Below, one piece after another: positions 1 through 64,000 of a stretch of DNA of 64,000 nucleotides. The translations under genes were made by a program, and so were the position numbers. The first letter of the stretch is position 1, and each line of letters starts with the position of its first letter. This stretch comes from Hermatobates lingyangjiaoensis. Its lineage: Eukaryota > Arthropoda > Insecta > Hemiptera > Hermatobatidae. The DNA is taken from assembly GCA_026182355.1 (NCBI GenBank), contig JAPFBL010000119.1, forward strand, positions 1 through 64,000. Reading direction: 5' to 3'. The notes under the pieces were generated by a model. That model had not been told where the DNA came from. It worked only from the letters and a program-made list of their open reading frames with translations, and ran no database searches.

Positions 1-1290
1 TAAAATTTTCAAATTTGAAACAGTAAAATACCCTTTTTTTTTCTCTGAAAAACTTCTTAAACAGCGAAGAAAATGTTGTTTTAAGGTGATTTGTTAATTA
101 AAGATGTACGATAATTACAGTTATTAATCTCTAAACGAAAGATTTATATTTTGAATTATCTTTTACATTTTTGGTTTTTAACAGAATTATTATACTGGGA
201 ATTTTATGGCTTCTTAGTATTTAATAAGATCATTTTCCTTCCCCTTTGTCAAATAACATATATACGAATTTTTTTTTAATGAGTGTTATCATTTACCTGC
301 ACAATATTATTCCTCTTACATCTCTTATAAGTCAATAATATATTTTCATTTTTCCATTAGAAACATCAATTTTATCTCAGTGGATTCGCTCAAAAAATTT
401 CTAAGTCAATGTAAACAATGTAAAAAAATACAAAAAATTCGACAAGTATAGCAGGTGATCTCTTAGTCTAGGATAAACAAAGAGTTTTTATATCGTTATT
501 GCTCTTTCCCGTAATTGAAACTTCATGAATTTTTTTTTATGAATTGCTAATTTTTTGTTCCATTTTTGGTCAAATTTTCATTATTTTTTAACGAGCCGTT
601 TAGCGTCAAAAAATCATTTTCTGAAAACACAAATCGTACTGTAACGCCCGATTAGCGAATGTAATTTTGAAACAAAATATCTCAACTCATTCTACACATA
701 ATGTTCTATTTATAGGCATAGTTTCATTTTTGTCCGTCAAACAGTATAGCTTGTATCGCTCTCACAAGGTTTGAGATTGAATTATAAGTCAAAATTTGTA
801 CATTTTATTGAAAAAAAAATATTTCCTGTTGTTTTAAAATTTTGAATATATTTTTCGTTTGTTCTATTTGTAACTTCAAAGATAATGTCAAAATTTTAAA
901 ACTGTAGGGTTATCAGTTTAGGAGAAATAAATGTTTTAAAAAAAACGGTTTTTGGCAAAAAAAGTGACTTTCCCATCATGCATAATTCTTCGCAAACAAT
1001 AGGGATCTTCGTCTAAATGGGGCCCATTTTTGTGTAAAATATCAACTTGATCCATCAAAGATTCTGGACCGTAGCGTGGTAACAAGCAATGCTAACACAC
1101 AACCACCCACCACCCCCACCCACCCACCCACCCACCCACCCATCCACCCACCCACCCACACACACACAGACATCATCGTAAAAACCTCATAAAACGACTT
1201 CTGGGACCTCAAAACATGTAATTCCGTCAAAATCTCGAGATCGAATTTTTTCACGATCACTATACTTTACTTATAGTAAAGTAAAAACAG
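1..1290 (+). repeat. Dispersed repeat family K, copy 1 (cut by window edge)
   Basis: AT-rich repeat that recurs at 11183-13115 (inverted), 16455-17170, 19265-19740, 20010-20845 and 58290-58395. Shared landmarks are the block ATTATTATACTGGGAATTTT (about 185-210), the block GATCCATCAAAGATTCTGGA (about 1050) and the end ATCACTATACTTTACTTATA followed by GTAAAGTAA (1255-1285). The terminal motif TTTACTATAAGTAAAG is palindromic. No long ORF supports a transposase, so the class is unknown; a non-autonomous DNA transposon is possible. Confidence 0.75.
1098..1168. repeat. (CCCA)n minisatellite, G-quadruplex-prone on minus strand
   Basis: Runs of CCC separated by A (CACCC repeated more than ten times) followed by a short (CA)n. 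The minus strand therefore has many GGG runs spaced by one T, a strong G-quadruplex pattern. It sits at a fixed position inside repeat K, where other copies carry (CA)n or short CACC repeats, so it is a locally expanded microsatellite. Confidence 0.85.
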
Positions 1291-1901
1291 GACATAAGTT
1301 CAAAGATTTATTATAATAGAACTGGGAATTTATAAGTATAAAAACACAGATAATTTAATAAATGAAAAAATGAATATCAATCGGATAAACTATTTAAACC
1401 AATAATAAAACTATAAAGACGACTGCACGCACTTGACATTGATAATGTAAATTTCAAGAGAATAAAATAAGATAATAAAGAAAATAAATCTCAAATTCAA
1501 AAAAAATTAGGCATATATTGGCATTACTTGTTCAATAGGTATTTATTTCTATTATCATTCTATATTTTTCAGTCCTTCCTGAAGATGTTGAACGTTCGAA
1601 ACCAGTTGGTCGGCTATATCACCGATAAACAAAGTACGACGGGCTTTTATTAAAATATATATATAAAAAATAACAGTTTTATAAAGATCAACTATTACTG
1701 TGAAGTTAAGTTCAGAAAGAATCAACTTAGGAAATAAATTGAAATAGTACTTCAACGAAGAAAAATATTAATTTTTTATCATGTTGTAGACATATCAAAA
1801 AAATAGGTTTTTACTGATATGAAATATTATCATATAGTTAAAGTGCAATGTTTTAATATAATACTTGTTGAAAATTATTATTATCAATAGTTGGTTATTA
1901 C
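1291..1901. other. AT-rich intron/intergenic sequence
   Basis: Probably intron downstream of the ABC-transporter exon on the minus strand. The expected Walker A exon is not seen here. A minus-strand open stretch at 1555-1643 after a weak acceptor has the wrong phase to be the next exon. Confidence 0.4.
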
Positions 1902-2024
1902 ATAATTCCATTGGGTATGCACATGTGAAGGCCTCTGAGGACGAAGTCACCCTTGCCATAGCGTTTACAGGCGTTCGTTACTTTTATGCAGAACAACTCA
2001 TCTTCTGCTTGCATCATTTGGAAC
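1902..2024 (-). CDS. Internal exon of an ABC transporter (ABCH/ABCG23-like), N-terminal part of the nucleotide-binding domain
   Basis: A minus-strand exon of 123 nt. It is preceded by a strong acceptor (pyrimidine-rich tract ending TTGCAG at 2025-2030) and followed by a GTAATA donor at 1901. The open frame gives 40 whole codons with split codons at both ends (phase 2 in and out). It reads ...KVTNACKRYGKG, a few residues, then VLRGLHMCIPNGI. This matches the start of the ATP-binding domain of the arthropod ABCH/ABCG23-like subfamily, where the A-loop-like R-Y-G segment and a VL.GL.M..P.G strand lead directly into YGLLG.SGCGKTT (Walker A). The split codon at the end falls exactly before that motif. 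The Walker A exon should lie left of position 1 and the N-terminal exon to the right. Such proteins are ATP-driven membrane exporters. The family is known; the assignment here rests on motif spacing and splice phase. An ABCG or ABCA member cannot be excluded. Confidence 0.72.
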
Positions 2025-2155
2025 CTGCAACAGAAATAAATAGAGATGAAATACTGCATACGTAACTATGATGCTCAACCTTGGTATGTAAGTGACTACC
2101 TTGTTGGAAGATTATTTACTCCCTGTGATATGAATAAATAAAAATCACGATTTCA

Positions 2156-2359
2156 CTAAGTATATATAATGTGACTGAGCATGAATATATAAAATGTGAC
2201 TAAATATAATTGTATAAAAATTGTTTGTGTATAGGTATATAAAATGTTACTGAATGTAAGTATATAAAATGTGACTAAATGTAATTACATATAAAGTAAC
2301 TAAATATAAGAAAATAAAATGTGACTAAATGTAAGCGTATTAAATTTTTCTGAATGTAA

Positions 2360-2392
<33 letters not shown>
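2156..2392. repeat. Degenerate tandem repeat of about 28-30 bp ending in (TA)n
   Basis: At least six imperfect copies of a unit like AAGTATATAAAATGTGACTA (plus AATGT) run from 2156 to about 2360, followed by (TA)16 at 2361-2392. Confidence 0.8.
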
Positions 2393-2393
<1 letters not shown>

Positions 2394-2395
2394 TA

Positions 2396-2520
2396 GATTT
2401 CACATAAACAAGTAAAGTAACAATCAATGATCAAACGACAATGTGAAATGGGACAAGAAGACTAAGATCTTTCTACCGTAATAAGCGGTCTTCGCCAGAG
2501 TAAAAAACCCAATCAGTTTC
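2396..2520 (-). mobile_element. Hammerhead-bearing repeat family A, degenerate single arm
   Basis: Matches the other family A copies (9311, 19064, 29189, 30888, 45853, 51630, 52155). On the minus strand the hammerhead-like core is present but CTGACGA is changed to CTGGCGA (2492-2498), which should abolish activity. GAA, the palindrome AGATCT and the 3' strand AGTC remain. It abuts (TA)n. Confidence 0.7.
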
Positions 2521-2615
2521 ATGTAATAGCATTCTCTCACATGTTAGGTAAATACATTCAGCCAATATGTAATGTATTTAAATCATTAGTTGTGCAATCC
2601 GTAATTGTGTGGTAT

Positions 2616-3023
2616 TTACTCATTCTGAGGTAAAATGGATAAACCAACAAAAGTCTCCACACACAAAAAAAAAGGTTTCTTTCCTCTAAATTAGTGGATC
2701 TGGCCTTCTGTATTTCAGTTAAAGGTTTTTCAAGCATACCCGAAGCCTTTGTCCCTTATCTCCTAAATTGCCTACCCCCACTCTTTCGATTTGTTTCCTA
2801 CTAGTTGTGTTCACTGGACCAACCCGTCAGTACCACATCCTTGGGTATGTCTTGAATTCTCTTAATTGAATTTTATTATTTCACTCTAATTTTTGTAACT
2901 AATTAGATATAATTTGTATTATAGTGCCTGATGATGAACACAAAGTGTTCGAAACGCGTTGAATAAAACTTCATTTGTGTGGAGACTTTTGTTGGTTTAT
3001 CCATTTTACCTCAGAATGAGTAA
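2616..3023. mobile_element. Fold-back element family F with 48-bp inverted arms
   Basis: Arms 2616-2663 and 2976-3023 are inverted copies (outer end TTTACTCATTCTGAGGTAAA, inner end TCTCCACACA). The interior carries a hammerhead-like motif just inside the right arm. A degenerate relative is at 57215-57380. There is no ORF. The inverted arms plus hammerhead suggest a Penelope-like or retrozyme-type non-autonomous element. Confidence 0.75.
2928..2965 (+). ncRNA. Hammerhead-ribozyme-like motif (family F)
   Basis: CTGATGA (2928-2934), extra T, helix II GAACAC/GTGTTC with loop AAA (2936-2950), GAA (2951-2953), palindromic helix III ACGCGT (2954-2959), cleavage base T2960. Helix I looks weak in cis (GTGC before, GAATAA after). 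The core is therefore complete, but activity may need a dimer. Confidence 0.6.
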
Positions 3024-3368
3024 TGTATTTATTTAACAAGTAAGAGCATGTTATTACATGAAATGTATTCTTAAATATGTGATTGGCGCTTATTATCGAG
3101 TATGGCATTGGGTCGTTATTTTTGATGATAGAGACCTTTAGAATAGGCAACCCACCTTACTCTTCCTGGATATAATTTTTTATAAAAAAAATTTAGCAAA
3201 CTGCAGAATGTTGATCTCCTTGGAAGGAGGGAGGGAGATAGAGAATGAAGTTTTTTACTTCGTAAATATTTCACACCTCATGCAAATAAAAGCATATTTT
3301 TTAAACCTATAAGTGAGGTTAAAATGATGTGGTAGGTCCACAAGAAAATACACATAGGCAGAAGATTG

Positions 3369-3617
3369 TGATACCATACAATGAACTTTCTACATTGGGA
3401 GTCCTAAATTTCGCCTAACTCAAGTGTATTTAGAGCAGGGATCCGATTATCTGACACTGTAGAGGGTCTGGACAAATAGTTTAACGCCATCTAGGGACGA
3501 CATGCTCAGATATTTTTCACCTTCTTTGTGAATAAATCGAGAGTCAGAGTGGGTGTAGAACCCCGTATCTACCATTCCAGAGGAGAGCATGTAAACCACG
3601 GGGCTAACCTAGTCCTT
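3369..3617 (-). mobile_element. tRNA-derived SINE, minus strand
   Basis: Read on the minus strand, a degraded tRNA-like head (A box near TTAGCCCCGTGG, B box near GGGGTTCTACACCC) lies at about 3535-3615. The common SINE body follows, with the CTCGATTTATTCAC segment, a GACGTTAA-like block and the tail block ending in TAGGACTCCCAATG. Matches copies at 28474, 30471 and 33671. Confidence 0.8.
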
Positions 3618-4254
3618 TTTTAAAACCTATTCTCAAATGTTTTTTATTTTCTGTTTATTACTTTCATTTTATTAAAAGCTGTCTTTTGAGTTCAGGTTAT
3701 TGAATTAATCTAATAACTGTAAAGAATACAATTTACAGGATTGTAAGTATGTAAATGACACGGTTCATTACTAACATTAACTACACTACTTATTTACTAA
3801 ATTGTTTCCTCAGACAGTATAGATCTGTACTACTGAATTCATTTAAATACAGATCAAAATCCTTTTAAAATGTGATATCCATTTTTATGCTGATATTAAT
3901 TAATACATACTAAACTAACAACCACTAATTACACATAATAATATAGATAATAATAATTAAATCAAACAAGGTTGAGTCAGTGACAGTTAAATTGTAACAT
4001 AATGGTGGGTAAGTATAATAAATATTTAATTTTTTTTTTTAAATATTCTTATGTCGCAATCAAACAAGTCGACATTGATACAAATACCTTTACATTTTAT
4101 CATCATACGTGACAATGGGGAATGAAAAAATTACTATTTTTATTACATGGAACATAGAATAATTTTGTAAATTCCATGATGGGATGTGGAATCATCATTG
4201 ATAATTAATTAAATTATTTAATTATTCATAAAAAGAATAGGATGTCATGATTGG

Positions 4255-4262
4255 TTCTAAGA
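4255..4262. repeat. 8-bp target-site duplication, left (TTCTAAGA)
   Basis: Identical to 4583-4590 and exactly flanks the hAT element between them. Confidence 0.95.
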
Positions 4263-4582
4263 CAGGTGTTCTCAGCCTTCCTATCCCCATTCACCCCTCT
4301 CGCCATTTCCCGCAATGCCACCCCACCCCTTCTTCTTTCCAAACAATTATATACACTTTTACAATTTTACACTGATTATGTTTATAATAGAATATAACAA
4401 ATTAAATACTAATTAACAATTATTGATGAATAAAATAAATTCAATGAGAATAGTATTTTTAATTTATAATTAAAAACCTACAAGAGCGTTCTTCACTCTG
4501 TAAACTTACTGTGGTCACAATTCACCCCCTGAAAACCTAAAATCACCTTGGAGGTGAATATCACCACCATTGAGAACCCCTG
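4263..4582. mobile_element. Non-autonomous hAT transposon (MITE), 320 bp
   Basis: Starts CAGGTGTTCTCAGCC and ends TTGAGAACCCCTG, so the terminal inverted repeats match as CAGG.GTTCTCA. Perfect 8-bp duplications TTCTAAGA flank both sides, the hallmark of hAT transposition. The interior is noncoding. The 62- and 118-codon minus-strand frames crossing its right end are chance. Confidence 0.93.
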
Positions 4583-4590
4583 TTCTAAGA
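4583..4590. repeat. 8-bp target-site duplication, right (TTCTAAGA)
   Basis: Right copy of the hAT target duplication. Confidence 0.95.
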
Positions 4591-5991
4591 GAAAGGAGAT
4601 CAGAAATATTAAATCGGACACAAAGGAGAGGACAGTATGATGAATCTCTAGGATAACTTGACTTATGGGAAAACTTCTCAAGGAATTTGTTATTGACGGA
4701 TTGAAGTAAATGTTGATAATGATTGTAATTTGGATTCAAAACAGGTGAGTCATATTCTAAAATTAGAAGAACGAAAGATTTATAAAGAGTAACGAAAGTA
4801 ATGGGACTCATTGAAGTCATACGAATGTCTCGTAATGATATCGAGCATGCTACGGTATTCTCAATAAACAATATGACTGTTGAACAGTTAATTTAGAGTC
4901 AGAAATCAATCCTAAATCTTTCAAAGAGTCCTATTTGAATATATGAGTTATAACTGAAATGAGGAGGAGGGTTCCTAAGAAAGGTTATGCACCAGTGAAT
5001 TCTATTCATCTCAAGGGCCCTGGATACTCTGATTAATTACTGATGACAAGTGTTTGATAAATAAAATAACAAAGGAAAGTTATACAAAGAGAATAATAAT
5101 GCATGATAAGCAATCACCTACTCTCGGTGGTAAAACATTGAAATGTTTTTAGAGATACTACTTGCACTTAATTTACTTTTAATTGATAATACTGAAGAGA
5201 GAAGAGCGAAGGTGAACAGACAATGGATTAATTGCAAGTCAGACAGGATGGAGAGGCACTGATAATCACTTCAGACATTTGACGGAGCCAGTTATTTGAA
5301 AAGCGTTTATGTTTGAAAATCAGTGTTCTTAATTAAGCAAATGAACTTCCTCATTCCTAGTATGGGCTTGCTTCAACAAAAAACACTTTTCACGAATGTT
5401 AACTATCTCCTCACTAATTAAATTCACATTCCATTATGAATACAAACATTTTTATATTTCAGTTCATTTTTTTTGTTTCAAGATTTTCCCTTGTTTTTTT
5501 TTATTATTCATAATGAAACACAATCGGTGAATAAATATATGAACGAATTAACCTAAGTTCTCTCTTTCTATACTCTTTTTCATATTAAACTGTTCCTAAT
5601 AAAAAAAAAATTACATAACTCAATTACAAGTTTCTCATATAATTACTTTTTTACACAATTAACATATAAAAATTCTTTTCTTAATTTTTTCTTCCCATAA
5701 AACCTAATATATGCTTAGAAAGAGATCATTCAAACATTTATTACAAAGTAACTTCAAATAAGAGTTATTATTGTTAACATCATAAACAGAAATAGAGGTG
5801 ATTAAAATCATATATGTAATCAATTTTAATAGCATTAGTTATTCTGCAATTTAACTGAATAAATATAAAGCTAATGATTAAATAAAATAAAATTTTATTA
5901 AAAAAATTTATTTAGAATATATGGTATAAATTTAGAAAATCATACTTTTAAACAGTTTTTACTTATGAAGTAGCAGTTTATAATTTCAAGA
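4591..5991. other. AT-rich noncoding stretch
   Basis: No gene, RNA or clear repeat recognised; only poly-A/T runs and short chance frames. Confidence 0.5.
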
Positions 5992-6052
5992 ATGTTCCGT
6001 TTTAATGCTTTTTTGTACACTTCGTTTATTTTGGCTCTCTCGCTGCTGAAAG
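5992..6052 (+). CDS. Candidate first coding exon with a signal peptide
   Basis: ATG at 5992 opens 20 codons, MFRFNAFLYTSFILALSLLK, then a split G and a donor GTAAAG at 6053. The peptide has a basic start and a hydrophobic run of about 12 residues, like a secretory signal, and the phase-1 intron after it is typical of secreted-protein genes. No downstream exon was recognised, so the gene is unknown. Given the AT-rich background, chance is a real possibility. Confidence 0.3.
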
Positions 6053-6212
6053 GTAAAGTTGTTGCACTCACTTGATCTACTTTATGAATACTTACTCTAG
6101 TTTAGATCGGATCACAAGTGTCACTTGCTATTTTAGCTGAGCTGAATTAGCAATACAAAAAAATGAACCGAAGTTATTTCAAACGACTACACTTATAGCC
6201 AACAACTTATTT

Positions 6213-6480
6213 GGGAGGCCACTTTAGCTCAGTGGTTAACATACTTGCCTCTGAACTGGTAGGTCCGGGGTTCAATACCCACCTGGCCCTCGATTTATTC
6301 ACGAGGAAGGTAGATAAAACTGAGCACGTCGTCCCTCGGAGAGGACTTTAAACTTGTTTTGACTTTATATTTCTTCGTTAGCCTCTCAGCCATTTCTACC
6401 AAAATAAAATCAGGCCGACCAGTTTAACGTGCTGCTGTGACAGAGTGTCACGTGTTCATTCAAATTGGACAGTTGTTATT
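6213..6480 (+). mobile_element. tRNA-derived SINE with L-type middle region
   Basis: Pol III A box TTAGCTCAGTGGTTAAC (6224-6240) and B box GGTTCAATACC (about 6269-6279) form the tRNA-like head, followed by CTCGATTTATTCACG. From about 6375 the body (AGCCTCTCAGCC, then TTTAACGTGCT) resembles the reverse complement of the 3' part of the long element at 38028-39124 and 60101-60957, linking the two families. Confidence 0.8.
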
Positions 6481-6489
6481 AAAACCCAC

Positions 6490-6684
6490 GGACTATTATT
6501 TCTTGTAAAAAATCTTTAATGTAATACTTAGTTTTTCTGTTTCAAAATTTTGTACTTCTACCTATGAAAAAGGTTTTAAATAAAAACCGAAACGTTTGGA
6601 ATGAGAGTTTAATTTGAACCTGAAGAACTAACCGAGTCCTGATAAACTTTAGTTTTGTTTCTATTACACGGTCGATACTATTAT

Positions 6685-6690
<6 letters not shown>
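6490..6690 (+). mobile_element. Repeat family C (hammerhead-like relic), plus orientation
   Basis: Contains CCTATGAAAAAGGTTTTAAA, AAAACC, GAAACGTTTGG at about 6561-6604. The same layout recurs at 9500-9720, 18555-18930, 25290-25600 and 35740-35905. It resembles a hammerhead with a deleted or altered CTGANGA box, GAA and palindromic ACGT; in better copies TGCC/GGCA can form helix I. It ends at (TA)n. Confidence 0.65.

Positions 6691-6721
<31 letters not shown>
6691..6721. repeat. (TA)n microsatellite between elements C and G
   Basis: About 15 TA units, directly between two hammerhead-type repeats. Confidence 0.9.
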
Positions 6722-6722
<1 letters not shown>

Positions 6723-6915
6723 TAAAAATAAGAAACGGTCCACAAGAATGACGAAGAACGTCATTCGCGCTCCGTTCTTCGACGTGGAGAGATCTCTCTC
6801 ACTTCGTCCTCTCTTCTAGTCTAGTCCTGATGACGAACAACAGTTCGAAATATTGAATTCTGTAAGTGTTCTCTTTATTCTTTTTTCTGTGTCGTGCTTT
6901 GTGCAATTTAAAGTT
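6722..6915 (+). mobile_element. Hammerhead-bearing repeat family G
   Basis: Related to 29010-29150 (inverted) and the 52361-52464 hairpin. After the hammerhead core it has TGTAAGTGTTCTC, also seen downstream of family B/E cores, which suggests common descent. Confidence 0.65.
6835..6867 (+). ncRNA. Hammerhead-ribozyme-like motif (family G)
   Basis: CTGATGA (6837-6843), extra C, helix II GAAC/GTTC with loop AACA, GAA (6857-6859), palindromic ATAT (6860-6863), T, then GAATTC. Helix I is only about 2 bp (TC/GA). Confidence 0.55.
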
Positions 6916-9310
6916 ATATATATATTTATATATTCTTTCTTTTAAATTTCTCTCTAATTCAGATGTACTGCAAGCTTCCTTAAGAGATTTGATAGCTTCT
7001 TGAACATCTGAAAAAATCTGGATATCACTATCACTTGGGGAGGTAAAGGCTATTACTTAGACTTGTGTGACTACTACTCGGCTATTCATTACATATCATA
7101 ACAAACAATCAATATTCCTCTTTAGTACACTTAATCCAACATTTCTCTTTCTCCATAATATGTAGGTTAAGGAATATTCTAAACCTAGTGAAAAATAAAT
7201 CTTGAAGAAGTGAGCTATCCGCGATTTAGAAGATTGTCGAAAGAGAGCAATGGCTTAGGTTTAAGCAATGAATCATTTGCTAGCTGGCCTGAAGGGAGAG
7301 CGAGTAAAAGAGAGAGTGAATGCATTGTGCACGTCAGCTCGGACATCGCTGGGACTTTCTTTCAGACAGCAACCACATAAAGTAATGGTTATATCATAAT
7401 GCACTTTTCGTGCATTTACTAAAAGATAGCACGTTACCAAGAGTGCACACGATTATGTACCTAACGTTACCCGAGGAAATGAGACACAAGGTAGTGTAAT
7501 GTTTACTTGGAAAAAAATAAATTAAATAATATATATTAAGATTTCACACTAATAACATTTATTATTATTGATATATTAACTTCTTATAATTTTATAGTAA
7601 CTTTATTTAAAATTAATAAACAAAAATATGAAACATAAATAAATCAAAAACCTAAATTATAACAAATCGGTTTAAGTTCAAATGTCAAGGTGATAAACAT
7701 TTTTAAAAAAAGTAGTTCTATTATTTTTACTTTACTGTTAAAGTATATTTATCATGAAAAAATAAATTTAGATGTTTAGAGGGATTAAGCCGTTTTGAGA
7801 ACCTTTGGGTCTATTTTTAATATTTTCTTAAAAATATCAAAATGTCTGGACTGAAAAATTACTAAAAAAAGGCTAGATCATATATCCAGGTGATTGGAAA
7901 AGTGTGTACCCAACATTTTGTTATCACTCAAAATATTGCACTGATTGACAAATTTTAATGAAATTTATCAAATGTTTATAACATTTCTTGTGTGTAAATG
8001 TGCTCTATTGTTTTCCAGCAATATTTCATTCCGGAATGAAATATTCATTAAGTTATTCAAAAAGGTACTTTATATCAAAGAATATACTAATTTCTTCCCG
8101 ATCATCTCATTATTCTAATATATGGAATTTGCTACAAAGATATGACATTTTGCATTTAGTTCTGTTTGTTGAGTAGTCTATAATTAAAATATTCATTTTA
8201 GATTATTCTAAAGGACAGTAGAATACAAAAAGGATTTCTATTGAGCCATTTTTATTGACACATTTTTACGGAAGGAGGGGTTTAGAACTTGTTGACATTT
8301 TTACTTTGATGTACAAGAAGTTAATTATTTACTTACAAGATAATCTCAATGAGTTTTGGATAAGAATAATAAATGTTAACTACAGATGTAAGAAAGTTAT
8401 CTAATCATAGTCAGTAGTTACTAGTTGCATAATTTATTGTAATGTTTACTTTACATTAAATTCTCTATTAATAAGTAATTTTTTTTTCAGTTGATTCACA
8501 AATACTACTAAAACAATTGGCCAGTAGCTTTTTATATCATTAAACACATTTTTAAAACCTAACTTTTTTTTTATAAAGTGGAAAATATTTTAAATAAAAT
8601 TGCACGATACTTTGAATATTAATGAAAGTGTACAATTAGCGAAAGGTGTGAGTATTAACCCGGCTATGAAAGAAATGTAATGCAAGTATATATATATTAT
8701 TATTTTTGTGATGATTATTCTAACTTACTCATTATTTTTCCTGATGTTTATAGAAAAATATTATTCAATTTGATTTTGATAATCATTTCCTAAAATATTC
8801 TGGATGCTCACTATTTATACCTTTGTTTAACAGCATGCAGTTTCATTTATAATTTTTCTGCTGTTTGTTATACACTGAACAAATAAGGCCAACACAAAAA
8901 TATTTTAGTTGCTGAGGATATGCAGGTAGAACCTAAGATTTAATATTATTATCTGTCTCCAACTAGTCTTTGTTTAATATCCGCATTGACGTAACCTCAG
9001 TCCTATAAAAGTTCATTTATTACTGTTGCAGAACAGGTTTCTCAGGTTTGACCCTGACTGACAATATCCACACGGTTCGCGTACTATACATCTTTGATGT
9101 CAACTAAATACTATAAATTCAGTTATTTGAAGCAAATTCGTGTTGGTAAAATTTTACTAAATCACAAAAAAACTATTGTATGTTTTTATAATAAAAATTT
9201 TTATGTATTTTTTAAATTTTTAAATTTAATAACTAGCTAAAAAAGTTCCTTATTGGTGTTGTCTTACTGTTCCGTCTCAGAGCCAAAGATCACTTAAATA
9301 TGAAATTTGT
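6916..9310. other. AT-rich noncoding stretch
   Basis: No gene recognised. A slightly GC-richer patch at about 7240-7390 has no clear frame. The 62-codon plus-strand frame at 7988 has no family resemblance. Confidence 0.5.
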
Positions 9311-9443
9311 CATATTCGTCAGAGTCAAAAATCCAGCTGGAATATGTTGGGTTTTGATTCTGACGAAGACCGCTTGTTACGGTTGAAAGATTTTAGTATT
9401 GTTTTCCCATTTCATATTGTGGTTTGATTTTACATATGATATG

Positions 9444-9450
<7 letters not shown>
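9311..9450. mobile_element. Hammerhead-bearing repeat family A, short fold-back copy
   Basis: A fragment in minus orientation (9315-9335) faces a plus-orientation arm from 9346. The plus core is CTGACGA (9360-9366), helix II GACCG/CGGTT, GAA, but the palindrome is decayed to AGATTT. Followed by (TA)n at 9451-9490. Confidence 0.65.
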
Positions 9451-9491
<41 letters not shown>

Positions 9492-9499
9492 GGTGTGTT

Positions 9500-9720
9500 C
9501 TCTAATCGGGATTCGGTCAATTTTCTAGGGTAAAAAATCAAACTCTCGTTGCCAACGTTTCGGTTTTATTTAAAATCATTTTCATAGGCAGAAGTAAGAA
9601 TTTTTAACCAAGAAAATGAAAAGTTACATTATTTAAAGGAACAACAATGTTAACCGGACAAAACCTTCGACTAGACTAACTGTTAGTCTAGTCTAGTCAA
9701 ATTAAGATATACATACATAT
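9500..9720 (-). mobile_element. Repeat family C, minus orientation
   Basis: The minus strand reads CTGCCTATGAAAATG, TTTTAAATAAAACC, GAAACGTTGGCA. TGCC and GGCA flank the core and can pair as helix I. Same family as 6490. Confidence 0.65.
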
Positions 9721-11182
9721 ATATAGTCGAATTTGATATATACATCAAATTAAGGTAATAGATTTTTTTATTCTAATCATGGGTTTATTTATAGTGAAAT
9801 TGACTGTATACCACTGCAGATTTTAATATAATATTTTTTATTAATACAATATAAAAATATAATTGTTTGGAGGAATATTTAAAAGAAATTTAACAACGTG
9901 TTCGAATACAGTCTCAAATGAAACTGAAAAAAAAATTGGCAAACTACCAGAACAAATTTGTAACTCAGTAGACTACATCTCAAAAGCCGTTAGTTCCATT
10001 AAATGGTTTAATTAAAAATATATTTCAATGACTCCATTCAATTGCTTGGCTAATAATAGATTTCCATAAATTTTACTGATTTTTCTTATTAGGATGTTGT
10101 TCTTCTCAAGAGCAATAACTACGTGCTATATTTTTATTACTGTTTTAATACTTCTGGTTATATAAAAAATCCGTTGTGGGACACCACATAGTTTACATTT
10201 ACCTAATTATAATTTGTAGTTCATTTGTTAGAATAGTACTAGTTGATGCTTTTGGAACCTATTACTATCCTTCTATTTACTTTCTTTGATTTCTCTGCCT
10301 CTCAGTTTAATCAATTTAGATCCAATTCAGTATAGTATTTATATTTTACTATATTGTGTTTAATATCCGTATCAATGGAAACAAATTGATTTAAATGAAC
10401 TGTTTTTTTTTTTAATTTTGACCATCACGAACATTTCTGTGAACATTATGCCAATGTATATTAAATGTTAACTAAAAAAAAAAAACCAGAATCACTGGGA
10501 TTTTAAACAAAATCATGTTAGATTTTTAAAAAATTGAAAAATTCCGATTTTTTCATATAAAGTACACGTAGAAAAGTTAAAATTTTGGAACTGAGCTTCC
10601 TGTTCAGTCTCAAGGACAGCAGAAGCTTCAATATGAACATTGGTGATTACAGCTCTTTTTGTTTTTGATATATCCTGCGCAAACACGCATACACTCTCAC
10701 AAAAATTTGTAAAACTAATTTCATTGGACTCAGAGGACCTCAAAACATGAATCTTGTTAAAATCTTGATTTCTAAATGTTGACCCGAATGCAATACTTTC
10801 ATTTTTCTATATTTCTCATACATTTATGAATAAATGTACAGTCATTTACATGAACTGATTACCGTAAGTTTGATAATACGTTAACCCATAGAAAGTTGAG
10901 TGATTTTGCTGCATTCTCATCTGGAACAACACATTTGGACTGAAATAACTTTTTTCGTGGCGATATTTTGTTTTTGTTGTTTTTTATGCAGATCATAACC
11001 ATGCATCTTCTAAAATATTAACGAACATTGAAAATTAGTCGGTATTTGTATCAGGAAGTTAGTTAAAATGATGGACGTCTTAAGGTTATTTCAATCACTT
11101 TGTTTTTGTAAAAAATATTAAACTTTTGATCGTTTACGAAATATATACAGATATCAATATTATCATTATTACCAATATTTTT
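9721..11182. other. AT-rich noncoding stretch with K-like fragment
   Basis: 10735-10790 resembles the end of family K (GGACCTCAAAACATG, then TTAAAATCTTGA). Nothing else recognised; the 76-codon minus-strand frame at 10513 lies in this repeat. Confidence 0.45.
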
Positions 11183-11291
11183 ACTTTACTATAAGTAAAG
11201 TATAGTTTTCGTGAAAAAATTCTATCTCGAGATTTTAACGGAATTAGATGCTTTGAGGTCCCAGAAGTCGTTTATGAAGTTTTTTTCGATG

Positions 11292-11322
<31 letters not shown>

Positions 11323-13115
11323 GGTGCGTTGGTGGGTGGTGAGTATGTTAGCATTGCTTGTTACCACGCTACGGTCCAGAATCTTTGATGGATCAAGTTG
11401 ATATTTTACACAAAAATGGGTCTCATAGTGTAGATAAGCCCCATTGTTTAGGAGCAAGTATGCATGATGGAAAGCCACTTTTTATACTAAAAACCTGTTT
11501 TTACACTACATTTTTTTTATCCTAAACTACTAAATATACATATTTGAATAGTTGATATCATCTTTGAGGTTACAAATGCAACAAGCGAAAAATATATTCA
11601 TATTTTTAAAACAATACGAAATAGTTGTTTCAATAAAATGTAAAAATTTTATTTTATAATTCAATCTGAAAGCTTGTGAGAGCGTTACAAGACATACCGT
11701 TTGACGGATCAAAATGAAACTACACCTAAAAGTAGAATTTTATGTGGAAAATGAGTTAAGATATTTTTTTCTCAAAATTACATTCACCACAGGGGAGTTA
11801 CAGTACATTTTCTGTTTTCAAAAATATTTGCTTGAAGCTAAACTGCTAATTAAAAAACCATGATATTTTGTTCAAAACAGAAAATTAACAATTTATGAAA
11901 AAAATCATGAAATTTCAATCACGGCAAAGAGCAATAACGCTATAAAAACTGATTGTTTATCCTGGACTAACGGATCACCTGCTATACTTGTTGAATTTTT
12001 GATATTTTTTTACATAGTTTACATTGACTTAGACATTTTTTGATTGAATCCACTGAAATCAAATTGACGTTTTTGATGGTCAAATTTAAATAATTCATTA
12101 ACTTATATGAGATTTAAGAGGAATAATATTTTCACATGTATAAAATCACTGCCAATAAACATAAATTTCTGTTGCTTTCCATGGTATGATGGATTTGTCG
12201 CACAAAATTCTCTAATCAATCTGTATATTGTACTAATGAACAAAACTATTTCAGATGTAAATTATTTTGAGTTTGTGAATCAGTACCTTTGGGCAAAATC
12301 AAAGTGTGAGGAATGGACGCTTTCCTTAAGAAAGAGGAGATATGTTTGTTGACAAATATTCGGTTTATTCACTTTTCTAGTATAATTGTTCATATCTATT
12401 ATTTTTTAAAAATTTGAAGCTTCCAGCTATAAAAGTTTTAAGTTATACTGAATAGCCGGCTTTTACTTTGATTTGAGTATGTAAAACTGGCTAATTACTA
12501 ATATTTTACATTCACAGCAATCTTATAACAGAGTACAGAGTACACACAGGAATAAGATAACACTTGCTCAGAGCAAATTGGTATACATGATTTTTAACGA
12601 AGGAAAGGAAAAGTGATTTTTATTAAGTACTAGGAAGCCATAAAATTCCCAGTATAATCATTCTACATAGGACCAAAAATGTAAAACATAATTCAAAATT
12701 GAAAACATTCTTTAAAGAATAATAAATTATTATCCTACACCTTAAATTAAAAATTATCTTAAAACAACATTTTTTCTTCGATGTTTCTGACATTTTTCAG
12801 ACAAAATAGGAACATTTTCAAGTTTTAAATGGGAAGATTTGTCTTAAATATTCAACGAAATCTACACGTTTTCTTTTCAAAAATGTTATTACTGCTGTAG
12901 TTATACTAATGATGTTATATGCATCAGTCGTGTGATATACAAAAATAAATATATATATTAATAAGTTGATCAATCAGTATTTGTACTACCTCCAGGAATG
13001 AGTGACTAATAAAGACTTCACATTTAGACATTTGTGTGATATTTAAATAGAACATTAAATGTTATATACCCAACAAGTATGACTTTATGATTACTTATAG
13101 TAAAATTGAGTGAAG
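11183..13115 (-). repeat. Dispersed repeat family K, longest copy
   Basis: Inverted relative to 1-1290. One end, TTTACTTTACTATAAGTAAA, lies at about 11183; the other, ACTTATAGTAAAATTGAGTG, at about 13093-13113. Both ends share the palindrome TTACTATAAGTAA, suggesting true termini about 1.9 kb apart. A (GT)n tract at 11295-11323 is in the position of the (CCCA)n of copy 1. No transposase frame is seen. Confidence 0.7.
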
Positions 13116-13488
13116 TCCACTCCAGATTTTTTTTTCGTTGGTTTGTAAACAATCGGTATTGCTCAGTATAAAATTTATAGTTTAAATTTATTAATAATCA
13201 AATTTATAATTAAAAACTTAATTATTGTCAAGCAGCCAAATAATTGTAAAATATGAAACATGTTAATTTCCTTACTATTTAAAACAGCACATTCAATTTT
13301 TGTAAATAATCCTTCTTGTCGTTGGATATACAGGCTCTACGGTCCAATAAATGATAAATGGAGAGGTATTATAATTATTTTTCTTAATATTTTTAAAAAT
13401 AGTAATAAGATCTGAAGTGGATAGTAAAGACAATAAAGGCAAATATATTTCTTAAACTAACCTTTCTTATGGAAAATAAATGGTTCAT

Positions 13489-13578
13489 ATGACGAATGCT
13501 GGAGCACGTTATAACGCACTGGAACCTAATCCTCACGGTTCTACGCATGAAGAGACTAGAGGTGTTCATTGCTACCAG
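13489..13578 (+). CDS. Candidate coding exon of unknown gene
   Basis: A locally GC-richer stretch open in two plus frames up to a perfect donor CAG|GTGAGC near 13578. The frame from the ATG near 13489 begins MTNAGARYNALEPNPHGS and continues about 12 more residues. No convincing acceptor is visible upstream, so it would be a first exon. No family recognised; it could equally be transposon sequence. Confidence 0.22.
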
Positions 13579-14451
13579 GTGAGCTTCAGGTTACTCTGAC
13601 GTCATCCCCCCACTATCACATTCATCCCCCACTTCGCACATTCAGGAGTACATTCCGTAGTCCTGTGGACTTAACTTCAAACAAAGGAATATTTCAATTT
13701 AGTTTCAGAAACTTTCTTGACGTTGTGGAATGTGTGATGAACTTTTACTATTAAATTATGATTTCTGAAACAATTTGAGGTTAAACTGATCCCTGACAAA
13801 AGTATATTTATGAATCCAATCCGAAGGAACTTTCATATCAACACTAAAACCCTATTCTTATTTTTATTTTGTCAAAATACATTTACATTTTTTTTAAAGT
13901 TTTTTCATTCATTTTAATTTTTACTATCTCTATTAACTCCATGTTTTGTTTTTTTCTTACCTATTTTTATTATTTTTTTTCAATTATTATTTCTCTTTCA
14001 TTAATTAGTTAATTTTTATCTACTTTTCTGTGTTAAATATAAGCGAGTATAAATATTTTTTTAAACTCTGCAACCTTTGAAATGCTATAATGAATATTTA
14101 ATGTTGTATCAAAATAAACATTCTTTTTATATTGATGCATTTCATTTAATATGGTAAGTATTTCTATTTTAGAAACAGAAATAGTTGTATAAAACTCGTT
14201 TCTTGTACGTATTTTCCGTGAAAACCGGTTCAGCGTAAAGCTTCTCTTTTTCTTATGTATACAACATATTTTACAATCCATTTTCAAAGTAGTAAAAAAA
14301 TATAGATATTTATAAAATAAAAATTTCATGAAACTCATCGGAATTAATTAATTTGTCTACATTGAGTCCATTTGAGTGAGTATAAATATGTATTAGTGGT
14401 GGACCTAGAATGGCAATGTTAGCGACACCAGAGCATTACATAGGGGTAGAG
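13579..14451. other. AT-rich noncoding stretch
   Basis: Nothing recognised; the minus-strand 101-codon frame at 14033 is lysine/phenylalanine-rich and looks like chance. Confidence 0.45.
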
Positions 14452-15135
14452 CAGGGGTTGGCAACCTGTGGCTTTTTAATCTCAACAAAAACACCTGAAA
14501 TTAATAAACTTTATTTTTTTTATTTATATATTAATATTTTTCTATTTATTTGTTGCAGTTATCTTGGAATTTGGTCGCCCCTAGTGAGGCCATGCAGCTA
14601 TACCACAGGCTACATCGGCTTTATTCGACAGGTTCATTGTACCAGGGGCTACAAAGACCACTGACCTTAGCTGCAGCTGAGCAGGTTCAGTAGGACCATT
14701 GGTCCAGAGTTTAATCCGAAACTCTTAAAAGATTAAAAGAAAAAGGAGAAAGGAAGTTACTTTCTCCGGAAACATAGGGAGCCTGAATGGACATTGTCAA
14801 TGATGGTTTGTGCAGATTCTGCAAAGAGGAAGAAAAACGTCGCACCTGCTGACTGTAAGGCAACTTTGCTGCACAGAGGTAGGTTCTTGGGGACACTCAA
14901 CAAAACTTTACCGCTGGAACCAGCAAAAGTACAAAAGTGCTGAGCTCCTTGGAGGCGATGAAGCTAACTGCTTGGGTACTTTAGTACAGAAAGGGGGAAG
15001 TCCAATACTTTTTTTTTAATATCTAGTGCTATAGTCACCCTCAAATAATAATAATATTAAAAAAAAAAAAGGCCTGGTACGACCGAATTCTCATGAATAC
15101 TGTGATAGTCCTTAAACTGTAAGGCGGCAGGTAAG
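14452..15135 (+). pseudogene. Non-LTR retrotransposon relic, pol C-terminal end, beside a hAT-type terminus
   Basis: 14452 begins CAGGGGTTGGCAACC, typical of a hAT terminus, but no matching second end was found. From about 14780 the plus strand encodes, across frameshifts, L-N-G-H-C, then D-G-L-C-R-F-C-K-E-E-E, then T-S-H-L-L. This is the H..C / C..C pattern near the end of Jockey/I/R1-type retrotransposon polymerases. It is broken by stops and frame changes. An (AAT)n and poly-A tail follows at 15043-15070. The block GGACGACCGA-like...CCTTAAACTGT near 15080-15122 is shared with 22308 and 54590-55400. Confidence 0.6.
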
Positions 15136-15713
15136 CCTGCCCAGTCTTGCAATTTGAAATGATACTTACAAATCTAATTTTGAAAGAGTTTTTCTCTCAA
15201 CTAAAACATGCGTGATATTAACGTCAATAGCCTTCTACTTTATTTGCAGGTTGCTTTTGGAGTATGTGACCCCTACACTAACCATGACAAATCCCTAAAA
15301 ATTAAAGTTTCCGAAGAAAATAGTTTAATCCTGTGTCTGATTCATATGCCTTCACCATCAACGACGTTGGCTTACCTGTGTGCTTGATATGTGGCGAAAA
15401 ATTATCGGACAACAAAAACTGTAACGTTAAATAACATTCCCAAACCAAGCATTTAGCATTCGCTGAAAAATACCTAACTGAAGAGGATAGCCATTTCAGC
15501 GGAGAGTTAAACAGAGCAAAAAACTTACTAAAGTAAAAAAAATCCAGAATTCGAAGATTCAAGTTGTTTATATAACGGACTTACTGACCAGACATGGTAT
15601 CCCTTAATATAACATTGATTCACTGATAAAACGAAATACGATCCAAACTGGACACAATACGAGTTCGAGATTAACAAAGAGCAACACACAAAGTAGGGAA
15701 ACACACTTACAGA

Positions 15714-15744
15714 CTCAAATTTTCGGGTAATCCGTCTTCAGGAG
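15714..15744 (-). ncRNA. Hammerhead-ribozyme-like motif, left arm (family B)
   Basis: Mirror of 16154-16184: CTGAAGA, extra C, helix II GG/CC with loop ATTAC, GAA, palindromic AATT, T, helix I CTC/GAG. Confidence 0.5.
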
Positions 15745-16153
15745 AAAAGAGAATGGGAGACCAAGCACGTTGTAGGCGCAACGGCAAGTAACCAACCATT
15801 TTATTTTATTTTTCTAAATTCTTATTCTTAACTAGTTTCCCATACTTACCCTTTTATTTACTAAAACAACCAATGCAAGTTTTTTGTATTGTATTTATTT
15901 TTATTTATTTATTTATTTTTTCTTCTTTTCTCTATCATTATTTTTGTTTCTTATAGTTTGTTTTTATCTTATATTGTTTATAATTTTTCACCTACTTATA
16001 GTTTTACCCAACCAGTACTGCTTATCTGAGCTTCTGTTTATATCTTCTCCTAATTTTATACTTTAAGACCGGGTACGGTTGACAGCACTGGCGGTTGCCG
16101 GGTTGGTTACTTGCCGTTGCGCCTACAACGTGCTTGGTCTCCCATTCTCTTTT

Positions 16154-16184
16154 CTCCTGAAGACGGATTACCCGAAAATTTGAG
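16154..16184 (+). ncRNA. Hammerhead-ribozyme-like motif, right arm (family B)
   Basis: CTC then CTGAAGA (16157-16163), C, GG-ATTAC-CC, GAA (16174-16176), AATT (16177-16180), cleavage T16181, GAG. Helix II is only 2 bp, so activity is less certain than for families A and E. Confidence 0.5.
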
Positions 16185-16454
16185 TCTGTAAGTGTGTTTC
16201 CCTACTTTGTGTATTGCTCTTTGTTAATCTCGAACTCGTTAATATAACATTGTTCACATTGGATCCATACTGGTGAAACTTAATTCTAACCACCATGACT
16301 ACAGGAGAGAAATGGCCAATTGAACTGTATAAATTAATATCATCTGATCTCTTACCTTATTTTAAACACTCTATGGTAAAATTTCATAGGACATCTTTTA
16401 GTTAATGGACATATTTAAATATAATTTTATTTTAATTGCCGATATTTTATAGAA

Positions 16455-17170
16455 TAGAACAAAAATAATCTGGAGTTGCCTGCACTCAACTTTACTATAA
16501 GTAATCATAATATCATACTTATATGGTATATAATATATAATATTCTATTTAGGTATCATATAAATGTCTAAATGGGAAGTGTTTATTAGTCACTCATTCC
16601 TGGAGGTAGGAGAAATACTGATTGATCAACTTATCAATACGTATGCTTATTTTTGTATATCACACCACTGATATATATAATATCATTAGTATAACTACAG
16701 CTTTAATAACACTTTTGAAAAGAAAACGGTAGATTTCGTGTTCGAAATAATCTCTTACAGGAGAACATGGCTTTTGTTCCAATAGCCAGTGGATCTCTTA
16801 CATAGTTTACCTTGATCTCCTTCTCCATTGAATATTTAAGACAAATCTTCCCATTTAAAACTTGAAAATGTTCCTATTTTGTCTGAAAAATGTCAAAAAC
16901 ATCGAAGAAAAAATGTTGTTTTAAAATAATTTTTAATTTAAGGTGTAGGATAATAATTTATTATTCTTCAAAGTATGTTTTCAATTTTGAATTATTATTC
17001 ACATTTTTGGTCTTTTATAGAATTATTATACTGGGAATTTCATGGCTTCCTAGTATTTAATAAAAACAACTTTTCATTTTCTTTGTCAAAAATGCAGTTT
17101 ACTCTGATTGAGTATTATCTTTTTCCTGCGTGCTGTACTCTGTTATAATGTTGCTGTGAATGGTAAGTGT
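16455..17170 (+). repeat. Dispersed repeat family K, partial copy
   Basis: Starts near CTGCACTCAACTTTACTATA (about 16480) and matches the inverted 12780-13110 part of the long copy, including TCACTCATTCCTGGAGGTAG and ATTATTATACTGGGAATTTC. Confidence 0.75.
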
Positions 17171-18554
17171 TACTGTAATCTCTCAATGTAATTACTCAAA
17201 TCAAATGTTACTGTAATCGCTCAAACAATGACCTTTCCAACAGAGAGGGATTCCTGACCTTACTGAATACTGTACTGTGTTGTAAATAAAAATGAAAAAC
17301 AAAAAGAAAAAAAGAAAAAATAATTAATAAAAAAAATTAAGTCTTTACCGACCATAAGAAAGAAAGAGAGAGAATTATACCCATAATGTATTGTACAGTA
17401 AATAATAATGCAAGTAAATAAAATTAAAAAATTCCTAACTATCCTTTATTTTAATTTATGGATGAAAAGGCCTATTTTTTTACTTCTATTTTTTGTAAGA
17501 AGTAACAACTTCTATTTATTCTAGAATATTGTAAATATTCTCTTGTTACAATTGATTATGTTTTAATAATTTTCATTAATTTGTAGTCCTTATTGAATAT
17601 TTTTTAATAGCTTTTATTAACCTTTAATTTAATGCCGTAGAATATATTTTGACCCAGCAAGTCACTGATTGTTTGATATCTTTCTGGATCGTACTAGAAG
17701 AATCCTGTATATTTCTTCTCTAATACTAACTACGTTGTATTTTTTTTTAATTTTTAATTAAACATTTCAGTCGTTTGGTTGAGAGTATTTCCGGTGATGG
17801 TATGTTTATTGAACGCAGAGGCTTGAGAGACAGCTGCTTAGAACAAGTCCCCTTATGTGACCTTGAGCGAGACCCGGCCTGCCTTGTATACACCGGCAGA
17901 GACCTTGACACTCCAATACCACTTCTTTTTCCGTTTCCTAGCAATCTCACCTTCCCCCTTTATATTTTAAGATTCATTTCCAAAACTTGTTTATTATTTA
18001 TCAAAAAAAATTGCAGCTATTACAATATTTTTAAATCCATGTGTTATGTTGGAATTTTATCTGTAATATTTATTTATTTTTTCTTTTGTTGGTGGTATCA
18101 TTTCATTTAATTAGTTATATGTATACATATCAATCTCGTATGTCACTTATTTGGTATACATTCCCACATAACTTTATTAATCTTGAAGAAATTTTGCACC
18201 TTAATTCAGATTGACTCTAGGACCTAGGAAGTTTTGTAAAGGTCAAATTTATGTTATGAAAAAATTCTGGATTTAAGAATGGTACCCAAAACTTCTTTTC
18301 TTTTTTTAAAAAAAGTGTTGTTTCGTATAAATATGATAAGTAATGGTAAGTTATTGTATTTGATTTGAGTTAGTATACGTTTATTGAGGCGCTGGAGTAT
18401 AAAGGGTGACTCAAAATCAAATATTTTTTTATAAAAAAACTCCTTTGATTATTTTAGTATTTAGTTATTTTGAGCATATTATTCAAATGATATTTATATA
18501 TTTTAAAATTATAAACAATTGAAAAATAAATTAACCACCTGCTAAATTAATACC
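17171..18554. other. Noncoding stretch with a GC-richer patch at 17775-17960
   Basis: The patch is open on both strands (111 codons plus, 67 minus) but matches no protein I recognise and has no convincing splice frame. Likely a degraded mobile element. Confidence 0.35.
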
Positions 18555-18930
18555 AAAATAAAATTGGGCTACCTCAGTTTTTCTGGTACAAGTGGATCTC
18601 TAAAATGCCGACGTTTCGCTTTTTATTAAAATCTTTTTCCACTGGTAAAACAAAGAATTTTACTAAGAAAGACTATGAACTTCTACATTACTGGAGATAT
18701 AACAATGTTAGTAGTACATGATACCTGCTTTCAATCTACTGGAAACTTTTGAATGTTACTATTGTTAGTCCTACAATAATGTAAACGTTTATAGTTTTTT
18801 CTTATTCTATAGATTCCTTCTTCTTCCTGTGAAAAAGGTTTTAAATAAAATCCTAAACTTCGGCATTTGAGAGTTTGATTGGACCTGGAAACTGACCCAG
18901 TTAAGATTTGATTTTAGTTTTATATCTCAG
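18555..18930. mobile_element. Repeat family C, inverted pair
   Basis: The left half (18555-18760) is minus oriented with GAAACGTCGGCA on its minus strand. The right half (18770-18930) is plus oriented with CTGTGAAAAAGGTTTTAAAT and CTAAACTTCGGCA. Both hammerhead-like boxes are degenerate. (TA)n tracts follow at 18958-19043. Confidence 0.65.
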
Positions 18931-19063
18931 TTACATATAGTATGTAATATTACTGTCATATATATATATATATTTTATTATTTTTTATATTATTTTCATA
19001 TGTCTTAAGTATATATATATATATTATATATATATATATATATCTGAATATATAACAATATTT

Positions 19064-19260
19064 CACATAAACTCTTGAAATAACAATCAATGATCAAACC
19101 AAATATCAAATGGGGAAAAAAGACTTAAGGTCTTCCAACCGTAACAAGCGTCTTCGTCAGGGTCAAAACCCAACTGAAACTAGATGCAGAAACATCATGG
19201 TGAGGGTTTGAGAGGAGTGGGAGGGAAGAGTTGTTTTTAAAAAGATTGTAAAGTGCAGGA
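19064..19260 (-). mobile_element. Hammerhead-bearing repeat family A, single arm
   Basis: The minus strand reads CCTGACGA, AGACGCTTGTTACGGTT, then GGAAGACCTTAAGTC: CTGACGA is intact (19154-19160) but GAA and the palindrome are altered. Extends through GATGCAGAAACATCATG, shared with 31030. Confidence 0.7.
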
Positions 19261-19264
19261 AGGG

Positions 19265-19740
19265 GCAAAAGTACCTTTTAAATTTTATTAAAAAAATAAT
19301 ATTTCCCGTTGTTTTAAAAATCTGAGGATATTTTTATATTATTGCCCTTTATGGCTTTAAAGATAATTCCCAAATATCAAGAATCTAGAATCAGTAGTTT
19401 ATGAGAAAAAAAAATTAGTCTAAAAACAGGTTTTTGACAAAAAGTGACTTTCCCATCATGCGTAATAATTGCTCCCAAACCATAGGAATCATCCACACTA
19501 TGGGGTCCATTTTTGTGAAAAATATCAACTTGATCCATCAAAGAGTCTGGACCGTAGCGTGGTAACAAACTTTGGGTACATACTCGCTCACCCACACCAC
19601 TCACCTATACACACACAGAAATCATCGAAAAAACTTCATAAAACGACTTCTTGGACTTCAAAACATGTAATTCCGTCAAAATCTCGAGATCGAATTTTTT
19701 CACAATCACTATACTTTACTTTACTTATAGTGAAGTAATG
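19265..19740 (+). repeat. Dispersed repeat family K, end fragment
   Basis: Matches 800-1290, ending CACTATACTTTACTTTACTT then ATAGTGAAGTAA. Confidence 0.8.
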
Positions 19741-20009
19741 ATGGTAATATATAAAAATTGCGGTCACATATAACTATTATGATAATATATTATTATTGAA
19801 TAATATAACAAAATTATGCTGATATAACAAATTATTTATGCAAGTATCCATAAATAAATATATTATTATTTATTAATATATTGTAGTTTGAAGTTAACTT
19901 GTAGTTATTTTATTCGATAATTATAATAATTTATCTGAGTTATTATAATAATTTAAATATTATATGTGGCCTACATAGATTTGGGCTTATTCGAAAGAGA
20001 ACATGACCC

Positions 20010-20845
20010 TACAGTCAGCAATATTTCATGGTTCATATTAATATTTCACACAAAAATCAGCCTCATAGTGTAGATGTGACCTATTGTTTGCGAGAAATTA
20101 TGCATAAAGGGATAGTCACTTTGTTTGCCAAAATGTGTTTTTGTGTAATTTTTTTCGCAAAATATCATTGTTCTTTAATGAGCCGTTTAGCGTCAAAAAA
20201 ACATTTCCTAAAAATAGTAAATGTATCATAACGCTCCTTTGTTTGATGTAATTTTGAAAAAAAATGCCTCAACTCTTCCTCCGCATAATTCTTTATTTTT
20301 CATTCAAAAGTCTTACCATTTGATGGTCCAATTTCATTTTGACTCATCAAATGGTAAGACTTGCATTCTCCTCAAAAGGTTTCAGATTGAATCATCAGTC
20401 AAAATTTTTATATTTTATTGAAAGAAAAAAAATATTTTCAGTTGTTTTAAAAATATGAGAATTGTTTCAGTTATTGATTTGTCACTTCCATGATAATGCC
20501 AAAATTTTAAGACTCTATAGTTAGTAGTATAGGAGAAAAAAATTGTTATCTAAAAATCATTTTGGCAAAAAAGTGACTTTCTCATCAGGCATAATTGCTC
20601 CCAAATAATATGACACATCCACAATATGAAACCCATTTTTTAGTAAAAATTACTTTCATCCATCAAAGATTCTGGACTGCAGCGTCCTTACAAACTTTTT
20701 GATACCCACCCACCCACACATAGGCATTATTAAAAAAAAACGTTATAAAAGATCATTGGAGACCTTAAAATATGTAGATTCATCAAAATTTTGAGATCGA
20801 ATTTTTTCATGATCACTATACTTTACTTGTAGTAAAGTAACATTC
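20010..20845 (+). repeat. Dispersed repeat family K, second end fragment
   Basis: Matches about 540-1290, ending CTTTACTTGTAGTAAAGTAA. It contains an extra perfect 18-bp inverted repeat (20308-20325 with 20345-20362, AAGTCTTACCATTTGATG) absent from other copies. Confidence 0.75.
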
Positions 20846-22307
20846 ATAAGTAGTTGCTATGCTCAGATAAAGAAATCTAGTAAACATTTTTTTATAATTC
20901 AGAATTACAGGCTGCTCTGGTATAGTGACCTTTGCTGCTCTGTACTTGGATCCTTTGAATCTGAATACATGGAACCATACAAAAATTTTATCTTTTGTAC
21001 ACAGTTTTAGAGCTGTAGAGTTTTAGAGTTGTAGAGTCTGTACTACTCTTAGCTAACAAATCTGGGAACCTTGCTCAAATATAAGGGGAAAAGGATATCT
21101 GTCGTGTGGTGGTGTGTAACCGGAGCCTTGGCTATTCTTTGCATACTGGATTTATTTTTTCAATTTTTAACAAATTTTACATTCAATCAACTATTGGGAT
21201 TTGTGTTTAAGAAAACTTGGTTGTATGATATGATATCTTGTTAACTAATGAACTTTGAAATACTAAGACATTATTAATAGGCATAAATAATTAATAATAG
21301 GTAAAATAAATAGGTATATTTACTTTTACATTAAATTCTTTCACTCCTCTAAACTAACTTTCTTTTTCCCCTTCTTCTTTATTCTTAATTATTATCAGCT
21401 CTGTTGTGCTTTCTTATTATTCTTTTTCCAACTTTATTTCAAAATGGAAATTATTTTTTTTTAAAAAAAAAGGTAAGAAGACTTATAAAAAGAAAAAAAA
21501 GAAGTTTTTATCTTCTATTTACTTCATGGCAAATAGAATATAAAAACTACAAATTTTTAGTTTCCTTCATATTTTGGTTTGAAGTACCTTTTTTTTAAAA
21601 GTTAACTTTTTAAGTATGAAACTGCAAGGTGAAACAAAGGACATTGATGAAGGCGTGGAGTTATTTGAAAAACTTTTGTCATGACAAAGAATTTACAGAT
21701 AATAGAGCTTTAATAGTGATTCAAAGAATTAGCAAAAAACTGTTAATTATCATTAGAATTTAGAAATTTTTAAGAGAAAAAAATACGAATAATTCTAGTG
21801 TAAAAACTATGAATATGGAATTATTTGAATTTTTTTAAAGTAAAATTTAATGTTTATGATAATTAAATTTATTAATAATACATATACATCCAAAGAAATT
21901 ACAATTATCTAATTGGAGAGTGGATTTTCATGAAAGTAGGTAGTGGTTTTTTTTAACAAATTAGTCATACAAAAACTCTCTTTGAACTATATTATTTAAA
22001 TTGCCTTAACATACACGTCCTTCATAATGAACATTTTAGAAAAGTAAAATACACAAAATTTACATATTTTTTTAAAAAAGAGTGACTTTCATTTTATGAT
22101 TCATTCTGTTTAAAAACATTAATTAGTGCAGAAGAAAATATAGCCAAAGTTACCTATGTGCTTAAAAAAAATAAATGCACTGAAATTACAGCATATTTTA
22201 TAAATAAAATATTATTTATGTGGAAATATCCAGGGGAGGAGATTCAAAATTATTAATAGAATCCTCTTTCATATACTGCATCCTCTTATTAATTTAAATA
22301 TTTGTTT
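20846..22307. other. AT-rich noncoding stretch
   Basis: No gene recognised. A short plus-strand frame at about 21616 (MKLQGETKDIDEGVELFEKL, then LS and stop) follows a plausible acceptor but has no identified partner exons. It may be a transposase remnant. Confidence 0.35.
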
Positions 22308-22420
22308 ATGAGTCCTGGCCTGGGGTACGGGTATTTGCCTTCTTGGAGGGGGACGACCGAGTCCACATGGACCCTATGGCAGTGCCAAACTGTTAGGACT
22401 ACTAGGATCCTACTACTGAT
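22308..22420 (+). repeat. Fragment of repeat family M (non-LTR 3' region)
   Basis: GCCTTCTTGGAGGGGGACGA then CCGAGTCCACATGG and AACTGTTAGGAC match 55265-55350 and, weakly, 15080-15122. GC-richer than its surroundings. Confidence 0.65.
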
Positions 22421-23128
22421 TATTTTTACGATTGTTTTAATCAAACCGATTTGTATTTGTATCGGTTTCTTTAATTTGGTCTTAGAGCCAAGAGTTAAGA
22501 ATAGAACTTTTATAGGTCATCTCGATTACTTGGAGGTTAAATATTGTTCCTATCAATCAGATATTTAATACATTGTAATTTAACTTAAGACGTTATTTCT
22601 TAGTAATGACTTGCATGTTTTATTGGTCGTTGGTCGTATGTTTTATTGCATTGATTATAAATAAATGCTTGTTTGCAAATAATTAATTAAGTGTATTATT
22701 AAAATAAAAGCATTGATATAAATATTTAAAAGAAAAGCCTAAAGAAAATGTAAAAACAAAATTATTCTTTTTTTTTTTCAAAAATTTGTTATATTTAGAT
22801 ACATTTCACTTCTAATATGTTTGTGCATTTAATAGTTCAATTTACAAAAATCTTCAATTATCAATGAATTGTTAATTTACGAAAATTTATTAGTTTTTAT
22901 CAATTCCATTGTAATTTTTTTAACAAACATTCTTCATAACAGAAATAAATATTTGAAATAAGAATCGATAGTTTCGTAACGATATAGTCATAACCTTCTA
23001 ACTGTTACCTAGCATAGGTTTGAAAATTCAATTCAAATTCTCGTGTGAAAAAAACAAAAAGTACTATGCAGTATCTTAATTTGATGTATGAGAGTTAATG
23101 ATATTTGTATTTATATTTGAGTTCTTAA

Positions 23129-23170
23129 ATGGATGCAGATGCTGAATTTGAAACTTTATCTACTACAGAT
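23129..23170 (+). CDS. CENPS: CENP-S/MHF1 exon 1 (start codon)
   Basis: ATG at 23129 (context AAATGG) starts 14 codons, MDADAEFETLSTTD, ending at a consensus donor GTAAGT (23171), phase 0. The acidic N-terminus is like that of known CENP-S proteins, and the phase matches exon 2. The exon is short, so its assignment depends on the rest of the gene. Confidence 0.68.
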
Positions 23171-23840
23171 GTAAGTGTACCAATCTACAAATATTTTGGC
23201 TCCAAAATTTTTATTTATCTTGTATTGGATTTAAATATTCCAAATAGTAGGAACCAAAACAACTTTTAAAGTTCTTAAGGTTATACTATTTATGTAGCGT
23301 GATAATGAATTGAACCTCTTTATTCACTTACTATTGATAACCAATTTTTATTAATATATTTTTAGTAAACTGACCCTGATTGCTGCGTTAAATGTGTCAT
23401 CCAGTATATCGATTTTCAAGAATTAAAAATGTGAAAAGATGCTTAGTTGGAGTGAGTTTTGTATTAAGGAAATAAATATTAGAGACTAGTAGGTTTTTTA
23501 TAATTAAATCTAAACTTTAAATGGCTAGTACTGAGACTTCATTTCACTATCTGATGTTACTGCTGTACTTTTTTTTCATTCTTACATGGTTTTGTTACGC
23601 TATCTTATTATATAAAATTTATTGAATATGAAGTCTAATTTATCTTTAATCGTGCGTCAAATTTTAAATAAGATTTTATTGCTGCCTACTAAATGTTATA
23701 TTGAAAGTCGTGTCTATAATGGAAGAACTCTCTTAAAACTTGTTAGTGTCTCTTATTCTTTGTTTAAAACATTGAAGCATTAGTACATCGGCTCCATACG
23801 TTATGGTCGATTTTTATCTTTGATCAATTATTGGTTCCAG

Positions 23841-24010
23841 AGATTGAAGCTGACTCTATACCATCAGTGTGGTCAAGTTCTAGATGAAGTAGGCAGTACA
23901 AATACTCTTTTAGGTGGTGCAACCTTTTCTAAGGAAGCTAAAGCTTTGTTGGCTGAACTGTTTTGGAAGAAATTGAGGGCTTATTCTGAAGATTTGGAAG
24001 CTTTTGCAAT
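23841..24010 (+). CDS. CENPS: CENP-S/MHF1 exon 2, histone-fold start
   Basis: The acceptor TTGGTTCCAG ends at 23840; the donor GTGAGC begins at 24011; phases 0 in, 2 out. The frame gives RLKLTLYHQCGQVLDEV, then a segment with TFSKEAKALLAELFWKKL and SEDLEAFA. This matches the CENP-S histone fold: helix 1 (RLK..V), the FSK motif, then helix 2 with E-L and a DLE.FA end. CENP-S pairs with CENP-X to form the MHF tetramer that binds DNA, sits at the centromere (CCAN) and recruits FANCM at stalled forks. The five exons sum to 459 nt (152 residues plus stop), close to the usual size of about 140. Residue counts and motif order make this the firmest gene in the window. Confidence 0.88.
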
Positions 24011-24217
24011 GTGAGCAGTTAGGTGGAACAAAGTAGAGTTATATCTAACTAGTATTGTAGCTTTCTGGTTGTTGTTGATTGTAAGGTGATCTATAATTGG
24101 TGATTAGAAATTACGGAAAGTAAGAAATGAAGAAAGAAAATTAAAAAAAATAATTCTTCTTGAATAATTCATTTCGTATATGCTTAAAATTTACTTCTTT
24201 ATCCTGAATTATTGAAT

Positions 24218-24330
24218 TGCAGTCCCACAAGAGAACACACATATGCAGAACATTGGCTCTTTGTCATACTACACCCCGGATTTATCAGTTAAGAGGCGAG
24301 CATATTGCCACTGGGCTAATCTGGCCACCT
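24218..24330 (-). mobile_element. tRNA-derived SINE, internally deleted, in CENPS intron 2
   Basis: The minus strand has the head TTAGCCCAGTGGCAATATGC and CGCCTCTTAACTGATAAATC, then jumps to the SINE tail (AGAGCCAATGTTCTGCATAT), skipping the middle of the body. Confidence 0.7.
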
Positions 24331-24984
24331 GAAGTAAAAAATAAGGAACTAACGAAATATCTCACATTTGCCTTAAAAATTAGTGGTTTATTAATTATAA
24401 TACTTTGGAATTAAATACAATACTGACATAATCTTTACAGAAAAAATTAATTTAAAAAATAATCTGAGAATATAAGAAAAAAATAAGGCTTTTCGACCTG
24501 TAATGGCTCTCATCTGAATATCTAAGAAAATGAAAGAAGAAAAGATACGATGGTACATAATTTTGTTTAAAGGAAATATAAGGTTAGGGTAAAATTATCT
24601 TGAAAACTACAATACTGGTAGAAAACGGAATAGAGAAGATGACAATGGGTAGCTCGAATGATGAACCATTACTATTATGAAGAGACCGTTATGTTTATAC
24701 TCCAGTGATATTATTAAAGTGGTAATACTTGTTTTTTCATCTTTTCCCCTTCATTTTCTTAGTTATTACAACGAGGGATCATTACTGGTCGAAAATTATT
24801 TTATGATTTAAATGTAATTTAATTTGATAATTTAATAGTTAACATAAAGTAGAGAAAGTCATCTGATTAAGTTGACTAGGGGAATTTGGTAGCATCTGAC
24901 GACCAGATGAGGGCTTCCTCAGAAGCCCTTGAAGTGAGTGGTCTGGGTATATGTATATATATTTTAATGATGAAAAATGATCCG

Positions 24985-25265
24985 GAACGGACTTTTAAAG
25001 TTCAATATAGATAAAGATATATAGTTAAATGAAAACACACTCACAGTCTCTAATTTTCTGTTTGAACTGTCATCAGGAGAGAAACGAGAGGATCCTAAGC
25101 ACACTGGTATAAATTTCTTTTTAGTAATTATTATAACACTTTTGTGGATGTATAATATTTACTTTGACTCCCTATCTTTATTATCCTGATGATGGTTTAA
25201 GCAAAAAATTAGACACTGTAACTGTGTATTTTTCATTTATCTATGTATGTTAGATTATAATGAAC
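24985..25265. mobile_element. Hammerhead-bearing fold-back element family E, diverged copy
   Basis: The left arm (minus) has CTGATGA at 25070-25076, GAA, palindrome AATT and TCTC/GAGA helix I, but helix II is imperfect. The right arm (plus, 25186) has CTGATGATGGTTTAAGC but GAA changed to AAA. Outer ends resemble other E copies (GATCCGGAACGGAC). Confidence 0.65.
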
Positions 25266-25289
25266 TATATATAAATAGGTGTATTATGG

Positions 25290-25600
25290 AATTGGAATTC
25301 AATCAATTTTCAGTTTCAAAATCAGTTTTCAATGCTGACGTTTCGGTTTTATTTTTAAAACCTTTTCATGGGCAGAAGTAAGAATTTTTGAATTAGGAAA
25401 TGAAATTTACATTATATCAATGAAGTAACAATCTTAACCGGTCAAAACCTTTTACTAGACTAGTAAATGTAAATTTACAAAATTCTTACTTGTGCTATGA
25501 ATTTTTTTTTAAAAAAAGCCGTAACTTCGGAATTGACAGTTTGATTTGGAACTTAGAAAATTTTCTGAATCCCGATTACAGAATACACCTGTTCTATCAA
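25290..25600. mobile_element. Repeat family C, inverted pair
   Basis: The left half (25290-25455), read on the minus strand, has CTGCCCATGAAAAGGTTTTA and AACCGAAACGTCAGC. The right half (25480-25600) is decayed, with poly-A/T in place of helix II. Confidence 0.6.
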
Positions 25601-25624
25601 ACGGCTGATATATTACTGAAGTTA

Positions 25625-26245
25625 TATATATTAAGTTCAAAACGAAGAATAGTAACACACAGAAAAAGAGACACACTTACTAACTCAAATTTTCGGTTAA
25701 TCCATCTTTTTTTAACTTTTTTTTATCTTAGTCATTTCTACTTGTTTCACTTCTTACAACTTTTACAGTAATTTTATTTTATTTTAATTTTAATGAAGGT
25801 TTCATGCTTCCATCTGTTTGTTCAAAAATACTTTACTTTTTAGGTTTTCTCTAAATAATTTGGTTTTTTTATACCTTTTCAAATACTATTTCTTGTTCGT
25901 TTACATTATTTATTAATTTTATATCTTTCTTTCAGTTTCTGTATTATGTAATCTCCTGCTCTATTTTATTCAAACTGGTCTGTACCTACTTTTATTTTAC
26001 TTTGTATTGCATCTTATTTTTAACATTCTTTGCCCAAGTCCTATTTTCTTTTTTGCTTAATTTATTTTTTCCTCCAAGATGCAAAAACCCACATCCTACT
26101 GGTTGGAACAAATGCATTTTCTTTCCAACCTCCCACTCTTTTTCTCCTGAAGAGGGTATATCCAAAAATTTGAGTTAGTATGTGTGTTCCTATTTTTCGT
26201 TTTTCAACTTGTTTGTGTCCAGTTTGGATCGACTTTACGATTTTA
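25625..26245. mobile_element. Fold-back element family B, diverged copy
   Basis: The left arm 25625-25705 (inverted) is truncated inside the hammerhead-like core. The right arm 26080-26245 carries CTGAAGA (26157-26163), GG/CC, but AAA in place of GAA. The T-rich spacer resembles that of 15798-16100. Confidence 0.7.
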
Positions 26246-26246
26246 A

Positions 26247-26400
26247 AGTATATATATATATATATATATATACTTTTATATATATAATATATATTATAAT
26301 ACAATTATATTATATATATAATATAATTATACATTATATATTATATAAATAATATGTATATAAATATATATATATATATATTATATGTAAAGTGTATATA
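26247..26400. repeat. (TA)n-rich tract
   Basis: Interrupted TA and TATATAA repeats, next to the family B element. Confidence 0.9.
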
Positions 26401-26823
26401 TACTTTATATTTTTGTATTTTTATATTTAGACATATATATTTTTGATAATTATTTAAGAAAATTGAAAAGCTTGTTAAGAAGCAGACATCAGTCTAGTTT
26501 GGCATTATTCTCAATACTATATCTACAATATTGTGACAAACATTTTAAGACATTCATGAATATTGTCTATATTGTGTTGAATGCCAAAAATGTTTAAACA
26601 TTACTTTGAGTATAGTAATTATAAATTGTGGGTTCAAGAATAAAGAATTGCCTATGGTTTATTTTCTGAAACTTTTTTTTTTGATTCGTTTGTATTATTT
26701 ATTTTATTGTTTATTCTGGTTCTTTTGTATTGTTTGCCGTATAATTGTTTATTTTATTTTTAATGAAACATTTTATTTTTTTAAAAAAAATGATTATTTT
26801 AAAATTATTTATTTATTTTTTAG

Positions 26824-26907
26824 ACATGCTAAAAGGTCATCAATCAATTTAGAAGATGTGAAACTTTTATTCAGAAAAAATGAAAAATTGGTCAGTAGAA
26901 TTTTATT
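26824..26907 (+). CDS. CENPS: CENP-S/MHF1 exon 3, histone-fold core
   Basis: The acceptor (T-rich tract, TTTTTTAG) ends at 26823. Joined to exon 2 the frame reads I-HAKRSSINLEDVKLLFRKNEK-LVSRIL. The block HAKR(S/T)(S/T)IN.EDVKLL is diagnostic of CENP-S. Two donors are possible. GTATTT at 26908 keeps phase 2, needed for exon 4. GTCAGT at 26891 ends in phase 0, which would shift exon 4 out of frame but join exon 5 in frame. The first is chosen because it keeps the whole gene open. The usual R before HAKR is I here, from the split codon. Confidence 0.85.
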
Positions 26908-26962
26908 GTATTTAAGTGAAACCGTTTATATTATATTTATTTCTTTTTTTAATTTTTAAAAG

Positions 26963-27005
26963 TTCTTATCTGAGAGTTCTTAGAAAACATCAGAGGGACA
27001 TAAAT
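26963..27005 (+). CDS. CENPS: CENP-S/MHF1 exon 4
   Basis: The acceptor AAAAG ends at 26962 and the donor GTAAGC starts at 27006; phases 2 in, 0 out. Encodes SYLRVLRKHQRDIN, expected to continue the C-terminal helix of the fold. The intron before it would be only 55 nt. The alternative of skipping this exon is in frame too. Confidence 0.65.
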
Positions 27006-28473
27006 GTAAGCATATTTAAAATATGTTATTGTATATATGTTAAATTTAAGACAGAGATAGAAATAGAGATTATCATTGATGAAGGCTTATTATTTTGTTT
27101 TGTTCATTTATAAACAGTAATTTTTTTTTAGCAATATTATAACATTTTTGTGGACATATAATAATATGAAATATGATTGTGTTTTGATATTCATTTCCAG
27201 ATTTTATATCCAAGATAATAAAACTTGCTGATTATCTATTACCATCAGTTAGAGTTAGAGGTTGTTTGAAAATGATTAAGTTATTTATTACTATGATAAA
27301 AACGTAGAGAAGTTCAAAAATGTTGCTTGTTAAGAGTAAGGTGAAATGTCAATGTTTTGGATTATACAGCAGGTAAAAGTAATTGAAGAGTATCCCAAAA
27401 TTTGTATTTGAGAAACAGTTTGTGTGAAATTTTGATGCTCAATTTAAAATTAGTTATGAAATGACTTTAATTTTCATATTAAAAAATAGTTTGAAAATAT
27501 TTTTATTTCAAGTTTTAAATTTGAAATGAATATCCTTTGTTCCCAACTTCAGGTGAAGTTTAGTTAAGCTCAGGGGTGAAGGGACTGTTTTGGCCGTCTT
27601 TGGCGATAGTCTGAAATGCCCACGTCCACCATACCACTGTCTCTTCGTAAAATTTTGCATTTAAAAATTTCTTTTTTATTAAATTTTGTTGCTCTTACAG
27701 TTTCACAGTTACAAATGGAAAAGTGTGTGGTAGAAGCAAGTGTAAAAAGATTGGCAATTTTCAAAATTTAATAATACATTGTGGTTGGACATTAGAATGG
27801 ACAAAAAAAAGAGATGAATATTTAGTAAATATTTTTTCGGTATAAATTATAAGAATAAAATATGAAAAAGCGAAGTTTCCAAGTACTTTAATGAAGTTCT
27901 CTGTTTCATGCTGCATTCAATGATTGAAATATTCCTCCCTTTTCATAAAATAAATGTGGTAATTTCATGTACTGATCTCTTGTGGCCAAAATGGTGAGAT
28001 TATCGTACATGGGCCAGGATTCGGTAATTAATATATATAATTTAGTATAAAAAACACTTTTAGCTTTTGTGTTGTATTTTGTATATTTTACTCTTCCTTT
28101 CAGCATACTCCTCCCTTGCCGGGGAGGTGTTCAACCAGTTCAACATACCCCAGCCTTTGAAATGCTGCTGGTTGAACTGGCCAACCAGAATAGTTATGCT
28201 AGTGTGGCGATTTGTCGGCCATGAGGGAAAAATTTCATCTTCAAATAACACAACAAGCACCTTAATGTAGGACTTGTTTTGAATTAAATAGTTTATTTAA
28301 TCCATTATAATATAATTAGTTGCAAAGATGGTTTGTTTCAAGAAAAAAAATCATTAATTGCATAAAAATTTAAAAAAAAATATTGATTTTACTACAATTA
28401 TTGCCAAACGGGTAACTTCAGTGTAGTTAAGTACCAAAGTTAGTTTAAGAGTAATTATGTTAGGTTTGGTTAC
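27006..28473. other. CENPS intron 4, first part, with two unexplained patches
   Basis: A GC-richer patch at 27545-27660 is open on the minus strand (ends SGMVDVGISDYRQRRPKQ, then SLHP, stop). Another at 28100-28270 is open on both strands and has a hairpin (CCAGTTCAAC with GTTGAACTGG). Neither is recognised; transposon fragments are likely. Confidence 0.4.
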
Positions 28474-28733
28474 AGTGGTTGTACCACAAGAGACCACGCA
28501 TAGACCAAAGATTGACCCTTTGTGATAAACACAAGTTCATTCTACATTAGGAATCCCAGGTCTTTTCCTAACTCGAGTGTATTTAGAATAAAGATCTTTA
28601 ATGAGCACCTGACATCATACAGCCTTGGGACCATTTGCTTAACGTCCTCTTGGAGATATGATGTGCTTAGATGTTTTGATCACCTCCCGCCCCAGAGAAG
28701 AGCTTGTAAGATACTGGGCTAACCTGATCTCTT
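28474..28733 (-). mobile_element. tRNA-derived SINE, minus strand
   Basis: The tail block (AGTGGTTGTACCACAAGAGA, ACATTAGGAATCC) is at the left and the decayed tRNA head (TTAGCCCAGTATC on the minus strand) at the right end. Inside CENPS intron 4. Confidence 0.75.
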
Positions 28734-29009
28734 TAAGGGGAATTAGTAGTTTTCAATAATACACTCTCAAAATCGTTTCAATACTATTAAAAACCTCATA
28801 TTGATTGACATTTTTTGATGAAACTATTGACTGTGGGGTAATTTCACAATAGAGGCATCCAGATATTTAGTAATATTTAATTTTAATTAGAATTACCAAG
28901 AAAAAAAAAGGTTTTATTTACCATTCTGCTACAGTAAAACTTGAATTGTCAGTAATGACATTAACTTTTTACAGAATTCCTTTAATCCACATTTTGTACT
29001 ATCAGAACT

Positions 29010-29150
29010 GAAAGGTGATCGTGTTTTAACAACACACAGTTATTCCCCGAGAAAACTTACTGGATCGATATTTCGAACTGAAGTTCATCGTCAGGAAGAG
29101 AGTAGAAGAGAAGAAGAAGAGGTACATCCGTTCACGTGTACCAGTAGAAT
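29010..29150 (-). mobile_element. Hammerhead-bearing repeat family G, minus orientation
   Basis: Read on the minus strand it parallels 6722-6915: CTTCCTGACGATGAAC, CAGTTCGAAATATCG, then CAGTAAGTTTTCTC. Abuts (TA)n at 29155. Confidence 0.65.
29063..29096 (-). ncRNA. Hammerhead-ribozyme-like motif (family G)
   Basis: CTGACGA (29088-29094), extra T, helix II GAAC/GTTC with loop TTCA, GAA (29072-29074), ATAT, cleavage base C, GATCC. Helix I short. Confidence 0.55.
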
Positions 29151-29151
29151 G

Positions 29152-29185
<34 letters not shown>

Positions 29186-29188
29186 AAA

Positions 29189-29370
29189 GATTTCACATAA
29201 ACACGTGAAACAACAATCAATGATCAAACCACAATAAGAAATGGGAAAACAAGACTAAGATCTTTCAACCGTAACAAGCGGTCTTCGTCAGAGTCAAAAA
29301 CCGCTTGTTACGGTTGAAAGATCTTAGTCTTGTTTTCCCATTTCTTATTGTGGTTTGATCATTGATATAT
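29189..29370. mobile_element. Family A palindrome with intact hammerhead on left arm
   Basis: The left arm (to about 29280) and right arm (29301-29366) are inverted copies of about 60 bp. The right arm has lost CTGACGA at the centre. Flanked by (TA)n on both sides (29155-29182 and 29365-29382). The repeat lies inside CENPS intron 4. Confidence 0.8.
29253..29295 (-). ncRNA. Hammerhead-ribozyme-like motif (family A), intact core
   Basis: GACT, CTGACGA, extra A, helix II GACCG/CGGTT, GAA, palindromic AGATCT, cleavage base T, AGTC. Helix I GACT/AGTC pairs perfectly. All invariant hammerhead core positions are present, apart from the extra base before helix II. Confidence 0.65.
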
Positions 29371-29613
29371 ATATATATATATTAGAAGAAAATGTTTATC
29401 TTCAATTTAATTGGGAACATCTTTTGTTTTAAACAGAAAATGTTTAAGATTTTAGACTCAATTTAGACGTTGGATTAACAGATATATCTCTTTTATAATA
29501 GGAGTTTTATTTCTGAATATATCCTTTTTTATAAAAAAATATAACTTTTATATTACTTTTACGGAAGAGAAACTTATTTTGTTTTTAAGATAATGAACTG
29601 TTATATATTTCAG

Positions 29614-29733
29614 GTTGAGAAAATAGTAGAAATGGAAGAAGAAATGAAGAGTGCAAATGATAAGTCAGAAAGAGGCCTCAAGAGGAAGAGAAATATCTCT
29701 AAAGAAATTCAAGGCGAAAAAAGCACCTCCTAA
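29614..29733 (+). CDS. CENPS: CENP-S/MHF1 exon 5 (stop codon)
   Basis: The acceptor TATATATTTCAG ends at 29613; phase 0. The frame VEKIVEMEEEMKSANDK, then a lysine/arginine-rich tail (GLKRKRN) and stop TAA at 29731-29733. A charged basic tail after the histone fold is usual for CENP-S. The poly(A) signal is 130 nt on. Confidence 0.78.
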   Translation, partial: VEKIVEMEEEMKSANDKSERGLKRKRNISKEIQGEKSTS

Positions 29734-29862
29734 CATTACATCAGCTTGTCTGAACACACTTTGCTACATCCACTTATTATATTTAACACAGTTTTATATC
29801 ATTCCTGTGTTGTTGTTTTTTTATTACTTGTTTTGTTTTTTTTTTTTATATTCATCATGATT

Positions 29863-29892
29863 AATAAAGAATAATAACTGTGTGTTTGTGGT
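29863..29892 (+). terminator. Poly(A) signal of CENPS
   Basis: AATAAA at 29863-29868 followed by a GT-rich element TGTGTGTTTGTGG at 29880-29892. Confidence 0.7.
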
Positions 29893-30470
29893 AAATATTT
29901 ATAATTTTTATTATTTTTCTGTTATTTATTGTTTTTTTACCTTCTTTTTGATATGATTCTAGTTCAAATATTTCTGAATATAGTTGAAAAAATATGTAAA
30001 AGAATATAGTGAGAGACGCCTCACGCCTTATTACAAGTATACACTTTTTCAATAATTAAATTCCTGAAAAGGATATATACATTCTTGCCTGTATTCTTGA
30101 TTAGAAATTAATTAATTGGAATAATAACTATCAGCGCCAATAATTATTGCTTTGATAATTTAAATTTCACTAAAATAAATTAAATAATTATTTTTTCACA
30201 TGTGTTAAAACAAACGAACAAAGCTTTCTTCATTTGGCACGAATAGCGCGGGCAGAATGATAGATATTAGGTTGTGATGTACGAGTAGCTAGCTTATTGT
30301 TTACTTGTGTACTAAAGCAGAACTTTTCTTCTGCTTTTCAGTTTAATCAATTTGGATTAAACTGAATATTTATTAATCCTAATTAAGTATCTTTGTTCAA
30401 TATCTTGACAGATTACCACCAAATAGCAAAAAAAAAAATATTTTTCTCAAATAAACCAACCCATAAGAAG
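29893..30470. other. AT-rich sequence downstream of CENPS
   Basis: Nothing recognised. Confidence 0.4.
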
Positions 30471-30742
30471 AAGGTCTGGTTAGCTCAGTGACAACGTGCT
30501 CGTCTCTGAACTGGTAGGTCCGGGGTTCAAAACCCACGATTGCCCTCGATTTATTGACGTGAATAAATTTGAGCACGTGATTGTCGTCCTTCGGTCCTTA
30601 GTCTGTATTATGTCAGGTACTTTAAAGTATACTTGAGTTAAGTGAAATTTAGGACTCCCAATGTGGAATCAATGTTCTTAGTGTAGTAGCACAAAGGACC
30701 AATATTCGACCTGTTTGTGAAGTCTCCTTCGGACTGCCACAT
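30471..30742 (+). mobile_element. tRNA-derived SINE
   Basis: A box GGTTAGCTCAGTGAC (30479-30493) and B box GGTTCAAAACC (30524-30534), then the common body with GAGCACGT, ACTTGAGTTAAGTGAAATTT and the tail GTGTAGTAGCACAAAGGACC. Confidence 0.85.
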
Positions 30743-30887
30743 AACTTAATCTATAACAAAACTCAATGTTGCCTCTGAGCCTGCTATTCCTTCTCAGAGC
30801 TAGGAGTAGCTTAAATATGAGATTTAGCGATTATAACTCCTTTGGTTTTAAGAGATATTCTCTTCACGCACATACAGACATATACAA

Positions 30888-31145
30888 AGATATCACAATA
30901 AACACGTGAAGTAACAATCACTGATCAAACCACAATAAGAAATGAAAAAAAAAGACTAAGATCTTTCAATTGGCGGTCTTCCTATCTTTCAAATACCACT
31001 CTTCCCTCCCACTCCTTTTAAACCCCTCATCATGATGTTTCTGCATCTTGTGTTTCAGTTAGGTTTTTGACTCTGACGAAAACCACTTGATACGGTTGAA
31101 AGATCTTAGTTTTGTTTTCCATTTCTTATTGTGGTTTGATCATAC
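30888..31145. mobile_element. Family A fold-back element, right arm with intact hammerhead
   Basis: The left arm (30888-30975, minus) has a decayed core. The right arm (31030-31145, plus) is better preserved. The interior ACCACTCTTCCCTCCCACTC is shared with 19200-19240. Confidence 0.75.
31069..31111 (+). ncRNA. Hammerhead-ribozyme-like motif (family A)
   Basis: GACT, CTGACGA (31073-31079), A, helix II AACC/CGGTT-type with loop, GAA, AGATCT, T, AGTT. One helix I mismatch against the family. Confidence 0.55.
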
Positions 31146-31164
31146 AAACATATATACGTACATA

Positions 31165-31365
31165 GATATATCAACGTTTAGACCACAGTAAAAAATCAGA
31201 AAATGACTGATATCTTTCAACCAAAACAAATGGTCTTCGTCGGAATCCAACAGATACTGAATCGGTTGAGTTGAGCTCTGAGTATCACTTTTTTGGTTGA
31301 AGGATGTTATTATTTGGTTTCTGATTTATTATTGCAGTTTAGACCTTGATTTTGTAGCATTGCAT
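31165..31365. mobile_element. Diverged family A fold-back copy
   Basis: Minus-strand core CCGACGA, ACCATTTGTTTTGGTT, GAAAGATATCAGTC keeps a palindrome (GATATC) but has T to C in CTGACGA. The right arm is decayed. Confidence 0.55.
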
Positions 31366-31436
31366 ATTACATACATACTACAGATGTATATACATAACAA
31401 GACTTCACAGTTAAAATTCTGGTTTGATCGTTGACA

Positions 31437-31570
31437 TAATATATATAATATATATATTATATATTAATATATATATATATTATATAAAGAGTTATTGTTG
31501 ATTATTAATTTATATATATAAATAAATGTATATATATATATATTATATATATATACATATGCACACATAT
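31437..31570. repeat. (TA)n-rich tract
   Basis: Interrupted TATA repeats. Confidence 0.9.
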
Positions 31571-32813
31571 ATATATACACACAACACTGCTAATTTGCTA
31601 AATTTTATTGTAGTTACACATAGAAATCACAAGACGTATTTCTTTTGGAAACTCTATTTCGAAATTTTGACTTGAATGTTATGTTGACATACAGCTATAT
31701 AAAATATAGAATGTTAACTTATACATCTATAATTTTTTTTATGAATAAAACATAATTAATAACTAACATAGTATGGAGAAAGCATGTATGTTGAATGTGC
31801 ATTGTTTCATAATAAATTTTAATTTAAATTAAAATTAATGTTCAATAATTTTGGAATGGTGAAGACATTAGTTTCCTTTGAAACTACTGACGACCTATTG
31901 ACGTGAGTTTTAGGACTCCTCCGACAGATTTTAAGCACTTTTGTAACTGTCGATTATTCCTGATCAAGGACCCAAGACAACCTTAAGTATCAGTGCTATA
32001 GTAAAGTGCTCAGAAATATTGATAACTTCTGACAGAAGTCAAAAGCTCTAGGTATTGCTTGTTGCAAGGCTATAGATAACAATGGAAGAGATAATCCGTC
32101 CCACACAGCCAAGTTGAACCTTTATATTTAAACGTCAATCCACCTTGTGAATGGAACCACAACCTGGAAGGTAACAAACACCAAATGATGGACACACATG
32201 TGTTAATTCCCGTCTTTAGGTACCGAGCCACAATTCCCGCGTATTCGGGTGATAATAAGGTCTATTTAATAACAAACTGATTATAGTATAAAATATCATA
32301 GGAAGGCTTATTTCCTTTCCTACAACTTGATAATTTTTTAAGTAAAATCAACTAGATTTGAAGAATGTATTGAGTTACAAATAAGTAACAGGGATATGAT
32401 TTCCGTTATTAATGAGCTGGATATAGTTCAATTATTAATATTTAGTTATGATTAGTTCTACTTAAGCATTGCTTCCGCGTTATTTCCTATATATCTGAAG
32501 AATGAACAATTGATTGATATACGAGTACATCTTCCTAAATAGATAAAAAAATACATCGATTAAAGGAGTGAATAGATGGATAGAATTAATAGGAAAAACT
32601 CTGTTGGCATTTATTAGAAAACATAGCTGAGCATTTATTAATTAAACAGAACCTACGAATGGTTTCACTGCTTTAAGAGAACCGTTTCGTACTTTTTAAT
32701 TTAGAAGGTCGTATTCATTCTATTCAGGCGTTTGTCCCCAGTATATACTCATATTAAGGAATCACTTAATTGCTCTCTGTAAACTGACTCTAAGAAAGAC
32801 TGATGATTTGGTT
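31571..32813. other. AT-rich noncoding stretch
   Basis: Nothing recognised; 32080-32260 is somewhat GC-richer without a frame. Confidence 0.4.
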
Positions 32814-33412
32814 CAGTGGTCGCTCTTAACCTTTTTTCTCCATTACCTACTTCAGGTTACCGTAACTCTTCATTCTCCTAACCTAAATTAAAATAAAACA
32901 TTTCTGCTAAACTTTACAACTGTGATATTGAAAAAATAAAACATTACTATGTAATTTTGAGGATTTCTTAAAATGAATATAGTAAAATGATAGAAAACGG
33001 GAAATGGGGATAAATTAAAAAAAAACTGTCATTGAGATTTATTAGTTTGTTTTTTAGAAACAATTCATGCAATGTAAGGTTTGATTATAGCTATTACAAG
33101 GTGCACATCTGACACTAGATCACATTATTTGTTCCGAAAGTTATTTTCATTACACTAAAACACCTACGTCATGGCGGGTCATTATGTATATCTGACACTT
33201 GATTTCCGTTGCAGTAGTCGTCTTTGTTAAATTGCTTTGATTTAGAAGAAGTAACTACAAATCTAAAAATATTTCCGTATCTTCAATTATGTCTTATTTT
33301 CCACCTGAAACCCTGTCTTTCTTACAACGGTTTGAAACCATAGTCTTTCCCACAATGATTTTGTGAGAATTTTTACCTGCCATTGGGTTAAGAACCGATG
33401 GTTATGAACCGC
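32814..33412. mobile_element. Possible non-autonomous hAT element
   Basis: Begins CAGTGGTCGCTCTTAACC and ends GGTTATGAACCGCTG, which are hAT-like inverted ends. No matching 8-bp duplication is visible, so ends or origin may be wrong. Confidence 0.4.
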
Positions 33413-33670
33413 TGTCATTTCCCCAAACGTTAAGGCTGCTCCACGGAGTGATATATACTTAGACCATGGCTGAAAATTAATTTTCTATGGATTTGGACGT
33501 TTGTTAAAATATAAATTCAGATTTTGATTCGAGTTGTTTAAACTTGTTTGACTTCTCTGAGGTTTTTAAAATGTGGATTCTGATCCGAGTTTATACTTTA
33601 AATATTTAAATGTATTATTTTGGAGTCCTATCCTATTTTCTTTACAAAAAATATAATCTGCCAGCTATTT

Positions 33671-33990
33671 GGGGGGTTAGGTTAGCTCAGTGACAACGTT
33701 CTCGCCTCTGGACTGGTTCTTCCGGGACTCAATACCCATTCTGACCCTCGATTTATTCACGTAGGAGCTGGACAAATTTTAGCAGGTTGTCTCTCGGAAA
33801 GGACGTTCAGCTGTCGGTTCCGGGCCTGTACGTTTGTGAGGTACTCGTTAAAGATCCTCACTCTAAATAGACTCGAGTTAGGCAAAATTTAGGCCTCTCA
33901 ATGTAAAAACAATCTTCTTTGTGTGATAAAAAAGGGCCAATATTCGGCCTGTGTGTGTTCCCTCTGGGGTACTGCCACTGCACCCCACAC
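33671..33990 (+). mobile_element. tRNA-derived SINE, longest body
   Basis: Head GGTTAGCTCAGTGAC, B-box region GGGACTCAATACCC, then CTCGATTTATTCACG, a GGACGTTCAGC block, AGACTCGAGTTAGGCAAAAT and the tail ATATTCGGCCTGTGTGTG. Closest to full length in this window. Confidence 0.85.
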
Positions 33991-35739
33991 CTTCATTGCT
34001 TGGATAGATGAGTTTTATAGCTTTCAATGGTAAATAAACAGTGAATCTTTATACAGTGAATTTTTTGATGACCGAGCTTCAAGTAAAATGTATTGGTGTA
34101 TTTGTTGCTTTGTTCTTATCTTCAAATCAGACAGCCCTTATTTCATTTCTTTAGAGCTTCATCTGAAACGTCTTGTTCTTTATTAATATACTTCATAAGC
34201 ATTATATATTATTATTAAGAATAAATACACTGGATACATTTGACTTTTAAATTGTTAGAATGAATAACATTAAACAGAACAGAATGAAAAAATATAAGAA
34301 CAGATAAACTGAAACAATTTCTGAAAGACTGGGAGAATATATTTTGAAATAGTCTCAGCAGGTATTTTTCATTTGACAGTATCCAAAATTGAATTAGGAT
34401 ATCTTATCTCATTTCTCTTCTGCTATCTGACAATTTGATTGCTTGAACCCGTGACTATCAATTCCACTTAAAATTACTCTTTTCCATCTCTATTTTTCTG
34501 TATCTCCTTAAACGATGTTTACATCAGTTTTTAAATAAATTTAGTCAATTTAAATATTAAATAGTTCAAATCAATAAATATAAAATTAGCTTGCAACCCA
34601 AAGTTAAAAAGACAAAAAGAAATATAGGTAATTCTATAATTTACTGCTCTAAGATGATATGCAATTTGTATACGAAAAGTCAGCTGTAAACCGTGGATTT
34701 GTCAGTTTTCTGTGTGAGTTGTACATCATTAGTTGAATTCATTTGATTTCTTCTCAACATATTGTACTGATATTCCAGAATGATTTCATGAAAACTGGTG
34801 TATACCGCTAAATTTCTTCTGCTCTTTAAGTGATTCTGATTAATTGCTAAACTTTGTAGGGTTGTCTATTTTATGTGTTAAGTGATTAGATTTGAAGTGA
34901 CTCCAATTATTAAAGTTTTATTTTATTATAGGGTCACAGTCATTCTACTTCCAAGAGTAGACTAATTGTTCTTAACCAATATTACATCTACATGTAGAAG
35001 TCATGTTAAGATAAATCCATTAACTAAATTATTAATTCGTTATTTCTGATAATGAGTTTACTTGTAATAAAACTGAATGTAGATTTTTTGATATGGGAAA
35101 GTAATGTTGTTTGGACGACGTTTTCAAAGAGGACGTAAAGCTGTTTTTTATTATTAAAACGAGGCATTATTAAATCTGATGGTGGCTACAACTCTCCGTA
35201 ATGTAATAAACTTGACGAACACAAAATGTGGGAGACTCAGTGTAGAATAATAACATGAACCAGAAAATATAGCTAGTCAAAACACAGACAGATAAAAAAC
35301 AAGCCACCCTTTAGCTGTCCATGAAGCAAAACGTGACAAAAAAATGTAGTTACATTTTATTGTGTCAACTACATTGTCCGCTCGACTTCCTTTGTCCGTT
35401 GAGTCACTCTTTGAATTTAATATTAATTTTGTTTTTATATTATTTAAAAAAAATTTGAATTATGAAAAATCTTTCTAATTTTGAAAAAATAATATCACTG
35501 GAAAGGTTTATATCGTTGAATCGACTCCCTTGTATAATCAGAACAAAAATATAAAACCCACTTTGTACGTATGTTTAATATTCTACAATGAGTTCCAGCT
35601 CACTGTAAATAAAGAAATATTTTTTTTATAACTTTCGGAAAGATTACTTCAGTGTATTTCCTCAATATGGACTTTTTTTTTATTTACTTCGTTATTTTAT
35701 TTTTCTCAAATTGTTTTTAAAAAGGAACTTTAATGTATT
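33991..35739. other. AT-rich noncoding stretch
   Basis: No gene, RNA or repeat recognised. Confidence 0.45.
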
Positions 35740-35905
35740 AGTTAAGTTTACCTGTTTTAAAATTTTTTACATCTGCCTATGAAAAAGGTTTTTAATAAAA
35801 TCCAAAACTTCGTCATTGAAAGTTTGATTTGAACCTAAAGAACTAATCAAGTCCTGATAAACTTCATCCTGTTTCTATTCCAGGGCCCATACTTTTATCA
35901 AGATT
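35740..35905 (+). mobile_element. Repeat family C, plus orientation
   Basis: CTGCCTATGAAAAAGG, TAATAAAATCCAAAACTTCG and TTTGATTTGAACCTAAAGAA match 6554-6680. Its 3' end looks like a splice acceptor, see rejected items. Confidence 0.65.
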
Positions 35906-37689
35906 CATATACTGGTGAATACAAATCTGTGTATGTTAGCTGTAAGTTTTCTATGATTTCTCAAATTGCTTTATAAAACATAATGGTATTTTACATATTA
36001 ATTCACGTTGACCTTGGGAAAGTTTTAGGCAGATCAAATTGATTTGCCTTTACCTACTGTTTTCTTATGTTTTAGTTATTATTTGTTTCAATAGAGTTTT
36101 GACACAAAAATAATTATGGAGCCATCTCATTTAGATGGCACACACTGATGTGCCTTGCTTTATCATCTTAATCTCAAAATGTTCATTTTATGCAGAATCT
36201 CCCAAGATAGCTATTGGAAAGCCGTCTTCTAATTATATTAGGAAATATAGGGCTTTCATTTGAAACTCTATTCCTGATATAGGAATGCGACTTGCAATTA
36301 ATGCGTTAAGGATATTAATTAAAAGAGCTTCAGGAATTTTTGAAAGTAGAGCTGTCTAAATAGAAGATAAGAACAACAAGGTACAGGCAGGAGGCATTAA
36401 ATACATGTCTAAAAGTGAAAGGCCCAGGTATTTTAAGGCATACCAACAGAAATTCAGTGTACAAACTATCTCATCCTGGTAAAGTCGTATACTATATCTA
36501 AGTCGAAATAACAAAGCTGTTAAGTAGATGCTTTTCAGGATTTAGGGACAAATCTTAAAGCTTACCTTAGGTTAGAAATAACAGGAAAGGATGGAATGAG
36601 ATGAAACGTGATTTAATAGGAATTAGGATTAATAGGTAAATAATACTGAGGGAGTCCTTACAAGAGTTTGGGTACTCCAACATCTGTAATGGTTTAGTTT
36701 CAAATGTTTCATGCTGGACGAGTTACAAATCGAGTTATGAGGAAAATGAACAAAGTAAGATAGTGAATTTTCCTAATAATATTGAAAGTTGACATAAGAG
36801 GATAGAATGTTCAGCACGAGTTGTAATGATAACATGAAAACCAATAATGGACCTGCAGTAGATGTGGTTATTATTAAACCATATTTGCGGCTTCAAATCT
36901 TCCTTTGAACTCCATACCCCTCATATTCGTTAATTTCACTGGGAAATATTAAAGGAATTACTAAGATATAAAAAAACCAAACGGGAAATGTTGAATTAAT
37001 TAAGAATGTATCAACAGAGCATATTAAAAGTTCCCCTTGTGAAGTGAATTTAATTTTCACCCCTCGGTTTGAAAATTATCAGGAGTTAATTTTCTTGAAC
37101 AAGTGTTGAAACTAACACCCTGTATTGTAAATTAGACTAGCAAGTAAACTTTTATGACCCTCTGAAGTTCCGGCTTAATGAATTTCAGTACCATAAAAAT
37201 ATCATTTCAGTACCATAGTAAAACTTACTAAAGGTTATTTTAACAAGTCTCATTGAATACAGAAGGTACATTAAAAAAAAGGTATTTCTTGAATCATTTG
37301 TCTATTACTCTACTCTAGAATAACTTTTACTATAATACACACTCTGAATATTCATTAAACGTTAATTTCAAATTCTTGTATGAAAATATCTCAGACCAAA
37401 TAAATCACACTTATACTTACAGTCGTTAGGAGTATTGTAATCTAACAGTACAGCTAAATTATTTTGTTAAATTTTCATGTTGAACATGTATTAAGAAAGA
37501 AACTTTAGAATTAACAATAACTCCGTAATCCTTTTAATTTAACAAGCAATACGAACCTTTTTATTTGAAAATTACAGAAATTATCATGAAACAACATAAA
37601 TATACTAATATTTAACGTTTTTCTGTAATTTTCAGTTATGGCTACATAGTACAATATAGCTAACTGAAAAACTAGAGTAGGTAGTAATA
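35906..37689. other. AT-rich noncoding stretch
   Basis: Nothing recognised. Confidence 0.4.
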
Positions 37690-38013
37690 CGTGACTAAAT
37701 ACCACTTAAAACTGACAGCACAACTATTATGAGAATGAGTATATGTATGAGTGAACACAACTTATAACTCATTACACAACAAGAGTATGAGTATGATTAA
37801 ATATAACTTATTAATGACATCACAATTAGAGAATGGTATGAGTATAAGTATGAGTAAATACAACTCATAACTTAGAATTAGCTTATGAGTATATTAATGA
37901 ATAAATATCATTTATATATGACTACACAAGTGGAGTGTGAGTTTGAATATAAGTGTGGGTAAATACGACTCTGACTACACTGCATGGCATTACTGATGAG
38001 CATGTTGCGTAGA
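37690..38013. repeat. Degenerate minisatellite, left part
   Basis: Imperfect repeats of about 65-70 bp built on TGAGTAAATACAACTTATAA, then CTGACAGCACAACTA and GTATGAGTATGAG. Continues at 39139-39340 and 39550-39740, split by two insertions. Confidence 0.7.
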
Positions 38014-38027
38014 ACTAAGTTCTAAAC
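38014..38027. repeat. 14-bp target-site duplication, left
   Basis: ACTAAGTTCTAAAC; differs at one base from ACTAACTTCTAAAC at 39125-39138. Confidence 0.75.
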
Positions 38028-39124
38028 CCCTCCGACGTGCCTTCACCTTGTCGTGGTGGGGGGGCTTAACATGCCTGGATAATGACATGAACTAAGAAAG
38101 GCACAACCTGGGCGGGGTGCTTGCCTGTTCTGGCGTCCAGGGGTAGCAAGTCTGCCTGTCTGCGCGCTGGTCAAGCGGCCGTCCGCCCTTGTAGGTAACA
38201 GGTACCATTCGGTGTGGGCACAACAGTGGCTTTAGCTGCTATCTTAGGGTCCCTTTCTGGGCTGGTGTCCACTGGTGGCAAGCCCTCTCGGTCGCGCACT
38301 GGTCTCGGGGCGGGTTCCAAGTCATCTTTTCTTCTTCTGGCTTTGTGCTTGTCTTTTTTAAGACTTTCTTCTGTCCTGGCGAAACTATCAGTCTCTTAGA
38401 GACTATTGGTCACATGTATTCAGGCGGGACTGTTGTGACTGGTTTGTGGAGGGCATGGGTCTGCCCAGCCTGTCGCGGCGTGTTACCGTCGGAATGTTTC
38501 TTCTTCTTTCTCTGGGTATCTTCTCTTGTAATCTCTGACTCCTTCCTTTACTTAGCTATTCTTTGCTATCTCTCACTTAACTGGTACCGTTGTATTTTTC
38601 CCCTGTAATCCTTGATGATCCCTTTCATCAAGTAACCAACAGTCTCTCTAGAGATTAACGGGTATATTATTTATTCGGACGTGGCTAAATGTGGCTGTGG
38701 CTGGTTTTGTGCAGGCAAGATTCTGCCCAGTCTGTCGCGGCGTGTTACAGTCTGGATGCTTCTCCTACTTTCTCTGTACTTCCCTTGCTACCTCTGACTC
38801 TTTCTTCCCTTAACTGTAACCCTTGTATTTTCCCATTTCATTTTTCCCCTGTAACCCTTGATGATCCCTTTCATCAATTAACCCTCAGTCTTTTAGAGAC
38901 TAACTGGCATAAGCTTTAAAGCTTTCTTTGATGTAGTACGTGGAAGCCCGCCTTCACGAGGTCCACCTTGGGCACTTCACGAGGACCGTTTTGTCCTGTA
39001 TCATTCGTGAGAGGACGTTTGGTTATCGTGACGTGGCGAAAGAGATCCACGTTAAAAGCATCAACCTATTCTACTTTATCGTGTTAAGGCCGAGAGGTTA
39101 GACACATGAATAAATCATAACATA
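38028..39124. mobile_element. Long GC-richer retroelement L, inserted in a minisatellite
   Basis: About 1.1 kb, clearly GC-richer than the flanks, with 14-bp duplications. One end has CCTTGTCGTGGTGGGGGGGC; the other has TCGTGACGTGGCGAAAGAGA and CATGAATAAATC. A second copy is at 60101-60957. Two internal direct repeats of about 250 bp (about 38390-38640 and 38640-38905) share CTGTCGCGGCGTGTTAC, AGTCTCTTAGAGACT and GATGATCCCTTTCATCAA. Short plus frames (61-87 codons) match nothing. The minus-strand reading of the 39090 end resembles the body of the SINE at 6213, so L may be a 5'-truncated, unusually long Pol III-headed element. No poly-A tail seen. Confidence 0.65.
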
Positions 39125-39138
39125 ACTAACTTCTAAAC
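39125..39138. repeat. 14-bp target-site duplication, right
   Basis: ACTAACTTCTAAAC, see 38014. Confidence 0.75.
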
Positions 39139-39340
39139 TAGAGAATGAATATTAGTATGAGTACGTAGCCATTATAACTGATATTATTATAACAGTAACT
39201 ATTACATGAGTTTGAGAATAAGTATCAGTAAACAGAACTTATAACAGAAAGCACAGCTATACTGTGTTCTGAATATTAGTTTTTTACTAAATACAACTTA
39301 TATCCGACAGCACAATTAAAATATGAGCACATATACCACT
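39139..39340. repeat. Degenerate minisatellite, middle part
   Basis: Continuation of the 37690 array, with GAGTTTGAGAATAAGTATCA and ACAACTTATATCCGACAGCA. Confidence 0.6.
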
Positions 39341-39537
39341 AATATTAAACATATACCATCTTACCTCGTACACTGCTGTTGTAGCTCTCGGACCGGTTTC
39401 GGGTGTCACCCATCTTTAACAAGAACTGCCTAAAAGATGGAATTTCAGTTCTTGTTGAAGATGGGTGACACCCGAAACCGGTCCGAGAGCTACAACAGCA
39501 GTGTACGAGGTAAGACGTATATTATATGTTTAATATT
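39341..39537. mobile_element. Fold-back element family I, 85-bp arms
   Basis: Arms 39341-39425 and 39449-39537, nearly perfect apart from a small insertion in the right arm. Contains hammerhead-like cores on both arms. Inserted in the minisatellite. Only copy seen in the window. Confidence 0.8.
39449..39489 (+). ncRNA. Hammerhead-like motif (family I), C3 changed
   Basis: TTCTTG, then TTGAAGA in place of CTGANGA (39455-39461), extra T, helix II GGGT/ACCC with loop GAC, GAA (39474-39476), palindromic ACCGGT, C, CGAGAG. Helix I TTCTTG/CGAGAG pairs over 6 bp including G-U. The C3 change should block cleavage. Confidence 0.5.
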
Positions 39538-39549
39538 ACTAATACTAAC

Positions 39550-39740
39550 CTCTGTGGTAATGACGAAATGCATGAATTGAATATATACCGCTGCTGAACT
39601 AGAATTGAGCATGAGTATATACGACATAATAAATTACGCATAACTAGGGAATGAGTTTGGGTAATACCACATAAAACTGATTACGCGACTAGAATATGAG
39701 TATTGACCTCATAATAACTGACCGTAGAACTACAGATGTA
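39550..39740. repeat. Degenerate minisatellite, right part
   Basis: Continuation with GAATTGAGCATGAGTATATA and GACTAGAATATGAGTATTGA. Confidence 0.5.
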
Positions 39741-40384
39741 TTATTTTAGGATACTTCATGTAACATTTCACTTGAACATTTCTGATACTTCAATTAATCA
39801 TTGCTGAGGTATTTAATTTAATTAACGAGTGTTGGTTTATTTTGTTGGGAGTAAAGACTTGATAACGTTAATACCTCTGTATTGACTGATAAGGGGTGGG
39901 GGGAAATTACATCACATTCCTTCATTTACACTGAAATATGTTATAGCGTAAATGACTGTTAACTAATAAAGTCACAGAGGATAAAATTAAATTCTGGTTA
40001 CGAAAAATTGCTAAGTAATTTAACACAAACTTTGAGTCAGCTATAACAAGTACTACTTTTAAATTTTATTTTATTTATCCTTGCATATAACACATACAAA
40101 TAGAGAGCTATTAGTTACCTCTACTTGTTATTTTAGTTTATTATTTATTTAAAAGGCATCTGTTAGGCTTTAGTTGTCGTTAATTCTGTTGTTTACTATA
40201 TAATATAAGCAAAGTATACGAACATGAAAGAAATCTTTTTAACTATATTTGATATCCAGATCTTTTTCTTTTGACTAAAGCAATTTGCCTCCAGAACTAC
40301 TGATTTTAGAGAAATGTTATGTTGTAATTACAATTAAAGTTATATTAGCTTTAATTTAATAAAACATCAGATTTTTTGAATAAC
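39741..40384. other. AT-rich noncoding stretch
   Basis: Nothing recognised. Confidence 0.4.
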
Positions 40385-40528
40385 GGGATAGGTCAGTTTT
40401 GCATAAAATGACCTAAATGCTCAGATGCTTTCATCTGCCGTGGGCTAGGGAGAGAATCGAACCCAAGATCTACTACGAGTAGTCCAGAGGTAATCACGTA
40501 AGTCACTGGGCCAACCTGGCTCCTTTAA
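40385..40528 (-). mobile_element. tRNA-derived SINE head, different subfamily
   Basis: The minus strand reads GGAGCCAGGTTGGCCCAGTG and later CTTGGGTTCGATTCTCTCCC (A and B boxes). The B box is closer to a true tRNA than in the other SINEs, but the body differs. No cloverleaf acceptor stem, so not a tRNA gene. Confidence 0.65.
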
Positions 40529-41659
40529 GTTGGTTAAGCACGGTTATAAAGGCAATAAGGATTAGAATAACTTAACTTTTGCTTATTTGTTTATTGGGTC
40601 TAATTGACTGCAGTCATCGTTAAAGACCTTTAATACTGAGAGACCAGCACCGTTAAAAAAAAAAACCTATGGACTACATTGTTTAATTACCTAAAACGAG
40701 TCCATTTATGAATTTATGATGATCCACTTTTCAATTTCCATTGGAATGTAAATTTTCAAAGAGACAATGAATTATTAAATATATTTGTTTAAACAGAATA
40801 CTAGCCATCAACTATACTTTGCCTGTATGATTAAACACTAACAAATCAATATTTAATATAAGTAAATTAAGTTTGAGACTTAATATGTTTTTAATTAAAA
40901 ATTGCTCCGAAAATTCGTTTAATTAATTTCATTGAATGTTATATTTGGATACACTTTGATTTTAATTAATAATTGATTAGACGGGTTTTTCTCAGTCGTA
41001 GTGTAATTGATGGTTTCAGAGTATTCTAAAAAGAGATAATCAAAATTATAACTTAAATTACAATTTAATTTTTTTCATGATCAATGTCTAAATAGTTTCG
41101 TCTTCCTTGACAAACAATCACTAGCAATCATGTACAAATTTCACATATTGGTAATATTTTTTTGAGCTAAAAAATGAGTGTACGACTCTTAAATTATTAT
41201 TTAATATTATAAAGTGATCATAAATACTTGTAAAATACGATATGAATGGAGCAGTAATAATAAGAACCAGACAGGGGTTATAATTATGCTAATTTGGTCT
41301 ACTTCATGGGTAAAAATATGCAAATGTGGTACTGGTGTAACTTATTATTCAATACATTCGACATATAATATTCAGTTTATACAGTTTAGTCAGTACTGAG
41401 ACGTGATTATAGTGTCTCGAAATTGTATAGTCATATAAATCTTTTAACAATGGAATAATCATTTTAGCGTCGTCAAAGTGGTAATATGTGGTTATAGACA
41501 CGAAACTTTTCCAGTTCAGTGGAAATCCTTTAGGATCATTTTAGCCCGTGATTTGGTGTAATTCTGAAATCAAGAATCTTTTGAATCATGGATCTGATAT
41601 GAATCCCTTAACCGCAGATTGACTATTGTAACCCCATGGTCATTTATGAGACGTCAATC
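40529..41659. other. AT-rich noncoding stretch
   Basis: Nothing recognised; 41400-41560 has hints of the downstream 73-bp repeat (TTTAACAATGGAATAATCAT). Confidence 0.4.
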
Positions 41660-42030
41660 TGGAAACAGTCTTCGTTGAGAATAATGTTAAAGTTTTGAAA
41701 GAGAAGTAATAATTGTAATGTTATGGTCACAGCTAGATAAGTGATAGTTCTGGAATATCCTTATGTGAATCCTTTAACAACACAATAACCATTTAAATTT
41801 TATAGCCAGATAAGGGATGATTCTGGAATAATCCGAAGTGTATACATTTATAACGGAATAACCATTTGGATGTTACAGCTAGATAAGGCATGATTCTGGG
41901 AAAATACGACGTGAATACATTTATAACGGAATAATCATTTGAATGTTACTGCTAGATAAGGGATGATTCTAGAATAATCCGATATGATCACTTTTATAAC
42001 ACAATAACCATTCAAATATTATAGCCAGTG
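41660..42030. repeat. 73-bp tandem repeat, about five units
   Basis: The anchor AGC(T/C)AGATAAG recurs at 41731, 41804, 41877, 41950 and (as AGCCAGTG) 42023, exactly 73 bp apart. The unit also contains GATTCTGGAATAATCC and ATAACGGAATAACCATTTG. Confidence 0.9.
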
Positions 42031-43589
42031 TTGAGACGCGATTTTAGAGACTTGAAACTTTTCAACAGTTGTATGAAACCGACAAGTCAAAACTAAAAAT
42101 TTCTCTTAGATCGCTATTGAGGTCCTCAACAAATGTTTTTGTTGTTTTTTTAGTCTTCAAAATTAGAAACTTGAGAAACACTGTTGGTGAGGGTTGTTGA
42201 AATTGTTTTTTTAAATCAGATTATTTTGAAGGTGATCACGGTAGGTAAGAAAAAAAGAGAAAAAAAAGATGAAATCTCTATATAATCAGACTGTATTTGA
42301 AATTAAAACCTACTATATACCATTATTTATGTTACATTACTATAAAACAAGGAACCTGCATTAATTGATAATAGTTTTACTTTTTCAAAATAAAAGTCTT
42401 GATTTTACTGTTGCAGTAAAAACAACCGTGAACAACAAAAACTAATATTTAATAATAGTGTATCAACAGCTTCTTATGTAGTAAAAAGAAGAACTCGCAC
42501 AAAATAACTATGTTATCTTAAGTAAGACTCTGAGAGATCAGTGTTCCAAACTAGTTGCAATTCTCGACAGTAACACGATTTCAGGTAATTAAGAACCTCG
42601 TAATTGCATTTGTTCAGCTGACAAGTTTGCTTAGTTCAGTGTATACGATAAGATCCAGCTATCTTGTTTTTATTGTACGTCTTACCAAAAGGCTAACACA
42701 GTTACTGTCTACTTTGTTTAGTTTTATTTCATTAACAAGTTGGTTTTATTTGCAAAGTTTTCAGGTGATAATGAGCACTCTTTAAAGTGAAAGATTTACT
42801 AAAAAGAAAAGTTGTCTGTTTAAGAAAGCTTTACTCCTACTACAAGCTTTCGTATAAGGAGTTCAATTAAGTCCATTAAATATAATTATTACTAGAGACA
42901 ATTATGAAGTGGCAGTATGTATTCTATCCACTGAAAAACAACGACCAAGGTAAATATCATATTTTAGGCATCCTTCTGAGCCGACAAGAGTGTGCAGTTA
43001 GTTTTAATTAAATTTCCTTCTCGTCAAAGGAGATCATTAACTTGCTACAAATCCAATTAAAAAGCAACACTAGTAACATGAATAATTTGTCAGGATGTAA
43101 AATAATGTATAAGGACAACAAAATCCTTAATATTGTTTTATATTAAGTACAAATATTTTACAGACATTCGTATTTTTATTGTATGAAGCAATATTGACTT
43201 AGTATAATTTCAATGAATGATGGAGCGACTTAATTTAAGTTAATGGTAAAACGGATCTGTCCTCACCTCTCGTCTCCCAAGGAGACAGCGTTTATTTAAG
43301 CAGGAAATACAGAATTTTCAGCGATTTTTTTGTATAAAATGGTCAAAATACATTAAAAAAAACATACAATCATAGTACAGAGGACAAATATTAATACGTG
43401 TGTTATTTTGTTATTTCGTTTCTTTATCATCTCATAATGACAGGGCAAGGACAGCCTCTCCTTCTTGCCCGTCACTACCACCCATCCAAATAAACATAGA
43501 CAACATAAGGAAAAAATTAAAATTGAATTCAAATGACCTCAAAACCTATACATCACTCAATATCTTGTAAAGTACCTTTTTATTCAAGA
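42031..43589. other. AT-rich noncoding stretch
   Basis: No gene recognised. A short GC hairpin (GGGCAAG...CTTGCCC) lies at 43443-43470. Confidence 0.4.
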
Positions 43590-43835
43590 TTGCTACACTT
43601 TTTACAAAAGGGCTGCTTGCTTTATATTTGAACAGCTGGTGATTCACTTATTTATATTCTTTACTGCTTTTATAAAAATAGGATTATTCATTCAATGTCA
43701 CTCTCTCAATCATTAAATATAGGTTTTTTTTTTGAAAAATGTGTATAAAATGAAATTGCGTTAAATATTAATGTTAAACGAAAAAAAGAGGCCCAATTTC
43801 ATACAATGATTTGAATAACCATACTTCATACTCAT
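43590..43835 (+). repeat. Repeat O, copy 1
   Basis: Shares CTTTACTGCTTTTATA, GGGATTATTCATTCAAT-like and ATCAATCATTA blocks, in the same order, with 45565-45812. Confidence 0.6.
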
Positions 43836-44175
43836 TTCATATATTATATAATATAATTATATTCTATACAATATAATGATGTATTATATAGCATATCAGT
43901 TAGCAGTGTTGTAGGCTAGTAAAGTCCCCTGGTCTTATCAAAATTGGGCCACACACAGACCAATACAATGAAATTATTTTTGTATTATTTATTCCCAGAA
44001 ACTTAGTTTAAAACACGACTACATTCTCGTTCCCTTTAATATTGAATCAAGCGAGATTGAAACGCTTGATAATAACAGGATTTTAGTTCTGCTACAAACC
44101 TTGAAAAAATGGTTTTAATTTTTACTGCTTATCGTCTTTAACTTGCCTTCAAAGAATTACGAGTATAATGCTGAT

Positions 44176-44419
44176 ATATTAATATATTATTATTACGAGT
44201 ATAATGTATATTTTAATTTACTGGGTTGATTATGATAGCCTGTATTATCTGTGTGCTCTGATGGCAATTGCTCTGTTGTCATTGTGGTTATTTTGTTGTT
44301 GTTTAAGCTGTATTTGCATAGCATGATGGAGATTGTTGTGTAGCATTGAAGATTTTGATGCGTGTGGTACCTTCGGGTGGAGCATGCTGTTCTCTGACAA
44401 TAAAAAAAAAAAAAAAAAA
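44176..44419 (+). mobile_element. Retroposed sequence with poly(A) tail
   Basis: Ends GACAATAAA followed by 18 A (44402-44419). AATGCTGAT before (44167-44175) recurs right after the tail (44418-44426), a probable target duplication. The source transcript is not recognised. Confidence 0.55.
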
Positions 44420-45564
44420 TGCTGATGAAAAGTAATAATTCAATTAGAATAAAATAATACAACCATAAAATTATTTATTTGTACAATTATCACTCATCAT
44501 CCATTTGGCGAAGCAACAACAAATACAAAGAAATAAATATGTAAAACAAATAAACTGATGCTTACTATTTTCTACTACAAATATCTATAACATCTAATAA
44601 GAAAACAAAATAAGTAACCTCCATCAATTTTAGATTAGAAACTTTGGGAGAATGTTTCCTTAGCTTTTCAAATCGAAAGGAAAACTTATTTAAAACAAAA
44701 AAAAATTCTAACATTATATAATAGTAATGGAACTTTATTTCTTTATAAAGTATTTAAAATGAATATTTTTATTTAATTATTAAAATAAGTTTAAATTTTA
44801 AAGAATAATTGAACTATTTGCTCACCCTTAACGTCTGGGGACGGTTAAGTTACCAAATGTATATGGTTCAACATGTGCAATCTTGAATTAACATTCTCCC
44901 ACAGTACCCAGATTAGGAGTAAATATATTTCAACAATATGAAGACTAATATTCTAGCATCGCTTTATCAGAAAATATTACTTTGTTTATATTGAATTAAA
45001 TAAGGAAGGTTAATGTAATTACAATTATTACAAATCACTATTAGTCTTTCCTAAATGAAATTCTCTTAACCAATTTAATAATACTGTTTACATAAATTTA
45101 ACTTATTTTTTAACATCTATTTACATGGAACACTAAATACAGCATGAGTAAATTAGCTTTGGTTAGTAAAACCAAATTGTTTTCTTATTCAATAATAATA
45201 AATAATTACGCACTAACATATTTATGTTCAATACACATCAATATTGTCTTTGTTCAATAAAATTAACAGTGGAATCAATCTAGGAAAGTAATGAACAATT
45301 ATTTAACACAGTTAAATAATAAATTTAAAGATTGTTAATATATAATTATTAACTTGATTATTATTATTATTTAATTTATTAAAGACAATTAACTTTAACA
45401 CAGTTTTCCAGTTGTTTCTCACGTTTTTACATTAAATTTGAACGGATACACCTGACATTTTATAAAAGATTCCTGCTAAAGTAAAACGTAATATTGCTGA
45501 GCACATTCCTTGTGCCAACTGCTGCTAGTATTGACTTGTTTGCATTTTTTTTCAAATGATTACT
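44420..45564. other. AT-rich noncoding stretch
   Basis: Nothing recognised. Confidence 0.4.
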
Positions 45565-45809
45565 ATCCTTTACAAGAGAGCTGCTTCGCTGTATATTTCA
45601 GCGACTGGAGATTTACTTCGTTATGGTCTTTACTGCTTTTATAGAAATGGGATTATTCATTCAATACAACTTTATCAATCATTAGTTTTTTCATAATGTT
45701 AATTTAACAATATTTATGAAAAGTAAATATTAATATATCGAATTAACAGTAATATACCAGTTAATATACAGTAAATTGAATAAGCATTCCTCATACTCAA
45801 ATCAAATGC

Positions 45810-45812
<3 letters not shown>
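45565..45812 (+). repeat. Repeat O, copy 2
   Basis: See 43590; same orientation, about 1.97 kb away. Confidence 0.6.

Positions 45813-45848
<36 letters not shown>
45813..45848. repeat. (TA)n microsatellite
   Basis: About 17 units directly before a family A element. Confidence 0.9.
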
Positions 45849-45850
<2 letters not shown>

Positions 45851-45852
45851 TA

Positions 45853-46045
45853 TAAAACCACAATATGAAATGGGAAAACAAGACTGAGATCTTTCAACTG
45901 TAACAAGCGGTCTTCGTCAGAGTCAAAAACTATTTCATATTGTGGTTTGATCAGTTGGGTTTTTGAATCTGACGAAGACCGCTTGTTACGGTTGAGATCT
46001 TAGCCTTTTTTTCCCATTTCATATTGTGGTTTGATAATTGATTAT
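45853..46045. mobile_element. Family A fold-back element
   Basis: Left arm minus, right arm plus, both ending in the CATATTGTGGTTTGAT block. The left core is intact. The right core (CTGACGA at 45969) has lost two bases of GAAA. A third copy of the outer block (TTTCATATTGTGGTTTGATC) sits between the arms. Confidence 0.8.
45882..45924 (-). ncRNA. Hammerhead-ribozyme-like motif (family A)
   Basis: GACT, CTGACGA, A, helix II GACCG/CAGTT (one C-A mismatch), GAA, AGATCT, cleavage base C, AGTC. Confidence 0.58.
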
Positions 46046-46092
46046 TTAGATATGTATATACGAATGTTTTCCTTATCTCGACCACATATAAT

Positions 46093-46660
46093 GGGTGTCT
46101 CAGAATGTTTTTCGTTTTTAGATAGATGTTAAATAAAAAACAAAATATCAATTAAATCTCGTTTTATTTAATGTTTATTTGAAGAGCAATTCTTGAAGTT
46201 TATTTATGAAAAACAACCGTTTGCAAATGCGTTCACACTCAGAGAACCTGGAGCTAAAATTTTCAATAACTCGCTGGAGCATCGCTCTTGAAATAGAGTT
46301 GATTTCTTCAGTGATTCTTTACTTCAAAACATTCAGGTTGAGTGGCAAACTTTGCTTACCTATGAAGCTACCTAAAAAGCGAAGTTTACAATCCATTGCC
46401 ACTCAACCTGAATGTATTGAAGTAAAGAATCACTGAAGAAATCAACTCTATTCCAAGAGCCGATGCTTCAGCGAGTTATTGAAAGTTTTAGCTCCAGGTT
46501 AACTGAGTGTGAACAAATGAATGGTACGATTAGCAAATGGTTGTTTTTCGTAAATAAACTTCAAGAATTGCTCTTTAAATTACCATTAAATAAAACGAGA
46601 TTTAATTGATATTTTGTTTTTTATCTAACATTTAAAAACGAAAAACATTCTGAGACACCC
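46093..46660. mobile_element. Fold-back MITE H, about 250-bp inverted arms
   Basis: Ends GGGTGTCTCAGAATGTTTTT and its inverse. Arms reach the inner block GGTTGAGTGGC/GCCACTCAACC near 46336 and 46408, leaving a spacer of about 50 nt. A second partial terminus (ACATTCTGAGACACCA) follows at 46674. No hammerhead core, no ORF. A DNA-transposon-like fold-back is likely. Confidence 0.8.
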
Positions 46661-46701
46661 TTGGATTCAGAGACATTCTGAGACACCATTCATTTATTTA
46701 A

Positions 46702-46811
46702 CACTATTTTTCTTTTTTATCGAGGTTTTGTCTAGCTTCAATAATTCAACAACGGCTTAAAGGTGCTGAATTATTGAAGCTAGACGAAACCTCGATAAAA
46801 AGAAAAATAGT
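46702..46811. repeat. Inverted repeat, about 46-bp arms
   Basis: ACTATTTTTCTTTTTTATCG, then AGGTTTTGTCTAGCTTCAAT faces its inverse across an 18-nt loop (46749-46766). Followed by (TA)n. Confidence 0.8.
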
Positions 46812-46841
<30 letters not shown>

Positions 46842-46844
<3 letters not shown>

Positions 46845-46985
46845 CCACTCAACGGTTTCCCTGCCGTTGTGTTTCCGGCGTGCTTGGTCGCCCATTCTCT
46901 TTTCTCCTCAAGACGAATCATCCGAAAATTTGAGTTTGTAAGTGTGTCTCTTTCTCTGTGTGTTGCTTTTCTTCATATTTTGAAC
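46842..46985 (+). mobile_element. Family B single arm
   Basis: GTGCTTGGTCGCCCATTCTC then CTCAAGA (G5 changed), helix II region, GAA, AATT and TTTGTAAGTGTG. Inactive by sequence. Flanked by (TA)n. Confidence 0.7.
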
Positions 46986-46999
46986 TGATATATATATAT

Positions 47000-47285
47000 G
47001 TTGTAAACAGGAAAACGATCCAAAAAGACACAAACGTTTCACAGTAAATCACAGACACACAACAAAGAAATGAACACACTTACTGTTTCTAATTTTCGGT
47101 TGAACCATCATCAGGAGGGTTGAGATAGGGAGACTAAGCGCACTTGCTTTATTGGTTCTCCAACCGTCGCTTCGCAAGTGCGCTTTGTGTCCCTATCTCA
47201 ACTCTCCTTATGACAGTTCAACCGAAAATTAGAGACAGTAATTGTGTTTGTTTTTTTGCTGTGTGTCTGTGACTTACTGTATATA
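47000..47285. mobile_element. Family E fold-back element
   Basis: The left arm (minus) and right arm (plus) share CAAGTGCGCTT, CCCTATCTCAAC and CACAGACACACA. The left core is intact, the right one has CTTATGA. Flanked by TATATA. Confidence 0.78.
47086..47118 (-). ncRNA. Hammerhead-ribozyme-like motif (family E)
   Basis: CTGATGA (C3 at 47114), extra T, helix II GGT/ACC with loop TCA, GAA, AATT, cleavage base A, GAAACAG. Helix I only 2 bp. Confidence 0.5.
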
Positions 47286-47296
47286 TATATATATAT

Positions 47297-48370
47297 ACAC
47301 AAGGGGTTCTTGAGGATTTTGGTCATAAAACATACAACTCCTGATTATAAGCCGACGTTTCACCAAAAGTTGTTTGGCGTTTTCAAGGCTAAAAAAAATT
47401 TATTAACGACATAAGTAAAGCAAGATAAATACATCACCGGACACCACTCAACAGAAAACAAACAACACAAACAAAAATTTTGTAACAAGAGAACCACAAA
47501 GGACCATAAAATACCTAGTGTTATTATTATTATTATTGTTATTATTATTATTTAAAAACTGACATTTGTTGTTTAAACCTAATTAATGGTTATTAATTAT
47601 TCAGAACATCAAAAAACCCGATATTCAAACAGCCAAACAACACACAGACAGTAACGAACACAGAAAATTACAAAACAATGAAAAAAAGAGAGTCAAAAGT
47701 TATAAGAAATTAAGGGAAAAAAATCTGATATATCAAGTCTTAGTTTAATTTATTCCAATCTCCTTCAATAGTTTCTATTAAACTGTTTTTCATGTCGACA
47801 TTAGGGGAGTAGCTTGTTTTCCGTTTTTAGGGTTATGTAACCTTCTGTTTATGTGTATCTGTTATGATGCAGCCAGTCATAAGCATGGACCGGTAAATGG
47901 TGTTTCTTCTAAGTCAAGGTAATAATATTTGTAAGGTTTTTGTTTTTTGTTTTTTTCCCTTAATTTCATATAACTTTTGACTCTCTTTTTTTCATTGTTT
48001 TGTAATTTTCTGTGTTTGTTACTGTCTGTGTGTTGTTTGGCTGTTTTAATATCCGGTTTTTTGATGTTCTGAATAATTAATAACCATTAATTAGGTTTAA
48101 ACAACAAATGTCGGTTTTTAAATAATAATAATAATAACAATAATAATAATAATAACACTAGGTATTTTATGGTCCTTTGTGGTTCTCTTGTTACAAAATT
48201 TTTGTTTGTTTTCTGTTGAGTGGTGTCCGGTGATGTATTTATCTTGCTTTACTTATGTCGTTAATAAATTGTTTTTTAGCCTTAAAAATGCCAAATAACT
48301 TTTGGCGAAACGTCGGCTTATAATCAGGAGTTGTATGTTAATGACCAAAATCCTCAAGAATCCCTTGTGT
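47297..48370. mobile_element. Large fold-back element D, about 425-bp arms
   Basis: Arms 47297-47724 and 47949-48370 are near-perfect inverted copies including an internal (ATT)n (47519-47552 and 48121-48158). The spacer is 224 nt. A hammerhead-like relic lies near each outer end. No ORF. (TA)n on both sides. Confidence 0.88.
48278..48318 (+). ncRNA. Hammerhead-like relic (family D)
   Basis: AGCC, TTAAAAA in place of CTGANGA, helix II TGCCAAA/TTTGGCG-like, GAA, ACGT, C, GGCT. Helix I AGCC/GGCT pairs. The left-arm mirror at about 47352-47390 has TTGAAAA. Not expected to cleave. Confidence 0.45.
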
Positions 48371-48404
48371 GAATTTGAAATATCAGTGGTCGAGAAGCTA
48401 TATC

Positions 48405-48460
48405 AATATATATATATATATATATATAATATATATTTATATATATATATAATATATAAA
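48405..48460. repeat. (TA)n-rich tract
   Basis: TA repeats with interruptions. Confidence 0.85.
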
Positions 48461-50659
48461 ATTATAACCACTTAAGAGTGTTGCGGACCAATACGGTCCC
48501 AACGGTTGGTGTTTTTCAATACAGGCCAATATTGAAATTTTGGTCTGTATAATTAATGATATGCAATTATTTGCCTATTATTTATAAGAACAAACTTATT
48601 TTCAAATACAACTGGATTCTCATCTGTATTTATAATATGGGTAAAATGTTTAAAACCCTGTCCAATTCTTAAATTATAAATAATCAGAAAGCATATAACA
48701 AAATTTCTTTCTCAATAATTAAAAGAGACAAAAATTTGTCTTTTACCTTATTTTTCATTAAATAAGAATTTATTATCTTAACAAATATTTATTGATGCAT
48801 ATAAATCCCTGAAGTGGTGCAAGAACTAAACATTTTTTTGGAGATGCAAATCATTCAGAACATAAAAGGGCGACTCCATAGTACTTTTATTTTTTAGTTT
48901 ATTTTAATTCATAACAATTCTGTATTATTTAGTACTATTAAATTAATGTATCTATCTATTAATGATGACGATTCGTTTTAATTAACATCTTGCCAAGTGC
49001 TTTTTTTACAACCTGTTCTAAGTACTCCTTTTTCAACGGCCGGATTTAAAGAATCAGTAATTAACACACACACTCACACACATACTCACTCACTCAAACA
49101 TATGCATATGTAACATTTGTACTAAAAGTAAGAGAAGACTATATGCATAAAAATGATTTAAATATCTACAGTTCTAGTAAAGTAGATATTCTTAATAAAC
49201 TAGAGAACAACACAAAATACTCTTAAAATGAAACCAGATCCCAGTTATACTTTGTGAAGAAAAAAAAGGAATGGTGAATTGAGGAAGTTTTTGTTATCAA
49301 AGTTGCAGATAGTTATTTAATTTAAGTTTTGCTCTAAAATACTACCAAATTATGAACAGTAATGGATAATGCATTTTAGTAAACTTTCAGCTTTAAGTTT
49401 TCTACACTTCTAGACTGTTTTAAACTTATTAACTTGATCTTATTATCTTGAATATCAATAGCCCAAGTCTGCTAAGGTTAGGTTACCATTAGTTAGGAGC
49501 TGTCATCATTTTTTGACTTGATTATTTTTAACTTATATTATCAGTTGAATAATCGTACAGCTTTATTATAATTATAAGTAATTAGAAGCATGTAAACGTA
49601 ATAAAGATTCAATATTAACATTATTCATTCATAAAAAATCAGAAAGCAATGAAAACCAATAAATTCATTTTAACAATTGTGAAACATTGTCATTGAAATA
49701 GTCATCCCAGTAACCTGCCTATAAATTATTCAAATAAGCAACTGAAGTTTTACATAAACTCTTATACCAGTTCAAATTTTATACTTACATTTACAATTTT
49801 TACATATAACATTTAATTTTCGTAATATTGCTGATAACAATAATCTCTGTGATTAATAATATTTAAAAATGTGAGTAATTGATATACAATTGCGCTAACA
49901 TTAATAATACAAAATTTGTTTAAATCATAAATTACTATATAAGTAACTTTAAATAAATCAATTTTAAAAACAAGATGAGTAAATGTGCTGGAATTAATTG
50001 AACAAGTCTGTCTTATGTATGAATTCGTACTCTCAGAGTCATTAAGGGTTGTATGTTTTAGTATTTTGACATACGAGTATTTAATGCTAAATAGGCATGC
50101 AGACTGCAAAAGTGTATATGTACTTGAATCTGATATTCTTGTTTTTTCTATTGACAATAATGTTTGTATAATAAAACGAAATTAAATTTATTTTTAATTT
50201 TTATTTATTTATTTTTAAAAGGTATTGTTTAACTGAAATTTTAACAGTTTTAGCCCAAAGCTTATTAGTGAGTAAGAAATTATAATTCTCTGATGGTACT
50301 GAATTTTAAAGTTGATTTTTTTTTTTAAATGGCTTGTGATAAATTAATAGTGTTTATCAAAGCAAAATATTTATGTCTCATCCCTTTTAAATCCTGGAGA
50401 ATATAAAATTAACTCATAATATAAACAAATACTCTAATTTATATTGTGAGAAGCCGAGTCCTGCCATAAATGTTTGACTGTTCTAAATTAGTTTAATGGA
50501 ATGTGGAGGTCATTAAAACATGGGACACGACATACGTGTCGATTAGTCATCAAAGGATTATTGTTCAAACCTAAGTTCAGCAAAACAACGATTCATTATG
50601 ACACAGTTTATGCCTAAAGCATTCAAAAGTGTGAAAAAGAGTAATCAATACTTCTACCT
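48461..50659. other. AT-rich noncoding stretch
   Basis: No gene recognised. Short (CACT/CACA)n at 49068-49092. The opposing frames at 49813-50185 are low-complexity chance ORFs. Confidence 0.45.
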
Positions 50660-50890
50660 TCCAGTAAGGTATAAATATTGGAAGGAGATAAGTAGTTTTT
50701 ATTTTCAGTACAAGGGGGCATGTGAAAGCACCTGTTTAGCTTGAATCCCGACATGTAAAGTAAATTAGCAAATAAAGTGGTAAAAGGCCTAGATGCCTGT
50801 CCACTAATTTAGCATACATCTTACTGTGCATGGCTAGCTGACCCATGACCTTGAGCATTGGACCTTATATCCTTTAAACTTCCAAGTCTT
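50660..50890 (-). repeat. Repeat N, copy 1 (minus)
   Basis: AAGTGGTAAAAGGCCTAGAT, GCCTGTCCACTAATTT and TGCATGGCTAGCTGACCC are the inverse of 54108-54310. Confidence 0.75.
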
Positions 50891-51584
50891 GAAGAGAGAA
50901 GAAAAACTATCAAATATGCTCATTTTTACAATTTTTTTGCTTAAATATTTAATCATTAGGTATCTAAATATAAGATTTTTATTGACCACTTGTTACATTC
51001 ATTTTTACCTCTTTGTCTCATACTATATTGTTAAAAAATTTTGTTAGCTACAAACTATTCCAAAGTTTTGTTGTATACATTGTTAGGAAACCTAATCGTA
51101 CTATACATTCACAAATATGCCATTATTAAGCTTAAAACATATTTCATAAATTCATTGTTTAGACAAAACACGATACATTAACATTGTTTTAAATATTTAT
51201 CATTCCCTGGAAAAAAAATTATGAAGAATATTTATTCAAATGTTAATTAATATAATTTAATTTGGGTATTCAAGAGAAAAGTTTCATTAATGAATTGACA
51301 GCCTTTAGAAATGATTCTTTTGTTAAGCACATTGCTTGTTACCAAGATTGCATCTCTCTTTTAAAGTTCACAATTGAGTATTGACGAAAAGAGTTTTAGA
51401 ACTAAGTTGAAAACTGATATAGGAAACTTTTTTCATCTCAATGTTGAAAAAGAGTGGGAATATAAATCCTTATCTGAGAAACAAAAGATTTTATAGGATC
51501 AAGAGTCAGATACAACTCTGAGAGCTAAGCAAAAGAAATTAGCTCTCTGATTTTTTTTTGAAGCAGGCATATTCTGTTATTCTC
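50891..51584. other. AT-rich noncoding stretch
   Basis: Nothing recognised. Confidence 0.4.
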
Positions 51585-51634
51585 TCTCACTTTCACTTTC
51601 TCTCTCACTCTCTCTCCCTATATATATATATATG
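51585..51634. repeat. (CT)n and (TA)n microsatellites
   Basis: CTCTCTCACTTTCACTTTCT then CTCTCTCTCCC and TATATATATATATA. Confidence 0.85.
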
Positions 51635-51845
51635 ATGAAATCACAATATGAAATGGGAAAACAAGACTAAGATCTTTCAACCGTAACAAGCGGTCTTCGT
51701 CAGAGTCAAAAACCGTCAGAGCTTCAGTTGGGTTTTTGACTGAAGGCCGCTTGTTACGGTTAAAGATCTTAGTTTTATTTTCCCATTTCATATTGTGGTT
51801 TGATCATTGATTGTTATTTCACGTGTTTATGTGTGAAATAACATG
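51635..51845. mobile_element. Family A fold-back element with intact left hammerhead
   Basis: Left arm minus (51635-51710), right arm plus (51725-51845). The right core is broken (GACTGAAGGCCGC). Confidence 0.8.
51665..51707 (-). ncRNA. Hammerhead-ribozyme-like motif (family A), intact core
   Basis: Same sequence as 29253-29295: GACT, CTGACGA, A, GACCG/CGGTT, GAA, AGATCT, T, AGTC. Confidence 0.65.
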
Positions 51846-51869
51846 TATATATCTTTATATATACATACA

Positions 51870-52080
51870 CTTTTTGTTGGAAATACGATCCGAAACGGAC
51901 AATGCAGTTTTCATGTAGAAAAAGAAACATAGAGAAATCAAAAGCACACACTTACAGTCTCTAATTTTCGGTTTGTACCGTCTTCAGGAGAGAGGGAAAC
52001 CAAGTGCACTAGTTCAGAGACGGTTGGGTCTGCAACCGTCTCTAAACCAGTGCACTGGATCGAATCCAAAAAACTGATCA
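51870..52080. mobile_element. Family E element with palindromic centre
   Basis: The left arm (minus) matches 52506-52690. The centre has the hairpin CAGTGCACTGG-like/CCAAGTGCACTAG and AGAGACGGTT/AACCGTCTCT. The right arm is truncated before its core. Confidence 0.75.
51958..51991 (-). ncRNA. Hammerhead-ribozyme-like motif (family E), intact core
   Basis: TCTC, CTGAAGA (C3 at 51987), extra C, helix II GGT/ACC with loop ACAA, GAA, AATT, cleavage base A, GAGA. Helix I TCTC/GAGA 4 bp. Confidence 0.58.
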
Positions 52081-52114
52081 GGAAAAAAGTAGGCAGAAAA
52101 TTTAATCTCTCTCT

Positions 52115-52116
<2 letters not shown>

Positions 52117-52154
<38 letters not shown>
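52117..52154. repeat. (CA)n and (TA)n
   Basis: About 9 CA units followed by about 10 TA units. Confidence 0.9.
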
Positions 52155-52290
52155 AAGATTTCACATAAACACGTGAAACAACAATCAATGATCAAACCAC
52201 AATAAGAAATGGGAAAACAAGACTAAGATCTTTCAACCAGTTGGGTTTTTGACTCTGACGAAGACCGCTTGTTACGGTTGAAAGATCTTA
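52155..52290. mobile_element. Family A element, truncated fold-back
   Basis: The left arm is cut at TTTCAACC. The right arm has CTGACGA (52255), helix II, GAA and AGATCT but loses AGTC, running into a CA/TA tract. Confidence 0.75.
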
Positions 52291-52360
52291 CATACACACA
52301 CACATATATATATATATATATACTTCGAATAAAATGAAAGGTCCGTGTGGACAATAAACA

Positions 52361-52464
52361 CTTTAACACAGAGAAAAGAACACAGAAAGGCACTATAGAA
52401 CTCACTTCGATATTTCGAAGTGAGTTCTGTAGTGCCTTTCTGTGTTCTTTTCTCTGTGTTAAAG
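52361..52464. mobile_element. Near-perfect 50-bp-arm hairpin (family G-like)
   Basis: Arms 52361-52410 and 52415-52464 with loop TATT, about one mismatch. The centre reads TTCGATATTTCGAA, the GAAATATCGA core of family G, so the junction lies inside the hammerhead. Confidence 0.85.
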
Positions 52465-52599
52465 TAAATATATATATATATATAATATATATATATATAA
52501 CATATACACTTTTTTTCGTTGGAAATACGATCCAAAAAGGACAAATATAGTTCAATATAAACAAAGAAACATAGAGAAATCAGAAGAACACACTTACAG

Positions 52600-52633
52600 T
52601 CTCTAATTTTCGGTTTGAACCGTCTTCAGGAGA
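52600..52633 (-). ncRNA. Hammerhead-ribozyme-like motif, left arm (family E)
   Basis: Exact mirror of 53099-53132. Confidence 0.6.
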
Positions 52634-53098
52634 GATAAGAGAGGGAAACCAAGCGCACTGGATCAGAGACGGTTGGAGACCAACAGTGTTGCCGCATGCG
52701 CGCCCGTTCACAGAAAATAAGGTAGACAGGAATCAATTTATAATTAATTTATAATTTATAATTACATTAAATTAATGGTATATGAAAACAATAAATATAT
52801 AAAAAAGAAAAAAATGAAAAAATAAGGGAAATTGATACAGAGAAATTGATACCATAGCTTAGTCAGTACTTTTGTTTATGTATCAATTTCTCTGTATCAA
52901 TTTCCCTTATTTTTTCAATTTTTTCTTTTTTATATATTTATTGTTTTCATATACCATTAATTTAATGTAATTATAAATTATAAATTAATTATAAATTGAT
53001 TCCTGTCTACCTTATTTTCTGTGAACGGGCGCGCATGCGGCAACACTGTTGGTCTCCAACCGTCTCTGATCCAGTGCGCTTGGTTTCCCTCTCTTATC

Positions 53099-53132
53099 TC
53101 TCCTGAAGACGGTTCAAACCGAAAATTAGAGA
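53099..53132 (+). ncRNA. Hammerhead-ribozyme-like motif, right arm (family E)
   Basis: TCTC, CTGAAGA (53103-53109), extra C, helix II GGTT/AACC, GAA (53121-53123), AATT, cleavage base A53128, GAGA. Followed by CTGTAAGTGTGTTC. Confidence 0.6.
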
Positions 53133-53689
53133 CTGTAAGTGTGTTCTTCTGATTTCTCTATGTTTCTTTGTTTATATATATACATATATATATATGATGA
53201 AAGCAGGATCTCTCTTACACATTTTGTTAAATTTAGTCATTAAAAGTCCAAGAAAAATGTTATAGTGAATCATTAGTTTCTCTTCCCTTTTTGTAGTTCT
53301 TACAAGTTTATCTTATATTTTCTGTAAAGTGTTCAATTATGGATAGAGTGGATGTTAACTTCAAACGTATCATTACTTTCAAATAATAAGAAGATCTCGG
53401 AAAATATACTTTCATTATGCATATTTTATTAATAAAGCAATAAATCAGTTAATGATATTAAGGAGAGGGACTTGATCTTAGAAGTTTGTGTCGAGGTTTG
53501 TTGCATCAAATATCCCATTTTCCCTTTTAACTTTCACACGTCAAATTTTGACGTCAATGGTTAATTGGTTGCTTAAACGTTAATTACATGACTGTTAATT
53601 TGCTATTTGTATTTGCTACTGACTTGTTGTTGCAGTTTTGTGGTAGTTTACTTGAGGTGTTTAGTGATTTAGTTTCAGCGTGAGGTGTG

Positions 53690-54046
53690 TTAACACTTAT
53701 TAGTGATGACGATTGGACGGTTGTCCGAGGTGCGAACATGAGAGTAAAGTGATGTGTAGCGACTGGCCCAATGGAGGTACAGATACCAGACAGCTAGAAG
53801 TCCAGCTAACAGGTTGGCAGCAGCAGTGGCTACCAGCAGAATGGACAGAATGTTGGCCACCTCGAGACAGTTGAGGTCGGGGTAGGAGTAGGTGACGCTG
53901 TAGGAGGTGGTGCAGAGGCAGCCGGCGGCCAGGACGTTCTGAGGCCGACAGGTTGACGTGTGTAGTCGGTAAAGGTGGAGGCAGGCCAGGCAGCTGGCGC
54001 TCAGACACGCGACGGCCGCCAGGACGCTGATCACCATGCTCACCAC
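53690..54046 (-). CDS. Sarcospan-like protein, last exon
   Basis: The exon starts after the acceptor CCCTCAG (54047-54053 on the minus strand) in phase 0 and ends at TAA (53690-53692): 118 codons. It begins VVSMVISVLAAVACLSASCL (TM3), then an extracellular loop with C-L-C and a Y.Y.DLNC segment, TM4 (ILSILLVATAAANLLAGLLA, then VW) and a tail RYTSLYSHVR. This parallels vertebrate sarcospan: C.C, a Y.DV..C segment, L..LL....NL..GL....W, RY..Y..VR. Sarcospan is a four-TM protein bound to the sarcoglycans in the dystrophin complex. The exon is GC-rich against an AT-rich background. The family is known; the assignment is by motif order. Claudin/TMEM255-type four-TM proteins are the main alternative. 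Confidence 0.8.
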   Translation of the reverse strand: MVSMVISVLAAVACLSASCLACLHLYRLHTSTCRPQNVLAAGCLCTTSYSVTYSYPDLNCLEVANILSILLVATAAANLLAGLLAVWYLYLHWASRYTSLYSHVRTSDNRPIVITNKC

Positions 54047-54107
54047 CTGAGGGCAATGCGAAATCAATAACAAGTCAACAAAACAACTCCAATACCTACT
54101 TGTTATA

Positions 54108-54310
54108 TAAGGTCTAACTCCGCCCCTAGTGGGGCCATGCAGCCCTACGACAGGTCAAGGGTCAAGGGTCAGCTAGCCATGCACAGCAAGGTGCATGCCA
54201 AATTAGTGGACAGGCATCTAGGCCTTTTACCACTTCATTCTCTAAATTAGTTAACGTGGCGGGATACAAGCTAAACTGGCGCTTTTACTTGTCCCTTGTA
54301 TTAAAAAATA
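54108..54310 (+). repeat. Repeat N, copy 2
   Basis: Inverse of 50660-50890; CGCCCCTAGTGGGGCCATGC at the left is also seen near 14578. Confidence 0.75.
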
Positions 54311-54589
54311 AAATTTCCTTGGCTAGTGTGAACCTTTGACCAGTGACCAGAACAGACTTATAGCAATATAGAGACTTAAGAATCAATATACATACAACGC
54401 CCAACAGTGAAATAATGAAATGATGAAAATATGAAAATATTAATCACATGGAGCCCATTCCATAGTCCACTCATCGTAAAGCACACAGCACGAAAGCAGA
54501 GTTAGGAATTGCAAAACTGCATTCAAAAATGCATTTGATCAACACCGCATTCATAACTGCGGCATTAAGGAACAAGCAGCACCCTCGGG

Positions 54590-55400
54590 CTCCATGGGGC
54601 ACGTGAATACAACAACAATTCGTATGTAACTAGTTATATGCTCTTAAAAAAAATATAATTATAATAATAATAATAATACGACAGGTTGCATTGGCTTGTA
54701 TATATACCACAGGTTCATTGAACCGGGGCAATAAAGGCCACTGACCTTTCTTGTAGCTGAGCAGGTTCAGTAGGACCCTTGGTCTTGAGTTTCATCCGAA
54801 ACTCTTAAAATAAGTCGATACTACGGCGGTGGCCCATGGAGGGGTTCTCTCTCCATTATTGGTTGTTATTGGTTCTCACCTAAGTTGAGTAGACCCTTGT
54901 GGTCGCTGTGCGAGAAGTAGTAGCTTCTCAGGAGGATGCCTGCTTAGTATACCGGGGAGCTAGAGACCCCAAACCCCTACCAGTGAGAAGGCTCCTTGAA
55001 CTCAGATAATTGGATTGTACAACTGGTACTTGCTTATTAGAGGCTATGCTCTAGATGGAAGCCCAGAGTGGGGATGATTAGATACCACCCCTTCCAGCAC
55101 TTTATGATTACATTCACTTATCTGCACAGATCAGGTAGAATTAAGCCAATGAGAGGTCTGCATTAATCTCTCCATGTACGAGTATATTGTTTATCTAAGG
55201 TACTAATAACACCCCCACATGGACACCCTTATGGGGTCCATTTAACTACTAGTTGCAAGTCTTGGTCCCGGGATAATGGGCTTTGCCCTCTTCGGAGAGG
55301 GATGACCGATTTCACGAGAACAATATGGTGGTCCTTAAACTGTCAGAATTGAATCCGTCTAGATTTGGTTATATAATATATAACGACATAGTAACCTACT
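54590..55400 (+). repeat. Repeat family M, long noncoding copy
   Basis: The (AAT)n start, then CAGGTTCATTGAACCGGGGC, GAGCAGGTTCAGTAGGACCC and CCGAAACTCTTAAAA match 14630-14730. CTCTTCGGAGAGGGATGACC matches 22330. GC-richer than the surroundings. Probably an untranslated part of a non-LTR retrotransposon. Confidence 0.65.
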
Positions 55401-57214
55401 AGTATTTATGATAAGGTTGTATATAAAGTTAGTTCCCAAGTAAAAGTTTACACTCAATTACCTGTTGAGCCAGACTTTGCTCGGATACCTTAGGTTCAAG
55501 TAGAATTCCTGGATGTTTTAGCCTCCAACGTGCATTTAAAGTCTGCCAGTAGTTGCTCTGTAGTTATCTCCTAGTCGGACAGCTCTACCTAACAGTTCTG
55601 AACCTCTTTTACTTGATATCCTCGAGCTACAATATCTAGTATCTTCAGAGTTCCAGTTGAAGAGATTTTTTCTTAATACTCTTAGAGTACTCTCATAGTT
55701 TTCATTTTTGAGGACTCATGTCTAAACTTCATATCATATACTTCTTGATATTTTGAAGATTAAGGAATAAACATACCTAATGGAAATATGTGCTATTTAA
55801 ATAAAATTGGTTCATAATTGTCATTTATAAGAAAACTCTCATTGCCTGACAGCTGAATACTAAAAAAGCAAAAACGTATTATATCTTCATGTTATTGTGA
55901 GTACTGCAGAGGTTAATTGAAATCGCATATCTAAATGAAACCGTTTAGTTATTCGACCGTAGGCGTTATTCGACCTCTTTTGAACGCTGTCCATCTTCAA
56001 GCAATACTAAGAGTGATTGCGTTTGGGTTTATATAACATCAAACAAGTGTTATCTAAATCTATGGGAACACACATTTTATTTAATATAATTAATATAATA
56101 TATGAAAATAAAAAAAAACTACAACTATATTAACATAAACTGCAGATAGTTCAATCTGTCCAATAAACAAATTAACCACAAAATAACTTTTTATTAAATC
56201 TACTAATAAAAAATGGAAAAAAACGATAGGACGGACCAGAAAATGACGAATTAAATAAGAAAACAATCAAATTAGGTACATCATATACATCAATTAAATA
56301 ATTAATAATATAAAATAAAAACTAGGCATAATTTATTTTGAACTCATGAACTGTTTAGTTCTACTTGAAGATCGAAAACTCTGAAACTGGTCAACAACTA
56401 TTGCAATATACAAGGTGAGTAGGTATTTTCTAATAATATCTTCACTGTGACTTTTTGACCTGCAATAAATTTGATCTACTTAAAAATATGCCCAATAAAT
56501 AAATAGAAATGAAGAAAATTTTGTATATATAGATTAGATAATGCTGGCAGGTTGTTGAAGGATAATTCTTGTTAATTTTTATGCTAAAAACGGTGCAAGA
56601 AGTCGAAAACCAATAACAATTATAGAGCCAAACTCTCATAATGTAGCACATGAGAATGTAAATTTAAATTTACAGTAATGTAGTTAGCCATTACAAGTTG
56701 CTGTATCTTTAATGTGTTAAAACTTAGGTTAAACTGCTGAAACTTCAAATTATATTTCATTACCTCAGGTCTGTCTACATTTTCTCTTCAACAAAAAGTA
56801 TCTTAATTTTATCTCTAATTTTACAACGTAAATGAAATGATATAATTAATATATTGCACTGGCAAATTTTTGAGTTACAAAGAGTTGTTTCAATTGTTTA
56901 ATAATTACCTTCGACTGAATGAACATTATAGTTGTACCCCATTACTTTTTATAATAAATGGTAACAAGTAAAAAGATCTATCGATGATTATATTTTGCCA
57001 TAAAAGTTGTCTTCTAACAAGATATATTATTGAATTCATCACTCTGGTCTTAAAGCATATGAAAAAAATTCTCATTCCTTAATGAGATATAGAATGTTAA
57101 ATTCTGGTGGAGCCTGAGAAGATTTTAGGTAGTCCAAATTGTTTGTTGATGAAAAAGTGAAGATATTATACTTTTATGTCTCATGGACTATGCAAGCAGT
57201 TATTGTATGGTATT

Positions 57215-57380
57215 TACTCATGATAGCGAGGAAAAATATTACGTCTTCACAACAAGAAATTTATTTTACTATGCGTAAGTTATGAACTTTGTGTTCATTC
57301 TAGTGATGAACATTAAGTGTTCGGAACGCGTTAGAAAATAAATTCCTTGTGGTGAAGACGTAATACATTTTCCTCATTTT
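57215..57380. mobile_element. Fold-back element family F, diverged copy
   Basis: The arms ATTACGTCTTCACAACAAG and CTTGTGGTGAAGACGTAAT flank a degenerate core: TAGTGATGA, GAACATTAAGTGTTC, GGAACGCGTT. Both CTGATGA and GAA are altered. Confidence 0.7.
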
Positions 57381-58289
57381 TATGTCTATAGCGATGTCTC
57401 TATATGTCATATCTTCAAAACAACTTCTTTGATGTCATATCAATGTCGACGAAGGAAAAGGCATATCTTCTATATGATGTCTTTACATTTTCATATTCAC
57501 TTTTGAATCAAAGGAGGTTTATGACAGAAATCATTGTGGACAAATTTCATTTACAACCATGAACATCTCATGACATATTCGTAAATAAGACAATATGGAT
57601 TTTAAGTTTATTGAATCACCGGAGAAGTGGTTTAGACTTAGTAGCGTTTTTATCTTAAAAAAAGGCAAAAATATCTTTCCCATGCTTCAATATTTCCACA
57701 AAACAAAGGAGTTCTTAAACACACCAATAACCATATATCTGATATTAAGATTTTTATAGGGTCCGACTTGTAGATTCATAAAAAAAATTTCTAGGAACCA
57801 TATATGATACGCTGGGGAGGCAATAAAGTACTTGATAGATTTACGTCTGCTGTTAAGAATTAATTCTTCTCACATTTCATATTAACTCTTAATGTCATCT
57901 AATTTTTTTAATTAAACATTTAAACAGCAATACTAACTCGATTCTGCTGGAAATTTCAAGTCAATTCAAACAAATTAAAGAACGGCAGGAAGTTATTCGT
58001 TATTACAAGTTGGTTTTTTAAAATTTTTTGAGGTTTTCAGAATTACATTGAATTTTTTTGTAGCTTACTAATTTTAGATGAATGTTTCCCTTAATTTCAT
58101 CTGTCTATAGCTAGCTGTTTAGTATAAAAAGAAAAACAAATCTAAAATGTACCGAACGCTTCTTTCGATAAAAAAATTATTCAGAGATCATTCTCACATT
58201 TTTGCATATCATTTTATTATGATCTATCAAACAAAAGACTTTTGAATGCGCAAATTAATAGATAAATGTATAGAAACATGTGAGAAATA

Positions 58290-58395
58290 GTCAAAAAAAA
58301 GTAAAAAAATGAACTTTGGGGCCTAAAAATATGTAAACCTGTCAAAATGTTGAAATCAAATTTTTTCATGATCGTTTACTTTACTGATAGTAATG
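58290..58395 (+). repeat. Dispersed repeat family K, terminal fragment
   Basis: GAACTTTGGGGCCTAAAAAT, then AAATTTTTTCATGATCG and TTTACTGATAGTAATGTAA match the K end. Confidence 0.65.
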
Positions 58396-58762
58396 TAAAA
58401 AAAGTTATTTTAAATGAATCTCAGAAAGTAGAAAAATGAGACTAACTTATTTTTAAAGAGTAAGAGTATAAAGTAAAAGAAGTTTGGAAATTCTTTAAGG
58501 TAGAACACTCCGACTTGAAGACTACAGACTTCAGTTACAAGTCGAAAACTAAATCATCCAGGCATTTTGCTAAAAAAAACACCTTCCAATACTCAATGTG
58601 TAACGTATTTTTCAAAATGCTTAAAGCCTTTTTAAAAGTTTTTAAAAAGTTTTATATTGATTTATAAAGCCGAGAAGAACAGCTAGTTTAAGAATAAAAT
58701 AACTCCATGATAAATTTGTTTTGAGAATATACAATTTAATAATAAAAGAAAAAGATACGTAC

Positions 58763-58883
58763 TTTGAAAATGAAGACATAACACACAAGAGGCATGCCAG
58801 GGTATTCTTTTCGGCAGGAGCATACCAGGATGAGCCCAACAACGGAGGATAACAGGGTCTGGAACATCAACATTTCCTTGCAA
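58763..58883 (-). CDS. Sarcospan-like protein, penultimate exon (TM2)
   Basis: 121 nt between the acceptor TTTTTTAG (58884 on) and a consensus donor GTACGT (58762 down). Incoming phase 2, outgoing phase 0, which matches the next exon at 54046. The frame reads CKEMLMFQTLLSSVVGLILV, CSCRKEYPGM, PLVCYVFIFK. It parallels sarcospan TM2 and the short cytosolic loop before TM3; the exon junction after a lysine falls at the equivalent site. The frames opening MQGNVD and MLGSSW here are shadows. Confidence 0.78.
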
Positions 58884-59914
58884 CTAAAAAACAACATTTA
58901 CATTTAAACTGTCCATCATACATATTTACTGCTACTGAATACATTTAATCAATACATCTAATAAAACGTGTTATCGAATGTTTTTGTGAAGTTGTGATTT
59001 ACTGGTTTGGGTGGATATTACACTCATGATTCTTATTTTTAATAATATGAAACTGATCTCTTTATATATTCAAAAGTTTTATAAAGACGACACAAATCAA
59101 AGAATTGCATCCACAGCACATATTTTCAGAAATATAGTTCTTATTTCACAAGGAGATACCTTTTCAGAGATACTTATACCTTGTTGGAAATCATATTATA
59201 CAATCACCTTTCTCTCTTTAATCCTTTTTACATTCAATCCAGTTTATTCTTTTTCCTTTTATCGTTTTCCATTTTTTTTTCAGGAATAAATATAACGAAT
59301 TCTAATGTAATAAACAAGGTTGTTTTTATAATTTATTAGTTTCAAAGAAGAAATAAACTTGGAACTATAAAGAAAGTTGAAAAGTTGTTTTTATAAAGTC
59401 ATTTTGAGGAAAAGGGAAATGGAGTGACTTGGAAAAGCAATGTTAGTTGAAAGTTTGTTTGAATCCTATGTTAAGGCTCCATTTCAAAGGGAGACTAAAT
59501 ACAAACCTTCAACCATTCACGAGTTTTTAACAAAAGTATCATATTGCGACTATTGTAAATATTTGAAAATAACAATTTAATTTAAAGCATTATCAAAACA
59601 ACAGCTTTATGGACTAGATTGTTGAAACTGGTTGAAACTCACAACTTTGGTAGTATTCGAATCAAGCAGGAGTTGAAGTGAAATTAAACCATTAGCAGTA
59701 CTTCGTTAAGGTGCTTCCTTTATTAACTTTAAATCTTTATAAATTTTTTCATCTTTTTGTGTCGTATCTTGACACCCCTCCATTTATTTATTACATCATT
59801 ATTAATTCTCTTAACAAATTCTTAGCTTTAACATACGATTGTTCAACTCCTCGCAGATAACCATAACAAAGGCAATTTATATTTAATTCCTGAATTCGCT
59901 TTGAAGTTACTTAC
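58884..59914. other. Intron or upstream sequence of the sarcospan-like gene
   Basis: AT-rich; the 92-codon plus-strand frame at 59011 is hydrophobic low-complexity and matches nothing. Confidence 0.4.
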
Positions 59915-59943
59915 AAAAAAACATGATTTTCTTGCTCGACCAT
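59915..59943 (-). CDS. Candidate short start exon of the sarcospan-like gene
   Basis: On the minus strand ATG (59941-59943) opens MVEQENHVF plus a split codon, ending at a perfect donor GTAAGT in phase 2. That joins the 58883 exon in frame. However it would omit TM1, so a standard sarcospan needs another first exon beyond 64000. Possibly an alternative start or chance. Confidence 0.22.
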
Positions 59944-59984
59944 GTAAAATAACGGGAGTAGTTTACAGTTAGGGGTTAGGTTGT

Positions 59985-60100
59985 AGTGGCAGTCCTACAA
60001 GAGAACACATATAGACTGAACATTAGCCCTTTGTGATACCACACAATAATTATTCTACATTTCGAGTCCAAAATTTTGCCTCAATCAAGTCTGAACGTCC
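59985..60100 (-). mobile_element. SINE tail fragment
   Basis: GTGGCAGTCCTACAAGAGAA and ATTAGCCCTTTGTGATACCA match the tails at 24218 and 28474. Confidence 0.75.
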
Positions 60101-60957
60101 CGCCCTCCTTGATATACCTTTCCCTTGTCGTGGTGGGGGGCTTAATACACCTGGTTTGTTGTTCCCTCATGGTGTGAACTAAGAAAGACATAGGGCGAAG
60201 GGTTAGCCTGGGTCGGCGTTCGGGAGTGTAAAGTCCACTCGTTCACTAAATAGCTTGAGTGGTAGTTCGCCCTTATTAAAGCCTGACTGTTTCAAGACTT
60301 CTTATTCACTGTGGTGACACAGCTGTGGCTTTAGCAGTTACCCTGGGCTTCTCAATCTTGGGCTGGTGTCAACATGTGGAAAGTCCGCTCAAGCGAGTAC
60401 TGGCTCGGGAGCTCGTTTCCAAACTCCTATTTCTTCTTCCGGTTTCGGCCTATATTTTTTAAGACATTTTTAACACCCCTCAGTGTAATCCGGTAACATT
60501 GTTTGATGATCAGGCTCAAGATTTATTCAAACAATACTGGTTATGACGGACTTAGCTTTGCCTGGCCTGTCGCAATGTGGTTAGCCTGTCGATGCTTTTC
60601 CTTCCTTCCCTCTATACCTTTGCTTGTAATCTCTGATTCCTTCCTTTACTTATCTATTCTTTGCTATATCTCAACTCTCTATTAACTATTACTCTTAGTT
60701 TTTCTCTTTTCATATTTTCCTCTGTAATTCTTGTGACATCTTTCGTCAAGTAACCATCAGTCTTTTATAGACTACAAGGATTATGTTTATAGCTTTTGTT
60801 AATTAGGTCGTAGAAGCCAGCCTCCGCGAGGTTCCATCTTTACACCTCACGCGGACTGTCTCGTTTTCTCATTCGTGAGGACGTGGTTGGTTCTCGTGAC
60901 GTAGCGAAAGGGCTCAACGTTAAAACACATTAACTTATTCAGTTTTATCATGGTTGT
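60101..60957. mobile_element. Long retroelement L, copy 2
   Basis: CCCTTGTCGTGGTGGGGGGC (about 60122) to TCGTGACGTAGCGAAAGGGC (60895), in the same order as 38028-39124 but with one internal repeat unit instead of two. It is directly continued at its right by a tRNA-SINE head (60958-61058). Confidence 0.7.
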
Positions 60958-61058
60958 TGTACATGAATAAATCAAAACAGGCTTAACGTCTTCTCTGAGG
61001 ATCAACGTGCACAAATTTATTCATCTTGTGTGCCAGAGTGGGTATTAAACCCGGTTAT
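60958..61058 (-). mobile_element. tRNA-SINE head joined to element L
   Basis: The minus strand has GGGTTTAATACCC (B-box-like), GATGAATAAATTTG and GAAGACGTTAAGCC, then runs into the L end. Suggests the head belongs to L. Confidence 0.65.
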
Positions 61059-62629
61059 TAAACTTATTAATAAGCATAGTCATAGCGTAAAAAGTTACAT
61101 CATAAAAGAATAAGCCATCATACCTCAGGCATTATCCTCCTTGTTGAACCATTTTCAGTGAATCATCATCTTACAGGTTAGTACTAAAAATGGCACTAAA
61201 AATCTTAAAATTTAGTTAATGAATAGATCACGTAGAGGGGTAATTCAACTGAGTTGACCCCCCTCATAAGAAACTGATAGGAATATCATGCGAAAGGTGA
61301 ATATGGCCTTTCCCTTAGTGAACGTTTTTCTTATAAGTTCTACAAAAAAGTAAATCTGATATCTATGTTAAAGAAGAATAAAAGTAAACTATTGTAAACG
61401 TTACGGTTTTTTTAATGATTAAAAACAGGATTTGGAACCTTTGTTGCTAATATAAAATAAAAATTGACAAGTATGTTTCCATAAGGGTCATGATATCAGC
61501 CTATAATCAAAAGAGTTAGCGAAATAAATAAAAGTCATTTAATCTATGTCATATTTCAGAAATGAGGCATATATCTAAAACTAATTTTATCAAATGGGAC
61601 TTACAGAAAAAAGTTAAATATTCTCAATACGAAATTAGTATACTTTCAATCACCATTTCCAAAAAACTGTTTTGTTTTTCATTTATTAATTTGAATGATG
61701 ATGAAGACTTTTGTTTTCGTCCTTTACAAAAAGAAACAATGTTTGAAGTCAGTTGATTATTTCTTTAATGAAATATTTTTAATTTCAGACAATGAATTTA
61801 AAAGCAATTAAATATAAAGTACGAAAAAGTCACTGAATAATCAATTCTCCAACAAATGGTCGGAGAAATATTTCAAATTTGCTTAAGTCTATTAATTTCG
61901 AAAGCAATGAATAATCAAATGTCGGGACCATTTTCTTGAATAACGATTGTTTGTTGGTTTATAACGACTAGCTGAAAAGAAATGCTTTCTATTCAAAGGT
62001 ATTAGAATTTCTTAAAACTATTCTATTTTATATTTCAAGGAATGTTTTAATTTTCCAATTTTTTGGAATTATCAAACAAATAAATTTTATAAAACCATGA
62101 GTAGAACACAGTTTGTCAATCATGATGTAGATTACAAAGGGGGGAAATCTATTAGTAATTGTTCAACAAAGGCATTTTCGTAGTAAATATTCAATATTTC
62201 ACATAACAAACTTAAACGTAATACTAAAAACCTACTCTTTACCTACTGAAGACTGAAGACCTATGCAGCGAATAAGTTCAATTCATTATGCACTTCATCG
62301 CAAAACTTGTAATGAATTTAATATATACTGAGTTAAACTAATATGTTTTTGTAACGTGTTCTTCACATACAGTTATTTTTGGTCTCTTGATGATAACCTA
62401 GTTCAAAGTACATGCAAGATCTTTCCTGTGCGACGAACCCGAATACTGAATAAAACAGCTGCAAAGATTAGACATTTTGAACAAATTTCATCAAATTAGT
62501 AAAAAATACATCAAATTTTAACGGATATGTGGCAATGGAATCCTGGAAACATTGGCTAAAGTAGGATACTCCACAGAACAGAGAAGATGAAAACTTCTTA
62601 ATATACCTAACCAGTTAATCAATTCAACC
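61059..62629. other. AT-rich noncoding stretch
   Basis: No gene recognised. Confidence 0.4.
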
Positions 62630-62960
62630 TAATACATTGCGAGTAAGACGCAAAATGAAGCTGTGGCGGTAGGAAAGAAGATTGAACCTGGTATATAGTG
62701 TGCAAGGGACGAAATGAAATTGTAGCGGTAGGAAAGAAATCTCCGCCAAAAATAGCACAGTGGACAGAGGTCTCTCTCGCCGTCTTCAGAATACTTATCA
62801 GATCGATGATCTTGTAGCCTGCGTCCACAGTATAGGTGGACTCTTTTGTAGTACATATTGTTTGTGTGGACACCCTTACGTGGTACTCTAGATCCTGTAC
62901 GACAGGTCGGTTTTTATCTCATAACTTTCTTTACTGGTCGATGTAAGCCAAAAACCACGT
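62630..62960. repeat. GC-richer patch with a 65-bp-spaced direct repeat
   Basis: GGCGGTAGGAAAGAA (about 62664) and AGCGGTAGGAAAGAA (about 62729) head two related units. GTGGACACCCTTACGTGG near 62867 resembles repeat M at 55222. The two minus-strand frames here match nothing. Confidence 0.45.
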
Positions 62961-64000
62961 CTCAATACCAGGAGTTTAATAAATAAATAAGCATAGAACA
63001 AAAGGCAAATGCAACTAAATTAAAAGACCCAAACTTTTTGAATAAAATTAATTCATCTGTTTCAAATTGTGTCAAACAAATCTTTTCTCATACTAGTAAA
63101 AATTTAATGTAAATTCAAGCCATATTATTAATAATAAAAGAAAACAATTGGGATGAGTAAAAAAAATTGGTAGGTTGAAGAATTCTGAAAAGGACTTAGA
63201 ATGAATGTAACCCTTTAAAGGGACAGTGTTTTCTGTAAATTGAGGTCTTTTTAAAGGAAATATTTACTCAGAACAGTAGATTGAGTCAGTTCATTTAGGA
63301 AGAATTTTATTTAATGAATGCACACAGATTGAATAACTCTTTTAATTCATTTGAATGAGGCAGAAATAAGAAACTTCTTTCAGGAATACTGAAATTATTA
63401 ATATCAAAATAAAATGATTCCATACAAAAATACGACCAAATTTGATGTTAACAATGTTGAACATTACACATCATGTATATCAATGAATACATGATAGGAA
63501 AGCTGAAACCTTTCAACCAAATTCACCTCAAAGTTATATGTAAGCAAATTTAATTTCGTTTATACTTTTAGAAAAAGAAACAAACCCACACGTAGTCAAT
63601 ACAAATGCTACATTTCGTTCCCTCATAGTTATGCTGCATTTCCTCGTGCTGTAATTTTTCTTTTAGTTTTAACGAAACAAGTTCACAATATTAAAATATA
63701 ATATATTTAATAAGTTCATAACATTAAAATTCCAACTATTTCTATACAAGTCATAGTTATTTTTAATCAATTTAAATATTTAACGTTTTTTCACTGGTAG
63801 GTATTGTTAAGAATGGAAATTTCTTGCATTCTCGAAATTCACTTCTTTGTTTCCTTTATCATTTTCACACCTTTATATTTCCTTTACTATTACTTTGATC
63901 CCAGTTCTTCAGATTCTAATTTCTAAATAATCACCCATGTAATTTTTACTTAACTGTAAGTAAAATTTAATGAGTCTGAAAAGAGAAACATATTTTGATA
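62961..64000. other. AT-rich noncoding stretch
   Basis: No gene recognised; TM1 of the sarcospan-like protein was looked for on the minus strand and not found. Confidence 0.4.

Follow-up and report, generated by a model that had tools for sequence, protein, structure and literature searches.

Hairpin repeats in a Hermatobates contig look like terminal insertion footprints of Penelope-like elements

The hairpin-forming repeats found across the window (the whole 64,000-nucleotide stretch of Hermatobates lingyangjiaoensis contig JAPFBL010000119.1 that was analysed) look like insertion footprints of the termini of Penelope-like elements (PLEs), a real finding that concerns a mostly known kind of element. 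Probably they are short, non-coding insertions drawn from the terminal (pLTR/5′) part of such elements and paired by priming on two strands. They combine hammerhead-like cores, a head-to-head geometry, two end classes in families A and B, a preference for AT-rich sites and, in one case, a 14-bp target repeat. No reverse transcriptase (RT) or GIY-YIG domain was found in the 89 of 312 filtered open reading frames (ORFs) that were scanned with Pfam (10 were rechecked), and the evidence for a PLE origin therefore comes from the ends, the geometry, the target sites and the ribozyme. The same 89 ORFs gave a CENP-S match (E 2e-7, in an ORF outside the 10 rechecked) and three weak matches (E 0.0015–0.0084), none of them to a mobile element, and no homologue was found for the longest stop-to-stop ORF (154 amino acids).

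The cores were counted with a strict scan that demanded an exact CTGANGA, a stem of at least 3 bp, GAA, a palindrome of at least 4 nt starting with A, and a next base other than G. This gave 13 matches in the window as against none in 20 initial order-2 shuffles, a mean of 0.16 (maximum 2) in 300 shuffles and none in the reversed window sequence, which rules out chance palindromes as the source of the whole set and bears out the preliminary description, in which the layout CTGANGA-N-helix II-GAA-palindrome-H recurs over about 2.4–53.2 kb. Twelve of the 13 are credible (five in family A, four in B, two in G and one in F), with a helix III palindrome of 4 or 6 nt depending on the family: AGATCT in A, AATT in B, ACGCGT in F and ATAT in G. 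All 12 carry an extra base after what we take, by the standard hammerhead numbering, to be A9; positions H17 and C3 below are assigned on the same assumption. The remaining match (46257–46311, minus strand), the only one to lack the extra base, was set aside as chance-like, with a ‘helix II’ of 40 nt inside an unrelated palindrome. The full type I requirement (CUGANGA, helix II, GAA, helix III, H17 and helix I), with a helix I of at least 3 bp, is found in seven of the 13 matches, four A copies and three B copies, so that the earlier count of at least 13 complete cores was too high. Helix I is 2 bp in G1, G2 and the left arm of B4, and 1 bp in F, the right arm of A9 and the chance-like match.

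Six or more families had been credited with the core, of which four (A, B, F and G) carry it strictly. The family A cores lie at 29257–29291 (A4, minus strand), 31073–31107 (A5, plus), 45886–45920 (A7, minus), 51669–51703 (A8, minus) and 52255–52289 (A9, plus, where helix I is lost with the arm end), and those of family B at 47090–47114 (B4, minus), 51962–51987 (B2, minus), and 52604–52629 (minus) and 53103–53128 (plus) in B1. In F the core (2928–2960, plus; helix II 6 bp) is present in the right copy only, while the two G cores stand at 6827–6854 (G1, plus, followed by CTGTAAGTGTT) and 29067–29094 (G2, minus). Family I falls one mismatch short: its core (39455–39483, plus) reads TTGAAGA for CTGAAGA, with U at C3, and has the palindrome ACCGGT and a helix I of 8 bp; GAGGTAAGA follows. 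The C/D family lacks the 5′ core strand, CTGANGA being replaced by C(T/C)(A/G)TGA in six of six aligned copies (CCATGA and CTATGA in the pair C2/C3), and GAAACGT is kept in three of the six; its core is not complete.

The Rfam hammerhead models, by which the preliminary description would have judged the cores, gave no match in the window. This silence says little because a canonical phage hammerhead, a textbook three-helix example, itself scores 23 bits against a threshold of 34, and 12 loci chosen by a canonical pattern likewise gave no gathering match; Rfam was dropped as arbiter of hammerhead identity after these controls. Dimer co-folding of 10 modelled cores returned another structure as the best fold in all 10, and among them the dimer hammerhead fold beats two separate monomer folds in family I only. 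Such folding neither supports nor excludes the predicted ribozyme activity, since tertiary contacts lie outside the model.

Among known ribozymes, the cores resemble small hammerhead variants of PLEs that act as dimers, reportedly described by Lunse, Weinberg and Breaker in 2017, in their minimal helix III and expected dimer action, and the tie to dimer-type Penelope hammerheads drawn in the preliminary description fits; they may differ in their 4- or 6-nt palindromes and in the extra base of all 12 credible cores. An extra core nucleotide is also said to have been found in a viroid hammerhead, by De la Pena and Flores in 2001. Pattern matches from phage contigs, with an extra T after A9, share the order CTGATGA-T-helix II-GAA; 15 of 32 form three helices, and several are near-identical copies. 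In the phage examples, unlike the cores here, helix III is looped and helix I is full, so that they could act as monomers. A search of IMG/VR with the B, A and C patterns gave no match.

Thirteen inverted pairs were recognised in these families, all head to head with their 3′ sides outward. Both the ends and their classes were assigned by eye once the pattern was already apparent, and on that footing families A and B have two discrete 3′ end classes, the long arm carrying an extra tail of about 30 nt that is absent from the short arm. Eight pairs could be classed at both ends, and seven of them join a long arm to a short one. In A4 (29188–29366; arms of 70 nt, with (AT)n flanking both sides), A5 (30880–31146), B3 (24997–25250, cores degenerate), B4 (47004–47278, the short arm ending at (TA)n), B5 (15618–16238, cores degenerate; arms of 139 nt, 99% identical) and B1 (52517–53177; arms of 298 nt) the left arm has the tail, and in A8 (51632–51856) the right. 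The exception is A7 (45845–46046), which is short at both ends and in whose centre a tail-side fragment is joined head-to-tail to a 5′ start, consistent with a template jump that resumed at the short end site. The five pairs without an end class comprise two with aberrant ends, A2 (9315–9430), with a left arm lacking its 3′ half, a short-ended right arm and a mutated core palindrome, and A9 (52150–52290), with a tailed left arm and an aberrant end on the right arm, and three that could not be classed: F (2517–3063), with 100% identical arms (2616–2663 and 2976–3023) and unequal inner ends, I (39340–39538; arms of 70 nt, 99% identical) and C2/C3 (25268–25594). Other arms are A1 (2396–2512, minus strand; tailed, with a degenerate core reading CTGGCGA and (TA)16 at 2361–2392 adjoining its 3′ end) and the solo copies A3 (19025–19173, minus; tailed, extended 5′, core degenerate), B8 (46890–46975, plus; a short end at (AT)n, core degenerate) and B2 (51880–52056, minus; tailed, with a 5′-side palindrome at 52003–52056). 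The core is not shared by every fold-back, four separate palindromes (46093–46660, 46692–46822, 47297–48370 and 52360–52465) having no credible one.

Half of the outer ends (18 of 36) lie near an alternating-AT run, against a background of 2.5%; the other 18 do not. B5 as a whole sits between 14-bp direct repeats (TTAATATAACATTG, plus strand, at 15604–15617 and 16239–16252) that occur nowhere else in the window. This is the only clear target repeat, A4, A9, B4 and others being placed in simple repeats that mask any; A9 is flanked by (CA)n(TA)n in the same direct order on both sides. Two sets of neighbours, B8 with the left arm of B4 and the right arm of A8 with the left arm of B2, face each other tail to tail with AT repeats between them and are read as separate insertions. 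The case for a stem-loop conserved where RT begins is not established: of eight tail stretches folded, two of three in family A gave a hairpin with weak scores (z −1.4 and −1.8; the third, +0.7), while three of five in family B were too short to hold a stem and the other two gave z −0.3 and +0.4. By eye, the B tails have a 3–4 bp GTCC/GGA stem whose inner pair varies.

The preliminary description had singled out the fold-back form as unusual, but published PLEs already have inverted, head-to-head pLTRs, one of which may bear a tail (as described in PMC3846280). The elements with pLTRs (Pen2a and Pen3a of A. vaga, PAc of Anolis) share with the present repeats the inverted terminal copies, the one-copy tail, AT-rich targets, short target repeats (8–10 bp as given in PMC3846280, 14 bp in B5), palindromes on the 5′ side and a hammerhead near the RT start (PMC11167929). 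The present repeats differ in that no ORF was found in the scanned set, only terminal pieces are present, and several families occur within 50 kb. In the experiments described in PMC11167929, a PLE protein of Anolis cleaves each of the two target strands and extends them, with a preference for AT-rich DNA. Reverse transcription begins within the RNA, at two neighbouring sites by which the tail is defined; the Anolis ribozyme needed the protein for cleavage, yet insertion was equally good with a dead ribozyme.

We suggest that PLE enzymes supplied in trans may have made the present insertions in a similar way. The better-kept units carry a minimal type I hammerhead-like core, whose palindromic helix III would require a second copy, followed by a 3′ region with either of two discrete ends. 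Once the endonuclease had cut an AT-rich target on both strands, the RT would extend both 3′ ends, each start being internal to the RNA, to give two opposed, 5′-truncated cDNAs, head to head with their RT start sites outward. The hammerhead may cut multimeric RNA and is probably dispensable for insertion.

A different origin for the pairing was proposed by Arkhipova, in which the elements are equally PLE-derived but a single cDNA (or an antisense template) folds back and serves as its own template, the hairpin then being integrated. The 99–100% identical arms and short spacers of young pairs (A4, 11 nt, arms 99% identical; I, 17 nt; B1, 27 nt, arms 100% identical) and the short ACC shared, by eye, by both sides of the join at the A4 centre agree with it, and a case for it that draws on the palindromes seen at inverted junctions has been published (PMC3846280). 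We nonetheless consider it unlikely, since on its own it leaves unexplained the two outer-end classes, the target repeat of B5, which is direct rather than inverted, and the left arm of A9, which reaches past the 3′ end of the right arm; the 303-nt spacer of B5 also speaks against it. The identity of the arms in the youngest pairs, a point against the two-strand view, is predicted by self-priming as well. Arm-against-arm identity proved uninformative as a test between self-priming and two templates, only the arms of A4, B1, B4 and B5 being mutual closest relatives and the others looking star-like. At the one diagnostic site read by eye from the family A alignment, the arms agree in four of four pairs (A4, A5, A7 and A8), which is compatible with either model.

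Further from the two-strand reading stand two origins outside PLEs proper. Animal retrozymes, already raised in the preliminary description, are non-autonomous elements of small size that carry type I hammerheads and propagate through circular RNAs. They share with the present repeats the small, non-coding units, low GC and type I layout, and a dimer requirement is reported for some (PMC7229834, PMC7761336). That option fits less well and is very improbable: the non-LTR retrozymes in those accounts are direct tandem repeats of about 150–400 nt, whereas here units are inverted or single, the sole head-to-tail join is the fragment in A7, and no tandem array of units was found. It is scarcely credible that these are unrelated MITEs or fold-back DNA transposons, with palindromes that mimic cores by chance; the window does hold palindromes that have no credible core, such as 46093–46660, but the excess of cores over shuffles, the ends shared by solo arms, the unequal arms and the long and short ends all oppose it.

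If two-strand priming is preferred, a narrower version of it is conceivable, though we hold it doubtful: the fold-backs would record symmetric PLE priming, with the inner site used on one strand and the outer on the other, the right arm of A9 would derive from hammerhead-cleaved RNA, and the C/D family would have spread after loss of its catalytic strand. That arm of A9 ends AGATCTT|A, at most one base from the predicted cleavage site, which is only suggestive of self-cleavage at H17. In the Anolis data, as presented in PMC11167929, RT start does not differ between top and bottom strand, and one start per strand is without precedent there.

These repeats may matter for how PLEs come to have inverted copies, on which the self-priming proposal of 2013 (PMC3846280) and the both-strand extension described in 2024 (PMC11167929) diverge. 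Many small inverted pairs with separately readable ends would make the two models separable by counting and, were an inner and an outer start indeed used one per strand, this would account for the tail that has long been known from one of the inverted copies. The end of the right A9 arm and the C/D family would likewise bear on the role of the ribozyme in insertion.

All 13 inverted pairs recognised in the fold-back families (A2, A4, A5, A7, A8, A9, B1, B3, B4, B5, C2/C3, F and I, the letters denoting families set apart by their hammerhead helix III palindrome, for example AGATCT in A and AATT in B) share a head-to-head orientation in which the 3′ sides face outwards; the tail-to-tail neighbours B8/B4L and A8R/B2L (L and R being left and right arms), which meet across AT repeats, are taken to be separate insertions. 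In an alignment in sense orientation, family A arms have two main end points, a short one after GGTTTGATCATTGAT and a long one past an added piece containing TTTCACGTGTTTATGTGAAA, and family B arms fall into the same two end classes, the long form adding GTCC-N5-GGATCGTATTTCC. Eight pairs were classed at both ends; A2 and A9 were omitted for an aberrant end in each, and F, I and C2/C3 because no tail could be defined. Of the eight, seven combine a long with a short arm (A4, A5, A8, B1, B3, B4, B5), and A7, whose right end is unclear, is the sole short/short pair. At least seven discordant pairs in eight has a probability of ~0.035 under an even draw, and the excess of long/short pairs is only suggestive because the ends were classed by eye, post hoc, once the pattern had already been noticed.

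Alternating AT runs (of at least 10) lie within 40 bp of 18 of the 36 outer ends, as placed by eye, against 2.5% of random positions. The B5 pair is enclosed by a direct repeat, TTAATATAACATTG, found only at these two places in the window, and its arms were thus most likely inserted in one event; pair A9 is flanked on each side by (CA)n and then (TA)n, and the remaining pairs mostly sit in simple repeats or have no clear target repeat. The window is AT-rich (24–42% GC in 2-kb bins), contains no ORF of at least 150 aa with an ATG, GTG or TTG start (stop-to-stop frames reach at most 154 aa) and no tRNA in a bacterial-code scan, and reads like animal intergenic DNA. A Pfam scan covering 89 of the 312 filtered ORFs found no reverse transcriptase (RT) domain; because an RT remnant could have escaped this partial scan, assignment of the arms to Penelope-like elements (PLEs) draws on ends, geometry, targets and ribozyme rather than on protein. 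One of the 89 ORFs has a CENP-S match (E 2e-7).

A strict hammerhead pattern (CTGANGA, helix II, GAA, palindrome, H) matches 13 times in the window, whereas 300 order-2 shuffles averaged 0.16 matches and never exceeded 2; the reversed window sequence has none. Members of the same family are not independent observations, and counted fairly the matches represent four families: A (five cores), B (four), G (two; helix III ATAT) and F (one). In 12 of the 13 matches a helix II of at least 3 bp requires an extra base after the core base preceding it (position 9); the exception, at 46257–46311, lacks the extra base, has a 'helix II' span of 40 nt and is probably due to chance. Helix I reaches at least 3 bp in seven matches (A4L, A5R, A7L, A8L, B1L, B1R, B2L), 2 bp in G1, G2 and B4L, and 1 bp in F, A9R and the chance-like match. 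The family I core forms a helix I of 8 bp, yet reads TTGAAGA in place of CTGAAGA, and all six aligned C/D copies carry C(T/C)(A/G)TGA at the CTGANGA position, three of the six keeping GAAACGT. Sequences resembling a 5′ splice donor (GTAAGT- or GTAAGA-like) lie 3′ of the cores in B, G and I, at 53103 (+) and in other B arms, and at 6827 (+), 29094 (−) and 39455 (+); GTAAG lies ~6–7 nt from the core in the B and G copies inspected and 26 nt from it in I, and in B arms it precedes the tail.

Rfam returned no hammerhead match in the window or in two cores submitted alone. As a control, at least 120 viral-contig loci were chosen by the canonical hammerhead pattern, and 124 of 138 core matches among the loci listed form all three helices; 12 of these loci (at least eight complete) gave no Rfam gathering match, and one canonical locus, submitted alone, reached 23 bits where the threshold is 34. 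An extra base after position A9 occurs in 32 viral-contig loci, 15 of which, several of them near-identical, form all three helices with an extra T (L002, L008–L014, L016, L018, L019, L021, L023, L025, L026); 14 of the 32 (ten with three helices) had no gathering match, and one complete locus submitted alone had no Rfam hammerhead match at E 10. Because well-formed control hammerheads also go unmatched, the silence of Rfam weighs little against the window cores, and the extra base is compatible with well-formed hammerheads.

Other repeats in the window include a 568-bp MITE-like palindrome (46093–46660) with long terminal inverted repeats starting GGGTGTCTCAGAATG and without a credible hammerhead core; a 1.07-kb inverted repeat (47297–48370; ~430 nt per arm at 94%, with TTA/AAT runs); a hairpin between A9 and B1 (52360–52465; 51-nt arms at 98%, 4-nt loop) whose microRNA matches in Rfam are all sub-threshold; a dispersed ~1-kb repeat (303–1287 and 11178–12130, inverted and 81% identical, with more diverged copies at 19276–19738 and 20151–20840); and a tandem array of four 73-bp units (41729–42025; 78% matches).

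Minimal PLE hammerheads are described as lacking most of helix III and possibly acting as dimers (PMC6155905, PMC7761336). RNA dimers were modelled for ten cores with helices I and III formed between molecules, and the dimer hammerhead energy was −31.1 kcal/mol for I, −17.6 kcal/mol for both A4L and A8L, −11.7 kcal/mol for F, −6.6 kcal/mol for B2L, −6.0 kcal/mol for B1R, +0.6 kcal/mol for G1, +0.8 kcal/mol for B5R, +1.0 kcal/mol for G2 and +3.4 kcal/mol for B4L. The lowest-energy co-fold was a structure other than the hammerhead dimer in all ten, and the dimer was stabler than two separate monomer folds only in family I, so the folding energies give the other families no support.

We favour a reading in which the arms would be PLE terminal pieces, paired by RT priming on both cut strands. 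Self-priming is the explanation proposed for A. vaga Penelope elements, whose terminal copies (pLTRs) are described as inverted and head to head, with a 31-bp tail optional on one pLTR and palindromes at the junctions (PMC3846280). In a study of an Anolis PLE, the purified protein cut and extended both strands, with AT-rich DNA preferred, and RT began at two adjacent internal sites, which set the tail, the start sites being alike on both strands; insertion was equally good with a dead ribozyme, and the ribozyme cleaved only with protein present (PMC11167929). The lack of a strand difference in these start sites and the modelled folds speak against the favoured reading. The right arm of A9 ends GAAAGATCTT/A, at most 1 base from the predicted hammerhead cut, before entering the repeat, and a cleaved RNA may have served as its template; yet in Anolis no RNA reads were found that start or stop at the cleavage site (PMC11167929), and such an end can be due to chance or later deletion. 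At the centre of A7, ATTTCATATTGTGGTTTGATC is joined to AGTTGGGTTTTTGA, placing the short-end side of one copy against a 5′ start that other A copies also show, as a template jump would do. Two-strand priming as a source of inverted pairs was not found among titles or abstract openings on related terms. The features of the window fit the published picture of PLEs, and inverted pairs would, on the reading that we favour, arise by priming on both strands.
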